Of a stretch of 64,000 bases of DNA, positions 1 to 64,000 are shown piece by piece; position 1 is the first letter of the stretch, and the number at the start of each line of letters is the position of its first letter. This stretch comes from Rubripirellula reticaptiva. GTDB taxonomy: Bacteria > Planctomycetota > Planctomycetia > Pirellulales > Pirellulaceae. Where the stretch lies: positions 310,001 through 374,000 of the forward strand of contig NZ_SJPX01000004.1 of NCBI RefSeq assembly GCF_007860175.1. The letters are read 5' to 3'. Under the pieces are notes generated by a model. It was not told where the DNA came from and ran no database searches. It saw only the letters and a program-made list of their open reading frames with translations. Made by a program: the position numbers and the translations under genes.

Positions 1-866
1 GTCCAAGCGCGAACGAACTGACCGCCCCATCCGGGCTGTGACGGGTCTTCGGGCTTCCCGCTCAGTAGCCAGCCCACCGAAGGCGTATCGCCCATTTTGA
101 TGGAGTTCATTTTCGAGTTGAAGAAATCGCCAAGGGCTCCGTGGCCGGCAATATGTTGCCTCACGAATTCCTTATTGCCCCAATTGCCCGATTGATCGCC
201 ACCCGTGAACCAACCGCGATAGGTTGAATTCGCTTCGATGATCCAGAGATCGGAATGATGGTCGGCGATGTACTGGTAAGCATTCGGTCCCCACTTCTTG
301 TTGGGGCCGCCGATGTAATAGACCCGCAGCTTCGGCAGGATATCCGGCGCATCGTGCAATGCCTGAGCAAGATCCTCAATGCCACCCCAGACAAGCACGT
401 GCAGCGGTCTCGGATCATCTCGCCGCGCACATTCGACTAGCCACCGCGAACCTTCCGTGGATGCTCGCACGCCGATATGGGGAGCGATTTCGGTTTCGCC
501 CTGCTTTGTGATCGCTCGCAATGCATCTGGCGTTGGATATTGATGCGAATACGTTTTTAGATTTGTATAGTCTCTGTCGTAGCAATCGAGTACGTCCAGA
601 ATGTCCTGCTTGCGGCCTGGTCCAAACGGCGACGAAATCAGTCCTTCGATATCCAACACGTCAGAGTAAACAAGCAGATGCACCATCGATTGAAAATCAT
701 CGGGATCGGTGCCGCCAATGTCAGTTGAAACAACGACTCGGTAGCGCTTGCCAGCCAATGCGCCGTCAGCTGCGCGACTTGCTTCCTGCGCCAACCCATC
801 CGTTGCAGCGGCGAAGATGAACAAGAACACTGCAAGTCTTGTGACCACGTTGAATTGATCCAACAT
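1..866 (-). CDS. Sde182/DUF1593 family protein, nucleoside-hydrolase-like (partial, cut by window start)
   Basis: The 5' part of a minus-strand gene whose 3' end lies beyond the window. It begins with a hydrophobic signal-like stretch ([10 protein letters not shown]) and then reads [18 protein letters not shown], an Asp-rich motif like that binding calcium in nucleoside hydrolases. Further on it has LHVLVWGG and [10 protein letters not shown], both typical of the DUF1593 (Sde182 nucleoside-hydrolase-like) family. The start is the ATG at 866, only 11 bases after the stop of the GH127 gene, so it is probably the last visible gene of that operon. It belongs to the same family as three other proteins in this window. 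The biochemical role of the family is poorly known; a member from a cellulose degrader binds cellulose. The substrate here is unknown. Confidence 0.8.
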
Positions 867-877
867 TAAAGTTCCAA

Positions 878-2893
878 TCAGTTGAGTGGCAGCCAGACGG
901 ACATCTCGGACGCGCCGCGATTCGACCAGGTGAAGTAAGGAACCAGAGTTGCAGGGATCGGAGTCGAATCAGGTCGTTTGAATTCGCGGTAAAGTTTGTC
1001 CGGCCAGTCGCCAGTTCCCAGGAATGCGAACTCGCCTTCAAGAACAGTGACACCTTGCAGCAAGTCCGCGTCAAATCGAGACTGCAAATTTACGTCAGCA
1101 GGAATTCGCACTTCTGCCAGCGATGTGCCTTTGGGCAGATCAATAGACTCCAGGCAATACACGATCGGACCGCGTTTGACCGCAAGGTGATTGCGAGTTT
1201 CCTCAACCAAAGGATGCGACTCGATCAGTTGCACTGGCATCGGTAGATTTAGCTCGATCACGGTTCCCGGTTTCCAGGTTCGTTCAAGCGAAGCGTATGT
1301 GCCCGGTGTTAGTTCCGTTGCGACAGATTCTCCGTCGACTTTAAGAGTCGCCGACTTCGCCCAACCAGGAATCCGTAGCTTAAGTTCCATTGGCTGTGCA
1401 GGACACTCGACGACCGTGATTTGTACTTTGCCATTCCACGGATACTCAGTGCGTTGTTCCAGCAGAACTCGGCTTCCACTGCGCAACTTGGTATCGAGCG
1501 TATTGCTACTGTACAGATTGACCCAGATTGCATTGTCGGACTTTGCGTAGGCGTAACCGCTGACCTGCGCGATCGTGCGAGCCACATTGGGCGGACAACA
1601 GAACGACGTTACGAATGGCACTCGCATCCGAGACCAACGCAGATCCACGGGAGCGGCTTCTGATACTCGCAGCGGGTTGGTGTAGAAAAAACCCGTCCCG
1701 TTCAGGCTCACCCCCGAAAGCACCGAGTTGTAAAGCGCGAGTTCCATCACATCGATATACTTTGCCTCGCCGCTGGCAAGGAACATTCTCCAGTTCCAGA
1801 GCACGTTGCCGATATTCGCACACGTTTCATTGTGAGCAGTCGTATTGGGAAGCTGGTAGTTGCGTCCGAAGGCTTGGTGGACTCGCGTGATTGAACCCTG
1901 ATCTTTTGAGCCGTCCGGCGAGGCTCCATCGTATAAAGCACCGCAACCGCCGGTGATGTAGAGCTTTTTTTCGACCAGGTTATTCCAGATCGCGGTCAGT
2001 GGTTTCAGCAGTTTTTTGTCGCCGGTTTCGGCGTACAGGTCAGCGATTCCCGCGTACAGATACGTCGCACGGACCGCGTGACCAACCGCCTCATTCTGCC
2101 GCATAAATGGCAGCCGGTCCTGGTTGTCATCGCCGCCATCGACAATTTGGTCTCGCATCTGAATCAAACGCTCCGCGAGATTTAGATAGCGAGTTTCGCC
2201 TGTCGTTCGATACAGATCCAGCAAGCCCATGTAATGAGAAGGGCAGATCGCGTGCCCCGCCTGTTCGGGAGTCGGATTGCGATAAGCGTTATCAAGAAAG
2301 TTGGCTGCCTTGCGAGCGATATTCAGCAGGCTGTCCTTGCCGGTCAAATCATGATGCACACAAGCGACCGTCATCAGATGGCCCATGTTATACATCTCAA
2401 AGTTAAATCGGTCGCCGAAGGGTTTAACGGTCGTGTCACCATTGCGGTTGGCAATCAACACTGGAGTGTGGAGATAACCATCCGCGCGCTGTGCCTTCCC
2501 AATAATCTCGACGATTTCATCGAGGCGTTGATCCCATTCAGGGTCTGGTTCGGTGGCTTGCAGTGCGCAGACCGCTTCCATCCATTTATAGAAGTCGCCA
2601 TCGTTGAACGGTGCGCCGTGGTAGGTGCCATCCGACAAACCGGCGGCGATGCGGAAATGTTCCAGGTACGGCTTGTACTTAGTCCCTCGCATGATTTCCC
2701 ACATCGCCGGGACGGTTTTGTCGCGGCAGGTGGCCAGCCGTTGCCTCCAGAAACCGTCCGCCCACTTGACCTCGGCCAAGCGAAGGGGGACGACCACGCG
2801 ATGAGGGCTTACTTGAACGGACTGCGCAGATGCTTGCTCTGTGACGCAGCACGCGATCGCGAAGAGAATCAGTTGTGTGTAGTTCATGGGCAT
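878..2893 (-). CDS. GH127 (DUF1680) family glycoside hydrolase, beta-L-arabinofuranosidase-like
   Basis: This 671-residue protein has a signal peptide-like start (residues 1-23, ending ASAQ) and the (alpha/alpha)6 features of GH127: DGFWRQRL early, [28 protein letters not shown] near residue 310, and a Cys-rich [11 protein letters not shown] segment matching the zinc/cysteine active site of the family. GH127 enzymes remove terminal beta-L-arabinofuranose from plant glycans. The signal implies export to the periplasm. Pectate lyase and Sde182 genes lie upstream in the same operon, fitting pectin or arabinan side-chain breakdown. The start could equally be the ATG six bases downstream (MNYTQ). 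Confidence 0.88.
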
Positions 2894-2937
2894 GGTTTGT
2901 CGTTCTTCGCAAGCTGGAAGCTAACGCCGCCGAAGAA

Positions 2938-4395
2938 TCAGTTTTCTTTGATGTTGCAGACAACGCGTTGATAGCCGACGAGTTGCGGCGTGCCGTTGTC
3001 AGTAACTTCAAGAATGATGTGCATCTGCTTGCCTGGTTCGTCGGGCACAACGAAACTGGCCGCGTTCGCAGAATCATTTCCGGCAATCGTGACGGTCGCT
3101 TCTGCTGAACCTGCTTCGCTGTACTGCCACCAGCGGAACGTCAGTTTGTCTCCGTCGGGATCAGCCGCTGTGGCGGATAGCTGCACCGTTTCGCCGGGTT
3201 TTACATCTCGTGTGAGCTGCCCTGTCACCGTGGCGACCGGGGCGTGGTTGGCTTCTTCGAATTCCTTCACGCACCAGTCGGCTCGAGCGGCGAAGTCGTT
3301 CTGCAGCGCGCCGATCCAGCGCCATTGTGGCTTGAGATACGCAGTCAGTTCGGCGTCGTTCGGGATTTCCTTCTTCAATCGTAGCCGACCCCACGCGGAA
3401 CTCGTGTACCAGCGACCGTCGGGATATTCATAGTCGGGCTCAAGCACCGGGTCCAACCACGTGTTCTCGCGAACCTTCACGAAACGCCCGCCCCAACCAC
3501 CCCAGTCCGGCGATTCATCGCTGCGCAGGCCGTTTGGAATATTATAGATGAAGGCCGGCGAATCACCTTCGGATCGGAAATCGCCTGAGACGAATCCTTT
3601 TTCGTCCTTCGCATGAGCCTTGTACAAAGAACACAGCGGGCCGTGGTTTCGCAGAATATTGGCCTTCATCCACGAACCAACCAGATATGACTGTTCATCC
3701 GCCGGGATATACTTCTTCCAGTGGTAGAACAGAGCGATGAACTGATCGGAGATGATCGTCGGGATGTTGTACTTGCCCCAGTGCGGACGGATGTAAGTTT
3801 GATAAGTCTCGTCCTGTTCCCAGATGAAATAGAAGCGAATCTTCTTCGCGACTTCGGCCATCTTGTCCGCATGCTGCTGTTCGATATTCTTTAACGCTCG
3901 CGCGATCGTGTTCGTTCCGCCCCAGGCCTGAATCCAGACGGGACGCTCGTCCGATTCGTCCAGCAATACTTCAACAATCCGCTGCGACCCTGCTGTGATC
4001 TCGTCCATTTCGCCTTCCGACTTCACGTTTCCAAGCAACGTTCGAGACTGAAGAAATTCAGGAGTCGGATAGCGCGAGTCGTGCTTGACGAGGTTCGGAT
4101 AGACTTTGGCATACGCTGCCAAATAGGGCTGTGCCCAGTCGTCTCCGGCCCAGTTGTGCCCGTGAGCGTGATACTGCGAACTGGATGTGATGATTCCTTC
4201 GATGTCGAATTCGTTCGCATACAGCAGGAAGCGAACCATCGAGCATTCGTCGTCGATTTCGCCATCGCTGGTGACAATCACGCGTGGCTTGTCGGCGGCC
4301 TTCAGCGTACTTTGCTGGCCGATTGCGGTTGCGGCGAACAGCATCAGCAGAAGCAGCAGTCGAAAGCTCAGACTGTGATGCGGACTACTTTCCAT
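2938..4395 (-). CDS. Sde182/DUF1593 family protein with C-terminal Ig-like domain
   Basis: 485 residues. A hydrophobic leader (LLLLLMLFAATAIG) is followed by VIVTSDGEIDDECSM, the Asp-rich nucleoside-hydrolase-like motif, then VWIQAWGG and GDSPAFIYNI. The last ~110 residues (VATVTGQLTRDV to QRVVCNIKEN) form the all-beta Sde182 C-terminal domain. The chosen start, ATG 4395, overlaps the end of the pectate lyase gene by 11 bases, showing translational coupling; longer upstream starts would read through that gene. It is secreted by inference. It is a paralogue of the protein at 13452-14870, which is linked to ribokinase instead. Confidence 0.85.
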   Translation of the reverse strand: MESSPHHSLSFRLLLLLMLFAATAIGQQSTLKAADKPRVIVTSDGEIDDECSMVRFLLYANEFDIEGIITSSSQYHAHGHNWAGDDWAQPYLAAYAKVYPNLVKHDSRYPTPEFLQSRTLLGNVKSEGEMDEITAGSQRIVEVLLDESDERPVWIQAWGGTNTIARALKNIEQQHADKMAEVAKKIRFYFIWEQDETYQTYIRPHWGKYNIPTIISDQFIALFYHWKKYIPADEQSYLVGSWMKANILRNHGPLCSLYKAHAKDEKGFVSGDFRSEGDSPAFIYNIPNGLRSDESPDWGGWGGRFVKVRENTWLDPVLEPDYEYPDGRWYTSSAWGRLRLKKEIPNDAELTAYLKPQWRWIGALQNDFAARADWCVKEFEEANHAPVATVTGQLTRDVKPGETVQLSATAADPDGDKLTFRWWQYSEAGSAEATVTIAGNDSANAASFVVPDEPGKQMHIILEVTDNGTPQLVGYQRVVCNIKEN

Positions 4396-5788
4396 GAGAG
4401 CTCTCCAACGAATTGATGTTGTTTTCCCGCTTGGTGTAGTCGATGAATTCAGTCGGATCAGTGCCGTTAAGATATTCTTCGACGTTCGTGTATCCGTCGC
4501 CATCTTTGTCTGATGAATTGTCATCTGCCGCATTCGCATTCAGACCGAATTTCTTCTCCCAGTCGTCGGGCATGCCATCACCGTCTGAATCCAGAGGCGC
4601 TTCCGCTGATTGCAGTTCCGGCCAGCCGCCGACATCATCCTGAGTCGTGATGATGCCGTTATTACCGTGAGTTGCGGTGCCGTTGCGGACTTCTTCGGTG
4701 ATGCGCGCATCGATCGAATCACGCTTCGGTAACGAGCAACCTGCATGCTCAAGGACGCTCAGGTAAGCATCCTTCGCGGATTGCTGATGAATGGGCATTG
4801 CCTCCCACGCTGCGGGCAAACTGTGGAAGGTCTTACCTTTCACGCCCAACCAGTTGTCAGTGGTGACTTCGGGAAAACCATCGACGTAGTTTTCGGCCAC
4901 GTGCCAACCGCCGAAATCATCATCGCCTCGGGACGACGGACTTGCGATGCAGTCTTTAACGTCGGTTCGCGTGGCGGGACCAGGTTTGTAGTAGTTGGCG
5001 ATCATGTTGATTGCGGAGAACTCGATGGGTGGTGTTCGCCGATCGCCCTTCTGGTGGGCTTCGCCACCGTAGCTGCTTTGATAACCCCAGTTGTACAACA
5101 CGTTGTTTCGGTAATCGTTGAACCCACAGCCCGATGCCCAGCGAGGATTGCGACTGTCATTATGAGCAAGCAGATTGTGATGATATGTGCTGTAATGGTT
5201 TCCCCAGATGCCGCCAAAACGATGCGACCCGTCTGCCTTGGCGCAGGCTTCGGTGATCATGCACCACTGGATCGTGACATTTTCATTGTGGTACAGCGAG
5301 AACACCTCATCGCTGCTCCAACTGGCGGATACATGATCCACAATGATGTTTTTTCGGTACCGACCGCCGAGTGCGTCGCCTTCGTGATCCGTTCTGACAC
5401 GGACATAGCGAATGACGACATCGTTGGCGTCGATGGCGAGATTGCCTTTAATCGTGATTCCATCTCCGGGAGCGGTTTGGCCGGCAATCGTGATGAAGTC
5501 ATTCTTGATTTTCACGTCGCCGTCGATTGTCCCCGACACGTTGAAGACGACAATTCGTGCCCCCTTGGCATCACACGCCGCTTGCAGGCTGCCTGGCCCT
5601 TTGGCGTCCAGATTCGTCACGGCAATCACCTGACCGCCTCGACCACCAGGCGTCATCGAACCGTATCCTTCCGCGCCCGGAAACGCAGCGACACTGGCAG
5701 GTTTGGCTTCGTCGCCAGTGGCGTTGGAAAGCAGACCCATCGGTCCGCCAAGTGTTAGTAAGGCGATTAAGGTCGTCTTAAATTTCAT
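4385..5788 (-). CDS. Secreted pectate lyase (PL1-like right-handed beta-helix) with C-terminal calcium-binding repeats
   Basis: About 467 residues from ATG 5788, chosen because AAAGGAAAAG precedes it. A signal peptide is followed by FPGAEGYGSMTPGGRGG, the conserved start of polysaccharide lyase family 1 proteins, then a parallel beta-helix with IIVDHVSASWSSDE, IWGNHYSTYHHNL and RNPRW. Near the C-terminus DSDGDGMPDDWE and DKDGDGYTNVEEYLNGT are thrombospondin type 3/EF-hand-like Asp-rich repeats common in planctomycete exoenzymes. It would cleave polygalacturonate by beta-elimination outside the cytoplasm. It heads the operon and lies divergent from the AraC gene. Confidence 0.88.
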   Translation of the reverse strand: MKFKTTLIALLTLGGPMGLLSNATGDEAKPASVAAFPGAEGYGSMTPGGRGGQVIAVTNLDAKGPGSLQAACDAKGARIVVFNVSGTIDGDVKIKNDFITIAGQTAPGDGITIKGNLAIDANDVVIRYVRVRTDHEGDALGGRYRKNIIVDHVSASWSSDEVFSLYHNENVTIQWCMITEACAKADGSHRFGGIWGNHYSTYHHNLLAHNDSRNPRWASGCGFNDYRNNVLYNWGYQSSYGGEAHQKGDRRTPPIEFSAINMIANYYKPGPATRTDVKDCIASPSSRGDDDFGGWHVAENYVDGFPEVTTDNWLGVKGKTFHSLPAAWEAMPIHQQSAKDAYLSVLEHAGCSLPKRDSIDARITEEVRNGTATHGNNGIITTQDDVGGWPELQSAEAPLDSDGDGMPDDWEKKFGLNANAADDNSSDKDGDGYTNVEEYLNGTDPTEFIDYTKRENNINSLESSHGK

Positions 5789-5943
5789 GACTTTTCCTTT
5801 GTGCGGTGTATCACTTGACTTCAGGAAATCGCGCCTTGGTGTAGGCGTGGCCGTGGCGCGATCCGAGTCTGCCAAGAGATTATTCGTGAATACACCGCAA
5901 GTCTCCCTGCCATCGCAGCAATACTCGCGTTATTCTAAGATTC

Positions 5944-6789
5944 ATGAAGCGATTCGATACCAAACGCCCTGAGTTCTCGCCCTACGGTTTCGCCTGCGAA
6001 TCGTGGACGCCGACCCGCATGTCGCGTCCAGACCGGCACAATGAGATCGAATTGAACCTGCTCACGGCTGGTTCTCTGACCTACCTGCTGGGTGGCCAGC
6101 GGACCACGATCGAGGCCGGAAGGCTCGGCGTTTTCTGGGCAGCGATTCCACATCAGATCGTTGAGATTGAAGGGGATGCACCTTATTTCGTCGTGACGCT
6201 GCCGTTGAGTGAGTTTCTGCGAGCCGGACTCGATTTGAGTTTCGTGAATCGCATCCTGCAAGGTGAGCTCTTGGTCGATTTCATTCAGTACAAATGGGAC
6301 GAAATGGCCTTTCAGCGATGGGAGCAGGACCTCAAGGCCGACGACCGAGTGCTAGAGCGTGCCGCTCGCTTGGAAGTGCAGGCTCGAATGTTGCGATTTG
6401 CGCACGGGATGACCGACGGGGCAGTCACGACTTCGATGGCCGCATTGACTCGAGCTGATCAAATTGCCTGTTACATCGCGAGGAACTACCAGCAACCACT
6501 AACCTCTCAGTCGATCGCTGAAGCAACAGACGTTCATGCCAACTACGCGATGACTTTGTTCCGAAAAACGTTCGGTACCACGATGACGGCATTCATTATT
6601 CAGCACCGCATCTCCCACGCTCAACGACTGCTGGTCACAACGGACGACGCGATCTTAAACGTCGCACTGGACTCGGGCTTCCAAAGTCTCAGCCGGTTCA
6701 ACGAAGCGTTCAAAGCGGGCTGTGGCTGCGCCCCTCGAGAATTCCGCAAATCGCATCGTCCAACGACAGCAAGTCAATCGTCATCGTGA
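5944..6789 (+). CDS. AraC-family transcriptional regulator
   Basis: 281 residues. The N-terminal half has cupin-like sensor features (LLTAGSLTYLLGGQ, ...GDAPYFVVTLPL). The C-terminal ~100 residues hold both AraC helix-turn-helix units: LTSQSIAEATDVHANYAMTLF and ILNVALDSGFQSLSRFNEAFK, then APREFR. The gene is transcribed away from the pectate lyase operon with about 155 bases between the two starts, so it is the likely local activator responding to a sugar released by that operon. The ligand is not visible from sequence. Confidence 0.88.
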   Translation: MKRFDTKRPEFSPYGFACESWTPTRMSRPDRHNEIELNLLTAGSLTYLLGGQRTTIEAGRLGVFWAAIPHQIVEIEGDAPYFVVTLPLSEFLRAGLDLSFVNRILQGELLVDFIQYKWDEMAFQRWEQDLKADDRVLERAARLEVQARMLRFAHGMTDGAVTTSMAALTRADQIACYIARNYQQPLTSQSIAEATDVHANYAMTLFRKTFGTTMTAFIIQHRISHAQRLLVTTDDAILNVALDSGFQSLSRFNEAFKAGCGCAPREFRKSHRPTTASQSSS

Positions 6790-7328
6790 CGATCTGATTA
6801 TCTGACGCCAACGAAAAACGGGACCGCCGCCCAATCTGACGATGATCTCGACATATATTCCGAGTATGGCCATATTCGCGTTTCCATCCGAAAGCTGCCC
6901 AAGGCGGACTCGAACCAAGCTTATACACGAGGCGAGGATAGTGGACAGTGAAACCCCGCAAGTCATTGGTTGAAAACCAATGACGAATTCATGCCCCAAA
7001 TTGCACAAACTGATTGAACTTTTTGAGACCAGCGATTCACACCAAAAAGCCCACGAAAAAAACTGCCGATCGCATTCGATCGGCGGCTTTTGTTTATGAG
7101 GTGGAGGATCGAGGACACCAGTAGAACTTTTTGCAGCCGGAATTCGAGCCTGGGATCTCACTGAAACCGCGATTCTCGCGTCAATTTTCACTCGTAGGGG
7201 ATAAACGCGTGGCGTTTGTATCGTCCGTCGTGTTTAGCGAGTCTGACTCGAAACAGTAAATCGATCCAATTCAAATATTCATTCCTGTCGACAACCGGAA
7301 CGGCGCATGGAGTTGGCAACGTATTGAT
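6790..7328. other. Non-coding stretch with tRNA-like scars
   Basis: No convincing gene. On the minus strand the stretch contains GGTTCGAGTCC (about 6904-6920), which resembles a tRNA T-arm, then TATCCTCGCC preceded by GACTTGCGG (6930-6970), and ATCCTCCAC (7101-7109) directly followed by a terminator hairpin. This arrangement, tRNA 3' end then terminator, recurs near 18.0 kb. I read the stretch as the debris of one or more integrations at tRNA ends. GAGGACACCAG at 7111-7121 partly resembles the repeat described below. Confidence 0.35.
7054..7090 (-). terminator. Rho-independent terminator-like hairpin
   Basis: GCCGATCG / CGATCGGC with a CATT loop (7065-7084). Read on the minus strand it is followed by a run of seven T. 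It would serve a minus-strand RNA whose 3' end looks like the tRNA acceptor remnant at 7101-7109. Confidence 0.6.
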
Positions 7329-8306
7329 TCAATCGTCGGACTCACGCATTCGATCGATGGCCACTGCAACCAGGATCACGCCGCCTTTGACGACTTGTTG
7401 CCAAAAAGGCGAAACGTTTAACAGGACCAATCCGCTGTTTAAGACTCCGATGATTAGACACCCGATGACGGTTCCTAGGATTGTCCCGCGGCCGCCGGAA
7501 AGCGATGTCCCTCCAATGACGACTGCGGCGATGCTGTCCAGTTCATATCCAGCTCCCGCATTGGGTTGGGCTGAGTCCAGTCGCGAGGTCATGATCAGTC
7601 CGGCAACGGCGGACAATGCACCGGCGAGTGTGTACACGATGACTTTGATGCGATTCACGTTCAGCCCGGACAATCTGGTGGTCTGTTCGTTGCCTCCGAC
7701 AGCATAGATGTACCGTCCTACTCGCGTCTTCTTCGTGAGCAAGACAAAAACGCCGACAAGACCTCCAGCTATCCATACAGGCGTCGGCACTCCCAGCACC
7801 GATTGAGTTCCAAGGATCGCGAATCCATCGCCCAAGCCGGTGATGGGAAATCCCTTCGTCCAAAGCATCGTCATTCCGCGAGCGATACTGAGCATGCCCA
7901 GCGTCGCAACGAACGGTGGAATCTTCAGCCGGGTGATTAACTGTCCGTTGATCCAGCCAAGTGATAAACCCACGATCAATCCGGCGACGATCGCACCCCA
8001 GGTCGTGAATTGCAGTTCCACTCCCAGCCAGGGCAGCGGAATTGACGATTTGATCAGCCCCGCCGTGATCGCACCGGAAAACGCCAGCACCGATCCCACG
8101 GACAGGTCGATACCACCGGACAGGATTACCATGGTCATGCCAATCGACAGGCAGACATTGACGGAGATCTGCCGCATGATGTTCAAGCCGTTTGCCTGAG
8201 TCAAAAAGCGATCCGACAACAGACTCATTGCCACGATCATCAAGACCAGGACGAGCAGCGACTGAAAGCGGCTTGCTTGTTGCCAGAGTTGTTCTTTGTC
8301 ACGCAT
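7329..8306 (-). CDS. rbsC: Ribose-type ABC transporter permease
   Basis: 325 residues, matching RbsC in size, with eight or more hydrophobic segments. The family signature SGGIDLSVGSVLAFSG is present near residue 65, and GYELDSIAAVVIGGTSLSGGRGT near residue 240, the EAA-like loop that contacts the ATPase. It sits in the inner membrane as a dimer with RbsA and RbsB. It is the last gene of the operon, six bases after rbsA. The sugar may be ribose or another pentose; neighbouring RbsD and ribokinase favour ribose. Confidence 0.9.
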   Translation of the reverse strand: MRDKEQLWQQASRFQSLLVLVLMIVAMSLLSDRFLTQANGLNIMRQISVNVCLSIGMTMVILSGGIDLSVGSVLAFSGAITAGLIKSSIPLPWLGVELQFTTWGAIVAGLIVGLSLGWINGQLITRLKIPPFVATLGMLSIARGMTMLWTKGFPITGLGDGFAILGTQSVLGVPTPVWIAGGLVGVFVLLTKKTRVGRYIYAVGGNEQTTRLSGLNVNRIKVIVYTLAGALSAVAGLIMTSRLDSAQPNAGAGYELDSIAAVVIGGTSLSGGRGTILGTVIGCLIIGVLNSGLVLLNVSPFWQQVVKGGVILVAVAIDRMRESDD

Positions 8307-8312
8307 GATCGA

Positions 8313-9890
8313 TTATTGCCAGGTTGTATGATTTGATTCGACAGGCTCGTTCCCGGTTGCTGCTCCAGGTACTGCGGCTCGCATCAATACCTCTTCATTT
8401 GCCGCGGATCTCTCGAATTCGCCGGTCTTGCGGCCTTCGCACATCACCATGATCCGATCAGCGATGCCCAATAGTTCCGGCAACTCTGAAGAAACAACGA
8501 CGATCGCTATTCCCTGTTGCTTTAACCGATCGATCAACCCATAGATTTCTCGTTTCGCGCTCACGTCGATGCCGCGCGTGGGCTCATCCAGCATCAAGAC
8601 GCCTGGCTTCCTGGAAAGGACTTTCGACAGAACAACCTTCTGCTGATTGCCACCGCTCAGGGCGCGCACGGGCTGCGTGACGTTGGGTGTGCGAATCGAG
8701 AATTGCTCGACGAACGACTGGGCGTGATCTCGTTCGCGCCGTCCGCTCAGCAATCCGGCGGTCTCCATATCCGCAAGATTCGACAGACTGATGTTCTGTT
8801 CCACGCTCATCCCCAAGATCAATCCTTGGTGCTTGCGGTCTTCTGGAACGAGCCCCAAGCCACTCTGCAATGCCTGTTCCGGCGATGTGAACCTGCTGTT
8901 CACGCTGTCGATCGCAATGTTTCCTGTCATGCGTCTCGGATGCAGGCCAAAGATCGATTCCAGCAACTCCGTGCGTCCAGCACCCATTAATCCGAAAATG
9001 CCGAACACTTCGCCGCCGCGTACAGAAAACGATACGCCGTCAACCAGCGGACGCCGCGCGTGTTTGCGTGCCAGCGTCAGCGATTCGACGCGCAGACGCT
9101 CGGGTTGATCGGGCAAAGCGGGCGAATGAATGTAGAGATCATCCAGTTTTCGTCCGACCATCAGGCGAACGATCGAATGCCGATCGGCACAGGCGGTCTC
9201 CACTGTCTCCACAAGTTGACCATCGCGCAGGACAGTAATCCGGTCGCTGATATTCAGCAGTTCCTCCAGCTTGTGGGACACGTAAACGATGGAAACACCA
9301 GCATCCCGCAGCGACCGGATCAGACGGAACAACGATTCGACTTCCTGATCGCTGATCGCCGACGTCGGCTCGTCCATGAAGATCACGCGTGCGCTAGAAT
9401 TGATCGCCTTGGCAATCTCGACGACCTGTTGCTGCCCGACTCGCAACCGATGAACTTCCGTACGAGGATCGATGGTATCATCCAGATCGGTCAGTAATCT
9501 ACGACACTGCTCGTTCTGGTCCCGCGAGCGAATGAGTCCGATCCTTGAGACAAGTTCGCGACCAAGGAAAATGTTTTCCGCAACCGAGAGGTGCGGAACA
9601 AGATTCAATTCCTGATGCACTAACGCGATACCGCGGTCTGACGCTTCGCGCGGATTGGCGAATTGAACGGGTTTTCCTTCCAGCCGAATGACACCTTCAT
9701 CGGCGCGATTCGCTCCCGCCAGAATATGCATCAGCGTGGATTTTCCAGCGCCGTTTTCTCCGATCAGACCGTGGACTTCTCCAGCTCGAACGTCAAAATC
9801 GACCTGGTTGAGCGCTAACACGCCGGGATAACGCTTGACGATTCCCTCACCCGCCAACACAACGTGGCTCTTTGCCGCCGACTGGATCAT
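8313..9890 (-). CDS. rbsA: Ribose-type ABC transporter ATP-binding protein (double NBD)
   Basis: 525 residues with two fused nucleotide-binding domains, as expected for sugar importers of this class. NBD1 has Walker A GENGAGKST and Walker B VIFMDEPTSA. NBD2 has the usual degenerate Walker A GLMGAGRTE, signature LSGGNQQKV and Walker B VLMLDEPTRG. Its start codon overlaps the stop of the DUF2291 gene by four bases (ATGA), so the two are translationally coupled. Confidence 0.92.
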   Translation of the reverse strand: MIQSAAKSHVVLAGEGIVKRYPGVLALNQVDFDVRAGEVHGLIGENGAGKSTLMHILAGANRADEGVIRLEGKPVQFANPREASDRGIALVHQELNLVPHLSVAENIFLGRELVSRIGLIRSRDQNEQCRRLLTDLDDTIDPRTEVHRLRVGQQQVVEIAKAINSSARVIFMDEPTSAISDQEVESLFRLIRSLRDAGVSIVYVSHKLEELLNISDRITVLRDGQLVETVETACADRHSIVRLMVGRKLDDLYIHSPALPDQPERLRVESLTLARKHARRPLVDGVSFSVRGGEVFGIFGLMGAGRTELLESIFGLHPRRMTGNIAIDSVNSRFTSPEQALQSGLGLVPEDRKHQGLILGMSVEQNISLSNLADMETAGLLSGRRERDHAQSFVEQFSIRTPNVTQPVRALSGGNQQKVVLSKVLSRKPGVLMLDEPTRGIDVSAKREIYGLIDRLKQQGIAIVVVSSELPELLGIADRIMVMCEGRKTGEFERSAANEEVLMRAAVPGAATGNEPVESNHTTWQ

Positions 9891-10594
9891 GGAGTTGCTC
9901 TAGTAGCGGTATCTTTGCCAAAACCAGCTTTGGCGTCTTCGTTGCCACGAGTCTGAAGTTGAATCGGAATCATGCACAACGGATCAATGTCTGATTTGCC
10001 GCTAATCTTTGCACAGCCGACGAAATCGACGACCACGCCTTCTTTCAGGAATGCGCGATTCGCTGCAATCACCTCCTGTTCGGCGCGGCGATTCAGCTCC
10101 GACGAGACGGCATTGAAATCCTGTGAGTTGGCGAAGTCACTGGCCTTCACACCGATCGCTTCACGAACCGTGTTGTCGACAACGACTCCCAGTTCGAGAC
10201 AGATTCGGCGTGGACTATCCGTTACTGTGAGGACGACGCGGTCCTTCTCTACTGTCTCGACGGTGCCCTGCCCACGAATGCAAAAATACCATGCCCCACC
10301 AAGTCCAGCCTGTCGACCATACTGGCTTCTCGCTCCAGTTGTGTCGGCGTCAAAGGCATTCCAGAGTTGAACGACGTCTGTGCCAGCGTCGCCCGTTCTC
10401 AGTGGTCCGTCCCAAAACTCGCGAACGTAAGCGGCTGGATCAGCAGGACCTGATTGACGAAGTGTCGCAGCCCGTTCGCTAGCTTCAGTCCTACCTCCAT
10501 CCAATGGTCGGATATGAAAGAGTGGAAAGAACCAGCAGGCAATCCCACCAACAATCAGCAATGAACCACATGTAATCAACCTCGAGCGCGACAC
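9887..10594 (-). CDS. DUF2291 family protein of sugar ABC transporter operons
   Basis: 235 residues with one N-terminal hydrophobic segment (LITCGSLLIVGGIACWFFPLF) and a globular part outside the membrane. The spacing and residues WDGPLR, GQGTVETVEKDRVVL and FVGCAKI match DUF2291, which regularly accompanies ribose-type ABC operons. Its job is not established; an accessory envelope protein for uptake is the usual guess. It is two bases after rbsB and overlaps rbsA by four. Confidence 0.82.
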   Translation of the reverse strand: MSRSRLITCGSLLIVGGIACWFFPLFHIRPLDGGRTEASERAATLRQSGPADPAAYVREFWDGPLRTGDAGTDVVQLWNAFDADTTGARSQYGRQAGLGGAWYFCIRGQGTVETVEKDRVVLTVTDSPRRICLELGVVVDNTVREAIGVKASDFANSQDFNAVSSELNRRAEQEVIAANRAFLKEGVVVDFVGCAKISGKSDIDPLCMIPIQLQTRGNEDAKAGFGKDTATRATP

Positions 10595-10596
10595 GG

Positions 10597-11586
10597 CTAC
10601 TCCTTTTTCCCGTAGCCAGCGAAGTCGTCGATATTTTCCTGCGAAACGAGGTCGACGTTGACGGGTATCTTTTGATCGAAGTCGCGTTTGCCGTTGGCTA
10701 GGTACTCGTGCGCGTATTCGGCAGATGTTTGGGCCATCACTTTGGGATACTGCATCACGGTCGCAGCGATCTTTCCTTCGCTGATCGACTTGACGACGTC
10801 TTCCGATCCGTCATACCCAAACACCTTCACTTGATCGGCCTTGTCTGCCGCCAGCAACGCTTGGTAGGCCCCCATCGCCATCGCATCATTACCACAGAAC
10901 ACAGCATTGATGTCGTCGTGCGATTGCAGAATCGATTCCATGACTTCCAGTGCCTTATTGCGATCAAAGTCGGCACTCTGTTGGGCGACCATTTCCAACC
11001 CTTCATACCGATCGACAACGCTGTGAAAACCTTTTGAACGGTTCCAGGTGTTGTTGTCTCCGACCAGCCCCAGCAGTTCGACGTACTTTCCTTTCTCGCC
11101 GAGTTTCTCGACGAAGTACTTGCCCAGATCGACGCATCCCGAGTAGTTGTCCGAGAGCAACTGAGCGGTAGCGGCGTCGGTCGAGTTGATTTCGCGGTCG
11201 ATGCAAAAGACCGGAAGGCCGGCTTCCGTCGCTCGTTTCACGTTGGCAATCGAGCCGTCCGCATCGGTCGGATTGAACAGAATCGCCGAGTAGCCAGCGG
11301 CGACGACGTTGTCAAAATGCTCCGCCTCCTTCGCCGTGTCATTTTGTGAATCGAACATGTTGGCTTCGTAGCCAAGTTCCACGGCTCGGTCGCGAGCCGT
11401 TTCTCCTAAGACGACGAACCACGGATTGTTCAGCGTCGAGACGATCACAGCGATTCTCTTCGGTTCTTTCGCCTTGCCTGACGACGACTCGTTGGTGGTC
11501 GTGTTGCTGGTGCAACCGGTCAATGTGAGAAGTAGCAGGAAGGCAAGCTGATAAATCGCTGAAAGGCTGGTTTTGGTTCGATTCAT
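10597..11586 (-). CDS. rbsB: Ribose-type periplasmic sugar-binding lipoprotein
   Basis: About 329 residues from ATG 11586, chosen because it begins a lipoprotein signal (LLLLTLTGC, lipobox LTGC). The mature part is a type I periplasmic binding protein: [19 protein letters not shown] at its start, [24 protein letters not shown], and [16 protein letters not shown]. It captures the sugar for RbsA/RbsC and is lipid-anchored. It is the first transporter gene, 44 bases after rbsD. Confidence 0.9.
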
Positions 11587-11630
11587 CAGAGTCGCCTTAT
11601 TTGCGGTCGAGGAATTTGGGTGGCGTGAAA

Positions 11631-12038
11631 TCAAAAGACAACACCGGATTTCAGGATAACATTTGCGTACGGAGTACATTCACCCGTGCGAACAATAACT
11701 TCGCTTTCGCACGTAAGTCGCTTGAATTCTTCGTGCGAAATTTCTGTGACGACAGGTTTCATTTCGTGACGCTGAAACACGTCCATCATGCCCTGAAATG
11801 TCTCAGGGTTGCGCTGGTGAATTTCACTGGCGACCACGATCTCTTCGACCATCATCTCACTCACCAGTGCGTCGAGCGTTCTCAGGAAAGACGGATACCC
11901 CTGTTCGATAGCTAGGTCGATTCGTTTGACTCCAGAAGGAATCGGCAGTCCGGCGTCGCACAATGTGATCGACGCCGTGTGTCCGATTCGGCTGATCTCG
12001 TAACTAAGTTCGCTGTTGAGTAGTCTGGTTCGTTTCAT
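11631..12038 (-). CDS. rbsD: D-ribose pyranase (RbsD/FucU family)
   Basis: 135 residues, the normal RbsD length. The family pattern is clear: an N-terminal [20 protein letters not shown] with the catalytic His, and C-terminal [17 protein letters not shown]. RbsD interconverts beta-pyranose and beta-furanose forms of ribose, giving the furanose form used by ribokinase. Its presence beside the transporter and ribokinase is the best evidence that the operon handles ribose. Confidence 0.92.
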
Positions 12039-12070
12039 TGAGCACCTGCAGTCGTTTCTTCACATACCTC

Positions 12071-13240
12071 TCACGCCTTGTGCGGCACGACCTCAATCTT
12101 GACGCATTCGTCGAATTTCGTCACCGTGCCGAATCCATCCACCAATTCATCAAGACTCATGCGGTGCGTGATCATTGATGGAAAGTCGTAACGATTCGAT
12201 TGTTGTTGCAGGACCTTCAACACGGGGCGCCAGTTGGTTCCGCAGTGAAAGACCGAGTGGATGTGCAGGTTCTTCGAGTTGATGTGCCGCATGACATCGA
12301 GCGGAACGGTTTTGCCGAGGTCGACCCAGTTACCCACCTCGATGACCGTCCCTCCTTTGCGAACCATCCTCAGAGCTTCAAGAAAGGCTTCCGGTTCACC
12401 AGCCGACTCGATCACAAGGTCAGGACCAACTCCCTCGGTCATTTCCTTCACCCGTTCGATGCGTTCTTCCACGTCCACTTTGGATGCATTGATCGTAACG
12501 TCGGCATACAGATTCTTCGCAACGCCGAGTCGCAGGTCAGACAAGTCCGTCGCAATCGACAACCCGGCTCCCTGAATTCGAGCCATGACGCCGTGGAGAA
12601 TGCCCAGCGGACCGTTGCCCAGCACGGCAACAGACATACCGGGACCGAAGCCTTCGTTGACCGGAGCAAAGGGCACGCTCGCGCGGGCCAGGGCATGAAA
12701 AGCCACCGCCATTTCTTCAACAAGCACGGCGACGTCTGTCGGCATCTCTTCCGGCACCTTGAACAAATGAGTTCGCGGCCGAATGTACATGTACTCTGCA
12801 AACCCACCGCGCAGGTAAGGTTTGGTTTCGCAATTTGGATGCAGCCCATAGGCCTGAATCTGATTCTCGCAGGTGCAGTTGTTGTAATGATTTCGGCAAT
12901 ACCAGCAGTCCCCGCAGTTGACTTCGACGGCAATGGCTACCCGATCACCGGGAATGAGCAGTTGTCCGTCGTAGTCCATCGTCCGAGCTGCGTTGTCCCC
13001 GATCTCGACGATGGTTCCAATCACTTCGTGACCGCCGACATAGGGATAGATCGACTTGCCGCGCAGTTCCGTTGCCTCTCCCTTAAAGATGTGCCGATCG
13101 GTTCCGCAGATGCCCGACATTTCGACTTTCAGGATCGCGGAGTCGTGATCCATCGTCGGATACGGATACGTTCGCATCTCGGTCTTGCCCGGCGCGGTCA
13201 TCGCGACCGCCCGGACGGTTTGAGGGGTTGCGTGCGTCAT
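12071..13240 (-). CDS. Zinc-dependent medium-chain alcohol/polyol dehydrogenase
   Basis: About 389 residues from ATG 13240; upstream ATGs at 13261 and 13279 are also possible. It has catalytic zinc residues in GICGTDRH and GGHEVIG, structural zinc cysteines in NCGDCWYCRNHYNNC, and a Rossmann fold (VAVLGNGPLGILHG). The family oxidises sugar alcohols, threonine or similar. Lying between rbsD and a Sde182 gene on the same strand, it probably acts on a sugar or polyol from the same pathway, but the substrate cannot be read from sequence. Confidence 0.85.
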   Translation of the reverse strand: MTHATPQTVRAVAMTAPGKTEMRTYPYPTMDHDSAILKVEMSGICGTDRHIFKGEATELRGKSIYPYVGGHEVIGTIVEIGDNAARTMDYDGQLLIPGDRVAIAVEVNCGDCWYCRNHYNNCTCENQIQAYGLHPNCETKPYLRGGFAEYMYIRPRTHLFKVPEEMPTDVAVLVEEMAVAFHALARASVPFAPVNEGFGPGMSVAVLGNGPLGILHGVMARIQGAGLSIATDLSDLRLGVAKNLYADVTINASKVDVEERIERVKEMTEGVGPDLVIESAGEPEAFLEALRMVRKGGTVIEVGNWVDLGKTVPLDVMRHINSKNLHIHSVFHCGTNWRPVLKVLQQQSNRYDFPSMITHRMSLDELVDGFGTVTKFDECVKIEVVPHKA

Positions 13241-13451
13241 AGACTTCTCCGGTTTCTGCATGGTTGTTGAAGGCGGCATTGTTTCTCGCTTGAGTTAGAG
13301 TCCGTTGCGTCCAAGTTCATATGCGTCGTCTACCGTCGAACGCTCATTCTCTCAGGATTCAACATGTCGGTCTCCCGCGAAATTCGCGAAGACTAACGAA
13401 ATACTAAGGTGTCGAACTTTCAAGCACCCAATTCTGCGAGTATTGGCTCAT

Positions 13452-14870
13452 CTAATTCTTCACATCCACGATCACTCGCCGATAACGCGTCAAACGAGGT
13501 GTCCCGTGATCGGTCACCGCGAGGATAATGTGCATGGAACCGACGCCGGGCATCACGCGCTGTGTTGGGACGACAAAGGATGCCTTGACCTGGTCAAAGT
13601 TTTTGATCGGTACCGGTTGTCCGGTGGTTCCGCTGGAAGTCAACAACGTGCCGGCTTCACCGTAGTAGAACCACTCATACGACAACGCATCGCCGTCTGG
13701 GTCGGTTGAACCTTCGGCGCTCAATTGAATTTCGTCACCTGGCTTCGCGGGCAGTCGATCGGCGTGTCCGAGTTTTGGTGCAGGTGGATGGTTGGCTTCG
13801 TCGTACGGTTTGATCGTCCAGTCCATCCGGGCAGCGAAGTCGTTTTGATAGGCTGAGCGCCAGCGCCAGATCGTCGCGTGGTTGTCCGTGTGCCAGCGGT
13901 TGTCGATTCCCAACACTTCGTCTTCGGCATCAGTCCAGCACGGTCGCGTTTCTTCCTGAAGGTGCCACTTCTGTTTGCGCGGTGTGTACAGTTCGTAGCG
14001 TCCTCCCCAACCACCCCAGTCCGGGTGTTCGGGATCGCTCAGGCCATTGTTGATGAGATTAAGAAACGATGGCGTATCGCCCTCCATCAGATATTCCCAG
14101 TGCGGGTACTCAACACCCAGCGGACCTTTTCGCCGAATGTTCTTTTCCAACCATTCGTTTGAAACCAGTTGGAAGTCGGCGCCGGAAAACCGACCGTGGA
14201 AGTAGTCGCCACTGATGCCGCTCCACGTTGCATGGTGGTACGCACCGCCGGCATGAAATCCGGGACTCGCGACATAGAACAAGTCTGGGAATTGTTCACG
14301 AAGCCACGGCCCGCTGTCGTCCTGATCAGAGATCGTATAGACACGCAGCTTCGCCACGAACTTCTGCAGTTCTTCCGGCGATCGCGTTTTACGAACTTTC
14401 CACAGAGCCTGAGCTAACACGTTTGGTCCGCCCCAGGCGGTGACCCACATCGGTCGCGGATCGGTTTTGTCTGCCGCCTTGATCAGCAGCTCCGATGCGG
14501 GCGAATCATGGCCGTCTCCAACGCCGTTCATCCCATAGACCGGAATGCCCTCGGTGACTCGCTGCAGCAGAACGTCCGCCGCCGGATAGCCTGTTTCGTG
14601 CATCTCCAAATTGATGCGAACTTTGTCGTACGCTTCGACAATGCGACGAATGCGTTCTGGAGCAATCCGATTCTGCTGGTGGATGGACGTCGTGGCCGCG
14701 AGACCTTCGATGTCGAAATGATTTGCGTAAGTCAAAAAACGCACCATCGACATCGCATCGTCAGGTTCGTTTTCAATGTCGGTAAGTACAAAGACTCGCG
14801 GTTTTTCAGCAGCGGCTGGAGTACTCAAGCACAACAAGACAAGAAGCAGCAATGCGGTCACGTCTCTCAT
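13452..14870 (-). CDS. Sde182/DUF1593 family protein, nucleoside-hydrolase-like
   Basis: 472 residues from ATG 14870. A signal peptide ([15 protein letters not shown]) precedes [20 protein letters not shown], which keeps the Asp cluster that holds calcium in nucleoside hydrolases. MWVTAWGG and GDTPSFLNL follow, with a beta domain at the end ([11 protein letters not shown]). Its ATG overlaps the ribokinase stop (ATGA). Coupling of a secreted nucleoside-hydrolase-like protein to ribokinase suggests release of ribose from a ribosyl compound outside the cell; this is inference. Confidence 0.86.
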
Positions 14871-15814
14871 GCGTTTTCCTTCAAAGTGATCCATTCGCTG
14901 ACTTCCTTTAACGTTGGAAATGCGGTCTGCGTTCCAAGTCGAGTCACAGAAATGCCCGCAACGGCACTGGCGCGGCGGGCGGATTCCTTGAGGGTCATGC
15001 CCTCGGCCAGCGAAACGGCCAGCGAAACGGCCAGTGCCGCAGTAAAAGCATCACCGGCACCGGTTGTATCCACAGCATCCACATTGATTGCCGGAATGTG
15101 AGTCGATCCCGAGTCGTCAAGAATCAAAACGCCATCGCCGCCCATGGTCAAAGCAACTCGCCGCACGCCTCGCTCACGAAGTCGTTCCGCTGCACGAAGC
15201 GTATCGGCCTCGGTCTCAACCGTCTGCCCTGTCAACGCCGAGATCTCGGTCTTGTTGGGAACACACACGTCACATAAAGCCAGTAGTTCGTCTGTGACGT
15301 GTTCGGCTGGCGCCGGCGTGAGTATCGTCAGCACGTTTGCAGCACGGGCAAGGCGGAATGCTTCGACGGCAGCATCCACCGGAGTTTCCATCTGACAAAG
15401 AACGGCGTCGGATTGCTCGATCATCGACGACGCGGCTTTGACGTCCTCGGCGTGAAGCTCTGCGTTTGCTCCCGCGACAACGATGATGCAATTCTCAGCA
15501 TCGTCGTCCACAAGGATGGCAGCGGTTCCGGTCGGCTGGTCTTCTGCCTGTCGAATGAACGTTGTCTGAATTCCCTCCGCCGCATAGGCGTCGATCGCCG
15601 CCTTTCCGAATGCGTCGTTTCCAACACAGGCAATGAACGTGACATCAGCACCCAGTCGGGCCGCAGCGACTGCCTGATTAGCCCCCTTGCCGCCCATGCC
15701 TTGATGCAGCGCGTGGCCGGTCAAGGTTTCGCCCGGTTGTGGAAACCGAGGCGTCCGAAACGTCAGGTCAATGTTCGCCGAACCAACGACGCAGATGCGG
15801 CGAGCAGATTTCAT
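14867..15814 (-). CDS. rbsK: Ribokinase (PfkB family)
   Basis: 315 residues from ATG 15814. PfkB motifs are complete: the N-terminal [16 protein letters not shown] and the C-terminal [15 protein letters not shown] with the catalytic Asp. It phosphorylates D-ribose to ribose 5-phosphate with ATP. A 12-base tandem duplication just after the C-terminal motif gives [11 protein letters not shown], one extra unit compared with a simple helix. It overlaps the downstream Sde182 gene by four bases. Confidence 0.92.
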
Positions 15815-15842
15815 GGAATCACATTTTCCAGACGGCGTATGA

Positions 15843-16250
15843 TCATTTGACGTTGATGATAACACGGCGGTAGGCGTAGAGATTAGGTTTGCCGTCGTCG
15901 TGAAGTTCAAGAATGATGTGCAAGTTTTTGCCACCAGCATTTGCTGGAATCATCAGCTTTGCCGCGGCGGCGGAAGGGTCTTTGATTTTCACTTCGCCGT
16001 TGTAGGAACTGGGGTCTTGGTAAAAAGACCATGCGTAAATCAATTCATCTTCGTCCGGATCGCTTGAACCAGTTGCGTTCAAATCCAACGTTGAACCAGG
16101 TGCTGCTGTGACCCGCAGAACTCGTCGTGAAGTGTCACCGTTGACCACCGCAACCGGATGATGGTTGGCGTCGGAGCATTTGCCGGTGATGCTCCAATCC
16201 ATCCGCGCCGCGAAGTCGTTGTCGTAGGCAGTGCTCCAGCGTTTGTGACC
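15843..16250 (-). pseudogene. Sde182/DUF1593 family protein, 5'-truncated by an IS3 remnant
   Basis: Only the C-terminal ~135 residues of a Sde182-type protein remain: [17 protein letters not shown] corresponds to the end of the nucleoside-hydrolase-like domain, followed by the complete beta domain ending AYRRVIINVK. Compared with its two paralogues about 330 N-terminal residues are missing. Similarity stops near 16250 where an IS3-type end begins. The visible ATG at 16259 comes from the junction. It lies 28 bases upstream of ribokinase, so it was once the first gene of that operon. Confidence 0.85.
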
Positions 16251-16560
16251 TGCACCCAAAAAACTGGTCCAAGCAAAGTGGGGAAATCGGAGTGAAATCT
16301 AGTCGGCATTTCCTAGGAGAAACCGCCGATGAAGAAGTCGAAATTCACAGACCAGCAGATTGCCTTTGCGCTCAAGCAGGCCGAGACCGGAACACCGACT
16401 GATGAGGTGTGCCGCAGGCTTGGGATTAGCCAGCAGACGTTCTACGGGTGGAAGAAAAAGTTCGCTGGACTTGGCACCGAAGAACTTCGGCGTCTGAAGC
16501 AGCTTGAAGAGGAGAATAAGCGATTGAAGTCGTTAGTAGCGGACTTGAGCTTGGACAACA
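16246..16560 (+). mobile_element. IS3-family element, left end and truncated orfA
   Basis: A likely terminal sequence starts at TGACCTGCACCC (16246), followed by a short leader and a truncated orfA. No orfB and no right end are found. The element breaks off near 16560, where the decayed duplicated gene block begins, so it is a fixed remnant and cannot move by itself. Confidence 0.7.
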
Positions 16561-16604
16561 GATCCTGCAGGATGGCAATCGTTTCAAGCTCATTTTCACG
16601 GTGA
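16329..16604 (+). pseudogene. IS3-family transposase OrfA, 3'-truncated
   Basis: The first ~76 residues match OrfA of IS3 elements: a helix-turn-helix (IAFALKQAETGTPTDEVCRRLGIS, QQTFYGWKKKF) and the leucine-zipper-like LKQLEEENKRLKSLVADLSLD. In intact proteins this is followed by a conserved KxxLQ segment; here the frame runs into unrelated residues (NRSCRMAIV) and stops. OrfA normally recognises the element ends and is joined to OrfB by frameshifting. Confidence 0.8.
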
Positions 16605-16973
16605 CTTTGGCATCCGCTCCCTCAATTTCGCCTTCGAGCTTCTTGGCGACCTTTTGGTCCATTGGATATCTCGTCATTTGAGTTCGTTTGCAAACAGCGT
16701 TCATGACCAAGAGGCCAATGCCGACAAGACAACCCAAGCCGATTGCGTCGTAACCAATCCTGAAGGCTAAAAGAAGCAGAGAGCCATGGATGGCGACAAA
16801 TAGTTTTATGATTTCTCTGACTTGATAGTCGCCGTGTCACTTAGGTTCTTGCGGCATGTTTCGCTGCAATACTTAACCTCGTCCCAAACCTTCTCCCATT
16901 TCTTTCGCCAAGCAAACGGTCGTCCGCAGACGATGCAGTTTTTCTCGGGCAAGTTAAGTTTCTTGTGTGCCAT
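16571..16973 (-). repeat. Decayed left copy of a small-gene block (better copy at 62880-63352)
   Basis: Sequence clearly related to 62880-63352 in the same orientation: a 5' fragment of the 60-residue gene (MDQKVAKKLEGEIEGA, up to 16662), a membrane-protein relic (16663-16811) and an intact DUF2256 gene. In the membrane relic the ATG has become ATA, about 25 internal residues are deleted and the stop is lost, so it reads on into the next gene. The two copies are about 46 kb apart. Confidence 0.8.
16806..16973 (-). CDS. DUF2256 zinc-ribbon protein, left copy
   Basis: 55 residues, [20 protein letters not shown] at the start, then [20 protein letters not shown]. The CxxC...CxxxC pattern and length match DUF2256, a small predicted zinc protein of unknown role. 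The reading frame is open and conserved with the right copy at 63185-63352, though the neighbouring genes of this copy are decayed. Confidence 0.75.
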
Positions 16974-17020
16974 CGATCACGCCAGAAGGAGTATAGAGCC
17001 GAGAATGGCGACCTGGATTT

Positions 17021-17476
17021 TCATCCAGCCGATCCAGTAAAACGAAGTCGAAGGAGATCAAAGCCGGTTTGATCGTGGACTTTCTCTTCGAGAAGTTCAA
17101 ACCCATGTTTTGCGTAGAATGCACGCCCGATGGCATTTTTTACAAACACCTCCACTTCGAGTTCTTCTCGAAGTGCTTTGGCTTTATCCATCAATCGTTG
17201 ACCAACGCCCATTCTTTGATGACTGGGATGCACAAAGATGGCTCCGACTTCGTTGCCAATTAAGGCAATGAACCCAACGACTTGTCCCTCGTCTTCATGC
17301 ACCCATGTCTCGGCATTAGGTAGATAAAGATTGGGGATGTTTTCTCGTTCTGTGGCGAGAAACTCTTCTGACAGAAAAGGGTGAGCAATCTCCGAAGCCG
17401 CAGCCCAAGCCGTCAATAGATCGTTCAAATCCTGATTTTCGTATTGTCTGATCACGTCCGACGTGTCCTTAGTCAT
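17021..17476 (-). CDS. GNAT family N-acetyltransferase
   Basis: 151 residues from ATG 17476. The acetyl-CoA site reads IFVHPSHQRMGVGQRLMDKA (motif A, R/Q-x-x-G-x-G), and motif B ends NAIGRAFYAKHGFEL. Such enzymes transfer acetyl from acetyl-CoA to an amine; the substrate is unknown. The start overlaps the end of the broken cupin gene by eight bases. Confidence 0.85.
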   Translation of the reverse strand: MTKDTSDVIRQYENQDLNDLLTAWAAASEIAHPFLSEEFLATERENIPNLYLPNAETWVHEDEGQVVGFIALIGNEVGAIFVHPSHQRMGVGQRLMDKAKALREELEVEVFVKNAIGRAFYAKHGFELLEEKVHDQTGFDLLRLRFTGSAG

Positions 17477-17900
17477 GTTGTGGGACTCTGATTTCGATTC
17501 CATACTTTGGTGCAATTGCAAGCAGCGTTTCGGTCTCGTCTTTAGTCGGCGGCAATGCGGAGGTTGAACCTTCTGGTAGCGGCACACCGAACTCGAAAAA
17601 CATTTCTTCCAGTCCAGCGGGCGCAATTGAGATGATCATTTTCGCCGTTTGATTGCTTTTGTTCTTGGAAGAATGGGTAGTGCTCACTGTCATGTAGGCG
17701 AAGGTGCCAGCGGTTGCCACAACACGTTTCGCATCAATCTGGAAGGTGATTTTTCCTTCCAAAACATAAAAGCTTTTTTTCTCTCGACGATGGACATGCG
17801 GGAAGTGGTCCACCGCCTCGAGGCACAATCGCTTCCCACATGGCGAATTTGTCATTCGTAGAAAGTCGAAATCCTACGCAGTCCGAAATTACCGGTGAAT
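17469..17900 (-). pseudogene. Cupin-domain protein, frameshifted and lacking a start
   Basis: The open frame from 17855 contains a cupin core (HVHRREKKSFYVLEGKITF, then AGTFAYM). The expected preceding segment, DKFAMWEAIVPRGGGPLP, is present but in another frame, joining near 17799-17806, and no start codon is found for it upstream. The visible ATG is therefore an accident of the shift. I call this a broken gene rather than a short cupin. It would have been a small sugar- or metal-binding beta-barrel. Confidence 0.7.
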
Positions 17901-17964
17901 ATAACGTGGTGAAATATCAGGAAATGACGTAAACCGTTGTTATTGCCGGAGATCAACGCACGAA

Positions 17965-17996
17965 AAAAGCCGCTTGTGAAATCACAAGCGGCTTTT
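17965..17996. terminator. Strong terminator hairpin
   Basis: A perfect 15-base stem (AAAAGCCGCTTGTGA and its complement) with a two-base loop, A and T tracts on both sides, so it can act in both directions. On the minus strand it follows a tRNA-like 3' end. Confidence 0.75.
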
Positions 17997-17999
17997 CGA

Positions 18000-18060
18000 G
18001 TGGAGGATAACGGAACCAAAACTCGCAAACCGCAAGTTGCTGATACTAAACAACTTGCGC
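18000..18060 (-). other. tRNA 3'-end-like remnant, possible attachment scar
   Basis: Read on the minus strand: CAACTTGCGG, then GGTTCCGTTATCCTCCAC, then the terminator. The last bases resemble the T-arm and acceptor 3' end of a tRNA, but no full tRNA precedes them. A similar arrangement (ACTTGCGG ... TATCCTCGCC) lies at 6930-6970. Confidence 0.35.
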
Positions 18061-18139
18061 CGATTGCGAAATCGCAAATCCGACACAGAATCCGACATTT
18101 CCGACACTGTTACGGTGACGTTCCGCCGTTTACTGTGAC

Positions 18140-19867
18140 TTACTCAATGACAACTACCGAGTCCCAATTGCCGTGGTTTCCGTTCCCACTCAAATCCTCA
18201 ATCTGTTTGCTACCAAAACTGCTCTCGTCGTAGATCAGCAGTGACTCCGAGTTGTCACCGATCGACAAATTCTCGTCTGGGAGAAACTCTTCGTTGAATC
18301 TTTCTCCAGATGTGATCCTCACTGATCGAAGCTTCCCAAGAAAGCACATCTTTCCGTGATCAAACCCCAAGTTTCCAACGACGAACGGTGACTCAACTTC
18401 AGCCTTGGCCGTGGGAAGGCATGTTCCAATCAGTTTTCCGTCGAGATAGAGCCTCGTTTCATCGAAACTGAAGACCGCTGCCAGATGGCTCCAGCGATTG
18501 GTCGGTAGTCGGTATCGAGTGGCATCCAGACCGCTTCGGATGATTTCAACCATTGGATGTCCGTTCGCTCCCATCCCCAATCCCATTCCGTAGTGCCCCG
18601 GAACATCGCTTCCTACGACAAACTGACTCTCGGAGTTGTCGTTTGTGCTGGGAGCCACCCAAACCTCAATAGTTAAGGGGGCATCAGTGTTCATGATGGG
18701 GGTCACGATTCGACGTGTTCCGTCGAACGTGATTCCGCCCTCAAAAGCGTTTTGAACGACCGAGTGATCCTCATCGTCGAAGAATTGGCCTGCCAAAAAT
18801 CCGCCTGCCGCCATCAAAACCCCTGTAACAAACAACGCAAACCATTTGTATCGTTTTGAATTTTTCGTTGGGAACGTCGTCAGGCTATGCCGAAGTGCTG
18901 ACGCAAATTCATCAGCGGAGTTAAATCGATCGGCTGGATGCTTCGACAGAGACTTCAGGCACACCTCTTGAACAGCAGACAAGACGCTATCTGGGATCGG
19001 TTTTGGCGATCGGAAGAGAATCTGCTCACGTAGTGTCCCCGGCGTTCTAGCTGAGTACGGACTTTCGCCCGTCAACAGTTCGTACAGCACCACACCAAGC
19101 GAGTAAATGTCGGCTCGATGGTCGATCAACTGCTTTTCGTTTGCGATCTGCTCAGGGGCCATGTACGGGAGTGTGCCCTTTGTCGCAGTCTCTTCGTCTA
19201 AATGCGTTGACGCAATTCCGAAGTCGGTGATTAACGGCTTGCCATTTTCATCAATCAAGATGTTCGCTGGTTTAATGTCTCGGTGAACAAAACCCGCTTT
19301 GTGTGCTGCTTCGAGGTTCTCAGCGATGTTGGCGACCAACAGCACGGCACCTTTGACGCTTGGCCGTTGGTCAGCAATCACTTCGCTTAGGTTCTTGCCA
19401 TCAATGAGTTCACTGACGATGAAATACGTTCCGTCTTCTCTGCCAACATCGTGAACGGAAACGATCCCCGGATGCCTCAGTTTTGCGACACGGCGAGCCT
19501 CTTCGACGAGAGCATCAACTTGACCGTTCGACTCTTGTCGATGCGGGACTTTCACAGCAACATGCCGTTCAAGTTCGGGATCGAACGCCCGGTAAACTTT
19601 GCCGAAACCACCAGCAGCAATCAGCGATTCAATTCGGTAGCGATCGCCAAGAGTTTGTGACAGCAGTTCGTCAGGCTGTTCGACGCCCAGATCATCGTCT
19701 CTGGTCATCCACGACATCTTCTTGAGATCTTCGATCTTGGACTGCACTTCATCGAATAGCTCGGGATGAGCTTGGCAAAGTTCTTTGGCAGGAACATCAT
19801 CGCCATGCTCGAAGGATTCTTCCCAGCGAAGCAGCAGATTGGCGATGATGTCGTCACGGTTTTCCAT
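18140..19867 (-). CDS. Membrane Ser/Thr protein kinase with C-terminal LamG-like domain
   Basis: 575 residues from ATG 19867. The kinase domain has GAGGFGKVYRAF-type glycine loop (AAGGFGKVY), VAVKVPHR lysine, HRDIKPANILID catalytic loop, TDFGIAS and MAPEQ. A single transmembrane helix follows (LFVTGVLMAAGGFLAGQFF), then an extracytoplasmic concanavalin/LamG-like beta domain (PLTIEVWVAPST, RWSHLAAVFSFDETRLYLDGKL). The start overlaps the sigma-factor stop (TGATG). In planctomycetes an ECF sigma factor followed by such a kinase is common; the two probably form one signalling unit. The sensed ligand is unknown. Confidence 0.9.
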   Translation of the reverse strand: MENRDDIIANLLLRWEESFEHGDDVPAKELCQAHPELFDEVQSKIEDLKKMSWMTRDDDLGVEQPDELLSQTLGDRYRIESLIAAGGFGKVYRAFDPELERHVAVKVPHRQESNGQVDALVEEARRVAKLRHPGIVSVHDVGREDGTYFIVSELIDGKNLSEVIADQRPSVKGAVLLVANIAENLEAAHKAGFVHRDIKPANILIDENGKPLITDFGIASTHLDEETATKGTLPYMAPEQIANEKQLIDHRADIYSLGVVLYELLTGESPYSARTPGTLREQILFRSPKPIPDSVLSAVQEVCLKSLSKHPADRFNSADEFASALRHSLTTFPTKNSKRYKWFALFVTGVLMAAGGFLAGQFFDDEDHSVVQNAFEGGITFDGTRRIVTPIMNTDAPLTIEVWVAPSTNDNSESQFVVGSDVPGHYGMGLGMGANGHPMVEIIRSGLDATRYRLPTNRWSHLAAVFSFDETRLYLDGKLIGTCLPTAKAEVESPFVVGNLGFDHGKMCFLGKLRSVRITSGERFNEEFLPDENLSIGDNSESLLIYDESSFGSKQIEDLSGNGNHGNWDSVVVIE

Positions 19868-20463
19868 CAATCAATCCAGTGTGACTTCAGTTGTTCCGAG
19901 AGCTGCAACCGTGCAGCTTGCCAACGTCGTTTCAACGTCGCAAGTGAAATCCCTAGTACCTTCGATGCTTCTGGTTGACTCATTCCGTCGTACCACAACA
20001 GGCCAACAACCGCCTGTTGATCTTCTGACAACTGTTCGACAGCAACGTGAAATTCAGACCAATGCTCTAGCGATTCAGGCTCGTAGTTGGTGTCCGCTGA
20101 TTTCCCTGCGGTTTCTCCAGCATTCGTGTCGTGGTTGGCACCAACACCTTCTGCGCCAGAGAAGCGGCGAGCCAGATCGATCAATTCTCTTCTAATTTGA
20201 GTTCCTGCCAGTCCGTAAAACTGCTTCGGTGATTCAGGCTTCACTTGGGCCAGCGATTTGTGCAGCCGAATCATGGCGTTCTGCAAAACGTCGTCGGTTT
20301 GTGACCATCTCGACACCGTTGGGAATGATCGAAGCATTTGCCTTGTTCTAAGCCTGAGACGCTCGCATGTGTGCTCGATGATCGCTTCACGAGCTTCCAA
20401 ATCGCCTGAATTGAATTCGATCAAGCGTTCTTGGAGAGCAGTTGTGTGTCCGAGGTGATTCAT
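19867..20463 (-). CDS. ECF sigma factor of the planctomycete kinase-associated type
   Basis: 198 residues from ATG 20463. Region 2 contains WSQTDDVLQNAMIRLHKSLAQV and region 4 QQAVVGLLWYDGMSQPEASKVLGISLATLKRRWQAAR, a helix-turn-helix for the -35 element. The linker between them carries SADTNYEPES, which is encoded by an exact copy of the 14-base repeat CGGACACCAACTAC (20083-20096). The downstream kinase start overlaps its stop. Confidence 0.88.
   Translation of the reverse strand: MNHLGHTTALQERLIEFNSGDLEAREAIIEHTCERLRLRTRQMLRSFPTVSRWSQTDDVLQNAMIRLHKSLAQVKPESPKQFYGLAGTQIRRELIDLARRFSGAEGVGANHDTNAGETAGKSADTNYEPESLEHWSEFHVAVEQLSEDQQAVVGLLWYDGMSQPEASKVLGISLATLKRRWQAARLQLSEQLKSHWID
20083..20096 (-). 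repeat. Stop-abutting repeat, copy inside sigma-factor coding sequence
   Basis: Exact CGGACACCAACTAC in the sense of the sigma gene, read as (A)DTNY in the linker between regions 2 and 4. The triplet before it is out of frame. Confidence 0.75.
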
Positions 20464-20554
20464 GCCGCCCAGTTTACTGGGTCGTTTGCAGGAATGAATC
20501 AGCCCACACAAACCTGAGCGAGAACAAAGAGGAAATAGGCTCAGGAGTTTCTGG

Positions 20555-20567
20555 CGGACACCAGTTA
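20555..20567 (+). repeat. Stop-abutting repeat, CGGACACCAGTTA
   Basis: Preceded by TGG instead of a stop and followed by AGGAG. It is the first plus-strand copy and lies 80 bases before the GYF gene at 20647. Confidence 0.7.
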
Positions 20568-20646
20568 GGAGAAATGTGAGCCTATTTGTTGCTGGCTCTC
20601 GCTTAGTAATGCATCCAACAACTTCCCTGAATCTCCGAGAAAACAC

Positions 20647-21390
20647 ATGGCAACTGGCGAATGGTACTACTCAAAAGGCGACGAGCGGACTGGTCCAATT
20701 TCCTCCACGGAACTTAAGCAACTCGTTACAGACGGGGCGCTTCAGCCTACCGACCTTGTTTGGAAACAAGGTTGGCCGGAGTGGAAGCCAGCCACTGCCG
20801 TCAAAGGTTTGATCGTCACGACACCGGACACCGCCCCGCCGCCAGTCCCAAGCCAGTCGGCGTCGATTTCCACTGGGCGTTCAGCCAGTGAAAAATTCTG
20901 TGAGTCTTGTGGGAAAGCAATCAACGAGGCAGCAGTCATCTGTCCGCATTGCGGAGTAAAGCAAAAGACGGCAGGAATCGCAGGATTTTTTCGAAAGCAG
21001 GTTGCCCGAATCAACGAAAAAATTGCCATGGCGAAGGCGGCGATCAGCGAAGAAATGCAAATGGAAACCGGCATCTCGACACCTCATAAGGTCGTCGCAA
21101 TTGTCGTCGCCGTTGCTGCCGGTTGGTCTGGCATTACTGGTTTGGGATCGATCATTGCTGGGCGACAGAAAGCCGGATTTGCAATGCTGGGCTTGCCACT
21201 GATTCTTGGAGTTCTGACTGGCGTGTGCATGATGGCAACAATCTTCAGTGGAATCGCCAGCATCTTCATCATCGGTATTCCTTTCTTTATTGTCTTCGGA
21301 ACACTCTCGTTGGGGCTGCTTCCCCTGTTTGCCACAACATACATCAGCTTTTATGTGGCCGACGTGATGATCTGTGTCAAAGCGAAGTGA
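20647..21390 (+). CDS. GYF-domain, zinc-ribbon membrane protein
   Basis: 247 residues. The N-terminus is a GYF_2 domain (EWYYSKGDERTGPISSTELKQL ... LVWKQGWPEW), a proline-rich-peptide-binding fold frequent in planctomycete membrane proteins. A Pro-rich linker leads to a zinc ribbon (FCESCGKAINEAAVICPHCGVK). The C-terminal third has about three hydrophobic segments. Its function is unknown; it may be a membrane adaptor. It is the first of two GYF proteins in this run. Confidence 0.8.
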   Translation: MATGEWYYSKGDERTGPISSTELKQLVTDGALQPTDLVWKQGWPEWKPATAVKGLIVTTPDTAPPPVPSQSASISTGRSASEKFCESCGKAINEAAVICPHCGVKQKTAGIAGFFRKQVARINEKIAMAKAAISEEMQMETGISTPHKVVAIVVAVAAGWSGITGLGSIIAGRQKAGFAMLGLPLILGVLTGVCMMATIFSGIASIFIIGIPFFIVFGTLSLGLLPLFATTYISFYVADVMICVKAK

Positions 21391-21528
21391 TGCAACACGA
21401 ACTTTCTCGTTACTCAATTAGTTTGTGGATTTCTTCGAGCCACCGAATTGTGTTTACACCAAACCCAAAGGCTTAAAGTAAATGACATCTTCCCACGGCA
21501 ATCAGAAATTGAAAAGGACTCAATAATC

Positions 21529-22281
21529 GTGAAATACGTGACTATCGGATGTGGAGGTTGTGCTGGACTCTTTGTGCTGCTTCTTATTTGCAGTGGTGTT
21601 CTGTCGATCATCGCCACAACAATTGATCCCGAAGGCTATGCAAACGTCCAAGCGGAAAAGAACCGAGACGGATCAGCAACTGAACCAAAAGGTTCATCTA
21701 TCGGTGATGAATTGAACGAAGAATTCTTTCCCTATCATGCAGGAACGAAACTTCACTACGTTCGTGTTTCACACCTTGGTGACCAGCAAGTCAAATCGCA
21801 AATCGAAATCAGCTTCGATCGTGACAATGTAATGCGGAGTCAGAATATTGACAGCTTCATTGCTGGCGGGGCGGGCGGTTCCATTCCGTTTCCAGCCGGG
21901 GCAGATGAGCATTACCGAAAACGAAATGGCTTCGTCGAACTGGGACAGATGAACGATGGTTCCGGCCAAATGGACTGGACGCCACTGATTAAAACTGGAG
22001 CAACCGCTGGCGAGCAGTGGGATCAAGTGATCTACGGCGAAACAACCACATTCACGGTTGTTCGCTTTGAAGATCGGCAATTGCACTTGGATGAAACCGA
22101 CACTCCCGTTCGATGTGCGGTCGTACGACAGTCCGTTCCCGTTGGCACTTCGGGTTCGATTGATGTTGAAACGACTTTCGCCAAAGGCATCGGCATCTTT
22201 CGACGAGTTAGCACAATGAACACTGGTGGCAAATCAAAGATTGACTGGCGAGAAACCCTGCGGCCACCCGTTGAAAATTGA
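21529..22281 (+). CDS. Membrane-anchored hypothetical protein
   Basis: About 250 residues using GTG 21529, preceded by AAAAGGA; a longer frame from TTG 21448 lacks a good ribosome site. It starts with one transmembrane helix (CAGLFVLLLICSGVLSIIATT) and continues as a soluble domain starting LNEEFFPYHAGTKLHYVRVS, which has the look of exported proteins with a DUF3108-like or lipoprotein-type beta fold. I do not recognise a family with certainty. Confidence 0.6.
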   Translation: MKYVTIGCGGCAGLFVLLLICSGVLSIIATTIDPEGYANVQAEKNRDGSATEPKGSSIGDELNEEFFPYHAGTKLHYVRVSHLGDQQVKSQIEISFDRDNVMRSQNIDSFIAGGAGGSIPFPAGADEHYRKRNGFVELGQMNDGSGQMDWTPLIKTGATAGEQWDQVIYGETTTFTVVRFEDRQLHLDETDTPVRCAVVRQSVPVGTSGSIDVETTFAKGIGIFRRVSTMNTGGKSKIDWRETLRPPVEN

Positions 22282-22341
22282 GCCGGTTTTACTTTCATTC
22301 GATTCACCAGCCTCGCACTCCCGAAATTCGAGACGCACAGT

Positions 22342-23979
22342 ATGACACAACAAAATTGGTTTTTCAAAAAAGACGGTCATCAACATGGTCCGGTTCCTGC
22401 GAAGGAACTCAAACAACTTGCAGACGCTGGCAGAATAGAGGCTGACGATCTGGTGCGAAACGAATCCACGGAGAAGTGGGTTCGTGCAAAATCAGTGAAA
22501 GGACTGATTCGTGTAGAACCGACTGCTGGACCGCCACCACTTCCAAAGAAAGCATCACAGCCTGAACCAGTAGTGGCCGCAGCGAACCCGACACTCCTTG
22601 AAAAGTTGAAATCGTCGGCATCTGAAATCGCAGACGCAACAAAAAATGCTGGTGTCGTTGCAGCACGCCAAGCAGAGATGGCACGTATCAAAACAGTGGA
22701 TCTTCCGAGGGCGTATTCAAAACTTGGCGAAGAGATTCGGCGTCAGGCGAAGTTTCGATCGGACTTTCCAGACATACACCAGCGGATTGATGGAATCGAG
22801 AAGAAGCATACTTCAATTCAAGATGCAGCGAATTCGATTTCAGTTGAGGAAGGCGTTTCTGGTAAGGCGAAGTCGCTTGCCCGAAAAGCCAAGTTGAAGG
22901 CAGAGGAAGGAACGCTTCGTGTTCAGAAATCGCAGGCAGTAAAGGATCTAGGCGAATCCGCCTTCCAACTTCATGGCAAAGCAGCAGGAGAATCATCGCT
23001 AGTTTCTCAGATCGAAACCTTGCAGAGTCGAGTCAACGAAATCGTCACTGAAATAGAGACGCATGAAGATTCGGCGTCGAGTTCCTTCTTGCGTCCCAAG
23101 CGATTGGTCTTGGTGGGAGCAGCCTGCGTGGGATTGCTGTTGATGTACATTGCCATTTCCACGTTTTCATCAACTGGGGATTCGACTGCTGATTCGTCGA
23201 AACTCAGGGAAGGTGTCGCCAACTACGCCGCATTGTTTTCAGACAAGCAGCAGGGCAAGCCAATCGAAAATCACGTGGGAAAAACGGTGGTCGTGTCTGG
23301 CGTGTCGTTTGCCAAAGGGGAACACGAGTCTGGTTCGCAAATCAGCATTGAATGTCAGGACGGCATGGTTGCAATGTGCCGTTTCAAGGCTCCCGATGCG
23401 TGGAAGGGAGACCGGCGGCAATTCTCGATTGCGGGCACCTTCAGTGAAGTGTTCATTCGAGGTCAGTTTGTGCTAACCGATTGCCAGATCGTGGACCTAA
23501 GCAGCTTGAAACCCGAAGCACAAACGCCACCACCCCTTGCTAACGCAATTGAACTAGCGACTCAGGTTGGTACGACACTGGAAACGCCCCGGTGGATTGA
23601 GCAGAAGTACAACCCGAGCATTAAGGACTTGAAGGGGCACAAAACCGACACATCGATTGTACTTGACTTCGATGTTGAAACGTCGATGTGGATGGAGGCC
23701 AACTGGCTGCTCCCGTTGGTCATCAATCTCTACGATGCGGATGGGGGCTTTATTACTCGGTTCGAGACGGACGAACGATTCACCGTTGACCAAAGTTTTC
23801 ATGTCCAATGTCGTCAAGCATACGAATCGGATATCCGTCGAGGTATCCCAAATGGCATTGCTGCGAAGAACAACAGTAGTCTGCTAAAATCTTCTGGCAA
23901 CCGACTGGAGTACCAAGTGAGCTACGGTGTTCTTCGTGATACCGCCGTCGTTCAGATTGGATTTTACCAGTCCAAGTAG
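22342..23979 (+). CDS. GYF-domain membrane protein with OB-fold (tRNA_anti-like) domain
   Basis: 545 residues. Order: GYF_2 domain (residues 5-60, NWFFKKDGHQHGPVPAKELKQL), an alpha-helical middle with heptad-like spacing (about 90-235), one transmembrane helix (LVLVGAACVGLLLMYIAIS), then a tRNA_anti-like OB fold (ENHVGKTVVVSGVS ... FIRGQFVLTDCQIVD) and a final beta domain. The topology puts GYF inside the cell and the OB fold outside. The function is unknown. The stop TAG abuts a copy of the repeat. Confidence 0.75.
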   Translation: MTQQNWFFKKDGHQHGPVPAKELKQLADAGRIEADDLVRNESTEKWVRAKSVKGLIRVEPTAGPPPLPKKASQPEPVVAAANPTLLEKLKSSASEIADATKNAGVVAARQAEMARIKTVDLPRAYSKLGEEIRRQAKFRSDFPDIHQRIDGIEKKHTSIQDAANSISVEEGVSGKAKSLARKAKLKAEEGTLRVQKSQAVKDLGESAFQLHGKAAGESSLVSQIETLQSRVNEIVTEIETHEDSASSSFLRPKRLVLVGAACVGLLLMYIAISTFSSTGDSTADSSKLREGVANYAALFSDKQQGKPIENHVGKTVVVSGVSFAKGEHESGSQISIECQDGMVAMCRFKAPDAWKGDRRQFSIAGTFSEVFIRGQFVLTDCQIVDLSSLKPEAQTPPPLANAIELATQVGTTLETPRWIEQKYNPSIKDLKGHKTDTSIVLDFDVETSMWMEANWLLPLVINLYDADGGFITRFETDERFTVDQSFHVQCRQAYESDIRRGIPNGIAAKNNSSLLKSSGNRLEYQVSYGVLRDTAVVQIGFYQSK

Positions 23980-23996
23980 CGGACACCAGCGATTAC
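23980..23996 (+). repeat. Stop-abutting repeat, CGGACACCAGCGATTAC
   Basis: Directly follows the TAG stop of the GYF/OB-fold gene. It carries three extra bases in its right half compared with other copies. Confidence 0.7.
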
Positions 23997-24097
23997 TTCC
24001 ATGCGACTTTATGTCGCTGGTTTTCTCTTTTACTATTCGGTGGGTCGAAAACTTTCTTGATCCCAGATCCCCCAACAACTCCAGAGCGAGCAGAATC

Positions 24098-24259
24098 ATG
24101 GCGCACGAAACCGACGCTAGTCAGTGCCCGAAGTGTGGTGCAGTCAGCACATACACAATCACGATGCAGAACGGTGGTCGATTAATTTCCTGCAGTTCGT
24201 GTCGTAAGAACTTCACGTCTGAAGTTAAGCAGGCTCTGTTTACGGGGAAGAACCGATAA
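24098..24259 (+). CDS. Small zinc-ribbon protein
   Basis: 53 residues from ATG 24098: CPKCGAVSTYTITMQNGGR followed by SCSSCRKNF, a four-cysteine zinc ribbon. The frame is open further upstream but the ATG sits well after the repeat copy, as in neighbouring genes. The function is unknown; such ribbons bind nucleic acid or act as protein adaptors. Confidence 0.6.
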   Translation: MAHETDASQCPKCGAVSTYTITMQNGGRLISCSSCRKNFTSEVKQALFTGKNR

Positions 24260-24336
24260 CCAGTGGCTGCAATTGCCAGTCAAAGTCGGAAATTTGTTTA
24301 GCTGTCAAAACGATTCGATACCCTTGGAAATCACTC

Positions 24337-25869
24337 ATGTCTATTGATCCCTACCGAGTGTGGCTTGGCATCCCGTCCGACCGGCGGCCACCGACATACT
24401 ATGACATTCTTTCGCTCGAACCCGGCGAAAGCGACGAAGCGGTCATCCGTAGTGCTGCGGAACAACGAAGAAGCTATGTGCTGTCCAAGCAAGGAGGGGA
24501 CCATGACAGAGCGGTCTACAAAATTCTTGGGCAAATCGACGAAGCGGTGGCGACGCTGGTCGTCCCGGCAACGAAGTTTGAATATGACAGACTTATCGGT
24601 CTTCATGCAAAGACAAACAAAGCGGGAAAGCGGCGTTCTAAATCGCACGCCAAACACCAAAAGTCGCCTGAGAGGATTTACGGCGAAGGCAGCGGTATTG
24701 TTTCCGGTTTTGCTGGGATCATGGGCGTAATCAGCATCTGCATCGGAGCAATGGTTTGGTTGAGTTTTCAAATGCCGTGGGGGAAACTAGCACAATCGCC
24801 CGATGTGAATGACGTGGCTTTGGATATCCCGAAATCCAATACAGACAGTCATGGTGCAGAGTCTTTTTCTCACCGTCCTGACACGACATCCACTGAAACC
24901 AAAGAATTTAGCAAGCTTGCATCGTCTCTAAGTGAGGTGCGACAACCTGACAATTGTGTCTTCAAAGGGCTCTCGATTTCAATTGCCAAAAACGGCAAAT
25001 GTGTCATCGGAGTGAATAGCGAAGATAAACCCGTTCAGTTTGCCGAGGCTGATGGCGACAAAAAGGGAATAGCGATATTTGGCACGTCACCCGTTTGGAG
25101 ACAAACAGATGGACGGCTTCACGTGGTTTCTGACTTTGCCCAACTTAAGGATCTGTCGGGACTGAACCCCCGATCTATTGCGAGTGAGCAGCACCTGTTG
25201 ATTGACAATCACTTGGCGATAGATGACGGATTGCTTGTTTTATCACCGAAGGAAAGAAAAAATGTTTCGTTTGGGTTGCCACGTTCGATCATGGCTCCTA
25301 TCGAATTACAGATAGCACTGTCAGGGCATAGCGACGGGGCGTTGCTTGTCCAATTCAATATACAAGATAGAACCCTGATCGTCGGGCTGCATGGAGCAAG
25401 GTCGCCGGAACCTGATGCGGACCCCGGAATGGTTCTAGTTGCAGAGCGTGACAAGAAAGGAAACTTTACTAATCTCGTGCGAGTTGTTCAGCCCGCTGGG
25501 AAGTCGATGGAATACGATTTTCAAATCGAAGCACCTCACATGGATCGGGCAGCGTTGTCTATCGGGGTGCGATCAGACCATCCACTAGCAATCCGCCGCA
25601 TGGACGTTGCAGCAAAGTTCCCCCCGTCGTTTGGAATGGCATTAGACCAGCGGGGCCAACGTGTTTTGGTTAAACGCACAATAGAGGGAGACGCCGCAGC
25701 GTCGGCTGGGATCAAGTCCGGTGATGTGATACTTCAAGTGGATGGCAGTTCGGCGAACAGTATGCAACAGGTACTCGACATTCTCGCTACCACAGTTATT
25801 GGAGACGAAGTTGCTCTAACTGTCGAGCGATTTGGTCAGCGAAAAGTTTTTTCAGTGTTCCCCAACTAA
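24337..25869 (+). CDS. J-like domain, transmembrane, PDZ protein of planctomycete type
   Basis: 510 residues. The N-terminus (DPYRVWLGIPSDRRPPTYYDILSL ... YDRLIGL) is the DnaJ-like segment that opens many planctomycete proteins. One transmembrane helix follows near residue 130 (FAGIMGVISICIGAMVWLS). The C-terminal 80 residues form a PDZ domain (GMALDQRGQRVLVKRTIEGDAA, GIKSGDVILQVDG). The middle is not recognised. A role in membrane quality control or as a scaffold is plausible but unproven. Its TAA stop abuts the repeat. Confidence 0.75.
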   Translation: MSIDPYRVWLGIPSDRRPPTYYDILSLEPGESDEAVIRSAAEQRRSYVLSKQGGDHDRAVYKILGQIDEAVATLVVPATKFEYDRLIGLHAKTNKAGKRRSKSHAKHQKSPERIYGEGSGIVSGFAGIMGVISICIGAMVWLSFQMPWGKLAQSPDVNDVALDIPKSNTDSHGAESFSHRPDTTSTETKEFSKLASSLSEVRQPDNCVFKGLSISIAKNGKCVIGVNSEDKPVQFAEADGDKKGIAIFGTSPVWRQTDGRLHVVSDFAQLKDLSGLNPRSIASEQHLLIDNHLAIDDGLLVLSPKERKNVSFGLPRSIMAPIELQIALSGHSDGALLVQFNIQDRTLIVGLHGARSPEPDADPGMVLVAERDKKGNFTNLVRVVQPAGKSMEYDFQIEAPHMDRAALSIGVRSDHPLAIRRMDVAAKFPPSFGMALDQRGQRVLVKRTIEGDAAASAGIKSGDVILQVDGSSANSMQQVLDILATTVIGDEVALTVERFGQRKVFSVFPN

Positions 25870-25883
25870 CGGACACCAACTAC
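25870..25883 (+). repeat. Stop-abutting repeat, CGGACACCAACTAC
   Basis: Follows the TAA of the J-like/PDZ gene directly; the next start is 27 bases downstream. Confidence 0.8.
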
Positions 25884-25909
25884 GAAGCCTCAACACCAAC
25901 GAGGCAAAC

Positions 25910-26314
25910 ATGACCAAACAACCACTTCATCTGTCCGTACTCAATCGAGGAAGCATTCAGTTTCCTCGGTATTTGATTGGAAACGACCATCGCTGGTTTT
26001 GGACAGGATCAGGATGGACGGGCATCGAATCTGACGCCGTGCTATTCACTGACTGGAACGTAGTCGCTACCGAAGTCCAAAAGTTGTTGTTGAATCATCA
26101 GGTTGCCGAATCGTCGTCGATTCGATCGTTTGTAGCTCCAATCAAACTGCGTCTCGTCGGCGGCGATCATTGTTCACTCTCGGATGTGCGAGCGTGGGCA
26201 TTTGGTGCAGCCAGACTCCTCATGGATCACCCTGTCGATGGTGTCGGCCCCGACAGCAAAAGCCTTGTGATCAGTTCAATTGACTGGGATCAGATGAAGG
26301 AGGCCGGAAAATGA
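25910..26314 (+). CDS. Hypothetical protein
   Basis: 134 residues from ATG 25910 (MTKQPLHLSVLNRG). No recognised domain. It includes RWFWTGSGWTG near residue 30 and a conserved-looking C-terminus. Its stop overlaps the start of the next gene (ATGA), so the two are co-translated, and a partnership with the following membrane protein is likely. Confidence 0.55.
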   Translation: MTKQPLHLSVLNRGSIQFPRYLIGNDHRWFWTGSGWTGIESDAVLFTDWNVVATEVQKLLLNHQVAESSSIRSFVAPIKLRLVGGDHCSLSDVRAWAFGAARLLMDHPVDGVGPDSKSLVISSIDWDQMKEAGK

Positions 26315-26916
26315 TCGGTCGCCTGTTCATCCTGTCTGCTTTTCCGGCCATGTGGTTGAGCGGCAGTTGTTCGTTCTTGGCATCAGTGTGCTGGGCGTTA
26401 GGTGCGTTTGCCTTTCTGCTTGTCATCGATTCCGGTCGTGGCATCAGAACGCTTCCGTCAACAATCGTCGCTCGTTTTATGTTTGCGATTGCGATGTTCG
26501 TGTTCTTTCTGTTCTATCTGCTCGGCAACCACGCAGCAGGTAGAATGTACTGGACCTTAGCTGACTGCCTCGTTGTCCCGTTCTGGGTCACAGTCATCGT
26601 TGCAACCCTATTCTGGACTTGCCTTTACTTCGGAACATTGTTGTTTCGTAACGACCTTGGTTACCAACAGTGGGCTCGGGCTGGCGGTCACTATTTCTGG
26701 GACACATTGCCACGGATTCTCAACCGAGACAGTGAGTTGGTTCGCAATGGCGGATTTGCAGAGCCCACCTACACGGATTTTATCCCGCCAACTCATTTTC
26801 AAAATCAATGTCCAAAATGTGGTGCTCGTGTTCAGCACGCATTCGGTGTTTGTTGGAACTGCAACTATGGAGCAGACGGTGACGCAACCGCATTCTACGA
26901 ACGGTATGGTCGATAA
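26311..26916 (+). CDS. Multi-pass membrane protein with C-terminal zinc ribbon
   Basis: 201 residues with three or four hydrophobic segments in the first 125 (for example FMFAIAMFVFFLFYLLG and VIVATLFWTCLYFGTLLF), then a cytoplasmic tail with NQCPKCGARVQHAFGVCWNCNYG, a zinc ribbon. Coupled to the preceding gene by an ATGA overlap. The function is unknown. Its TAA abuts a repeat copy. Confidence 0.65.
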   Translation: MIGRLFILSAFPAMWLSGSCSFLASVCWALGAFAFLLVIDSGRGIRTLPSTIVARFMFAIAMFVFFLFYLLGNHAAGRMYWTLADCLVVPFWVTVIVATLFWTCLYFGTLLFRNDLGYQQWARAGGHYFWDTLPRILNRDSELVRNGGFAEPTYTDFIPPTHFQNQCPKCGARVQHAFGVCWNCNYGADGDATAFYERYGR

Positions 26917-26930
26917 CGGACACCAACTAC
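26917..26930 (+). repeat. Stop-abutting repeat, CGGACACCAACTAC
   Basis: Directly follows TAA of the membrane zinc-ribbon gene; only 21 bases, including AAAAGGAGAA, separate it from the next ATG, leaving no room for an attC-like hairpin. Confidence 0.8.
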
Positions 26931-26951
26931 AAACGGAAAAGGAGAACTGAC

Positions 26952-27188
26952 ATGAGCGACGACAAGAAAAATTATCGAACAACCGAGACTCAAGCTTTGA
27001 AGTGCGATTTGCTTGCCATTAACGCAGCTACTTGCCACGACGGCAAGTACGTCCTCCTGACAGTTCGAATGAACCCGAATTCGTTTAAGGTCACAGAGAT
27101 CCTGATTCCGTTAGCTCAGGCTCAAGAGCGACTTCAAATTGACTTGGCTGATCTTTTGGAGCGGTCGCCAGTTTTCAAAGAGGTGTAA
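26952..27188 (+). CDS. Small hypothetical protein
   Basis: 78 residues with a strong ribosome site (AAGGAGAA) before ATG. It reads like a compact alpha/beta protein (CDLLAINAATCHDGKYVLLTVRM) with no family I can name. Placed between two repeat-associated genes and a HEAT-like exported protein. Confidence 0.55.
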   Translation: MSDDKKNYRTTETQALKCDLLAINAATCHDGKYVLLTVRMNPNSFKVTEILIPLAQAQERLQIDLADLLERSPVFKEV

Positions 27189-27237
27189 TCGACAACAGCA
27201 ACAGTGGAAACGGCCAATTCAACCCGAAGGAAAACAC

Positions 27238-27921
27238 ATGGACCGCAGAGCGTTTGTAGCGAAGTCGATCGCAGCATCTTGTGCAACGTTGGCTCCACTG
27301 GGCTCTCTTGTCGCCAGTGAACCAAATGTAATCAGCCAAGGTGAAGTCGCCTTCGATCACGCAGAGGAGCTTCTTCGATCCAACGCTAAGCTGCCCCGGT
27401 GCCGACAGTTGATTAAAGAGACTGAGCAGGAAATATCTGCACTGGGAGATTGGGGTGCGACAGCGTGTTTCTGCGGTATCTGGAATGAAGACCCGAGTGT
27501 TCGGATTCTCTCGATCAACTGTTGCCTGACCAAAGCCGTCCACGTACATCTCGTGCAGTATGTCGATCTTCTTCCAGATATTCTTGATCACGACGATCTC
27601 AGCATTCGTCGCTGTGGACCGAATTTGCTCTGGAAGATGGAGAGTAAAGCTCATTCGGCAATCCCAAAACTCAAACAGAAACTCTCTGATCCTGAAACAG
27701 ATCCGTTCGATCGGATCTTGTTGGCGAAGGCAATCGCAATCATTCAGCCGTCGCTCAGAAAGTACGCCGCCGACTATGTTGCGAGGACAGTCCACGATCC
27801 TGAGAATGTTGAGTTTGCAAAGATTGTCTTGGCCGAGTTGCGTTGTGAAAGACCTTATCTCGGGCTGTGGACCAACCCTGTACCCGAACCGATTTCCGAC
27901 CTCGCTGTTCCGTCAGCCTGA
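27238..27921 (+). CDS. Exported HEAT-like hypothetical protein
   Basis: 227 residues from ATG 27238. The N-terminus MDRRAFVAKSIAASCATLAPLG resembles a Tat/Sec export signal (RR followed by hydrophobic residues). The rest is helical with repeat-like units (ILDHDDLSIRRCGPNLLWKME, AIPKLKQKLSDPETDPFDR), suggesting HEAT repeats. The function is unknown. Confidence 0.6.
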   Translation: MDRRAFVAKSIAASCATLAPLGSLVASEPNVISQGEVAFDHAEELLRSNAKLPRCRQLIKETEQEISALGDWGATACFCGIWNEDPSVRILSINCCLTKAVHVHLVQYVDLLPDILDHDDLSIRRCGPNLLWKMESKAHSAIPKLKQKLSDPETDPFDRILLAKAIAIIQPSLRKYAADYVARTVHDPENVEFAKIVLAELRCERPYLGLWTNPVPEPISDLAVPSA

Positions 27922-28120
27922 ACAGAAAGAGCCAATTATCAAGATCGACAGGTCGGCTGGAGATGACGAGTCAGTGAGATGGCAATCATGAATGTGAACC
28001 AATCCCTGAATGGATGTGTCGGTGATATACGCTCGGAATGTGAACCGCTCGGCAAGTTTCGGGGTGTAAAATCGATTGCCATGCGTTTCCCCTGACATTC
28101 TCTAAAAGTGTGAGCCGTTC

Positions 28121-28912
28121 GTGAAAGTGCCATTGTTTCAGGTCGATGCCTTCGCCGATCGCAGGTTCTCGGGGAATCCAGCGGCAGTCTGCCTGCTTGA
28201 TGATGAAGCGGACTCTGAGTGGATGCAGTCGATTGCATCGGAAATGAATCTGTCCGAGACGGCCTTTGTTCGTCGAGTTAAAGACGAATTTCAGCTTCGG
28301 TGGTTTACCCCGGCGTATGAGGTTGATTTGTGCGGCCATGCGACTTTGGCGTCGGCACACATTCTCTGGGCCGAAGGCGGGGTTAAAGCGAATGAGCCGA
28401 TCCACTTTCAAACTCGAAGTGGTGTTCTGACCTGCAAGCAGGACGGCGACCTCATCGAACTCAACTTTCCGGCGACACCACCAGCACAGACTGAACCGCC
28501 ACCGAGATTATTGGAAGCTCTTGGCGTCAACACCTCCGAGTACATTGGGCAATCACCTTTCGACCAGTTTGTCGTGGTCAGTTCGGAAGAGATCGTCCGG
28601 TCGCTGCAACCTGACTTTGGAAAGCTCGCTGAGATTCCGATGCGGGGCGTCATCGTCACCGCCGTTTCTGACGATCCGCAGTTTGATTTCGTCTCTCGCT
28701 TCTTCGCACCTTCTGCTGGCGTGAATGAAGATCCGGTGACAGGCTCGGCTCACTGTTGCCTTGGGCCGTTTTGGCAGAAACGTCTCGGGAAATCTGAGAT
28801 GATGGCTTATCAGGCATCCAAGCGAGGCGGTGCAGTGCGAGTTCGCATTGACGGCGATAGAGTTCTCCTTGGTGGCAAGGCTGTCACGGTTCTAAAGGGA
28901 GAACTGGTTTGA
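28121..28912 (+). CDS. PhzF-family isomerase/epimerase-like protein
   Basis: 263 residues from a GTG start. PhzF marks are FQVDAFADRRFSGNPAAVC at the start, LSETAFV with the catalytic-type Glu, LRWFTPAYEVDLCGHATLA and, in the second half, EDPVTGSAHC. The fold is related to diaminopimelate epimerase. Members isomerise small metabolites; the substrate here is unknown. It opens a same-strand run of small enzymes. Confidence 0.88.
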   Translation: MKVPLFQVDAFADRRFSGNPAAVCLLDDEADSEWMQSIASEMNLSETAFVRRVKDEFQLRWFTPAYEVDLCGHATLASAHILWAEGGVKANEPIHFQTRSGVLTCKQDGDLIELNFPATPPAQTEPPPRLLEALGVNTSEYIGQSPFDQFVVVSSEEIVRSLQPDFGKLAEIPMRGVIVTAVSDDPQFDFVSRFFAPSAGVNEDPVTGSAHCCLGPFWQKRLGKSEMMAYQASKRGGAVRVRIDGDRVLLGGKAVTVLKGELV

Positions 28913-28940
28913 AGTCGTTGTTTTTGATCGGCGCACAATA

Positions 28941-29417
28941 ATGCCCAACGTAGTACACGTCCGACGATATCGACCAACGGACGCTGAATCTCTCGTTGCG
29001 ATGTGGCACGAAGTTCTACCGTCGTCTCAACCGTGGAATGATCCCCAGACCGCTTTGGCTCGAAAGGTGCGTCAGCAGGACGATTTGATTTTCGTTGCCG
29101 AAAAGAAGGCTGAAGTGGTTGGAGCGGTAATTGCTGGATACGACGGTGTTCGTGGCTGGATCTATGGCCTCGCTGTCATGCCAAACCACAGGAAAGGTGG
29201 AATCGGTCGTCTGCTCATTCGAGAAGCGGAAGCAGCGTTGCAGGCACTCGGATGTCCGAAGGTCAATCTTCAAGTCCGTTCCACGAACTCAGAAGTGCTG
29301 GAGTTCTATCGTCGTTGCGGCTATGAGTTGGAAGACAGGTCGAGCCTTGGCCGAGTCTTGTCATCTGTGCCGAATGACCAAACGCCACAATCCAATTCGC
29401 AATGCCACGAACTGTAA
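28941..29417 (+). CDS. GNAT family N-acetyltransferase
   Basis: 158 residues. Motif A reads GLAVMPNHRKGGIGRLLIREAE and motif B NSEVLEFYRRCGYEL. The acceptor is unknown. It lies 28 bases after the PhzF gene and five before the PaiB-like gene. Confidence 0.85.
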   Translation: MPNVVHVRRYRPTDAESLVAMWHEVLPSSQPWNDPQTALARKVRQQDDLIFVAEKKAEVVGAVIAGYDGVRGWIYGLAVMPNHRKGGIGRLLIREAEAALQALGCPKVNLQVRSTNSEVLEFYRRCGYELEDRSSLGRVLSSVPNDQTPQSNSQCHEL

Positions 29418-29422
29418 CCTGC

Positions 29423-30088
29423 ATGTATACGCCCTCCCAATTCTCTGAGAACAATCTTGAACGTCTGCACGACTTCATCGAAGAACACAGTTTCGCCACT
29501 GTCATCACCACCGATGAAGTCGAACCGATTGCCTCACACCTTCCGCTTTTGCTGAACCGATCTGTTGGCACGCATGGTCAGTTGATCGGACACCTTGCCA
29601 AAGCGAATCCGCAGTGGCAGTCAGCGGAAGGAAAAATCACCTTGAGCATCTTTCACGGACCACATGCTTATATTTCACCGACTTGGTACGAGGTGCAGAA
29701 TGCCGTGCCAACTTGGAATTATGTAGCCGTGCATGTTTACGGCAAATGGAAGCTGGAGGAGAACAGGGGAAGCAAAGCTGACATTATTCGGCGATACGTC
29801 GAAACCTACGAATCGGCAATGCCGAAACCATGGTCGGCGGAGCAAACGGAAGAAGGATTTGTCGATCACCTACTGGATGGGATTGTCTGCTTCACGATTG
29901 ACATTGAGCGGATTGAAGGCAAATGGAAACTGAATCAAAATCATGAACCTGAGAGACGGCGACGAGTCATTCAGGCATTGCTGAAGTCAGGGAACGCACG
30001 GGATATTGAAGTCGCCAATCTCATGCGACAAACGCTTTCAGATTCAGACGTTACCGATGACAAATCCACAGGAGTCAGCCATGAATAA
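29423..30088 (+). CDS. FMN-binding PaiB-type protein
   Basis: 221 residues from ATG 29423 (MYTPSQF), the usual start of this family; an ATG 21 bases upstream overlaps the previous gene. ASHLPLLL, HLAKANPQW, FHGPHAYISPTWY, VPTWNYVAVHVYG and the final KLNQNHEPERR are all PaiB-type. These flavin split-barrel proteins are called negative transcriptional regulators, though direct DNA binding is doubtful; many are probably flavin or heme enzymes. Confidence 0.88.
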   Translation: MYTPSQFSENNLERLHDFIEEHSFATVITTDEVEPIASHLPLLLNRSVGTHGQLIGHLAKANPQWQSAEGKITLSIFHGPHAYISPTWYEVQNAVPTWNYVAVHVYGKWKLEENRGSKADIIRRYVETYESAMPKPWSAEQTEEGFVDHLLDGIVCFTIDIERIEGKWKLNQNHEPERRRRVIQALLKSGNARDIEVANLMRQTLSDSDVTDDKSTGVSHE

Positions 30089-30839
30089 GACCAACTGGAA
30101 CGCTAGTTTGTACGACGAGAAGCATTCCTTCGTTTGGAAACTCGCCTCTTCAGTTGTCGAATTGCTCGCACCGAAAACCGGTGAACGAATTCTCGATGTC
30201 GGATGTGGTACAGGGCAACTGACCGCTCAGATTGCCGAGAGCGGAGCACACGCCATAGGCTTCGATAACTCCACAGCGATGATCGATGAAGCCTGCCAAC
30301 TATTTCCACAGATCACGTTTCAGGAAGCGGATGCTCACGACTTCCATTGCCCGGAACCATTTGACGCAGTGTTCTCGAATGCAGCCTTGCACTGGATTAT
30401 CGATCCTGACCGAGTTGCTGCCTGTGTTGCTCGGGCCTTGAAGCCCAACGGTCGTCTGGTGGTCGAATTCGGTGGAGACGGGAATGTCAGCCATCTGGCT
30501 AACGCCATCGAATCGGCATTCGAGGCCGTCGTCGGACGTTCACTTCAGCACCCGTGGTACTTCCCCAACATCGCTGGGTTCTCGACAGTGTTGGAGTCAC
30601 ACGGGATCGAGGTTACACATGCGGCGATGATTGACCGGCCAACACGGTTGGAGGGCGACGACGGTCTTCGGAATTGGGTCAGGATGTTCGGCAACCATTG
30701 GCTTGGCGAAATTCCCAGTGACCAACACAACGATTTCTTCGAGGCGGTCGAGAGATTTGCAGATCCCAATCTACAATCTGACGGTACGTGGTTCGCTGAC
30801 TATCGCCGAATCCGAGTCGTCGGGAGAAAAATCTCATGA
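30081..30839 (+). CDS. Class I SAM-dependent methyltransferase
   Basis: 252 residues from ATG 30081, overlapping the PaiB-type gene by eight bases. The SAM site is ILDVGCGTGQLTAQIAE (motif I), with FQEADAHDF and FDAVFSNAALHWI (motifs II-III), closest to the ubiE/trans-aconitate type. The substrate is unknown. Its stop overlaps the next start (ATGA). Confidence 0.85.
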   Translation: MNKTNWNASLYDEKHSFVWKLASSVVELLAPKTGERILDVGCGTGQLTAQIAESGAHAIGFDNSTAMIDEACQLFPQITFQEADAHDFHCPEPFDAVFSNAALHWIIDPDRVAACVARALKPNGRLVVEFGGDGNVSHLANAIESAFEAVVGRSLQHPWYFPNIAGFSTVLESHGIEVTHAAMIDRPTRLEGDDGLRNWVRMFGNHWLGEIPSDQHNDFFEAVERFADPNLQSDGTWFADYRRIRVVGRKIS

Positions 30840-31453
30840 AAGAGTACCTACAAGCGACAGATGTGATTGATTGGAAGACCGATGCTATTCGGAAGCTTTC
30901 TGATGAATTGCGGGACAAATCGGAAGCTGACACTGATCTCGCCCGACGCACCTTTGAGTGGGTTCGAGACAACATTCAGCACAGTCTTGATTACCAGCGA
31001 TCTGAATTGACGTGCCGAGCATCCGACGTTCGTTCGATTGGAACGGGCTACTGCTACGCCAAGAGCCATCTTCTGGCGGCTCTGCTGCGAGCCAACGACA
31101 TTCCTGCTGGCTTCTGTTACCAACGACTGACGCTCGACGGCGACAAGCCTCCGTTTTGCCTGCACGGGTTGAATGCCGTGTATCTGCAAGAGCACGGCTG
31201 GTATCGAATCGACGCTCGTGGAAACAAGGCAGGTGTTGATGCACAGTTCACACCACCGATTGACCAACTTGCGTTCTCAACGAACGTCGATGGTGAATTT
31301 GACTTCCCGGAAATCTGGTCCGAGCCGTTGCCAATCGTAGTCGAGTCGCTTCAGAACGCATCATCAGTCCAAGAACTGGCTGTGTGCTTACCTGATTTGT
31401 TTGCGCAGCAGATGGCCGACCTGCGAAAACACCGTTGCTTTGAACTGCTTTGA
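30836..31453 (+). CDS. Transglutaminase-like cysteine protease-fold protein
   Basis: 205 residues. The triad is visible: Cys in SIGTGYCYAKSHLLAALLRA, His in FCLHGLNAVYL and Asp in WYRIDARGN. Cytoplasmic, with no signal peptide. Such bacterial members may be peptidases or amide transferases. Translationally coupled to the methyltransferase. Confidence 0.85.
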   Translation: MKEYLQATDVIDWKTDAIRKLSDELRDKSEADTDLARRTFEWVRDNIQHSLDYQRSELTCRASDVRSIGTGYCYAKSHLLAALLRANDIPAGFCYQRLTLDGDKPPFCLHGLNAVYLQEHGWYRIDARGNKAGVDAQFTPPIDQLAFSTNVDGEFDFPEIWSEPLPIVVESLQNASSVQELAVCLPDLFAQQMADLRKHRCFELL

Positions 31454-31534
31454 GAATTGAAGCACGGGGCGATTTCCGATTGATCGATACATCATTCTAA
31501 GTAAACGATAAGTCTCTTTAGGAACGACAGACAA

Positions 31535-32059
31535 ATGTCAAAAGCACCCGACAATCCCTCTGGACCATTTGATCCTGTCGAGACGTTCGATGAAGTGAAG
31601 AAAACAGAACTCATTGAGATCGTGAAGCAGGCACCAGCACGACTGCGAGAAGCTGTTGTAGCGTTGACGGATTCTCAACTCGAAACGCTCTATCGAAATT
31701 GGACGATTCGGCAGATCGCACACCACATCGCCGACAGTCATTTGCACAGCATCATTCGTTTCAAGTGGGCACTTACCGAGGACAATCCGATCATCAAAGC
31801 CTACGAGGAAGGCGACTGGGTTCGACTCAGTGATGCTAAGTCGGGCAACGTTGAACCATCGCTGCTCTTGCTTGATGGCTTACATGCCAAGTGGGTACAG
31901 GTTTTAGAATCGATGACAGAAGAACAATTTGGCCGAACATTCCGTCACCCCCAGTCGGGCAAGACAGTGGACCTTTGGTTTGCACTCAACAACTATGCGT
32001 GGCATGGGCGACACCACACGGCACAGATTCTTTGGCTCCGAGATCAAAACGGTTGGTGA
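31535..32059 (+). CDS. DinB/YfiT-like metal-dependent hydrolase or thiol transferase
   Basis: 174 residues. Metal ligands of the DinB four-helix fold appear as WTIRQIAHHIADSHLH and WHGRHHTAQI. It resembles the YfiT/BstA branch, which includes bacillithiol S-transferases; planctomycetes are not known bacillithiol producers, so the thiol is uncertain. Confidence 0.82.
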   Translation: MSKAPDNPSGPFDPVETFDEVKKTELIEIVKQAPARLREAVVALTDSQLETLYRNWTIRQIAHHIADSHLHSIIRFKWALTEDNPIIKAYEEGDWVRLSDAKSGNVEPSLLLLDGLHAKWVQVLESMTEEQFGRTFRHPQSGKTVDLWFALNNYAWHGRHHTAQILWLRDQNGW

Positions 32060-32155
32060 TGAGACAGATTTAGTTCCGAGAACCGAACGACGTTCTGACG
32101 CAGGCCGTGCTCGATCTATACTGAGCCGACGAGTGGTCGTCATCTTTCCATCCTG

Positions 32156-32743
32156 ATGAGTACACACATGAACGATCACACCAACATCGCTTCCGTATTG
32201 GTGAATAGTGCTGCGGCGTCTTTTCGAGCGAACAAAGGCTGGGCTGACAAGGCGATTGCTCAATTGATCGACGAAAAGCTGCATGTCACCCTCGATGAGA
32301 ACACCAACAGCATTGCTGTCATCATGAAGCACGTAGGCGGTAACCTGAAATCTCGATGGACTGATTTCCTGACGACTGATGGCGAGAAGGAATGGAGGAA
32401 TCGAGACAATGAATTTGTCGATTCATTTTCGGGTCGGCAACAAGTGGTTGATCACTGGGAGGAGGGATGGACAAGCCTCTTTCAAACATTGGCTGCACTC
32501 CGACCAGAAGACTTGTCAAAGTCAGTCACGATCCGAGGGGAAGCGCACTCAGTGCCGCTGGCAATTCACCGTTCGCTGGCTCACTGTGCCTACCACATCG
32601 GCCAGATCATCATGGTCGCCCGAATTCTCGCCGGTGACGAATGGCAAACGATCACAATCCCCCGAGGCGAGTCAGCAAGCTATAACGAGAATGTTTGGGT
32701 CAAAGAGCACGATCAACCATCAAACGATGGGAAAACCGAATGA
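32156..32743 (+). CDS. DinB-like protein (DUF1572)
   Basis: 195 residues; the start may be the second ATG (MNDHTN). Helices with NSIAVIMKHVGGNLKSRW and SLAHCAYHIGQIIMVAR carry the His ligands of the DinB fold; this pattern is DUF1572. The enzyme activity is unknown. Overlaps the VOC gene (ATGA). Confidence 0.8.
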   Translation: MSTHMNDHTNIASVLVNSAAASFRANKGWADKAIAQLIDEKLHVTLDENTNSIAVIMKHVGGNLKSRWTDFLTTDGEKEWRNRDNEFVDSFSGRQQVVDHWEEGWTSLFQTLAALRPEDLSKSVTIRGEAHSVPLAIHRSLAHCAYHIGQIIMVARILAGDEWQTITIPRGESASYNENVWVKEHDQPSNDGKTE

Positions 32744-33093
32744 TGACACAGTTGAAACTCTTGGTCCTGAAAACCCTTCAGGCAGACACGCTCCGAGACT
32801 TCTACACACGACTTGGTTTCTCTTTTGTCGAAGAGCAACACGGTAACGGTCCAGTTCACTACTCGGCTCCACTCGGCGATGGGATTCTCGAACTCTATCC
32901 ATTGCCCGAGGGGACTGAGGCGGATTCATCGACTCGTCTTGGATTTGGCGTTGCCGACCTGCCCGCTGTCATTGAAGAACTTGGCGATCTCACCGAAGTG
33001 AGTGGTCCGAAAACAACGCCGTGGGGACTGCGTGCTGTCGTCAAAGACCCGGATGGTCGGTCGGTTGAACTTTACGGCGAAGTAGCGGAATGA
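32740..33093 (+). CDS. VOC (glyoxalase/bleomycin resistance) superfamily protein
   Basis: 117 residues from ATG 32740. A single betaalphabetabetabeta module with LQADTLRDFYTRLGFSFVEEQHG and C-terminal RAVVKDPDGRSVELYG, the usual metal-ligand Glu near the end. Possible activities are glyoxalase, dioxygenase or drug sequestration; no way to choose from sequence. Confidence 0.82.
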   Translation: MMTQLKLLVLKTLQADTLRDFYTRLGFSFVEEQHGNGPVHYSAPLGDGILELYPLPEGTEADSSTRLGFGVADLPAVIEELGDLTEVSGPKTTPWGLRAVVKDPDGRSVELYGEVAE

Positions 33094-33226
33094 CGAAGAG
33101 GAAGACGCATCTCGACGAGGATAATCAGCGAACCTTTTGACGCCGCCGCCTGTCCGAGTCAGAAATACAATTGCAAACAATCAAACAGTGGCGACGAAAT
33201 AGGTTCGCTATCGGAGAGGAAAGGAA

Positions 33227-33793
33227 ATGGCACGATCACTTGACGTGATTCTGGTCGTCGATTTGGAATCGACCTGCTGGGAAGGCTCGCCGCCGCCCGG
33301 ACAAACAAGCGAGATCATTGAGATAGGGCTTCGCACCGTTGATCTCAAAACGTTGACTCGAACCGAGAAACGCAGCTTTCTCGTGAAGCCCGTTCTGTCG
33401 GAGATCAGTGAATTCTGCACAGAACTCACGACGCTTACACCGGACATGTTGACTGATGCCGGAAGTCTTGCAGATGCCGTCAAAGTTCTGAAGAAAGAAT
33501 ACGGGTCAAAGGACCGACTCTGGGCGAGTTGGGGCGACTACGACCGTCGCCAGTTCGAGAGAGTCTGCAAGGACCTGAACGTCGGTTATCCATTCGGCCC
33601 AAGTCATCTGAATGTGAAGTCCTTGTTCGCCGCTGCCATGGGCTCCGGTCACGAACTCGGTTTGGACGGGGCCTACAAGCAACTCGGTCTTGAACTTGAA
33701 GGCACGCATCACCGAGGTGACGATGACGCTTGGAATATTGCTCAAATTCTATGTCGCCTCCTGAAGACGATGAGGAGCGATGACGATGAATGA
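33227..33793 (+). CDS. DEDDh 3'-5' exonuclease (ERI-1/KapD-like)
   Basis: 188 residues. Exo I is VVDLESTCWE (D, E), Exo II includes WASWGDYDRRQF, Exo III is HHRGDDDAWNIAQIL with the catalytic His and Asp. This branch trims structured RNA ends in eukaryotes (ERI-1) and is uncharacterised in most bacteria. Given the RNA-repair genes 6 kb downstream, an RNA substrate is reasonable, but DNA is possible. Confidence 0.85.
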   Translation: MARSLDVILVVDLESTCWEGSPPPGQTSEIIEIGLRTVDLKTLTRTEKRSFLVKPVLSEISEFCTELTTLTPDMLTDAGSLADAVKVLKKEYGSKDRLWASWGDYDRRQFERVCKDLNVGYPFGPSHLNVKSLFAAAMGSGHELGLDGAYKQLGLELEGTHHRGDDDAWNIAQILCRLLKTMRSDDDE

Positions 33794-34448
33794 CCAAGGC
33801 AAGTTGCGAATCGACACTGCAAGCTACTCAGAGCAGGTGCTGCGGTGGCCGGAAAGTGGTCGGCACATTCTCGCTCAGCACGACGACGACACAATCCTTG
33901 TCTATCAAGCGTATCGACCGGCGATTGGACTGTTTGCTGCGCAACATGGCTACTTTGGTGGCGACTTCAAGTACACCCGCATGAGTTGGATTAAACCAAA
34001 CTTCCTGTGGATGATGTATCGCAGCGATTGGGGACGCTCCGAGGGGCAGGAAGTGATTCTTGCTATTCGACTGCGGCGAACATTCTTTGATTCGCTTTTG
34101 CAGCAGACCGTTCCATCATCATTCACCTCGGCGTTGTATTCTGATCACGACGAATGGAAGGCCGCTGTTGGCCGGTCAAATGTGCGTCTGCAATGGGACC
34201 CGGATCACACTCCAACGGGCCACAAGTGTGAACGTCGAGCAATTCAGCTTGGCTTACGTGGTGAGACGCTCGAAGCCTATGGCAAACATGAGGCTCTTGA
34301 AATCATCAATGTCAGTGACTTTGTTGCTGAACAGCGAGAACACATCGGCAGTTGGAAGTCTGGCACGCTCGTCACACCGGCTGAACGAGTTTACGTTCCT
34401 GCCGACTGCAACATTGCTGATCATCTTGGGCTCAATGTTCAGTCTTGA
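33786..34448 (+). CDS. DUF4291 family protein
   Basis: 220 residues from ATG 33786 (second in-frame ATG after 33780), overlapping the exonuclease. ILVYQAYRPAIGLFAAQHGYFGG and FKYTRMSWIKPNFLWMMYRS define DUF4291. The fold and function are unknown to me. It ends tail-to-tail with the serpin gene, overlapping by ten bases. Confidence 0.82.
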   Translation: MNDQGKLRIDTASYSEQVLRWPESGRHILAQHDDDTILVYQAYRPAIGLFAAQHGYFGGDFKYTRMSWIKPNFLWMMYRSDWGRSEGQEVILAIRLRRTFFDSLLQQTVPSSFTSALYSDHDEWKAAVGRSNVRLQWDPDHTPTGHKCERRAIQLGLRGETLEAYGKHEALEIINVSDFVAEQREHIGSWKSGTLVTPAERVYVPADCNIADHLGLNVQS

Positions 34449-35674
34449 AAGGTTGGTGCGCAGACTCGCCCCATAAAGTGAATCTGCTGTGTTCTTCGAT
34501 CACGGATCAAGAAGATAAATGGATGATCGGCGATAAACTCTTTCGGCGGTTCCGGTTCCCGAGCACTGCCTCCCCTCATAACAATCGCTGTCGCTGCTGC
34601 TGCTTCGGTGCCCTTCTCGTTCACTTTGACAAACGCCTTGTGGATGACTGAGCCAATAAAAAGTCCTTCTGGATTGTCCGACATTCCTGAGAAATCGGCC
34701 TTATCAACAATGAATGGCTTCTTCATGCCTAACGACTGAAGAGTTTCATTCAGGAAGTGAGTCGATTCCATGCCGAATTTCGGTAATTGAATCGATACCC
34801 TGCTCGGTTGGAGCATCATCCATTCTTGGATCTTTGTTGTGAGGTGCTTTTCGATGTGTGCGACACCATCGACCTTCCGTGGCAAGAAAATCGTCATGGC
34901 AAAATCACTACCTCCATCGGGGACCTCCACCGGTTCTTGCCCCTCAATATCTCCGTGCTTCACAGTTTTCCATTCGATCATGTGAGACTTGTACGGCATT
35001 TCAAGAACTTGCAGATCGTCAAACTCACCGTATTGGAAGAAGCCGCTTTGCCGCATCATTCTTGTCGGGTGAGTCTGGCCCGGCGTCACATTGAAGTTGG
35101 CGTCAACTGTTGCTTGTTCCTTGAATTCGTTCTCCCAGCTACCGAGAAAGTAGATGGCGTTGGCAAGGACGAGGCGAGTTAATTCATTGAACGAATCGGG
35201 CGGAACCAAGTTTGTGATTCTCTGAGCAGTTTGTTCCGCCACCCAATCGTTAATTTCTATTCTCATCGCTTCTGCGGCATGGACAAAATCTGCTTCCGCC
35301 AAACATGCCCCGTACTTTCGTTCCGTGATCTGCAAGAATTCAGATAGAAAGTGATAATCACGTTGTCCCCACAAGCGATTTGCGATTCGGAACTCAACAC
35401 CGCCTGTTTTCGTCTCCTGCTGCAATTTTCGTAGCGATTGGTGCAATCGATCCGAAGGCAATGAAAAATGCATCGCCTCCGCTATTTCTTTTGCCGTATC
35501 TCCTCTGGCACCTGCGTAGGTCATCGCAAGAGCGAGGGAGATACTGCTGGGAGAGAAGAACAGATCACCATTCACCGCCGTTGCCAACTTGGAATAGAGA
35601 TCGACTGCGAACTGGTTGTTCGCCTGCACCACTTGCTGGACATCAGACGTGATCTCACCTGTTTTGTCGTTCAT
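34439..35674 (-). CDS. Serpin-family protease inhibitor
   Basis: 411 residues, full length for a serpin, without a visible signal peptide. FFSPSSISLALAMTYAGARGDTAKEI, VLANAIYFLGSWE and FIADHPFIFLIRD are family marks. The hinge of the reactive loop reads NEKGTEAAAATA, with small residues as in inhibitory serpins; the scissile region is around IVMRGGSARE. Serpins trap serine proteases irreversibly. A cytoplasmic bacterial serpin might protect against a released protease. Its start overlaps the stop of the HEAT-like gene. Confidence 0.93.
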   Translation of the reverse strand: MNDKTGEITSDVQQVVQANNQFAVDLYSKLATAVNGDLFFSPSSISLALAMTYAGARGDTAKEIAEAMHFSLPSDRLHQSLRKLQQETKTGGVEFRIANRLWGQRDYHFLSEFLQITERKYGACLAEADFVHAAEAMRIEINDWVAEQTAQRITNLVPPDSFNELTRLVLANAIYFLGSWENEFKEQATVDANFNVTPGQTHPTRMMRQSGFFQYGEFDDLQVLEMPYKSHMIEWKTVKHGDIEGQEPVEVPDGGSDFAMTIFLPRKVDGVAHIEKHLTTKIQEWMMLQPSRVSIQLPKFGMESTHFLNETLQSLGMKKPFIVDKADFSGMSDNPEGLFIGSVIHKAFVKVNEKGTEAAAATAIVMRGGSAREPEPPKEFIADHPFIFLIRDRRTQQIHFMGRVCAPTFQD

Positions 35675-37302
35675 GCTTGCTCCTCCAAAGATTCGCCCCT
35701 TAGCACCTTCGTCATTCGTTCTCGCACATCATCATCCGGCTCGATTTTTTCGGCGGCTCGCAAGGTTTCAAACGGTGCGCCATCTCGATGGTCGGCCTGC
35801 CACTCTGTAAGGGCAGCGACGGCCATGTTTCGGTTGCGCACGACGGGACTCTTGAGACCGGCTTCAATAAATACGGCTCCCTGCCCCGGAAATCGTGGAA
35901 GTTCCTGAAGCAAGTAGTCGAGGCAGGAGTGACTTTCGTATTCCGGTCCTAATCCGAGTTCGTCACTCGGCCCAGTCGCAATCGCAGCCAAGTCGATTGC
36001 ACTTTCGGCAGCCTGCAACACCTGTGCAAACCGTTGTTCATCGACATGCCACACAACATAAAACCATCGCCCTGAGTCTGTTGGCTTGGCCTGCCATCGC
36101 CGCCAATGATGCTCCCAAGTTTCGAGACCGAGAGCCTTCGCTGCTTGGTTCGCTTGATGAAACTCAAGCTCATCGTCACTGAGCAAGGCTTCGCTCACTT
36201 TCTCGTTCCATACGTCTTGATTCAGAATCGCAGCACACGACTCAAGCAAGGCTGATCGACGTTCTGTCGTCCAACCTCTTTCTGAACGGGAGTCCCAGTC
36301 AGCATCAGCGTCTGACAGGTACTCTTTGATTGCATTGATGTGAAGGAAGTCAGAAATGGAGTCGGCGGCACTGCTGATGTGGCCCAGAAACATCTCCGTA
36401 ACTACCGCACCGTCGTCGTAATCGTCGATGCACTCGGCGGGACCACCTGCGATCAATGCTTGAAGAATTTCTCCTGATGAAGTTAGCAATTCTCGATCAA
36501 CTTGGTCCTCGCTAAGCGCTGCGATGAGCCCACCAGCCGATGCACAAGTGTAAGCGAGGTACTCGTACATTACGCTGTTTCGGTAGCCTTCACGCAGAAG
36601 CCAATTTTTAATCTCAGCATCATCGGTCTGCGCAAGACGTTCCACGACGTGAATGCGGCCCCAACCATCGACATTTTTTGCCAATTCCCAGAGAGAACGG
36701 TCAGGATTTTCACTAGCGTTCGCCAATGCGACAGCACAGAACAAAGTGAACTCATCGTGACGCCCCAAGGTTTGGAAGAGTTCTTCGTTTTCAGCCTGCC
36801 CAAACAGACCAAGGATTGCAATGCCGAACTTAACCGGTTCTCGGTCAGTGGCCTCTGTCACAAATGAGTACGTCAACTCGTAAAGTCGTTGGTGATCGAT
36901 TTGGTCTTCGCTGGTGACTGCTTCGATCACATGATCGATGATCGAGACCGTGTTCTCCTCCACGATTTCTCGGTAGAGCACTGCCTTGTTTGCCGCCGTG
37001 GGTTGGGCGCAATACTCCATCACAAGCTTGACCGTCTTCTGCACTTGCTCGTTCGGATCACCGGTTCCCATGTGGTGAGTTGCCACTCCGTCCATCGCAC
37101 CCGCCGCCCAGCGAATCCGTGAGCCAGCATTCACACGCTCATCATCCGGCAGAGTTTCACCACCTTCAGACAGTCCACTCGCAGACGGATCAATGTGAGA
37201 GCGTACATGATCGTAGATCGATGGCCGCTCATCCCACGGCACCGAATCCGGTTGATCGTCGTTCTGTTCCTTGCTTCCAAACATCTTGCTGAATATCCCC
37301 AT
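35671..37302 (-). CDS. Large helical hypothetical protein (family often mis-named limonene hydroxylase)
   Basis: 543 residues from ATG 37302 (MGIFSKMFGSKE). Helical repeats dominate; GRIHVVERLAQTDDAEIKNWLLREGYRNSVMYEYLAYTCA-type segments match a conserved bacterial family whose public name is doubtful. No catalytic motif is seen, so a scaffold is more likely than an oxygenase. It sits between NADAR and serpin in one operon. Confidence 0.7.
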   Translation of the reverse strand: MGIFSKMFGSKEQNDDQPDSVPWDERPSIYDHVRSHIDPSASGLSEGGETLPDDERVNAGSRIRWAAGAMDGVATHHMGTGDPNEQVQKTVKLVMEYCAQPTAANKAVLYREIVEENTVSIIDHVIEAVTSEDQIDHQRLYELTYSFVTEATDREPVKFGIAILGLFGQAENEELFQTLGRHDEFTLFCAVALANASENPDRSLWELAKNVDGWGRIHVVERLAQTDDAEIKNWLLREGYRNSVMYEYLAYTCASAGGLIAALSEDQVDRELLTSSGEILQALIAGGPAECIDDYDDGAVVTEMFLGHISSAADSISDFLHINAIKEYLSDADADWDSRSERGWTTERRSALLESCAAILNQDVWNEKVSEALLSDDELEFHQANQAAKALGLETWEHHWRRWQAKPTDSGRWFYVVWHVDEQRFAQVLQAAESAIDLAAIATGPSDELGLGPEYESHSCLDYLLQELPRFPGQGAVFIEAGLKSPVVRNRNMAVAALTEWQADHRDGAPFETLRAAEKIEPDDDVRERMTKVLRGESLEEQA

Positions 37303-37315
37303 TGTGTTCCCCTCT

Positions 37316-37774
37316 TTAATTCGTTTCCTGCACACGCAGTTTGTCACGGATTTCCATCAAGATTCGCCCGAGCATATTTCTTCCACTGCCGTCGCCGCCG
37401 TCTCCCCAGTAAGCGTCGTTCGTCGTGTGCTCGACGAGTTTTGCTTGACCGGTCGCCAGCAGCAGTTCTCGAAGGTCGTCATGCTGAGAGAACTTTGCCA
37501 TGACTGCACCTCGCATCACGTTGTCTTTGATCGACTCCCAATCACGCCGCAGCTTCTTCTTGCGATCCCGTCCCAGTCTGGCGGCGATCATTGGCGTCTT
37601 TGCCTTTCGCACCTCTTCCCGATGACCTGCATCTTGGAACTTCTGCCCCTGAAAGTAGTGCTCGGATGTCGGCCAGCGTTTCCCTTTCAGTTTGATGGAG
37701 TACGCAGCGAAATTTGAGAATTCGCCATATTCGTCGCTCACGCTGTAAAAGTTGATGACGCTTTGATCTGTCAT
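37316..37774 (-). CDS. NADAR domain protein (ADP-ribose-linked N-glycosidase family)
   Basis: 152 residues: INFYSVSDEYGEFSNFAAY, KRWPTSEHYFQGQKF and the C-terminal GRNMLGRILMEIRDKL are NADAR (formerly DUF1768/YbiA) hallmarks; the WPTSEHYFQ segment carries the active-site Glu. Characterised members cleave N-glycosidic bonds, including ADP-ribose from guanine in nucleic acid, and a riboflavin-pathway intermediate. No DarT-like toxin is visible nearby. It heads the NADAR-HEAT-serpin operon, 13 bases before the next gene. Confidence 0.9.
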   Translation of the reverse strand: MTDQSVINFYSVSDEYGEFSNFAAYSIKLKGKRWPTSEHYFQGQKFQDAGHREEVRKAKTPMIAARLGRDRKKKLRRDWESIKDNVMRGAVMAKFSQHDDLRELLLATGQAKLVEHTTNDAYWGDGGDGSGRNMLGRILMEIRDKLRVQETN

Positions 37775-37997
37775 AGCTGAGTCCCCGTGCTTCGTTTCGC
37801 TGTAAGTGTATTCCTGTCAGAGACAAATTTGCATCGGGGAGGTTCGGGCGACGTGAACCATCGTCAACGATTCGTGTCGTAAACTGTCATCACCGTCCCC
37901 GCCTCAGCAATGGGCGACGGTTCTTTAGCAGCAGACCCATAATACCGAGGGCGAAGAGTTCAACACGCAATCTATTCGCCCGTTCGATCCCCGACCG

Positions 37998-38540
37998 TTG
38001 CTGGTTCTCGATGTCGATGAGACATTGTTACACGCCTCAGATGATCCTCCCAAGCGGACCGCCGATTTTCGGTGTGGTCCCTACTTCGTATTACGAAGGC
38101 CACATTTGCGGGAGTTTTTGTTGAAGTGCGCTGGCCCGTTTCAGTTGGCGGTGTGGTCGTCTTCGAGTCCTGACTATTTGCACGCCGTCTTGGCTCAGGC
38201 CGTCCCGCCTGAAGTTCGATTGGTTTTCGTTTGGAGTCGTGAACGCTGTGTTCGTCGATTTGACCCTGAGTTGCAGGAACACTACTTCGTCAAGGACTTG
38301 AGAAAGGTCAAGCGGATCGGCTTTGATCTTGCACGAGTCTTGATCGTCGATGACACACCCAAGAAGCTCGAACGCAACTATGGCAACGCCGTTTACGTGA
38401 AACCGTTCCTTGGCGATTCGGACGATGACGAATTGCCTTGGCTTGCAGCGTATTTGCGAACGATGGTAACGGCTGATAATGTTCGACAGATCGAGAAACG
38501 AGGCTGGCGAAGTTCACTTACTACGGGGCCACGAAAGTGA
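37998..38540 (+). CDS. FCP1/NIF-type HAD phosphatase
   Basis: About 180 residues. HAD motif I is LVLDVDETLLH (DxDxT), motif II VWSSSS, motif III near KKLERNYGN after RVLIVDDTP. The NIF/FCP1 branch removes phosphate from proteins, or from nucleic acid ends in some bacterial operons. No ATG precedes the core: upstream codons are open (SIRPFDPRP) to a stop at 37946, so the start is TTG 37998 or a non-canonical codon upstream. Ends in GTGA overlap with the next gene. Confidence 0.75.
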   Translation: MLVLDVDETLLHASDDPPKRTADFRCGPYFVLRRPHLREFLLKCAGPFQLAVWSSSSPDYLHAVLAQAVPPEVRLVFVWSRERCVRRFDPELQEHYFVKDLRKVKRIGFDLARVLIVDDTPKKLERNYGNAVYVKPFLGDSDDDELPWLAAYLRTMVTADNVRQIEKRGWRSSLTTGPRK

Positions 38541-39046
38541 ACCGTCAATATCGATACGTCGGACCAGCGGAAATCGCTGCTCGTGTTCAAAGCGACTGCG
38601 GTGGAACAGTCATCGATTCAGTCGAAAAACTGAGAGACTCTCTCTGCTTAATGGATTGCTACCAAAGCGGAGAGAGTCTCACGGTGACCTTTGTTGTTGG
38701 AACAGACGGCATACTCCGAATCGCCGACCGACGATCTGAACACGTAGTCTGTGCGAGAGGCGAAGATGTCCTTAGTGCGGGTGAAATGTCAATCGGAACC
38801 GTTGGAGACGAGATCATTGTCGAACGTGTGACGAATCAATCAACTGGATACTGCCCAGAACCGGAGTCATGGGCAGTGGTTGCCAGTTCGCTGGATCGAA
38901 TTTCAGTCGAGCATCCTGACTGCTTCGACCCGGAATCCGTTTTCCGCCGTTGCCCTACCTGCTCGCAGATCAACATCGTCAAGGATCAGTGGTTCGTCTG
39001 CGGAGTCTGTCAGTCCGCCCTTCCTGCTTCGTGGAATTTTGAGTGA
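38537..39046 (+). CDS. Hypothetical protein with C-terminal zinc ribbon
   Basis: 169 residues from GTG 38537, coupled to the HAD gene (GTGA). The N-terminal part (YRYVGPAEIAARVQSDCGGTVI) is unrecognised; the end RRCPTCSQINIVKDQWFVCGVCQ is a four-Cys zinc ribbon. The tight coupling suggests it supplies substrate or protein recognition for the phosphatase. Confidence 0.65.
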   Translation: MNRQYRYVGPAEIAARVQSDCGGTVIDSVEKLRDSLCLMDCYQSGESLTVTFVVGTDGILRIADRRSEHVVCARGEDVLSAGEMSIGTVGDEIIVERVTNQSTGYCPEPESWAVVASSLDRISVEHPDCFDPESVFRRCPTCSQINIVKDQWFVCGVCQSALPASWNFE

Positions 39047-39207
39047 CTTTCCCGACGCTGTGTGTGAACCTTCTTTCCAGCAAAGCGTCATCTTAGAAAC
39101 TCGAAATCTGACGGAACCTTCGCTATGCCACATACGAATCAACAACATTCTGAACAACGGACATTTTTGATGGCGTAATCCGGCACTAGCTTATTGAGAC
39201 TCAACTC

Positions 39208-39246
39208 AAGCCCGCACGGTGCAGGTCAACCGTGTGGGCTTTTTTC
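39208..39246 (+). terminator. Rho-independent terminator
   Basis: AAGCCCGCACGGT pairs with ACCGTGTGGGCTT around an eight-base loop, followed by TTTTTT. It separates the HAD/zinc-ribbon pair from the RNA-repair operon. Confidence 0.85.
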
Positions 39247-39272
39247 GTTGATTCAGAAATCAAGTGTGCGTG

Positions 39273-39713
39273 ATGGAAGCTGTTGTATTTGCTGGTCTGC
39301 AAGGTTCAGGAAAGTCTTCGTTCTTCAAGGAGCGGTTCTTTGCGACTCACGTGCGGATCAGCCTCGACCTTTTGCGAACTCGAAATCGAGAGAATCGCAT
39401 CTTTGAGGTTTGCTTAGAGACGCAGCAGAAGTTTGTGATCGACAACACGAATCCCACTTGCGACGAAAGGGTCAAGTACATCGGTAAGTCACGGGATTCA
39501 GGATTTCAAGTAATTGGCTACTACTTTCGCTCAAAGGTGGACGACTGTTTGAGAAGGAACGAGGGACGGGCTGATCGAGTGCCAGAGGTAGCGATACTCT
39601 CGACGGCAAAGAAACTAGAGCTTCCAAGGTTGGAAGAGGGCTTCGACGAATTGTGGTACGTGCGAATTGAAGACAACGGGTTTGTGGTCGAGGAATGGAA
39701 AAATGAAGTTTGA
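39273..39713 (+). CDS. P-loop kinase-like protein (polynucleotide-kinase type AAA_33)
   Basis: 146 residues from ATG 39273; GTG codons at 39264 and 39270 are alternatives. Walker A is VFAGLQGSGKSSFF, followed by RISLDLLR and FVIDNTNPTCDERVKYI, the Asn-Thr-Asn pattern shared with polynucleotide kinases. It lacks a separate phosphatase domain. First gene after the terminator; its end overlaps the Thg1 gene by 11 bases, so it probably belongs to the repair operon as a second 5' kinase or nucleotide kinase. Confidence 0.82.
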   Translation: MEAVVFAGLQGSGKSSFFKERFFATHVRISLDLLRTRNRENRIFEVCLETQQKFVIDNTNPTCDERVKYIGKSRDSGFQVIGYYFRSKVDDCLRRNEGRADRVPEVAILSTAKKLELPRLEEGFDELWYVRIEDNGFVVEEWKNEV

Positions 39714-40478
39714 CGATCTCGACAAGAAAATGCGGGTCTACGAAACCGCCGCTGATCTGTGCGTGCTGCCGGGCATGTTCATGGTTGCTCGCATCGACGG
39801 TCGCAGTTTCACCCGATTGACGAAGGAAGTCTGTCAGTTTGAAGCCCCGTTCGATGTTCGATTCCGTGACCTGATGGTGGCAACAACCGAGTCGCTAATG
39901 AACTGTGGATTCAAAGTGCTTTACGCCTACACCGAGAGTGATGAAATCTCACTTCTCTTCGGACCTGATGAGCGAGTGTTTGGCCGTAAGCTCCGCAAGT
40001 ACAATTCAACGCTGGCCGGTGAGGCGAGTGCCCAGTTCTCAGTGCGTCTGGGGAAAGCTGCGGCGTTCGACTGTCGAATTTCGCAACTGCCAAGCGTTGA
40101 ATTGGTCGTTGATTACTTCCGCTGGCGCAATGAGGACGCTGCCCGAAACGCCTTGAACTCATGGTGCTACTGGACGCTACGAAAGCAAGGGCTCAAAGAA
40201 CAAGAAGCAACCAAGCGACTTCTTGGGAAATCGGTGAGCCAAAAGAACGAAATGCTTTTTCAGTTTGGGATCAACTTCAACGAAATCCCTCGTTGGCAAA
40301 AGCGTGGTGTCGGCCTTTACTGGGAAAACTACGACAAGGCTTCAATCAACCCAATAACAAATACCGAGACGGTTGCTCGCAGAAAACGTATCCAGACGAA
40401 CTATGACCTTCCGATGAAGAGCGATTACGGCGTTTTCGTCGAATCGATTGTTTCACAATCTCGAACAGCAGGAGCGGC

Positions 40479-40482
<4 letters not shown>
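39703..40482 (+). CDS. Thg1-like 3'-5' polymerase (tRNA-His guanylyltransferase family)
   Basis: 259 residues from ATG 39703. The family core is intact: [15 protein letters not shown] (residues 27-40, metal Asp32) and [11 protein letters not shown] (residues 76-86, Asp80-Glu81), then [14 protein letters not shown] and [18 protein letters not shown]. Thg1-like proteins in bacteria add nucleotides in the 3'-to-5' direction to 5'-truncated tRNA and so repair it, rather than only making G-1 of tRNA-His. The context with RNA ligase and end-healing enzymes supports the repair role. Confidence 0.93.
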
Positions 40483-41218
<736 letters not shown>

Positions 41219-41222
<4 letters not shown>

Positions 41223-42340
41223 ATTGGAAGCAACTCAAAATCGCATCGCTTGACGAGATCACGGCATGGGCTGAAACCCAGCCGTGGTGTCGAGCGATGA
41301 CGGATTGCGCACAGGATACCGAGTGGCATTCGGAGGGAGATGTCTGGACACACACAAAGATGGTTTGTGAACAGCTTACGCAGTTAGAGGAATGGCCTGA
41401 ACTATCCGCTCACGACAAAACGGCGCTGGTCTTCACAGCACTGTTCCATGACGCTGCCAAACCGCTGACCTCTCGGGTCGATCCCGATACAGGACGCATT
41501 ACTTCGCCAAACCATGCCGTGAAGGGTGAGCATCTCGTTCGTGGAGTCCTGCGTGATCTGGGATGCGATCTGGAAACTCGTGAGCAGATTGCACGACTCG
41601 TCCGATACCACGGTCGGCCAGCCTTCTTGCTGGAACGCACCGAGCCGATTCATGAAGTTGTGCGGCTTTCGTGGCTTGTCGAGAACCGATTGCTCTATTT
41701 GTTTGCTCTGGCGGACACTCGTGGGCGAAACACCGAATCGATGACTCGCCCTGAAGAGAATCTGAATTATTGGAAGCTGCTCTCGGAAGAGTCGGCCTGC
41801 TACGACAAGCAGTATTCATTTGCCAACGCCCATGCTCGATTTCTATTCTTCCGTCAGCGTGAGCCAAATTTGCACTATGTGCCACACGAAGAGTTTTCTT
41901 GTCAGGTAACAGTGATGGTCGGCCTACCCGGAAGCGGCAAGGATACGTGGTTATCTCGAAACCGCAGTGACCTACCTGTCGTTGCCTTGGACGATATTCG
42001 TGGCGAACTTGATGTCGATCCGACCGACAATCAAGGCCAAGTTGTGCAATTGGCTCGTGAGCGATGCCGTGAGCACCTTCGAGCCGGAACGTCGTTTGCG
42101 TTCAATGCGACAAACACGATGAAGCAGACCCGTGGGCGATGGATCGACCTGTGCGCCGACTACAACGCTCGCATCGAACTGGTCTACGTGGAACCGCTAT
42201 TCAAAGACTTGCTCAAGCAGAACAAGAGCCGTCAGAACCCAGTTCCCGAGCAAGTCATCAAGAAGCTGGCTGCAAAGTGCGAGCCGCCAACATGGATTGA
42301 AGGTCACTCCGTGATCTTCTCGACAGGAGAATCGGAATGA
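41219..42340 (+). CDS. HD-Pnk: HD-domain phosphoesterase fused to 5'-OH polynucleotide kinase
   Basis: 373 residues from ATG 41219. The N-terminal HD domain has His45 (VWTHTKM), His77-Asp78 (FHDAAKPL) and NHAVKGEHL. The C-terminal kinase has P-loop GLPGSGKDT (235-243), VALDDIR and [16 protein letters not shown]. Known HD-Pnk enzymes remove 2',3'-cyclic or 2' phosphate with the HD module and phosphorylate 5'-OH ends with the kinase, producing ends ready for ligation. It lies between ligase and Pth2 with four-base overlaps on both sides. Confidence 0.93.
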
Positions 42341-42744
42341 ACCCAGAAACCGGTTTGAAACAGGTGGCAGTCAAGCAAGTGATTGTCATGCGACACGATT
42401 TGAAGATGCGTCGTGGCAAGCAAATCGCACAGGGTGCTCACGCTTCCATGTCTTTTCTGTGTCGCCGGTTGCAGGAAAATGAGTCAATTTCAGTCGAGGA
42501 CTTCTCGAAGATTCAGAGGACATGGCTCACAGGATCATTCGCAAAGGTGTGTTGTCGAGTGAACAGCGAGGAAGAACTATTCGAGATTCATGACAAAGCT
42601 CAAGAAGCTGGCCTCGAAGTGCATCTAATCACGGACAGCGGAAAAACAGAATTTCACGGCCAGCCGACCAATACCTGCTTGGCAATTGGCCCTGATGAGA
42701 CAGAGAAGATTGACAAAATCACGGGTCATCTTCAACTGCTTTGA
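42337..42744 (+). CDS. Peptidyl-tRNA hydrolase, Pth2 type
   Basis: 135 residues. [25 protein letters not shown] and [24 protein letters not shown] are the two Pth2 blocks. Pth2 is the archaeal/eukaryotic enzyme and is uncommon in bacteria, which normally use the unrelated Pth. It splits the ester bond of peptidyl-tRNA. As the last coupled gene of the repair operon it may free damaged tRNA of its peptide before end repair. Confidence 0.93.
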
Positions 42745-42773
42745 TCTTGCTTGGGAATGAGAGAAATACACGA

Positions 42774-44468
42774 ATGAAAATTCACGACTTCACAAGACTT
42801 GGTGACATCGAAGCGGTTCGCAGGGAACTGGCAAATGGCACTCCTGTTGATTCCAGAGACGAGCGTGACTTCACGCCCTTGGCCTATGCAGCCAGTAGCT
42901 CAGATGATGATGAGTCCATCATGACGCTACTTATCGATTCAGGAGCAGATGTGAACGCTGCCGTTGGAGAATCGAAAGAGTTTCCGCTCGGAATAGCAGC
43001 TTGCTCGGGAAGCATCAGGAAAGTCCAGTTGCTCGCAGATGCTGGGGCCAACGTCAAATTCGTGACAGAAAGCGGATACACGGTTCTCATCAACATCATG
43101 TACAAGTTGTTCGATGACGAGCGATTGGTTCCTATGATCAACTTATTGGTCAGACTTGGTGCCGAGACTGATTGCGAAACCAGACATGGTGAGTCGCCAC
43201 TGATCGTGTCTTCACGCTTCGGTCGTTTCGACGCTGTAAATGCGTTGCTCGACGCAGGGGCTGATCCGTCACCGCTCCAGTGGACGAAGCTAATGCAGGC
43301 GATTGCTCTCGGAACCATCGATGAGGTCCAGACGCTGCTTTCGGAGAAGGACATTCGGCTTGATGAGCGTGATCGCTGGGAACGAACACCGTGGCTGCTG
43401 GCTTGTGTGACCGGAGACATTGCCAAGGCAAAACTGATTCTTGAAGCTGGGGCCGATCTCAAGGACCGAGAACGCATGGGTTCGGCTGCACTGGCAGTCA
43501 GTGCCGGGAAAGGCAATGTTGAAATGCTCTCGTGGCTATTAGATGTTGGGGCTGATGTTGAAGCGGTTGATGGCGCAGACAATACAGCCCTAATGCTCGC
43601 CGCACAGGCAGGTGAGACGGAGAGCGTTCGATTGCTACTCGAAGCTGGTGCCGTCTCCAACGGTAAGAACGAGTACGATGAAAGCACGATATCACTGGCT
43701 TCATCTGAAGGCGTAATGCGTCTGCTTGTCGGAGCCGGGGCGGACATCTCCGAAATCAGCACCGAGCTAAAACGAACACTGCTTGGATTGCAAAGCGTCG
43801 AATCGCTGAACGTCACGAAGAAGGAATACAAGTCAGGTTGTCGCCCAAGGTTTGGCAAGTCAAACCCAGAAATGATGGACATTCCGTTTTGGGATGACAT
43901 GGTGCGAGCAGGGATCTCTGCGTATCAGGCGAAAGACCAATTCAACGACGTTAAGAATATGTCGCAGGCAACATGGTGCTTCAGTCGGTTCGGCGTCTCG
44001 TTCACCGAGCTTCCTGACGGACGGTTCGTCCAGATCGGTGGTGAACATGAAGACTTTTACGATCCCGATTTTTGCATCTACAACGACGTGCTCATTCATG
44101 AGCAAGATGGACAGTTTCAGATCATGGGCTATCCCGAGAAAGTGTTTTCTCCGACCGACTTTCACTCAGCGACGTATCTGAACGGGTTCATCTATGTCGT
44201 TGGCGGATTGGGCTACAGCGGTTCACGGCAATTCGGAACAACGCCGATCTACCGATTGAACTGCGGAACGTGGAAGATTGAGTCAGTCGCATCAACTGGA
44301 GACAAGCCCGGCTGGATCTACGGACACAAAGCTCGCTTCGAGGATTCGGGCTTGCTCGTGATTTCTGGTGGAAAAATCTGTCTTGAAGTGAAAGGTGAAG
44401 AGGAGCACGTGGATAATGAAAACGTGTTCACTCTGGATCTGTCGAGCAGGGTCTGGACTCGTGCTTGA
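42774..44468 (+). CDS. Ankyrin-repeat and kelch-like protein
   Basis: 564 residues from ATG 42774, 29 bases after pth2. Eight or so ankyrin repeats occupy residues 1-330 (for example DFTPLAYAASSSDDDESIMTLLIDSGADVNAA, ALMLAAQAGETESVRLLLEAGA). The C-terminal ~150 residues are kelch-like beta-propeller blades (YLNGFIYVVGGLGYSGSRQFG, LLVISGGKI). Cytoplasmic adaptor by inference. It may be the sensor or target adaptor of the repair operon, or simply a neighbour. Confidence 0.8.
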   Translation: MKIHDFTRLGDIEAVRRELANGTPVDSRDERDFTPLAYAASSSDDDESIMTLLIDSGADVNAAVGESKEFPLGIAACSGSIRKVQLLADAGANVKFVTESGYTVLINIMYKLFDDERLVPMINLLVRLGAETDCETRHGESPLIVSSRFGRFDAVNALLDAGADPSPLQWTKLMQAIALGTIDEVQTLLSEKDIRLDERDRWERTPWLLACVTGDIAKAKLILEAGADLKDRERMGSAALAVSAGKGNVEMLSWLLDVGADVEAVDGADNTALMLAAQAGETESVRLLLEAGAVSNGKNEYDESTISLASSEGVMRLLVGAGADISEISTELKRTLLGLQSVESLNVTKKEYKSGCRPRFGKSNPEMMDIPFWDDMVRAGISAYQAKDQFNDVKNMSQATWCFSRFGVSFTELPDGRFVQIGGEHEDFYDPDFCIYNDVLIHEQDGQFQIMGYPEKVFSPTDFHSATYLNGFIYVVGGLGYSGSRQFGTTPIYRLNCGTWKIESVASTGDKPGWIYGHKARFEDSGLLVISGGKICLEVKGEEEHVDNENVFTLDLSSRVWTRA

Positions 44469-44820
44469 TCCTGCCTATGCACTTGATCCAATACACTGCC
44501 GTCAAAATTTGGCGGTGGCGATTTTTCGATCGGCGAATTGGTTGACGAATTTGACTCTTCTCCCACTAAACACTGCCGTCCAGACAACAACTTTTGCAAC
44601 GACCCTTTCGATCTGCCGAAATTCTGGCGGCGGCGATTTTCGCAAGTCGATTTGTTTGGATCGATCAGCGCAGGCAGCGATCGAAGAAAGTTCTTCGATA
44701 ACAAAGAGCCTCATGGCGTAGTGTCTCCCGAGGGTACGGCGGGGACTTTCTCCACCAACTTTTCGATAAAAGTTGTTGAGTTGTTCGTTTTGCAACTGGA
44801 ACTCGAAAAGACCAAGCCAA
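44469..44820. other. Non-coding stretch with direct repeats downstream of the recombinase gene
   Basis: No supported gene. CACTGCCGTC occurs at about 44494 and 44571, and TGGCGG(T/C)GGCGATTTT at about 44510 and 44625, giving two imperfect units some 80-120 bases apart. The stretch lies between the convergent ankyrin and recombinase genes. Recombinase subsites are possible but such sites usually lie upstream of the gene. Confidence 0.3.
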
Positions 44821-45426
44821 TCAAGCAATCGGTTCGACTTCTCGAAGCACACGATAAATCGTCGGTCGTGACAGCCCTGTCACACGTGCAATCTGTGTGA
44901 TCTTTCGGCCCGCTGCTTTCATCTCGTGGATCGCATTCACTTGATCGTCCGTCACTTTCCAGCGCCAGCCCTTATCGCTGCCGCCCCACGTCTTTCCTCG
45001 TTTACGTGCGGCTGATTGACCGGCTGCAACTCGCTCGGCTCTGATCTCCGTCTCGTATTCAGCAACGCTCGCCAGAATGCGTGCGTGCAAGCGACCGGCT
45101 GGTGATGCCAAGCTAAACCCATCCTTCATGCTGACCAGATCGACACCACGTTCGTGAAGTTCATCGAACAGTTGGCAAAGTCCCTTCGTTGTTCGGCCAA
45201 GACGATCGAGTCTCCAGACAACGATGCGATCGAGCTTGCCTGCACGCAAGGCTTCCATCATCTTGTCCATGCCGGGCCGACTCATCGTTCGTCCCGTGAA
45301 AGAGTCCTTGAAGTAGATCACTGGCTCGCCGTGGGCTGCGGCCCATCGTTCAAGATCAGGCATCTGGCTACGGTGATCCTGCTGCTTGCTACTTACCCGA
45401 ACGTAGATCGCTGTCTTCTTGGTCAT
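44821..45426 (-). CDS. Serine recombinase, resolvase/invertase type
   Basis: 201 residues. Catalytic Ser in YVRVSSKQQ, arginine-rich VVWRLDRLGRTTKGL, the long E helix (ILASVAEYETEIRAERVAAG) and a C-terminal helix-turn-helix (ITQIARVTGLSRPTIYRVL). Full length for the small resolvase class. It would resolve cointegrates or invert DNA of the mobile region. A repeat copy precedes its start. Confidence 0.92.
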   Translation of the reverse strand: MTKKTAIYVRVSSKQQDHRSQMPDLERWAAAHGEPVIYFKDSFTGRTMSRPGMDKMMEALRAGKLDRIVVWRLDRLGRTTKGLCQLFDELHERGVDLVSMKDGFSLASPAGRLHARILASVAEYETEIRAERVAAGQSAARKRGKTWGGSDKGWRWKVTDDQVNAIHEMKAAGRKITQIARVTGLSRPTIYRVLREVEPIA

Positions 45427-45460
45427 GTTTTCAACTCCACTGACTGATGAACTCAGCGAT

Positions 45461-45474
45461 GTAGTTGGTGTCCG
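45461..45474 (-). repeat. Stop-abutting repeat upstream of the recombinase
   Basis: CGGACACCAACTAC preceded by TAA (45475-45477), but no gene ending at that TAA is visible; the recombinase ATG is 35 bases downstream. Confidence 0.75.
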
Positions 45475-45637
45475 TTACTGTAAACTGTCATTTTTATTCG
45501 ACCCGTTACAGTTCCGTTCTCACGATTCACCGGCGATTGGATCGAATTCGAGCCGATTTCAGAACACTACTGACACTTTACAGAATCGATCGTCAGCTTC
45601 CGTTGATACAATGCGGTCTGTCTCTGGGAGCCGTCCA

Positions 45638-46198
45638 ATGACCCGACCGAAAAAACTGCTGTGGTTACCGATTAGTATCGTCCTGATACTCGGTGGTCTC
45701 ACGCTGCTGACTGGCTCGCCGATTCCGATGTGGCATTTCGAAAAGCTCGAAAGGCCAATCGCCGTCAGGTCTGCAACGCCGACGCATTTGATTCTGCAAA
45801 ATGGTCGTGAGATTACGTTGCCATTGATTGTTGAGTTGCCCAATGACAACCCATTGTTTCAGGCAGCGCTTGCCGATGGCATCGAGATCCAAGAAGACGG
45901 CTCAGCCATCGGACTGATTTGGTTGGATCGAAATTGTGGTAATGATCCCGTTGTGTGGCGGACGATGCGAGTGAATCTCGGTGAACTTGCCGGTGCGTTG
46001 CACCCAGCCGGAATCGACAGTTCGGTCGTTCATCCAGATGCGATAGCGTGGCTGGCGGAATACAAGCGGATCGAATACATCCCATCAAGTCGCAGCCATA
46101 AGAAGAATCACTTGACGCTCTGGGACTGCATCGCCATGCGAGGAGTCCGGGAACAGTTTGAGCATTCGGCCAAAATTGCGCATGCGGACAGTCCATAG
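45638..46198 (+). CDS. Membrane-anchored hypothetical protein
   Basis: 186 residues from ATG 45638, which has GGGAG seven bases upstream; the frame stays open further 5'. One N-terminal transmembrane helix (LLWLPISIVLILGGLTLLTG), then an unrecognised soluble domain (SATPTHLILQNGREITLP ... DCIAMRGVREQFEH). The only plus-strand gene in a minus-strand array, so it may be native or a separate insertion. Confidence 0.55.
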   Translation: MTRPKKLLWLPISIVLILGGLTLLTGSPIPMWHFEKLERPIAVRSATPTHLILQNGREITLPLIVELPNDNPLFQAALADGIEIQEDGSAIGLIWLDRNCGNDPVVWRTMRVNLGELAGALHPAGIDSSVVHPDAIAWLAEYKRIEYIPSSRSHKKNHLTLWDCIAMRGVREQFEHSAKIAHADSP

Positions 46199-46223
46199 AT
46201 TCAGCTTCGACGGGTCGTTGGAT

Positions 46224-46236
46224 TAGCCGGTGTCCG
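46224..46236 (-). repeat. Stop-abutting repeat, CGGACACCGGCTA
   Basis: Not next to a stop; preceded by CCA. Closes a 100-base unit with no long gene that starts at the copy at 46338. Confidence 0.7.
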
Positions 46237-46337
46237 TGGGAAAGAAATGGGCGTCATCCGTGACGCCCGAGCCAACAACACTGCTCACTCTGGAGACCAC
46301 GAGAAATACAGGCGTGGCTGATGTTGGAACACGGGAG
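46237..46337 (-). other. Gene-less unit between two repeat copies, with hairpin
   Basis: Contains a perfect eight-base stem GGGCGTCA / TGACGCCC with loop TCCG (46249-46268). A 25-codon frame from GTG runs through it and ends at the TAA inside the next repeat copy, but it has no ribosome site. It may encode a small RNA or be an eroded gene. Confidence 0.35.
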
Positions 46338-46350
46338 TAGGCGGTGTCCG
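46338..46350 (-). repeat. Stop-abutting repeat, CGGACACCGCCTA
   Basis: Directly follows the TGA of the 94-residue gene. Confidence 0.75.
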
Positions 46351-46635
46351 TCAGTATTCCTCTGGTAGTAATATGCAAGTCGAGGATCGGTCGGCCTCGG
46401 TGATGACGTAGAGCTTCTCACCCTTGGCGGTGTGATAGACGCTCAGGATTCTCTCGCCGTCTTCTAATGCCTGTTCATTGGCTGCTGCGTCATCTTCGCA
46501 AACGTCTCCCCAAGATCCCTGCTGATGATTGCGAAGAAACTTAGCGGCGGTCTCCGACGACTCGGCCAACTTCTCCAGTGCTCCCGGTGTGGCGACAACT
46601 CGGCCAAGATCAAACTTTGGCTCATTTGGTTTCAT
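46351..46635 (-). CDS. Conserved hypothetical protein of mobile elements
   Basis: 94 residues from ATG 46635 (MKPNEPKFDLGRVVATPGALEKL). The ending EKLYVITEADRSSTCILLPEEY and internal GSWGDVCEDDAAANEQAL are very like small proteins seen on plasmids and integrative elements of many phyla. The function is unknown. This is good evidence that the array is of mobile origin. Confidence 0.75.
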   Translation of the reverse strand: MKPNEPKFDLGRVVATPGALEKLAESSETAAKFLRNHQQGSWGDVCEDDAAANEQALEDGERILSVYHTAKGEKLYVITEADRSSTCILLPEEY

Positions 46636-46812
46636 TGGTGCGATCAATCCTGAGTTCCTTTACTGTTTCGCTGATTGCATTCACGGCGAGCTTCACGCCG
46701 CCGTCGTTTTTTGCTGACACGTTTGTAGGTTTCGGTTCTCTCTGAGCGGCCCCGACCATTTCGGGAGCCGCCCATGCCTCGCTTCAGTTTCATCTGGCCT
46801 CCTCGTGTTGAT

Positions 46813-46826
46813 GTAGCTGGTGTCCG
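46813..46826 (-). repeat. Stop-abutting repeat, CGGACACCAGCTAC
   Basis: Directly follows the TAG of the 62-residue acidic protein gene. Confidence 0.8.
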
Positions 46827-47015
46827 CTACCAGTCTTCGCCGCCGTAGTAGCCGAAGTGCTCGTCAGCTTGCTCGAAATCTTCCAGTTCCTGCTGAGCCA
46901 GCGTCTCATCCCACGGTTCGTCGGCGGGATATTCTTCGACGGCTTGTTCATCGAGAATTTCCCCATAGCCGCCGTTGATGTGGTCTTCCATGAATTGGTC
47001 CAGCAAGTCGTCCAT
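46827..47015 (-). CDS. Small acidic hypothetical protein
   Basis: 62 residues from ATG 47015, preceded by GGAGAAAACG. Strongly acidic (MDDLLDQFMEDHINGGYGE ... EDFEQADEHFGYYGGEDW), like DNA-mimic or antirestriction proteins, though this is only a resemblance in charge. A longer frame upstream would translate the repeat itself and is rejected. Confidence 0.6.
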   Translation of the reverse strand: MDDLLDQFMEDHINGGYGEILDEQAVEEYPADEPWDETLAQQELEDFEQADEHFGYYGGEDW

Positions 47016-47051
47016 CGTTTTCTCCAGTGTGAAAGTATTGTTTACACCGAT

Positions 47052-47065
47052 GTAGTTGGTGTCCC
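47052..47065 (-). repeat. Stop-abutting repeat, GGGACACCAACTAC
   Basis: Directly follows the TGA of the 133-residue gene. The first base is G rather than C. Confidence 0.78.
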
Positions 47066-47467
47066 TCAATCACATTCGCACTCGAATTCAGTCGGTGCCA
47101 CGTTTTCATCAGTGATGCAACCGCCTGAGTAGCGGCAAGGGAATGGTGTGGCTGAAACTTCCTGTCCATAAATCATGATGTGGTCAAGATCCAGCACTTG
47201 CCCAGATGGGCCGTAGTGACACGATTCAGGGTCGTAGTCACTCAGGTACTCGTCTTCGACAACGATGTGGTGCCCGTGTTTCTCGTCGTCGGCCAGTTCG
47301 TCGATGGCATCTGACATGCTGTCGGCTTCGACAACGAGGTAGAGCGACGAGTACGATCCGCCTATTTCGATCAGCCACGTCTTGCCGAACCAGCCACCGG
47401 GATTGATAACCGAAATGTCGGAGAGTTCTTGGCCGTGGAAATTGGCACTGGCTTTGACTTGGCACAT
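47066..47467 (-). CDS. Hypothetical protein of mobile elements
   Basis: 133 residues. WFGKTWLIEIGGSYSSLYLVVEADSMSDAIDELADDEKHGHHIVVED suggests a small alpha/beta domain; the C-terminus holds CRYSGGC and ECECD cysteines. No named family. GTGTAAACAA occurs in the leader of this gene and of the next gene downstream. Confidence 0.6.
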   Translation of the reverse strand: MCQVKASANFHGQELSDISVINPGGWFGKTWLIEIGGSYSSLYLVVEADSMSDAIDELADDEKHGHHIVVEDEYLSDYDPESCHYGPSGQVLDLDHIMIYGQEVSATPFPCRYSGGCITDENVAPTEFECECD

Positions 47468-47504
47468 TCTTGATTCCAGCTAGAGGGTGTTGTTTACACT
47501 TTCC

Positions 47505-47517
47505 TAGCCGGTGTCCG
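47505..47517 (-). repeat. Stop-abutting repeat, CGGACACCGGCTA
   Basis: Preceded by TGA, but the frame upstream is closed by TAA six bases earlier; a gene has probably been lost here. Confidence 0.72.
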
Positions 47518-47563
47518 TCACGCTTAGTGAACGGGCGGAATGCGAAGCCGTCGTGGCTAATTC

Positions 47564-47713
47564 ATGAACGATATCCCAAGAGCAATGAACGCTCATTGGC
47601 TCCAGATCGTCGATACATTTTGGCGGCGACAGGCTGGAGCCTTGCAGATAGAAACCGCACTACAACTTTTGGAATGGTGCCAAACATCGCTCAGACAATG
47701 GCAGGCTGACTGA
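47564..47713 (+). CDS. Possible 49-residue protein
   Basis: ATG 47564 to TGA 47713: MNDIPRAMNAHWLQIVDTFW, then an amphipathic helix (ALQIETALQLLEWCQ). Composition is protein-like but no good ribosome site is present and no family is recognised. Confidence 0.3.
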   Translation: MNDIPRAMNAHWLQIVDTFWRRQAGALQIETALQLLEWCQTSLRQWQAD

Positions 47714-48467
47714 ACCAAAGAACCGAAGGATCTTGGTAAATTCGTCCCCCGAAGGGGGCGAATTGTTGGCCTGCCAGTGAGCGAGCGTCAGCGAGTGAAC
47801 AAAGGCCAACAGTACCCGACGTGCAGAAATGCTTGGTAACTGAAGCGACTGAAACTGATCGGCCAGAATGGATGCTGACGAGAGGGCAGATAGAGGTCTG
47901 ACTGCTTCAGAGCGAGAGCGAAAATTTGCGCAGATCTCGCCCGAAAAACAAAAACGCCTAACTAAAAGTTTAGTTTAGTAATACTTAGTCCTATGAAGGT
48001 TAAGTCAAAGTCAGCGTTCGCTACGCTCACTTGCCTTTGACAAATGGACGGCTTCGCCGTCCAATTTACTTTAATTTCTAGGACTTTTTCTGAGTGTCGC
48101 TTTGGCGGCGCAGCGACCCCACGCCGGAACGTGGGAAAAAAATTCGGCGGCGTCCAGCAATGATTTTGATGACGGTGTTTTGCTGGCTTTCACCCATCAC
48201 ACCGGAGAAAGGCGATCATAGATCACGTTAGCAGGCAGTACGTCGTCACCGGACCCGCTCACTTCTCGTATCCCCTGATATTATGCCGCAGGGCTGATCG
48301 CCGAAAAGACTCGGCACGGCTTTCCCATGTTTTTTGCTACGTCGGGACAACGCCAAAGTAAATTTGCTGTAACTGTGTCGGGAGCTTACCGGAAACTGCG
48401 TTATCCGGCAAACATTTTATCATAGTGTCAGCTTTCAATTTTTGGCTCGAAAGTTGGAACATTGTTT
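47714..48467. other. Hairpin-rich non-coding region, candidate origin or transfer site
   Basis: About 750 bases with no credible gene. It holds AATTCG-CCCCC inverted repeat (47739-47764), GTTGGCCT/AGGCCAAC (47765-47810), ACTAAAAGTTTAGT (47961-47974), GTCAAAG/CTTTGAC with an inner AGCG/CGCT stem (48004-48041), GGACGGC/GCCGTCC (48046-48062) and CCCACG/CGTGGG (48118-48135). TGTAACTGTG at 48368 is shared with the structured elements at 58.6 and 59.6 kb. Clusters like this are usual at plasmid origins, but no replication initiator is adjacent. Confidence 0.5.
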
Positions 48468-48480
48468 TAGCTGGTGTCCG
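48468..48480 (-). repeat. Stop-abutting repeat, CGGACACCAGCTA
   Basis: Preceded by TGG, 43 bases after the phosphatase stop and not in its frame. Confidence 0.7.
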
Positions 48481-48523
48481 CCAGAATTAAAGAACCGACG
48501 AAAGATAACATTTGCTCTTTAGA

Positions 48524-49177
48524 CTACTTCCTGAATTCGCCTGACTCGTTGACCTGCCAGACTTCACCTGATTCGACATCGAGTGCTGTTAGCCAGCCAC
48601 CGTCACAGACTCCCGTATCGAGGCAGATCAGGAATTCCAAGTCGAGGATCTCTGACTGTGGTGTATGTCCAACCACGACTGTTTTGCCTGAGCAATGCCG
48701 TGTTGGTGGCACGTAGTCTCGGATCGAAAGCCAGCGAATTGTCTTGTCGTCCAGCTTTTCAAGGGGCACATCGGGTTTGTAGTTGGCATGGAGGAAAATG
48801 TGCGTGTCGTTTTCAAAATACGAATGGCACTCTCTGAGAAACCGAAAATGAGCAGACGGAATCAGATCAAGCTGACTGGTCGATCCATAGGAATCTAGCG
48901 CAGCATCGCCGCCGCAATTCAGCCAGAACTGAAAGTCTGAGCGCCCATCTTTTGCGTGGAGCATCATTTGGTCGTGATTGCCCAGAATTGGGACCAAGCG
49001 GCAGCGGTCGCCTAGTTTCATCAACTGATCGAGGACTCCCTTTGAATCGATTCCTCGGTCAACATAATCGCCCAGCGGAATGATCGTATCTTCGGGTTGC
49101 GGATCAATGACGTTGATCAATGATTCAAGAGCGATTGAACACCCATGAATGTCGCCGATTGCGATGGTTCTGATCAT
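48524..49177 (-). CDS. Metallophosphoesterase, PP2A-like Ser/Thr phosphatase or Ap4A hydrolase type
   Basis: 217 residues from ATG 49177. Metal motifs are IAIGDIHGC (GDxHG), PLGDYVDRG (GDxxDRG), ILGNHDQM (GNHD) and VVVGHTPQ (GH). The size and motifs fit bacterial PrpA/ApaH-like phosphatases. Substrate may be a phosphoprotein or dinucleotide. Unlike its neighbours it has no stop-abutting copy. Confidence 0.88.
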   Translation of the reverse strand: MIRTIAIGDIHGCSIALESLINVIDPQPEDTIIPLGDYVDRGIDSKGVLDQLMKLGDRCRLVPILGNHDQMMLHAKDGRSDFQFWLNCGGDAALDSYGSTSQLDLIPSAHFRFLRECHSYFENDTHIFLHANYKPDVPLEKLDDKTIRWLSIRDYVPPTRHCSGKTVVVGHTPQSEILDLEFLICLDTGVCDGGWLTALDVESGEVWQVNESGEFRK

Positions 49178-49229
49178 TCGGTTTGCTTCCCACTTTTCAA
49201 ATGTTGGCCTGAACGTTGTCACATCAGTT

Positions 49230-49242
49230 TAGCCGGTGTCCG
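49230..49242 (-). repeat. Stop-abutting repeat, CGGACACCGGCTA
   Basis: Directly follows the TGA of the 102-residue gene. Confidence 0.78.
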
Positions 49243-49551
49243 TCAGATCGGAATCACCTCGTATTCGGCAGAGTCGCCACGTTGAATTTGATCGACGGCC
49301 CCAAATGCCGCCATCTCACGTTCGGTGGTGATACGGCACAGGCTGTTAAGCTTGCTGACAAACGCAAGGTTCACTGGGTGGTTGTTTAGGACATCACCAC
49401 GAACGCCTTCCTTGCTCATCGCCAGCAAGTGGCGATGCCATGCCCCAACCACAGCGGTCAGATTCACTGCGGACTGAACAGCGTTGGCGTCACTGGCCGC
49501 ACGTTGCTGAACGGCGTTACTTCCATCTGCGATTGCTTTGGTTGCCTGCAT
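49243..49551 (-). CDS. Hypothetical protein
   Basis: 102 residues from ATG 49551 with GGAGAACA upstream. Mostly helical (AVNLTAVVGAWHRHLLAMSKEGVRGD); no family recognised. Flanked by repeat copies on both sides. Its leader can fold (CTGAGACAACGGGGTCTCAG). Confidence 0.55.
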   Translation of the reverse strand: MQATKAIADGSNAVQQRAASDANAVQSAVNLTAVVGAWHRHLLAMSKEGVRGDVLNNHPVNLAFVSKLNSLCRITTEREMAAFGAVDQIQRGDSAEYEVIPI

Positions 49552-49603
49552 CTTGTTCTCCAGCTTGAGGTATCGCTGAGACCCCGTTGTCTCAGTGAGT
49601 CTG

Positions 49604-49616
49604 TAACCGGTGTCCG
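49604..49616 (-). repeat. Stop-abutting repeat, CGGACACCGGTTA
   Basis: Directly follows the TAA of the ATPase gene. Confidence 0.78.
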
Positions 49617-50507
49617 TTAGCTTCCGCTCCTATTCCGGTTTAGTGCCCGGTAGAACGTTGCCCTCGACTTCTTCGTTTTGTCGCAGAAGTATCGTTGTTG
49701 ATCACTCACCGAATCAGGAAACTTATCTTGAGCTTCCAAAAGCAGTCGCTCTTGCTGCTCGTGGTTGCTCAAGCGTTTCGTTGCCGAGACTGGTCGCCCG
49801 AGGTTTTGCATTTGAGCAAGCACAACAGGACGCCAGTCAGTGCCGTTCTCGCTGCAAAATTTGTAAATGCGAATTGCTGGTGTCAGAAGACGCATTGAAA
49901 GCTGTTTTTCATCGCCGTGTTCCTCGATGAAATCTACGATCTCTTCGGCGGCTTCTGATGGGCAACCGGGATAGCCGTTCTCTGTCATCGCTCGGAATTG
50001 TTCGATGATTTCGGCATTGCTCAAATCCATTCGGTAGACCAAACACCGTGAAACTACGGCATCGAAAATCGGGCACTTCTTGGGCACTTTGTTTGCACAA
50101 AAGATGAACCGAGAAGTTGTCTCGAAACGTCCCGGAAGGTCCGAGGGCAAGGTGCTGCTGTTGTAGGTCACCAACCGATTCGGTTGTCCAAACAACGCAC
50201 TGCGGAGAATGCCCAAGGCTGGACCGGATTTGTACAGTTCATCGCAATCGTCGATGTAAATCACTTTGTCGTTTTGCGAGTTCTGGTACAGGACTCGGTA
50301 AAGCTGAAGCGGAGTGCAGTGGCTATTGTAGGTTTCTACATCCTGTCCCTCGTCACGGAGAACGTTGGTGATCGTTCGTGATTTGCCCGTGCCGCCCTGC
50401 GAAATCACGAACAGAGCGTGGTACTGGCTCTGGGCGATCATCCGAACCATGTTCGCCAGATGGCCTTGCTTCTCTTCGACTCGTGTTTGGGGGCGTTCGA
50501 CTTGCAT
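49617..50507 (-). CDS. AAA+-like P-loop ATPase of plasmid type
   Basis: 296 residues from ATG 50507; a longer frame would translate a repeat copy. Walker A ISQGGTGKSRT, Walker B KVIYIDDCDELYK, then RFIFCANKVPKKCP (sensor 1 Asn) and ETTSRF. The C-terminal part may bind DNA. Similar ATPases occur on plasmids and phages without a settled role. Its leader contains a perfect palindrome, CCAACTCCAA and TTGGAGTTGG (50540-50562). Confidence 0.72.
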   Translation of the reverse strand: MQVERPQTRVEEKQGHLANMVRMIAQSQYHALFVISQGGTGKSRTITNVLRDEGQDVETYNSHCTPLQLYRVLYQNSQNDKVIYIDDCDELYKSGPALGILRSALFGQPNRLVTYNSSTLPSDLPGRFETTSRFIFCANKVPKKCPIFDAVVSRCLVYRMDLSNAEIIEQFRAMTENGYPGCPSEAAEEIVDFIEEHGDEKQLSMRLLTPAIRIYKFCSENGTDWRPVVLAQMQNLGRPVSATKRLSNHEQQERLLLEAQDKFPDSVSDQQRYFCDKTKKSRATFYRALNRNRSGS

Positions 50508-50539
50508 TTCAAGCTCTCTCTGGAGACGTTGATTTGGAG

Positions 50540-50562
50540 CCAACTCCAAAAGTTGGAGTTGG
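50540..50562. promoter_or_regulatory. Palindrome in the leader of the ATPase gene
   Basis: CCAACTCCAA, three-base loop, TTGGAGTTGG. Seventeen of these bases (TCCAAAAGTTGGAGTTG) recur at 50913-50929, at the same place in the leader of the preceding gene. Confidence 0.55.
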
Positions 50563-50579
50563 AATTCACTGACAGTGAT

Positions 50580-50593
50580 GTAGTTGGTGTCCG
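50580..50593 (-). repeat. Stop-abutting repeat, CGGACACCAACTAC
   Basis: Directly follows the TAA of the 101-residue gene. Confidence 0.8.
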
Positions 50594-50899
50594 TTATTCG
50601 AGCCACACCTTGTGGAAACCTTCACGGTCGATCCAATAACCGAAACCGCCGTTGTCGCACGTGTTGTTCTGCTCGATCAGTTCAAAGGCTCTATCCGCCA
50701 GCACATCATTGGGCAGTTCTTCGATTCGGCTTCGCTCAGCATCGGCTGCACGCTTGGCGTGCTCAATTTCACCCTTCTCGTAAACCGCCTCGAACTTGTC
50801 GTCAGTGATCGCTGCGATAAGGTTTTCACGATTCCAGTCGTCGAGCTTCTCACGAATCTCTGACCAGCCTTCTGCTGTGATTGAAACTTCCCACGCCAT
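50594..50899 (-). CDS. Hypothetical protein
   Basis: 101 residues from ATG 50899 (MAWEVSITAEGWSEIREKL). Charged, helical (EIEHAKRAADAERSRIEELP) with a glycine-rich GGFGYWIDREGFHKVWLE end. Not recognised; similar-looking proteins occur on plasmids. Leader carries TCCAAAAGTTGGAGTTG. Confidence 0.55.
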   Translation of the reverse strand: MAWEVSITAEGWSEIREKLDDWNRENLIAAITDDKFEAVYEKGEIEHAKRAADAERSRIEELPNDVLADRAFELIEQNNTCDNGGFGYWIDREGFHKVWLE

Positions 50900-50944
50900 C
50901 GTCGGCTCCCGTTCCAAAAGTTGGAGTTGTTTGCTTCTGATGGC

Positions 50945-50958
50945 GTAGTTGGTGTCCG
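50945..50958 (-). repeat. Stop-abutting repeat, CGGACACCAACTAC
   Basis: Directly follows the TAG of the 138-residue gene. Confidence 0.8.
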
Positions 50959-51375
50959 CTACTCCAATCCCATGGCCTCACGTCCGACATAAGTCCCACA
51001 GTCGTCGATGCCCAGAACCATAAGGATGGAGCTTTGCAGTGACGTGGCGGCGTCCCAGAGTTCATCAGCCGAGTGATCGTCGGTCGCTTTGAATTCAGTG
51101 TCGCCAAGCCGTCGCAGCAGCACGCAGAGCGATTGCGGCGATACTTCGCAGTAGCCGTTGTCGAAGATGTCCGTTCCCTTGATGAAGCAGGCTTCAAGGT
51201 ATGCGTCAATGCCTTGGTTCACACATTGAGCAATCGCCGCCCATTCAGCCTTACAGCGAATTGTCATGGTGAATGGATCGCTGTCAGTGGCTTCGATGGC
51301 CTTCAGGACAGTTGAGTACGGAACGCCTACAAGCTGGCAGTTGGTGATCGTGTTTTCAATTTCGACTTCGGACAT
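50959..51375 (-). CDS. Hypothetical protein
   Basis: 138 residues with GGAGAAAACC before ATG. CEVSPQSLCVLLRRLG and LWDAATSLQSSILMVLGIDD suggest a compact alpha/beta protein; no family named. Same leader and spacing style as its neighbours. Confidence 0.55.
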   Translation of the reverse strand: MSEVEIENTITNCQLVGVPYSTVLKAIEATDSDPFTMTIRCKAEWAAIAQCVNQGIDAYLEACFIKGTDIFDNGYCEVSPQSLCVLLRRLGDTEFKATDDHSADELWDAATSLQSSILMVLGIDDCGTYVGREAMGLE

Positions 51376-51411
51376 GGTTTTCTCCGTCAGGTTTTGGTTG
51401 TGTCTGACGAA

Positions 51412-51425
51412 GTAGTTGGTGTCCG
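51412..51425 (-). repeat. Stop-abutting repeat, CGGACACCAACTAC
   Basis: Directly follows the TAA of the 114-residue gene. Confidence 0.8.
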
Positions 51426-51770
51426 TTATTCATCGCCCAGAAGATCTTTGACCTTTCCGATCACGTCCTGCTCAAAAGCATCTGACGCAAACACGGCGAA
51501 CGGGAAGTCGTCCGTGCTGGCGTAGTTGTCTTTGTGCGTCCCGTTGAAGAAGGCTGCACATGGATGTGCGGAGTACAGCAACGTGTGAATCTGGAGTTCG
51601 CTGTTGATCACATAGTCATGCAACTCAATCTGCTCATTGACCAACTGCTGCAAGCTTTCATCTCGATTGGTGTCGTCGGCTTCAAGCTCGGCGATGATGT
51701 TCTCGGCAACGTCAGCGATTGCTTGACGATAGTTGTCGAGTTGTTCTTGAGTTTGCTGGTCACGTGCCAT
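51426..51770 (-). CDS. Hypothetical protein
   Basis: 114 residues, GGAGAACAAGCAG before ATG. Helical and acidic N-terminus (QEQLDNYRQAIADVAENIIAELEADDTNRDE); no named family. Followed upstream by a 210-base spacer to the ArdC gene end. Confidence 0.55.
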   Translation of the reverse strand: MARDQQTQEQLDNYRQAIADVAENIIAELEADDTNRDESLQQLVNEQIELHDYVINSELQIHTLLYSAHPCAAFFNGTHKDNYASTDDFPFAVFASDAFEQDVIGKVKDLLGDE

Positions 51771-51980
51771 CTGCTTGTTCTCCGAAAGGCGAGTTAAAAA
51801 GCCGATTGGGACGCATCACTGATCGTTCGGCGGCTTGAGGCTTCGCATTGGCAGTGATTCCTGATGGTTGCTGCGCAGTCCAATCCATCAGGTTCGTGCT
51901 GCATGATTGGCGTCAAAGCCAAGCGGCGATTCGATCAGTGAAGGCGTCCTTCTCGGTGTGTCCCGACCGGAACGCCCCTT

Positions 51981-51993
51981 TAGCTGGTGTCCG
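51981..51993 (-). repeat. Stop-abutting repeat, CGGACACCAGCTA, 45 bases after the ArdC stop
   Basis: Preceded by TAG (51994-51996), which is in frame with the ardC-like gene 15 codons beyond its present TGA stop. Confidence 0.75.
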
Positions 51994-52038
51994 CTAGGTA
52001 AAGCAGCGACTCCATTCGCTGCCTTCCCGACACAACCA

Positions 52039-52932
52039 TCAAACGATGATGGCTGGTTCTCGTTCCTCGACTCGCTTCGTGCTGCAATCCATTAAGAAGG
52101 CGACTGCTTTGCTGGCCTGAGAAGATGCTTTGAAGATGAACTTTTCATCTTCCATGCCCTTGAGCCAGTGCTTCAGGTAAGCGGCGTGATTGTCGAGGCT
52201 GCTCGTGACAGGCAAGCCAAGCTCGGCCATCATGAAACATGCCCCCATCTCGGCAATCAGTTCACCCATCGCATAGCCTTCGTTCTTGCGATCCCAGTTC
52301 AGACGACTTTCGTGCTCGGTGTAGTGGATGTGCTCATGAAAGCAGGTCTCGTAAAATGCCTCGGGTGAACTGAAACGAGTGCGGTGAGGCAATTGAATGT
52401 AGTCGCCCTGCGGAGTGTAGAACGCTTGATTGCCGCCGTAGCGAATGTCAGCACCGATGTCGTCGATCAGTTGATCGGCGTGTTCGTAGCTCTCAAAAGG
52501 CACTTGGGCTTCAACTTCTTCACTGACTTGAAATTGCTCAAGCGTTGTCTGGTCGGCGTTGAAAACTCGGAAGCTTCGCATGACGAAAAATGAATCGTCA
52601 ACTTCCTTGCCAGCATCGTTGACCTTGGTTCGTTCAACAGGTCGATACAGAACAACCGTCGTGGACTTGGAACCCCTCAAGACGCTGCCGCCCTGTTGCT
52701 TAATTTGATTGAACGTGGCCCACCATCTTGAGTGAAAGTTGTTCTTCATTGCTGAGCACATCAAGATCAACTGGTTTATTCCTCGATATGGCCTACCGCC
52801 CGACGACAAGCTGGTGTGAAGACCGGGACTGTTTGGATCGCAGGACCAACTTTTTCGCCAAGGTGGCAAACCGCCAGCGGTCAGGGCTTCGATGATGGTG
52901 GCAGTGATTTCGGTGTGAAGTGAAGTGGACAT
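52039..52932 (-). CDS. ArdC-type antirestriction/ssDNA-binding zincin protein
   Basis: 297 residues from ATG 52932. The ArdC N-terminal domain is evident in LPPWRKSWS, RPYRGINQLIL, WWATFNQIKQQGGSVLRGSKSTTVVLY. The C-terminal metallopeptidase-like domain has the zinc motif CFHEHIHYTEHESRLNW and FGMGELIAEMGACFMM-like second part (YAMGELIAEMGACF). ArdC protects incoming plasmid DNA from restriction. The current TGA is followed by 14 sense codons to a TAG that abuts a repeat copy, suggesting a shortened C-terminus. Confidence 0.88.
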   Translation of the reverse strand: MSTSLHTEITATIIEALTAGGLPPWRKSWSCDPNSPGLHTSLSSGGRPYRGINQLILMCSAMKNNFHSRWWATFNQIKQQGGSVLRGSKSTTVVLYRPVERTKVNDAGKEVDDSFFVMRSFRVFNADQTTLEQFQVSEEVEAQVPFESYEHADQLIDDIGADIRYGGNQAFYTPQGDYIQLPHRTRFSSPEAFYETCFHEHIHYTEHESRLNWDRKNEGYAMGELIAEMGACFMMAELGLPVTSSLDNHAAYLKHWLKGMEDEKFIFKASSQASKAVAFLMDCSTKRVEEREPAIIV

Positions 52933-52967
52933 CGGCGGCTCCAAGTGAGTGGGTTGGTGATGCCGAT

Positions 52968-52981
52968 GTAGTTGGTGTCCG
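52968..52981 (-). repeat. Stop-abutting repeat upstream of the ArdC gene
   Basis: CGGACACCAACTAC preceded by TAA. The frame ending there is open for about 55 codons upstream to 53150 without an ATG except ten codons before the stop. Confidence 0.75.
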
Positions 52982-53152
52982 TTATTTCAAAGGGGGCTTG
53001 TCTGGCTTTCTCATGGGAACTGAGACACGAGTTTCAAATTGGCTTGTCGCATTGTTCGTTCTCAAATTGGCGAGACAGAAAAAGCGGTCACCAATTGGTG
53101 ATGACTGAGTGATTTGCCGTGCCGTTTGACTTTGTTGGTTTTCAAGTCTCAA
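52982..53152 (-). pseudogene. Short open frame ending at a repeat copy, probable gene remnant
   Basis: An open frame of about 55 codons ending KPDKPPLK-TAA exactly at the repeat. It lacks an ATG start apart from the last ten codons; TTG is possible. The composition is not convincingly protein-like. Listed because the end position follows the rule seen for real genes. Confidence 0.25.
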
Positions 53153-53210
53153 TTTTCATTCGTCTCGGAGTCTGTTGGTCGATGGATCGTTCCCGGTCTC
53201 ATCAACACAA

Positions 53211-53223
53211 TGGACACCGGCTA
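53211..53223 (+). repeat. Stop-abutting repeat variant, TGGACACCGGCTA
   Basis: Plus-strand copy 35 bases before the DUF1963 gene; no stop precedes it. Marks the point where the array changes strand. Confidence 0.65.
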
Positions 53224-53257
53224 AAATGGTGCGACAACACAAGTCAAGGAGAGGGCC

Positions 53258-53944
53258 ATGACAAAGAAGCAAGTAATCGAATTCACCGAAACTGACTCGC
53301 CGATCACCGAGCCGGTGACGAAGTTTGGTGGACAACCTGTTTGGATCGACGAGCCTGCTTGGCCGCTGAGTCGAGAATCCGGCAACCAAATGCGATTCAT
53401 TGGGCAAGTGGAATTGCGGGAAGAGTACGGGTTCACCACGCCCGCAAAGATGGCGTACCTGTTCATGACGGAAGAGGAAGACGACAGCTTTGTGGATGGC
53501 ACGTATGAGCCTGATGGCGGCGAGAATGCTGTTATTCTCCAGCCGGGAACTTCACGGACACCAACTACGAACAAGGCGGACGGCCCAACGCTTTTCAAGA
53601 TGGTCCAAGTGGAAAGGAAAGATCGACTTCAGAAGCAAACCTGCGAATTCGCTGTCAAACTGATCGAGACTGACGACATCAAGTTTGTCTCTGAAGATGA
53701 CCGATTCAAGATGTCCGAAAAAGATGCGGCAGCGGTTACCGGGAAACTCGACGAAAACAAAATCGGTGGATCACCTGTCTTCATGCAAGGCGACGAATTT
53801 CCGTTTGAAGGTCAATGCCAACTGCTTGTTCAACTTGACTCATGCAGCGTCCCGTTTTCGATCAACTTTGGCGATGCCGGTGTCGGCTATGCTTTCTTAA
53901 GCGAGGACGGTATGGAAGCGAAGTTCCTTTGGCAGTGTGGGTAG
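53258..53944 (+). CDS. DUF1963 family protein
   Basis: 228 residues with AAGGAGAGG before ATG. Two halves match DUF1963: TKFGGQPVWIDEPAWP ... RFIGQVEL and KIGGSPVFMQGDEFP ... LLVQLDS ... GDAGVGYAFL. The joining linker SRTPTTN is encoded by an exact copy of the repeat, with TCA in frame where other copies have a stop. Function unknown; some relatives are predicted binding proteins in polymorphic toxin or immunity contexts. Confidence 0.8.
   Translation: MTKKQVIEFTETDSPITEPVTKFGGQPVWIDEPAWPLSRESGNQMRFIGQVELREEYGFTTPAKMAYLFMTEEEDDSFVDGTYEPDGGENAVILQPGTSRTPTTNKADGPTLFKMVQVERKDRLQKQTCEFAVKLIETDDIKFVSEDDRFKMSEKDAAAVTGKLDENKIGGSPVFMQGDEFPFEGQCQLLVQLDSCSVPFSINFGDAGVGYAFLSEDGMEAKFLWQCG
53555..53568 (+). 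repeat. Stop-abutting repeat, copy inside DUF1963 coding sequence
   Basis: Exact CGGACACCAACTAC in the gene sense; the preceding in-frame triplet is TCA, one change from TAA or TGA. It encodes RTPTT in the linker between the two halves. Confidence 0.75.
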
Positions 53945-53989
53945 GTTGTTATGAAGCAGTCAGGCAAAACGGAGAAAACAATGTCGAGC

Positions 53990-54871
53990 AAAATCCTATT
54001 TCAACGAGCAGCGTCCGTCGTTGGGAGCAATGACGTTTTTGATTTGTTCCTAATTGATGATGACGGATCAAACTTACTGCGTCTGACAACTTCTTTGGCT
54101 GGCAAAGAGTTTGACAGCTTCGATGCTGCATTCTCTCCGACTGGAGAAAGTATTGTCTTCGCAACAATGAGACATCGTGAAGATGCAGGCAATGAAAACA
54201 CTTCAGAGATCTATCGAATTAAAAAAGACTGGGGAGTCTTAACTCGATTGACGAGCGACGGTTTCTATGACTCGTCACCAAGCTGGTCAAATGACGGACA
54301 ATCTATTTTGTTTACCGGCGAGCGACCTGATGAAAGACTGTTTACCATGTCTGCGGTTGACGGTTCATCAATAACGGCGTTGCCAATCGCAAGCGGCGGC
54401 AACGGTGACAGGTCCGCCAGTTATTCTCCAGATGGTTCACGCATAGCGTTCATTAGAGATTTTGGAGGTGGAATTCGATCAGTATTCGTTGCCGACGCAG
54501 ACGGAAGCAACGAACAAAACTTGACCACAATCCCGAGTCTTTGCACCTCTCCTCGCTGGTCACCAGACGGCCTGAGAATTTCCTACGCAAGCGATCACCA
54601 CAACCCAATCACAAATCAACTTGATATCTACGTGATGGATGCTGCTGATTCCAATGGAGATGGTGAAGGGGACAATCGAACCCGGCTTACGATGGATAGT
54701 TCAAGCACCGTTTCTTCGCAGTCACCAGTTTTCTCACCGGACGGTTCTCAGATCGCCTATGTGAACAACTCTGGAGGCAAGTCCGACATCCACTTGATGA
54801 ACGCAGATGGATCGAATCCAGCAGTTTTCCAAAGCTATGGCGAAGACTGTTTCTTGTGCGACTGGAAGTAG
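53990..54871 (+). CDS. TolB-like PD40 beta-propeller protein
   Basis: About 293 residues from ATG 53981/53990 region (MSSKILFQRAAS); ATG 53951 is an alternative. Repeated propeller blades: DSFDAAFSPTGESIVFAT, DSSPSWSNDGQSILFTG, RSASYSPDGSRIAFIRD, SPRWSPDGLRISYASD, SPVFSPDGSQIAYVNN. No signal peptide, so probably cytoplasmic. It resembles the C-terminal domain of TolB but lacks the rest. Binding partner unknown. Confidence 0.78.
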   Translation, partial: KILFQRAASVVGSNDVFDLFLIDDDGSNLLRLTTSLAGKEFDSFDAAFSPTGESIVFATMRHREDAGNENTSEIYRIKKDWGVLTRLTSDGFYDSSPSWSNDGQSILFTGERPDERLFTMSAVDGSSITALPIASGGNGDRSASYSPDGSRIAFIRDFGGGIRSVFVADADGSNEQNLTTIPSLCTSPRWSPDGLRISYASDHHNPITNQLDIYVMDAADSNGDGEGDNRTRLTMDSSSTVSSQSPVFSPDGSQIAYVNNSGGKSDIHLMNADGSNPAVFQSYGEDCFLCDWK

Positions 54872-55357
54872 AAAAGCAGTTGGAGACACATTGATGCTTC
54901 AGAACGAGGCAATGGAGGCAAGCCACACCACCTTGGTGTCGAATCGAAGTGGATCTACATTCCTGTTCCTCAGTCAACGTGTCACCTTTCTTCTGCCACT
55001 GTCTTCCACGGCACCTGCGGCGTTTTAGGAAGAGAGAAAAGTGGCGCTGGGCCGGATGGTCCACATGGTCCAGACGAATTCGCAGTTCTCCTTCTTGTTT
55101 TGTTTACATCCTTCCAATTCAAAATATCTCAATGGAAGTGAATGTTGTTAGGACCATGTGGACCACCCCTGTTTTTACAGTGTTTATTGCCACTTTTGTC
55201 TGGCCCATGTGCGGACCTTTGTTCGGCCCATGTCTGGACCACCTTGCCGCCGCCGCTGTTGAGGGGGGTGACGATGGAAGAAAAACAGGTCACAAAACGC
55301 AAATGGGCCGGAACGTTGTTCGTCCCGACCCACATGAACGGCAGTTTGTCTGGCCCA
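54872..55357. other. Non-coding stretch with palindromic GG-CCATG-GGACC repeats
   Basis: No gene seen. Four quasi-palindromes occur: GGTCCACATGGTCC (55058-55071), GGACCATGTGGACC (55151-55164), GGCCCATGTGCGGACC (55202-55217) and GGCCCATGTCTGGACC (55225-55240), with a weaker GACCCACATG at 55327. The series ends at the 3' end of the primase-helicase gene. Candidate replication iterons or regulator sites. Confidence 0.5.
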
Positions 55358-57814
55358 CTACGAAATCATCGAACGACAATTCTGTTGACTAATCGTTTCA
55401 GGATTCAGCCCCAAACCTTTGTACCAGCGGTCTCGACTAGCTCCATTTCGGCGTCGTTCATCATCGATACGTGGGATGGCAGCACGTAGCTTTCGGCCAA
55501 AGTCGTTATTACTTCCAGACACATGCCCGTTCTGCTCACACCAAACCTTCCATACTGCCTGTATGTCATCGAAGCGAACACTTTTGTCTGGTCCAACAAG
55601 ACAGCACTCGTCCAAAAACGACTGAACTGGTGACGACAGATAAACAAAGTCACGCATGATCTTTTCACCTGCCACTGGATTCTTGAAACGCCCATTGGCT
55701 CTTAACTGTTTCAGTCCTTCCAGTGACCAATTCGTAATCCCCGAGACTTCCTTCAACAATCTGTCAACAAGCCCAAAATCCTCTTTACCTTCGTAGGTGT
55801 TGTTGTAGGGAATGATGAGCAGACGAGACCTCAATGCTGCTGAAGAATCCGACAATCGTGGCAGTTCATTAACCGCCATGGTGAACCTGACTTTCATGGC
55901 AACACTGGATATTGCCTTCACACCTTTTCGGTCAACAGTCTGTTCAGAACCGCCAGAGATGGCTTTCAGTCGTTCCAGAATAAGCGAGTTGTCGCTGTAT
56001 CTGCCAAGATGACCTTCGTCAATCAGAGCAGACATCTTCCCGACAAGTGGTTCCAGCCCGAACCTGCCCCCCAGAGAAGCCAATGATGTGTTGGCGATGT
56101 TATGACGACCGAGCATTGCTGACATCATCGCCATCGTGGTGCCTTTGCCACTTCGAGGTGGTCCGATCAGCATGGCGATTTTGTGCTGACGATTGTCATT
56201 GGCGAGGTTGTAACCAAACCATTGTCGCAGCGTGCTGATCCGTTCCTCATCTTCATCGAACACTTGGTTCAGAAAACCCATCCATGTAGGACAGTCTGCA
56301 TGTCGGTCAAACCGATGTGGCAGACAATTCGGCGAAAACCAGTTCGGAGTATGCTGTAGGAGGTTGTCTTTCCCAGACAGAAACTCCCGGACATTCAGCA
56401 AGCCGTTATCAAAGGCGATGATTTCTTCTGGTCCACTGGAAAGCCAGCAGGGTGCCTCAAGCTGCGAAGACTGATTGGTCACCGCCTTCAGAGCATCCAT
56501 GACACCACCGACAACGTTTCTTGTCGGCTTGAATGTCGTCCGTTTATCCTTGCTCCACGTTTTGCAAGTCGCCATCCACTTCCACAGACGAGCTTTGATG
56601 TCGTCGTCAGTGATGACCTCATACAGCCTTCCTGTCCAGCCATGCCATGTGGCCTGATGATGAATCAGTGTTGGCTTGTGATTGTGAGCAAAGCATTCCC
56701 GCCGAAACAGTTCGGCAGTTTCGAGATGGTTATTGGGATCAATGGTGTGGTTGTCATCAACTGGTTTAACAACATCGTCAACCTTGGCTTCCATGGGACC
56801 AACATCACGAAACGGTGACAGCCGATCTGCAATTTTGCCTTCGTATGTCTGTCCGAGACACCAATCGATCTTTCTGGCGATTTCGTCGTCGGTCCACGGA
56901 TACCAACCACAGGAAGCGTCAAACTGGTCCGGTTTGCGTGCCCATTCGCTCAGCATTTCCTGAACGACGTTTACTGGCAAAGCGAAGCCGTAGAGTAACT
57001 TCATGGTCAATGCTGAACACTTATTATCAGCCCCAGTGCCTTGCTGTGTTCCGGGAACAGATTTCAGATACTGCCGAGCCTGCGACTCACGCTCTTCGAC
57101 TTCCGTCTGAACCTGAGCAATGAGTCCTTCATGTTCATTGGAAATGATATCCGTCGTTACGGAGGCCGCTGCCTTCTTGGTCTTCGCCGTTTCATCTGGC
57201 AACCATGCTGGATCATAAACAGGACACTCCATTAGAAGCTCCATCGTCCACGGTGTTACCTCTTCGTACATGCTCCCTGTTTTCGGGTGGATCGATCCGG
57301 GGATCATGATGAGCCCGCCATCGCCCCGAATGTCGAGGTTGTACTGTTTGCCATCCAGTCGCAGCTTTGTCGGACTACCGATGAATGGATGGGCCTCGAT
57401 TGACGGTCGTCGATAGACAAATTGCTTGTTACCACTGCCTGTGACCTGCATCATTGGCGTTGGTGGACAGTGATTCCGAACAAGCTCTTCAGCTTCTTCG
57501 TCATCGCTGTCCACGACGATGATGCCGGGATTGTCGTCTGACCATGGGATGGCACCGGTAAGCAAAGCGAAATTGTGGTTTCTTGCTTTCCAAATTCGCC
57601 TGCCGTCCTTGGTCGGAAACTTGCCCGGTAACCATTCTTTAAGTTCGCCCGCCGATACTCGTCGAGTCTGAAATTCTTTCCATTGGACGCACGGATTCTT
57701 ACCGTTCATCGGGATCAGATTGAAATTCATTTCGTACAGCCGAGAGACGATCTCTGTTCTGTGATTTCTCGTGCTTTCGTCAACGAGAATTTGCTCGGTG
57801 TTACTTAGATACAT
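55358..57814 (-). CDS. Primase-polymerase / D5-like SF3 helicase of plasmids and phages
   Basis: 818 residues. The N-terminal bifunctional primase-polymerase domain shows FNLIPMNGKNPCVQWKEFQ, FALLTGAIP, IIVVDSDDEEAEEL with catalytic acids, GNKQFVYRR and DIRGDGGLIMIPGS. The C-terminal third is a D5/P4-type helicase: Walker A MLIGPPRSGKGTTM, KMSALIDEGHLG and FTMAVNELPRL. Such fusions start replication of plasmids, satellite phages and integrative elements. It is preceded by a terminator hairpin and lies in the HTH-small gene-primase run. Confidence 0.9.
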   Translation of the reverse strand: MYLSNTEQILVDESTRNHRTEIVSRLYEMNFNLIPMNGKNPCVQWKEFQTRRVSAGELKEWLPGKFPTKDGRRIWKARNHNFALLTGAIPWSDDNPGIIVVDSDDEEAEELVRNHCPPTPMMQVTGSGNKQFVYRRPSIEAHPFIGSPTKLRLDGKQYNLDIRGDGGLIMIPGSIHPKTGSMYEEVTPWTMELLMECPVYDPAWLPDETAKTKKAAASVTTDIISNEHEGLIAQVQTEVEERESQARQYLKSVPGTQQGTGADNKCSALTMKLLYGFALPVNVVQEMLSEWARKPDQFDASCGWYPWTDDEIARKIDWCLGQTYEGKIADRLSPFRDVGPMEAKVDDVVKPVDDNHTIDPNNHLETAELFRRECFAHNHKPTLIHHQATWHGWTGRLYEVITDDDIKARLWKWMATCKTWSKDKRTTFKPTRNVVGGVMDALKAVTNQSSQLEAPCWLSSGPEEIIAFDNGLLNVREFLSGKDNLLQHTPNWFSPNCLPHRFDRHADCPTWMGFLNQVFDEDEERISTLRQWFGYNLANDNRQHKIAMLIGPPRSGKGTTMAMMSAMLGRHNIANTSLASLGGRFGLEPLVGKMSALIDEGHLGRYSDNSLILERLKAISGGSEQTVDRKGVKAISSVAMKVRFTMAVNELPRLSDSSAALRSRLLIIPYNNTYEGKEDFGLVDRLLKEVSGITNWSLEGLKQLRANGRFKNPVAGEKIMRDFVYLSSPVQSFLDECCLVGPDKSVRFDDIQAVWKVWCEQNGHVSGSNNDFGRKLRAAIPRIDDERRRNGASRDRWYKGLGLNPETISQQNCRSMIS

Positions 57815-57875
57815 AAGGATGTCCTTCTCCGACTGACCACCAGTCGGAACATTTCAAAAGTTAAAAAGATCAAAG

Positions 57876-57904
57876 ACCGCCAGCGACGACTCATCGCTGG
57901 CGGT
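57876..57904. terminator. Terminator-like hairpin between primase and upstream gene
   Basis: ACCGCCAGCGA / TCGCTGGCGGT with a seven-base loop; T-rich on both strands. It would reduce read-through into the primase. Confidence 0.65.
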
Positions 57905-57912
57905 TTGTTGTT

Positions 57913-58224
57913 TTAGGACAACAAGAATTTTTCGTTGCCACATACACGGAACTCACCGTTGTCGTCCCTGACGACAATCAGGTCGGGCTCTGCGTCTTGA
58001 GCAGCGGGTCCGATGAGCGTTGGAAATCCTTCAGCATAGATTCCGCTGGAGTCATCGACTTCCCACTCGGATCGTTCTTCAACTTGGTTGAAGTGATCAG
58101 CGTTGACGCATTCAACCTCCTCGTCGAGCATGTCCTCTGGGACTTCCATAATCACACTGCGGATATGGCGAATCTCTTCTTGGCCCTGAATATCCACAGT
58201 CACTCTCCTTGTTTTATTTTTCAT
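57913..58224 (-). CDS. Hypothetical protein of the mobile element
   Basis: 103 residues from ATG 58224 (MKNKTRRVTVDIQGQEEI). Acidic; ends DLIVVRDDNGEFRVCGNEKFLL. No named family. Starts two bases after the HTH gene, so co-transcribed. Confidence 0.6.
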   Translation of the reverse strand: MKNKTRRVTVDIQGQEEIRHIRSVIMEVPEDMLDEEVECVNADHFNQVEERSEWEVDDSSGIYAEGFPTLIGPAAQDAEPDLIVVRDDNGEFRVCGNEKFLLS

Positions 58225-58226
58225 CG

Positions 58227-58436
58227 CTAATTCCTTTCTTGGTAATGCGTGGCGAGGTTCGTCAGAGCGTCCGCAGTGAAGTAGAATCGTCTGCCAACGC
58301 ACGTTTGTGGCGATGGCACACGACCAGCCCTTATGTCCCTGTGAAGCCGCTGAATGCCAACTCCGAGTTGACGTGCTGCTTCAGACACGTTGAATAGTCC
58401 AAGGACATTTCTTCTTTCTGCTGGTGTTGCTCTCAC
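58227..58436 (-). CDS. Excisionase-like MerR-type helix-turn-helix protein
   Basis: 69 residues. FNVSEAARQLGVGIQRLHRDIRAGRVPSPQTCVGRRFYFTADAL is the winged-HTH pattern of excisionases and small DNA-binding proteins of integrative elements. It probably controls excision or expression of the primase operon. No integrase gene is seen in the window. Confidence 0.78.
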   Translation of the reverse strand: MRATPAERRNVLGLFNVSEAARQLGVGIQRLHRDIRAGRVPSPQTCVGRRFYFTADALTNLATHYQERN

Positions 58437-58989
58437 GTACCCTCCACGCTGTTTGTTACTTTTATGTAGTAACGTTGTGAAAAAACTCGGCAGCGTTTTT
58501 CTAAATTCCGAACACGACAGCGCATAACGCTGCCGTAAAACGTGTTCGGGAATGTTGAGCCGTTGCCGGAAGTCAGCGGGACGCCGAAGAGGTCCAAAAC
58601 GATTGGACGCAGGGCGTCAGTAGATGTGTTGGTACGTCGCTGTATATTACTGTAACTGTGCGGGGATGGTAACAAAGATGCCGGTTTTTACCCAGAGCGT
58701 TTTCACACAGACCGATAACAGAATGAACTTTCGGGTCCAAAATTTGTAATCGGAATGAGGCAAAATTCCGGGGACTGCATCACACCGAATCTGGAGTGAG
58801 CAGTGCGAAATCGACAAAGGCTTTCGTGCAGAGATCCCGGCGTTCGTGAATCTCTCGCATTCCCCAGAAACATAAGGCATCACGATGCCGCAGAATACTG
58901 GCGAAATGCGGTTCCGAAGGCGGTCAGCGGACACCCTTTCAAGCAAACCCGCAACTTCGGCTCCGAGAAGTGCATTCCCATCAGCCCGA
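58437..58989. other. Non-coding leader region with large hairpin and structured element A
   Basis: Upstream of the HTH gene. A long inverted repeat CCGAACACG ... CGTGTTCGG with inner AGCGCATAACGCT spans 58508-58550. Structured element A follows at 58557-58675. CGGACACC at 58928 is a partial match to the repeat. No convincing gene. Confidence 0.5.
58557..58675. ncRNA. Conserved structured element, copy A
   Basis: Shares GAGCCGTTGCCGG, AGTCAGC, AAGAGGT, and GTAACTGTG with copy B. The outer stem is GACGCC (58580-58585) with GGCGTC (58613-58618); the inner stem is GTCCA (58592-58596) with TGGAC (58604-58608). Either a structured RNA of the minus-strand transcript or a DNA hairpin site. Confidence 0.55.
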
Positions 58990-59469
58990 TCAAAAACCTT
59001 CCTCTTTCCAGTCGTGCTTGCTGTTACCGATGGCTCCTTCCACGCTCTGGAGTATGCGTCGGCTGTCTTCCAGACGGCGTGTGCTTTTGGCTTTTAGTTC
59101 TTGAAACATTGTCCGCATTACCCAGCCAAGGGCGTACACAGGGTCACGCAAAGTATCACCTTTGGCTACGGACCTGCCTGATTCAAGTCGTTCCCGTGGC
59201 AAGCACGTTTGTTTCTCGCCAGCGTGCTTTGCCGCCAAGCGAATCTGCTTTGGAGTTCGTTTGACGATCTCCCGTTTGTGGAGCCAGCAGGGATTGTCAT
59301 ACCCTCCTGAACGAATCTCGTAGACGGCGTTGTCGTCGATATCGGCAAAACTGTCTTCGTAGAAGCGGCAGTCACTCTCAGCCTCAATGACTAATTGCTT
59401 GGCGTGTTCGAGTTCTTCTTGGGGCGTTCTTTGTTGGTTGTACCCATGCATTGCCTGAAGTTGTGTCAT
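58990..59469 (-). CDS. Hypothetical protein of the mobile element
   Basis: 159 residues. Helical and charged (QEELEHAKQLVIEAESDCRFYEDSF ... TMFQELKAKSTRRLEDSRRIL). No named family. Its leader contains structured element B and a 21-codon frame upstream. Confidence 0.55.
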   Translation of the reverse strand: MTQLQAMHGYNQQRTPQEELEHAKQLVIEAESDCRFYEDSFADIDDNAVYEIRSGGYDNPCWLHKREIVKRTPKQIRLAAKHAGEKQTCLPRERLESGRSVAKGDTLRDPVYALGWVMRTMFQELKAKSTRRLEDSRRILQSVEGAIGNSKHDWKEEGF

Positions 59470-59552
59470 CTCACATTTCCTTCCGTGTTATTGTTTGATT
59501 CACTACAAAATCCATTGCGCACACCGATGGCGCAGATGGAGTTGGGGAAGCT

Positions 59553-59672
59553 GAGCCGTTGCCGGTAGTCAGCAGACGCTAAGAGGTTCACGGGACGTGA
59601 ACGCAGGCGTGCCAGTGGAGAAAGTAAGGTCGTTGTAGATTTTGCGGTAACTGTGTTTAGGATTTTAACAAA
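59553..59672. ncRNA. Conserved structured element, copy B
   Basis: Same order of blocks as copy A. The outer stem pairs ACGC (59576-59579) with GCGT (59607-59610); the inner stem pairs GTTCAC (59586-59591) with GTGAAC (59597-59602). The inner stem differs in sequence from copy A but keeps pairing. Confidence 0.55.
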
Positions 59673-59711
59673 ATCGACATTTGTTGGACAGAGCGATTTC
59701 AGTTTCAACTT

Positions 59712-59777
59712 TCAATCCAAAAGTGTTCTTTGGTTTTTGAATTCAGAATTGTCGCCGGTCCCTTCAAGTTCTTTCAT
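59712..59777 (-). CDS. Possible 21-residue leader peptide
   Basis: MKELEGTGDNSEFKNQRTLLD, preceded by AAGGAGGACAAC, the best ribosome site in the region. It lies upstream of element B and the 159-residue gene on the minus strand. It may be a leader peptide whose translation affects folding of element B. Confidence 0.45.
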   Translation of the reverse strand: MKELEGTGDNSEFKNQRTLLD

Positions 59778-59866
59778 TGTTGTCCTCCTTGAGAAAAGTG
59801 ATCTGCGTTAAACTAGGATCGTTACATGAAAATCCGTCACGTTTTCTCTCAGAACTTGTTTCCGCC

Positions 59867-60280
59867 ATGACAACACAACACAAAATCTGGATTGATCAAT
59901 GCGAAGCGGCACGTGGCATCGAAAGTGAGCACGGAGTTCAACCGGCGTTGGAATACATCGTGGGCGAGAAGTTTCTAAACTTCTTGGAAGCTGCTGAAGC
60001 CAACGTAGACTTTCGATCCGAAATTCCCGCTTTCGTTTCTGAGATCAAGTCAATCTTTGAGAAGTGGCAGTTGGCAGAGTATCTCGAAACGGCCAAGCAA
60101 GCTGAGCCCTTTGACCCGAAACTGTTCGAGCCGATGTCGAGTCCCTTGCTTGGCGAAGAGGAAGTCGAGTTTGATGCCGAGGAGATCGAAGACATGCGCA
60201 AGGACGATATCCGTCAATGCACTCGTGATTTGCTGTTGGTGGAGCGGGCGAGAGAATGGTTGTTGGAAGAAGGTCAGTAG
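59867..60280 (+). CDS. Hypothetical protein
   Basis: 137 residues from ATG 59867. Helical, acidic (YIVGEKFLNFLEAAEANVDF ... EEVEFDAEEIEDMRKDD). No family recognised. Divergent from the leader-peptide frame. Confidence 0.55.
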   Translation: MTTQHKIWIDQCEAARGIESEHGVQPALEYIVGEKFLNFLEAAEANVDFRSEIPAFVSEIKSIFEKWQLAEYLETAKQAEPFDPKLFEPMSSPLLGEEEVEFDAEEIEDMRKDDIRQCTRDLLLVERAREWLLEEGQ

Positions 60281-60324
60281 ATAAGCCCTGCTGAATCATG
60301 ATCAACAACCGAATGGAACTAACA

Positions 60325-60579
60325 ATGAAACGAACCTCTGATCAACTAGCAGAAGAATCTACATATCCGAACCTTGCCGCCTTATTGCGGTCTGGTGGAA
60401 AGCTGGAAATCGGAGAGGATCTCTCTGTCGGGACGTTTGCACGGATTCGCAAGGGAAACCAAACCATCACCGTTGATGCGGCATACCGTGACTTCGCCGC
60501 CGTTCTTAAGGAAATGGAAGCGAAGGCGAAGGATTTTCTGAACAAGGATTACGAACACCGATCACCAGAAAGTAAATGA
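60325..60579 (+). CDS. Small hypothetical protein
   Basis: 84 residues from ATG 60325 (MKRTSDQLAEE); ATGs at 60298 and 60313 are alternatives. LLRSGGKLEIGEDLSVGTFARIRKGNQTITVDAAYRDFAAVLKEME looks like a compact domain. Unknown function. Ends directly before the TspO-like start. Confidence 0.55.
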   Translation: MKRTSDQLAEESTYPNLAALLRSGGKLEIGEDLSVGTFARIRKGNQTITVDAAYRDFAAVLKEMEAKAKDFLNKDYEHRSPESK

Positions 60580-60972
60580 ATGAACTGGATCGACTGGTAC
60601 AACTCGCTGGAGAAGCCTTCGTGGACACCGGAACCGTCCACAATCGGCTTCGTCTGGCAGTGTCTTTATCCGATCATCCTGATCACGTTTGGATTCGTAT
60701 TTGTACAGGCCATCAGGAAGAAGGTTCCGTGGATGGTGACTCTACCGTTCGGCATCAACCTCGTAGTCAATTTGATCTTCACGCCAATTCAGTTCGGGCT
60801 ACGGAACCTGCTACTGGCAGCCATAGACATCGTGCTCGTTTGGGCGTCGATCATCTGGATCATGGTGGTGATCTGGAAGCACTACAAATGGGTCGCCGTG
60901 GCGCAGGTGCCGTATTTGATTTGGGTGTCGATTGCGACCGTGCTGCAATTGGCGATCACATTCTGGAACTGA
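60580..60972 (+). CDS. TspO/MBR family membrane protein
   Basis: 130 residues with five hydrophobic segments; WYNSLEKPSWTPEPSTIGFVWQCLYPII is the TspO start and FTPIQFGLRNLLLAAIDIVLVWASI the central part. TspO proteins bind porphyrins and act in stress regulation in bacteria. The gene begins right after the preceding stop (TGAATG). A copy of its last 45 bases occurs at 61691-61735. Confidence 0.82.
   Translation: MNWIDWYNSLEKPSWTPEPSTIGFVWQCLYPIILITFGFVFVQAIRKKVPWMVTLPFGINLVVNLIFTPIQFGLRNLLLAAIDIVLVWASIIWIMVVIWKHYKWVAVAQVPYLIWVSIATVLQLAITFWN
60928..60972 (+). repeat. Direct repeat 1: 3' end of the TspO gene
   Basis: 45 bases matching 61691-61735 with about six mismatches. Confidence 0.75.
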
Positions 60973-61017
60973 GATCAATGATGTCGGCGAGTTCCCATGC
61001 GAAGTAGTTGTCAATTG

Positions 61018-61068
61018 TGCAACCAGTTGCATTGACAGGAATAAGTAGTTTCGTATAATGCAACCACT
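61018..61068 (+). promoter_or_regulatory. Sigma-70-type promoter with palindromic operator
   Basis: TTGACA (61032-61037), 16-base spacer, TATAAT (61054-61059), with the ATG ten bases after. A perfect palindrome TGCAAC-CA-GTTGCA (61018-61031) abuts the -35 box and a half site TGCAAC (61059-61064) overlaps the -10 end. Position fits autoregulation by the encoded HTH protein. Confidence 0.75.
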
Positions 61069-61662
61069 ATGAAACTGTTAAGCCAACAAATTCGAGATCT
61101 GGTTGAAGGGTCATCAACTTCCACCTACGCAATTGCGAGGGCGGCGGACATTGATAAGTCCGCTATGTCACGATTCATGAATGGTGGCCGGTTGACGATG
61201 GACAAGCTGGATCAATTAGCTCGTGTTCTTGGCGTAACAGTTCACTCGGACGAAATCTCTCTGGTTCCACGGCCTCTCGAAATGGGCAGGCCAAAGCAAA
61301 GGAAGGAAAAAAAGATGACAAGACAAGAAGCGCAGAAATGGGCCGACTACTTTGCCAACGATGCCTGCGAAAACCACTTTGAAAGCCGTCGAGGAGTCTG
61401 GCATATCGAAGATCTCGATTGCCTCTTACTTTATGATAATAGTCCCTACGCCAACGATGCTGCTCGGCGACCACGACAGATGAAGGCAATAAAAGAACGA
61501 TTGAAGAAGGTGGGAATAAAGACAATCGCTTGCGGCGGCAGTCAGGAAGAAGTGCATGAAGGAGAATCATACACCGTGTCGTTGTTGCTCGATTGCAGCC
61601 AAGATCGCATGGATGAAGTGATTGAGATCGCACAAGAAGTCGTGATGACAGGGAAGAACTAG
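61069..61662 (+). CDS. XRE-type helix-turn-helix regulator with unknown C-terminal domain
   Basis: 197 residues. Residues 15-65 are a Cro/C1-type HTH (TSTYAIARAADIDKSAMSRFMNGGRLTMDKLDQLARVLGV). After residue 82 a distinct domain starts at MTRQEAQKWADYF, with AAGGAAAAAAAG before this internal ATG, so a shorter product is possible. The C-terminal part resembles no family I know. Near-leaderless from the promoter described. Confidence 0.78.
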   Translation: MKLLSQQIRDLVEGSSTSTYAIARAADIDKSAMSRFMNGGRLTMDKLDQLARVLGVTVHSDEISLVPRPLEMGRPKQRKEKKMTRQEAQKWADYFANDACENHFESRRGVWHIEDLDCLLLYDNSPYANDAARRPRQMKAIKERLKKVGIKTIACGGSQEEVHEGESYTVSLLLDCSQDRMDEVIEIAQEVVMTGKN

Positions 61663-61680
61663 GTAGATCATGTCCTGCGT

Positions 61681-61735
61681 TTTATTGGTGGCGATTGCGA
61701 CCGTGCTGCAATTTGCGATCACACTCTGGAATTAG
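61681..61735 (+). pseudogene. TspO 3'-end fragment, direct repeat 2
   Basis: Encodes VAIATVLQFAITLWN-stop, the last residues of the TspO-like protein, with no upstream part. It shows that a TspO copy was here or that 700 bases carrying the HTH gene were inserted with duplication. Confidence 0.75.
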
Positions 61736-61740
61736 GGCCG

Positions 61741-62271
61741 ATGATTCTTCGACTTTCTCAAAAGCTGAACACGAAGATCAAAGCTGGCAAGTTGACAGAG
61801 ATGCCGCTCGATGAGAACCCGTATGCGGACTGGTCATGCCATCTCTTCACCGCTGATCGCACTCAGTACATCATCATGAGCAATACGAAGTCGCTTTACT
61901 CGTGCGTGATGTACGGTGCGGGCATCACGGACGACAGCCGTTTCATCGAGCGGGCGTTGAGCACGATTAGGGAATTCATGGAAGACGACGGGCAGTCGTT
62001 TGCCTATCAGCGATTCATTGCTCCTGATAGCGGATCGGTCAGCTTTGCTAAGGCACTGAACCGTTCGGTGACGGGATCGATGAACGATCTGGTCAATCAC
62101 GCCAAGGACTGGCTCACCGAGGAGGAAATCTCGCCCCACGATGTAGGGTTTCGGCTCAACGGCATCCTGTTGTCGTCGCTTGCCCGGAGCAAATCAGACT
62201 TCTATTGGAAGCCAAGGGAAGCCTTCAAGCAGTTGGCTGATCGGTGCTCTGACGAAGGAAAGCAAGAATAA
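61741..62271 (+). CDS. DUF6933 family protein
   Basis: 176 residues. ILRLSQKLNTKIKAG ... NPYADWSCHLFTADRTQYIIMSNTKSLYSCVMYG is the pattern of a conserved bacterial family (DUF6933) of unknown function. C-terminal GFRLNGILLSSLARSKSDFYWKPREAF. Starts five bases after the TspO fragment. Confidence 0.7.
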   Translation: MILRLSQKLNTKIKAGKLTEMPLDENPYADWSCHLFTADRTQYIIMSNTKSLYSCVMYGAGITDDSRFIERALSTIREFMEDDGQSFAYQRFIAPDSGSVSFAKALNRSVTGSMNDLVNHAKDWLTEEEISPHDVGFRLNGILLSSLARSKSDFYWKPREAFKQLADRCSDEGKQE

Positions 62272-62315
62272 GCGTGAGAGGGTTATCTTCTTGGATCTCG
62301 GGAAGCGGCTGACCA

Positions 62316-62741
62316 ATGACTGAAGTGAAGATCAAAGATCACCGACGAACCATCATCCGCAGTCTGGCAGTTTGGTTGCTGATCATTGTTGCCGAGATCA
62401 TCCACGGCATTGTTCGGGCGATTGCGTTGGTGCCGATGATCGGTGAGTTCCGCTCCAATCAGATTGGCGTGTTCACTGGTTCGTCGATCATCCTTGCAAT
62501 TGCCAACTTCACTATCCGCTGGATCGGGGCAAAACGACGTAATGAACTGCTGCTCGTCGGCTTGATCTGGTTGGTGTTGACTGTGGCGTTCGAAGTCTTG
62601 TTTGGGCGATTGGTGGTGGGACTGTCTTGGGAGCGAATCGGTTCTGACTACAACGTGTTGAATGGTGGGTTGATGCCGTTGGGCTTGCTGTTTTTGTTCT
62701 TTAGCCCGACGGTTGCCTCGAAATTGCGTGAAAAAAGGTAG
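62316..62741 (+). CDS. Four-helix membrane protein, hypothetical
   Basis: 141 residues with four hydrophobic segments (SLAVWLLIIVAEIIHGIVRAIAL, SSIILAIANFTIRWIG, LLLVGLIWLVLTVAFEVLF, LMPLGLLFLFFSPTVA). No named family. Plus-strand, 45 bases after the previous gene. Confidence 0.6.
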   Translation: MTEVKIKDHRRTIIRSLAVWLLIIVAEIIHGIVRAIALVPMIGEFRSNQIGVFTGSSIILAIANFTIRWIGAKRRNELLLVGLIWLVLTVAFEVLFGRLVVGLSWERIGSDYNVLNGGLMPLGLLFLFFSPTVASKLREKR

Positions 62742-62786
62742 CGAATCGATTCGCTAACTTATGCCAGATCGGTCAGTTTGCTTTGG

Positions 62787-62969
62787 TCAATCTTCTTTTT
62801 GCCGATTCTCCACGGCGGTTTCGTAGACCGTGACCGCAGCTTTCGACATTAAGTGCATGGTCTGGTGACTTGGAAGAAGTGGAAGTCGCTTCAAACCCAT
62901 TCTCATAATGACTTCGGCAATCGCTCCCTCAATTTCGCTTTCGAGCTTCTTGACAATCTTCTGGTCCAT
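62787..62969 (-). CDS. Small hypothetical protein, right copy of duplicated block
   Basis: 60 residues, MDQKIVKKLESEIEGAIAEVIMRMGLKRLPLL..., charged helix. Its 5' half is repeated in the decayed block at 16571-16662. Unknown function. Confidence 0.55.
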   Translation of the reverse strand: MDQKIVKKLESEIEGAIAEVIMRMGLKRLPLLPSHQTMHLMSKAAVTVYETAVENRQKED

Positions 62970-62990
62970 TGGAAATCTCCCCAGTTGAAC

Positions 62991-63188
62991 TCATTTTCGA
63001 ACAGTATTCACGATCAAGAAGCCAACGCCGACCAGACAACCTAAACCGATCACTGTGTAGCCAATCCTGAAGGCCATGAACTGAGCTACATTGCCGGTCG
63101 GTTCAAACGTCGCCAGAAATCCGAACCCACAGAATGCAGCGACGGCCAGAAGGAGGAGCGATCCCACAATGGCGACAAAGAACTTCAT
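62991..63188 (-). CDS. Small membrane protein, right copy
   Basis: 65 residues with two transmembrane segments ([21 protein letters not shown] and [19 protein letters not shown]). Its ATG overlaps the DUF2256 stop (TCATGA). The left counterpart has lost start, stop and an internal segment. Confidence 0.65.
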
Positions 63189-63352
63189 GATTTGCCTGAC
63201 TTGTTGGTCGCCTTGTCGTCACGATTCTTGCGGCACTTGTCGCTGCAATACTTAACGTCGTCCCAAACCTTCTCCCATTTTTTTCGCCACTTGAAAGGTC
63301 GTCCGCAAACGACGCAGAGTTTCTCGGGCAAGTTGGGTTTATTGTGAGGCAT
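63185..63352 (-). CDS. DUF2256 zinc-ribbon protein, right copy
   Basis: 55 residues: [22 protein letters not shown] and [13 protein letters not shown], matching the left copy at 16806-16973 (about three quarters identical). Predicted zinc-binding, function unknown. Confidence 0.78.
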
Positions 63353-63376
63353 GGGAAAACCTAGCGAAAGTGTCAG

Positions 63377-64000
63377 TCAACGCTGGACGCTATTCGCAAA
63401 ATTGCCAACAGCATTCAAGTATTCTTCTTTATTCGCATGGAAAATCGAATTGTGATTCCCGTTTCGGAATCGAACCAATTGCTTCTGACGTGAGCTTGAC
63501 CACTTGTGATTGCGTTCGGCGTGGGAAATGTCGATCAATCCGTCGTTCTCGGTGTGAAGCGTCAGCAATGGCTTCGTGTACCCAGACAACTTCTGCTTGT
63601 GATTGAAGAACCGCTTAACCTCGGTCTTTACATCGGCCTCATCGAATCCTGCCGACTCCAAATCCGCATAAGTCAGGAATCGTTCTGAGGGGTCGGCGAT
63701 GCCGCTCTCGATGATCAAGCCACCGATGTTCGGCTGGCGATGAGTTAACTCGATGGCGTAGAGCGATCCAATTGATCGACCGAAGACAATGGCTTTCTCT
63801 GGCTCGATTCCAGCAGCAATCATTGCTGCTTCACCGTCACCGAGCATTGCAACGAGTTTCGCTTCTCCAGTCGATCCGCCGTAATCTCGATACTCGACAA
63901 ACAGTGAGTTCAGACCCATGTCAGCGAACACGTCCGCCATGAACGGAACGTAGTCCGCAACCGCCTCTCCGTTTCCGTGGAAGTGAATCATCGTGAAAGC
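63377..64000 (-). CDS. Alpha/beta hydrolase (partial, cut by window end)
   Basis: At least 208 residues; the frame is open to the window edge, so the N-terminus is missing. HFHGNGE is the oxyanion segment, FGRSIGSLYA carries the nucleophile Ser, HTENDGLID the Asp and RNGNHNSIF the His. Substrate unknown; probably a serine esterase or peptidase. Confidence 0.82.
   Translation of the reverse strand, partial: AFTMIHFHGNGEAVADYVPFMADVFADMGLNSLFVEYRDYGGSTGEAKLVAMLGDGEAAMIAAGIEPEKAIVFGRSIGSLYAIELTHRQPNIGGLIIESGIADPSERFLTYADLESAGFDEADVKTEVKRFFNHKQKLSGYTKPLLTLHTENDGLIDISHAERNHKWSSSRQKQLVRFRNGNHNSIFHANKEEYLNAVGNFANSVQR

Follow-up and report, generated by a model that had tools for sequence, protein, structure and literature searches.

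A strand-polar box at the head of backbone units in a planctomycete integrative element: a candidate 5'-leader signal

A short repeat, here called box 1 or the box, was analysed in a 64,000-nucleotide stretch of Rubripirellula reticaptiva DNA (the window). All window copies, and one copy 41 kb beyond it, were located in an 87.6-kb integrative element. We tentatively favour, at slightly less than an even chance, the reading that a bipartite 5'-leader signal begins with the box; this signal would open expression units of the element backbone and probably act in RNA. This reading is preferred because the box is confined to the element, is conserved at orthologous leaders, is attached to the downstream unit, and is followed by excess folding and CAAC.

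In a whole-genome search, 19 exact copies of CGGACACCRRYTA were found in the 7.85-Mb genome, 17 of them inside the window (binomial P about 5e-34) and 18 inside the element, while the reversed pattern gave three exact matches. With up to two mismatches allowed, 26 window matches were obtained compared to 6.6 expected, a number reached by none of 100 shuffles. Between 20.08 and 53.57 kb, 17 exact and four one-mismatch copies were present. The preliminary description of a repeat with strand polarity and exact contact with stop codons was thus confirmed as real and non-random. Its statement that the repeat is absent from the RNA-repair region also held: from the copy at 26.9 kb to that at 45.5 kb, no stretch reached 9 bits.

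Altogether, 22 copies were examined (21 in the window, one beyond), of which 20 lay outside protein genes and two within (20099- and 53552+). Copies are cited by coordinate and strand, and counterparts by their position in Novipirellula artificiosorum (N) or Fuerstiella marisgermanici (F). The window copies were as follows.

20084–20099, minus: CAGCGGACACCAACTA, within the gene of an ECF sigma factor; present at the same site in the ortholog of genome G236
20552–20567, plus: TGGCGGACACCAGTTA, leader of a GYF-domain gene (20647), within an inverted repeat; counterpart in G236
23977–23992, plus: variant TAGCGGACACCAGCGA, abuts stop 23979; 3' part in a hairpin, then T-rich sequence
25867–25882, plus: abuts stop 25869; hairpin GCCTC/GAGGC before gene 25910–26314; G236 keeps the leader without the stop
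26914–26929, plus: abuts stop 26916; leader of gene 26952–27188
45462–45477, minus: leader of the serine recombinase gene 44821–45426; about 40 bp upstream conserved in F. marisgermanici
46224–46239, minus: CCACGGACACCGGCTA, 9 nt past a terminator-like hairpin (46268–46249); counterpart N 16413
46338–46353, minus: TGACGGACACCGCCTA, abuts stop 46351; at the head of a 114-nt unit that lacks an ORF; its counterpart N 17254 lies before a 145-aa ORF
46814–46829, minus: abuts stop 46827; leader of a 49-aa basic protein; counterpart N 17732
47053–47068, minus: TGAGGGACACCAACTA, abuts stop 47066; counterparts N 17980 and F 21006
47505–47520, minus: leader of gene 47066–47467; counterpart F 20557
48468–48483, minus: TGGCGGACACCAGCTA, opens a 963-bp unit without convincing ORF
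49230–49245, minus: abuts stop 49243; leader of a NinI-like phosphatase; counterpart N 18838
49604–49619, minus: TAACGGACACCGGTTA, abuts stop 49617; leader of a 102-aa gene
50581–50596, minus: abuts stop 50594; leader of a 296-aa gene (weak AAA hit); counterpart F 18902
50946–50961, minus: abuts stop 50959; leader of a 101-aa gene; counterpart F 18540
51413–51428, minus: abuts stop 51426; 9-bp hairpin CTTCGTCAG/CTGACGGAG before a 138-aa gene; counterparts N 20254 and F 18073
51771–51996, minus: box (51981–51996) with a non-coding stretch that is structured and conserved; preceded by a terminator-like hairpin that lies downstream of ArdC
52969–52984, minus: leader of the ArdC-like gene; stem-loop kept with a different stem sequence at N 21451 and F 16883
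53208–53223, plus: CAATGGACACCGGCTA, leader of the divergent DUF1963 gene 53258–53944; counterparts N 21679 and F 16654
53552–53567, plus: box-like copy inside the DUF1963 gene, encoding residues conserved among homologs

The copy inside the DUF1963 gene follows conserved protein residues; it is probably a coding coincidence and was set aside. The in-gene ECF copy may likewise reflect coding constraint.

The element was delimited by a 55-bp direct repeat of the 3' end of a tRNA-Ala gene, present at both ends with one indel; window positions 1–17.9 kb are host DNA. Its other features were the following.

17960–18014, no strand assigned: attL-like 55-bp repeat at the left end; its partner is the tRNA-Ala 3' end at about 105.5 kb in window coordinates (L288:1498-1551)
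44821–45426, minus: serine recombinase (Resolvase, DNA-invertase type) at the array end
50959–51375, minus: conserved 138-aa backbone protein with 112 homologs
52039–52932, minus: ArdC-like anti-restriction protein
55358–57814, minus: P4-family primase/helicase (Prim-Pol and D5)

The structural model of the 138-aa protein (pLDDT 84.6) gave no PDB match at E ≤ 0.001, and PADLOC assigned none of nine proteins to a family. The primase gene contains one near-complement of the box with a single mismatch (56909-). Homologous elements in N. artificiosorum (G455) and F. marisgermanici (G581) carried the box at orthologous places, with shared array genes and boxes in the same order. Against the leader reading, the recombinase-like gene of N. 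artificiosorum had its own leader without the box, and the NinI-like gene of F. marisgermanici was located elsewhere, also without it. Among the end genes, only a 477-aa protein of F. marisgermanici matched an integrase family (phrog_1); an unclassified 266-aa protein lies beside it (L396:8496-9296).

Fifty copies were collected from the window element (20), N. artificiosorum (13), F. marisgermanici (13), F2 (2) and G236 (2), copy N 15476 lying outside this set; base and CAAC counts used 47 of them, without the weak copies N 16097, F 14786 and F 21419. The consensus was TRRCGGACACCRRYTA, of the form TRR-C-GGACACC-RRY-TA. GGACACC was invariant in 47 of 47 copies, with the caveat that these had been found with a matrix trained on window copies, although its cut-off allowed for a mismatch in the core. 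Position 12 was A in 34 copies, G in 12 and T in one; position 13 was A in 23, G in 22 and C in two; position 14 was C in 43 and T in four. The earlier claim that the right half varies by transitions only was therefore nearly correct, the exceptions being the single T and the two C. The box formed one contiguous GC-rich block of 16–18 bp. Because conservation among copies was weak outside it, the copies are not regarded as recent duplicates.

All 11 exact abutments to stop codons claimed previously were correct. The remaining nine of the 20 non-coding copies abutted no credible gene (20552+, 45477-, 46239-, 47520-, 48483-, 51996-, 52984-, 53208+ and 105373-, where the apparent abutting ORF overlaps the tRNA gene). 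The view that the repeat is anchored on stop codons was not upheld, as the leader persisted in relatives lacking the upstream gene or its stop. At N 20254, CTG replaced the stop while box and leader were kept; at F 18073 both were kept and the 114-aa gene was absent; in G236 the leader was retained with CAG instead of a stop, 86 nt after the previous stop. TRR was present in 19 of 26 copies scored as non-abutting, or 18 of 25 if N 17980, where a truncated remnant of the 133-aa gene probably ends, is moved. On this sequence comparison, TRR is one segment of the box that also acts as the stop codon of the preceding gene, and the box travels with the downstream unit, remaining with its leader where the upstream gene or stop is missing. 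The overlap of stop and box follows from TRR belonging to the box and from tight packing.

The repeat had been described as always lying in the sense of the adjacent gene, and this was mostly so: a sense start codon followed 20–79 nt past the box in 15 of the 20 non-coding copies, within 20–52 nt in 13 of these. Among the exceptions, 23977+ and 51996- reached a sense start only at 105 and 210 nt, 46353- and 48483- opened units without a convincing sense gene, and 46239-, also without one, faced the 3' end of the opposite-strand gene 45419–46198+, whose product has a counterpart in F. marisgermanici with 65% identity over 183 aa.

A stem-loop of variable stem sequence was often present 3' of the box, and its loop frequently contained CAAC. 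Folding of the 46 nt that follow the box was stronger than that of shuffled sequences (mean z −1.14, n = 50, p = 1.6e-5; the set includes orthologs, which are not independent), compared to a mean z of −0.32 (p = 0.10) for the 46 nt before it (paired p = 0.02). About half of the leaders were without a marked fold. CAAC occurred at +8 to +20 in 22 of 47 copies, where 300 shuffles gave a mean of 5.5 and a maximum of 15; in the window element the count was 11 of 20, reached by none of 500 shuffles. Stems around CAAC, drawn from all 50 copies, scored 12.4 against 8.9 with shuffled flanks (n = 23; 0 of 300), and none of 300 shuffles was as strong as the 11 window copies alone.

The hairpin was kept with different stems in the ArdC leaders of all three elements, and in the leader of the 134-aa gene in the window element and G236. 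Column covariation over 13 leader sets was modest, with 4 compensatory, 9 one-sided, 66 unchanged and 10 broken pairs; five sets yielded little or no consensus structure, and the set of the 134-aa gene included N 13128, the leader of a different gene. Curated Rfam covariance models gave no window match at gathering scores and none at E ≤ 1 in 44.5–53.7 kb. The lambda nut sites, boxA and boxB, likewise combine a linear box with a following RNA hairpin, but the present box differs in sequence and occurs in many copies, about one per unit.

In the preferred leader reading, box 1 is often followed within a few bases by the short stem-loop, and in most copies by a Shine-Dalgarno sequence and a start codon. 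Such leaders would open backbone units, namely the resolvase, the anti-restriction gene, small backbone genes, the integrase-like gene and one or more non-coding units that are conserved and structured, with TRR serving as the previous gene's stop where units are tightly packed. Box and loop would act at the RNA level through a factor of the host or the element that binds them and sets the start of translation, processing or stability, so that the element could control its backbone genes in common. Translation cannot be the sole output, since 46353-, 46239- and 48483- have no sense gene and one conserved stretch is non-coding. Simple masking of the Shine-Dalgarno sequence was not supported, accessibility being 0.38 in box leaders (n = 27) and 0.42 in control genes (n = 50; p = 0.5). 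The search for a trans-acting protein identified none. An antisense partner was also rejected, as near-complements were not above control overall (18 vs 22 in the window element, 3 vs 0 in N. artificiosorum, 1 vs 4 in F. marisgermanici). A stronger version appears rather unlikely: box 1 and the CAAC stem-loop would form a private leader code on most backbone units, non-coding RNAs included, overlapping the preceding stop, through which one trans factor or the ribosome would switch the backbone post-transcriptionally while cargo genes stay outside its control.

A close rival, quite possible although we lean against it, is that box 1 is a DNA signal, either a compact promoter core or an operator or stoperator-like site under an element or host regulator, so that each unit has its own transcription start and the stem-loop only stabilises the mRNA 5' end. 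Terminator-like hairpins 6–12 nt before the boxes at 51996- (kept in both relatives) and 46239- (kept in N. artificiosorum) fit a promoter as well or better. Boxes also precede units without sense genes and stand at both sides of a divergent intergenic region of near-constant length (box to box 223, 228 and 227 bp in the three elements), which likewise speaks for this rival. However, the conserved block lacks a second hexamer or AT-rich zone, the two spaced hexamers of a sigma-70 promoter were not found at the box, and sigma-70-like sites (5 vs 4.7 expected) never overlapped one. Terminator-like sites were at expectation (9 vs 9.4), the scan including the 46239 hairpin and not the ArdC one. 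Sequence conserved in blocks 5' of the boxes of ArdC and the resolvase suggests that promoters lie farther upstream than the box, and the CAAC-loop stem-loop would be left unexplained. T7 promoters have a layout resembling the box arrangement, which prompted a genome search for a single-subunit RNA polymerase (PF00940); it gave no match, and neither did the controls, so that this negative does not establish absence. Control by the ECF sigma factor was considered as G236 shares the ECF gene and boxes, and was rejected: N. artificiosorum has the array, yet its best match to the window ECF is 41% identical, and ECF orthologs at 55–65% lack the box.

That the box marks an integron-like boundary where units join or are exchanged seems improbable. 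Integron attC sites lie right after a stop, serve serial small cassettes and vary in stem sequence, a likeness shared by the box, and units were mostly single genes in one orientation with a serine recombinase at the array end. The earlier proposal of a joining site drew support from the 102-aa unit, present in the window and absent in N. artificiosorum with junctions exactly at the box. In contrast, shared gene order was kept in three elements, other gains and losses (114-aa; 62/49-aa; NinI to 133-aa) were not cleanly box-bounded, divergent and isolated copies exist, integron integrase models gave no match, and the inverse-core AAC was present at the 5' end in only 8 of 20 copies. Less plausible still is coupling to termination, in which box 1 would lie in the channel of a ribosome that terminates with TRR in the A site and then passes on to the next start. 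Stop-to-next-box gaps in three arrays were either 0 or 43–52 nt (six pairs), with no intermediate gaps; but 26 of 47 copies (25 if N 17980 is moved) were non-abutting with box and leader kept, and first genes and non-coding units also carry the box. The earlier suggestion of an element acting at translation termination is possible but cannot be general, and the earlier interpretation as a whole was partly supported.

Two phage repeats were among the systems closest in character. The SAS/ESAS of Cluster K mycobacteriophages, whose function is given as unknown, share several traits with the box: they are short and non-palindromic, recur ahead of many genes within a single mobile genome, lie nearly all in one orientation and only in the non-structural half, are almost missing from the host, are conserved with gene families, and have an associated inverted repeat in about half of the cases (PMC3203893). 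The 13-bp SAS, GGGATAGGAGCCC, is typically found 3–7 bp ahead of the start codon and has its inverted repeat on the upstream side (PMC3203893), whereas the planctomycete box is 16–18 bp long, of unrelated sequence, mostly 20–52 nt before the start, followed by its stem-loop and overlapping the previous stop. The consensus TRRCGGACACCRRYTA does not match GGGATAGGAGCCC, and the SAS spacing is not that of the 15 copies at 20–79 nt. Stoperators of Cluster A mycobacteriophages are asymmetric 13-bp sites, many per genome and predominantly in one orientation to transcription, at which the phage immunity repressor blocks elongation (PMC6550527). The box is also asymmetric, multicopy and of one orientation, with 46239- as the one exception, and its polarity and intergenic position favour the operator reading; it differs in the stem-loop that follows it. 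No immunity-type repressor was recognised among the proteins scanned.

Matches elsewhere were few. Paenibacillus macerans had 80 copies matching TRRCGGACACCRRYNA, judged a coincidence as all ten loci viewed lay in a longer repeat with conserved flanks; seven dispersed copies in G604 were set aside, two examined having identical flanks. The exact 14-mer gave one exact match per stretch among the matches listed from genomes and viral contigs, and among the loci examined from these only L098 (P. macerans) had two strong copies. Ten viral contigs contained the 17-mer, none with a cluster; the array had no megablast match in phage records, nor the 138-aa protein in viral contigs. A literature search found no description of such a signal in planctomycetes, and the single match to CGGACACCAACTA was an insect proteomics paper.

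The box provides a recognisable signature of these planctomycete integrative elements, by which backbone can be told from cargo and related elements can be found in other families. Should the RNA reading be correct, it would represent post-transcriptional coordination of a mobile element and would bear on what the start-associated sequences of phages do.

Seventeen exact copies of CGGACACCRRYTA were found within the window, together with four further copies between 20 and 53.6 kb that carried one mismatch. In the whole 7.85-Mb genome, 19 exact copies were counted, compared with three for the reversed control. A weight matrix built from the copies themselves and scanned over 144 kb gave a sharp split, with copies scoring at least 19.7 and the next best stretch 15.0; in the reversed control, 19.8 was attained once. 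The conserved part of this repeat, hereafter the box, comprised 16–18 bases only, T-R-R-C-G-G-A-C-A-C-C-R-R-Y-T-A-(C/A)-A. The copies are not recent duplicates, since their flanking sequences showed no mutual relation. All 11 of the stop codons that the preliminary description had placed directly against a box were confirmed.

A 55-bp repeat with one indel had one copy at window positions 17960–18014 and the other, at a distance of 87.6 kb, at the 3' end of a tRNA-Ala gene and its terminator. From this repeat and the genes between its copies, listed below, it follows that all box copies in the window, and one beyond it, sit in one integrative element.

Features of the integrative element
Between the 55-bp repeats: P4-family primase
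Between the 55-bp repeats: ArdC-like anti-restriction protein
Between the 55-bp repeats: serine recombinase
Adjoining the tRNA end of the element: 541-aa gene
38–42.3 kb, + strand: RNA-repair-like cargo (NIF phosphatase, AAA_33 kinases, Thg1, RNA ligase, kinase-HD / HD domain)

The copy beyond the window (window coordinate 105373) lies in the leader of the 541-aa gene. To judge from its place, this gene would encode an integrase-like product; no Pfam, PHROG or NCBIfam match was obtained for the 436–437 aa searched, and weak kinship (25% over 246 positions) was detected with a gene beside the tmRNA of the Novipirellula artificiosorum element. The RNA-repair genes and the catabolic region, both described earlier as free of boxes, are element cargo and host chromosome, respectively. 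The cargo also includes a full-length serpin-domain protein (34439–35674, − strand). TCCGACA repeats close to both element ends (18070–18110, and 1371–1450 of L288, the locus at the tRNA-Ala end) are possibly recombinase arm sites.

The 138-aa protein (50959–51375) had 112 homologs, including proteins of N. artificiosorum and Fuerstiella marisgermanici, both of which carry homologous elements, each with box arrays. Identity between the F. marisgermanici and window proteins reached 93% for the primase and 94% for the recombinase. An integrase (phrog_1) about 55 kb from the F. marisgermanici array also had a box, which abutted the stop codon of an excisionase-like gene; this integrase may belong to the same element. 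A tmRNA gene adjoins the Novipirellula element, with a 645-aa recombinase-like ORF alongside (L368:10739–13116).

In a search of planctomycete genomes, as had been proposed, most lacked any exact match. The exact 16-bp sequence occurred in nine of 396 genomes of the order, as a single copy except in the window's genome, and in 13 of 397 genomes of the class. More than two matches among the latter were present only in the window's genome (15), F. marisgermanici (12) and G604 (7). The seven dispersed copies in G604, of the form TAGCGGACACCGGCTA, were set aside as a separate repeat family, the flanks being identical in the two copies compared (L397, L398). An 80-copy dispersed family in Paenibacillus macerans that includes an identical 16-mer was likewise rejected as an apparent coincidence. 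In G236, of a different genus in the same family, three box-like copies lie within 1.6 kb beside the ortholog of the window's ECF sigma/protein kinase pair (18140–20646, − strand). This pair is patchy in the family (9/241 genomes at E ≤ 1e-60), and its divergent intergenic inverted repeat (20466–20650) is present in several orthologs. Among the orthologs viewed, a box within this inverted repeat was observed only in the window's genome and G236.

The G236 ortholog of gene 25910–26314 retained box and hairpin in its leader, with stems GCCTTG/CGAGGC as against GCCTC/GAGGC in the window; there the box is preceded by CAG, and the previous stop lies 86 nt upstream. Similarly, N. artificiosorum and F. 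marisgermanici lack the 114-aa gene that in the window runs up to a box, and box and hairpin nevertheless persist at their 138-aa gene. Because the leader is retained without the upstream gene or stop, comparison of these sequences assigns the box to the downstream unit, as its beginning. TRR was present in 19/26 copies scored as non-abutting, or 18/25 if the copy at Novipirellula 17980, probably the end of a truncated 133-aa remnant, is moved. Given this frequency, TRR is a component of the box, serving as stop codon where a gene runs into it. The gap from stop to next box was 0 for most array gene pairs and 43–52 nt for six (45 and 43 in the window element, 46 and 52 in F. marisgermanici, 50 and 51 in N. 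artificiosorum). A terminator-like hairpin occupied this gap after ArdC in all three elements and at Novipirellula 16413.

A sense start codon followed 20–79 nt past 15 of 20 non-coding copies. Folding of the 46 nt 3' of the box was more stable than that of dinucleotide-shuffled controls (mean z −1.14, n = 50), with a weaker excess on the 5' side (z −0.32; paired p = 0.02). After three weak copies were dropped, CAAC at +8 to +20 was found in 22 of 47 copies (null mean 5.5), and in 11/20 for the window element alone, a value reached in 0/500 shuffles. CAAC sits in loops whose stems were stronger than with shuffled flanks (0/300). Stem sequences were not the same in orthologous leaders, and column-wise covariation was modest, with 4 compensatory pairs, 9 changed on one side only, 66 unchanged and 10 broken. 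Shine-Dalgarno masking in box leaders was not above that in control genes.

After ArdC, a structured non-coding region of about 200 nt (51771–51996, − strand) with a box at its start was conserved in the three elements. Compensatory change was seen in 11 of its 58 predicted pairs, and 9/58 were broken or gapped in at least one sequence; no Rfam match was found. A box-to-box unit of 963 bp (47520–48483, − strand) contained no convincing ORF. The array also holds an opposite-strand gene (45419–46198, + strand), whose protein is conserved in F. marisgermanici; box 46239− is directed toward its 3' end.

Among the papers searched, the box sequence occurred in one, irrelevant to judge by its title. 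Nearest in kind are the start-associated sequences of mycobacteriophages (PMC3203893), which are likewise repeated, polar and gene-leading but differ in sequence and geometry; about half have an inverted repeat, and their function is given as unknown. Stoperators (PMC6550527) resemble the box in asymmetry and polarity.

The proposal that the box joins gene units is unlikely: there is one seamless example, a 102-aa unit missing in N. artificiosorum, yet shared genes keep a conserved order. A role coupled purely to termination is very improbable, as many copies are non-abutting. A DNA promoter or operator ranks a close second. Terminator-like hairpins 6–12 nt before the box at two conserved places, and boxes opening units without sense genes, are consistent with it, although across the whole array such hairpins were no commoner than chance. 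We tentatively favor a leader signal acting in RNA, because of the stem-loop with its recurrent loop sequence and the conserved blocks upstream of the ArdC (three elements) and resolvase (two elements) boxes; the box would then be read in RNA as part of the leader.
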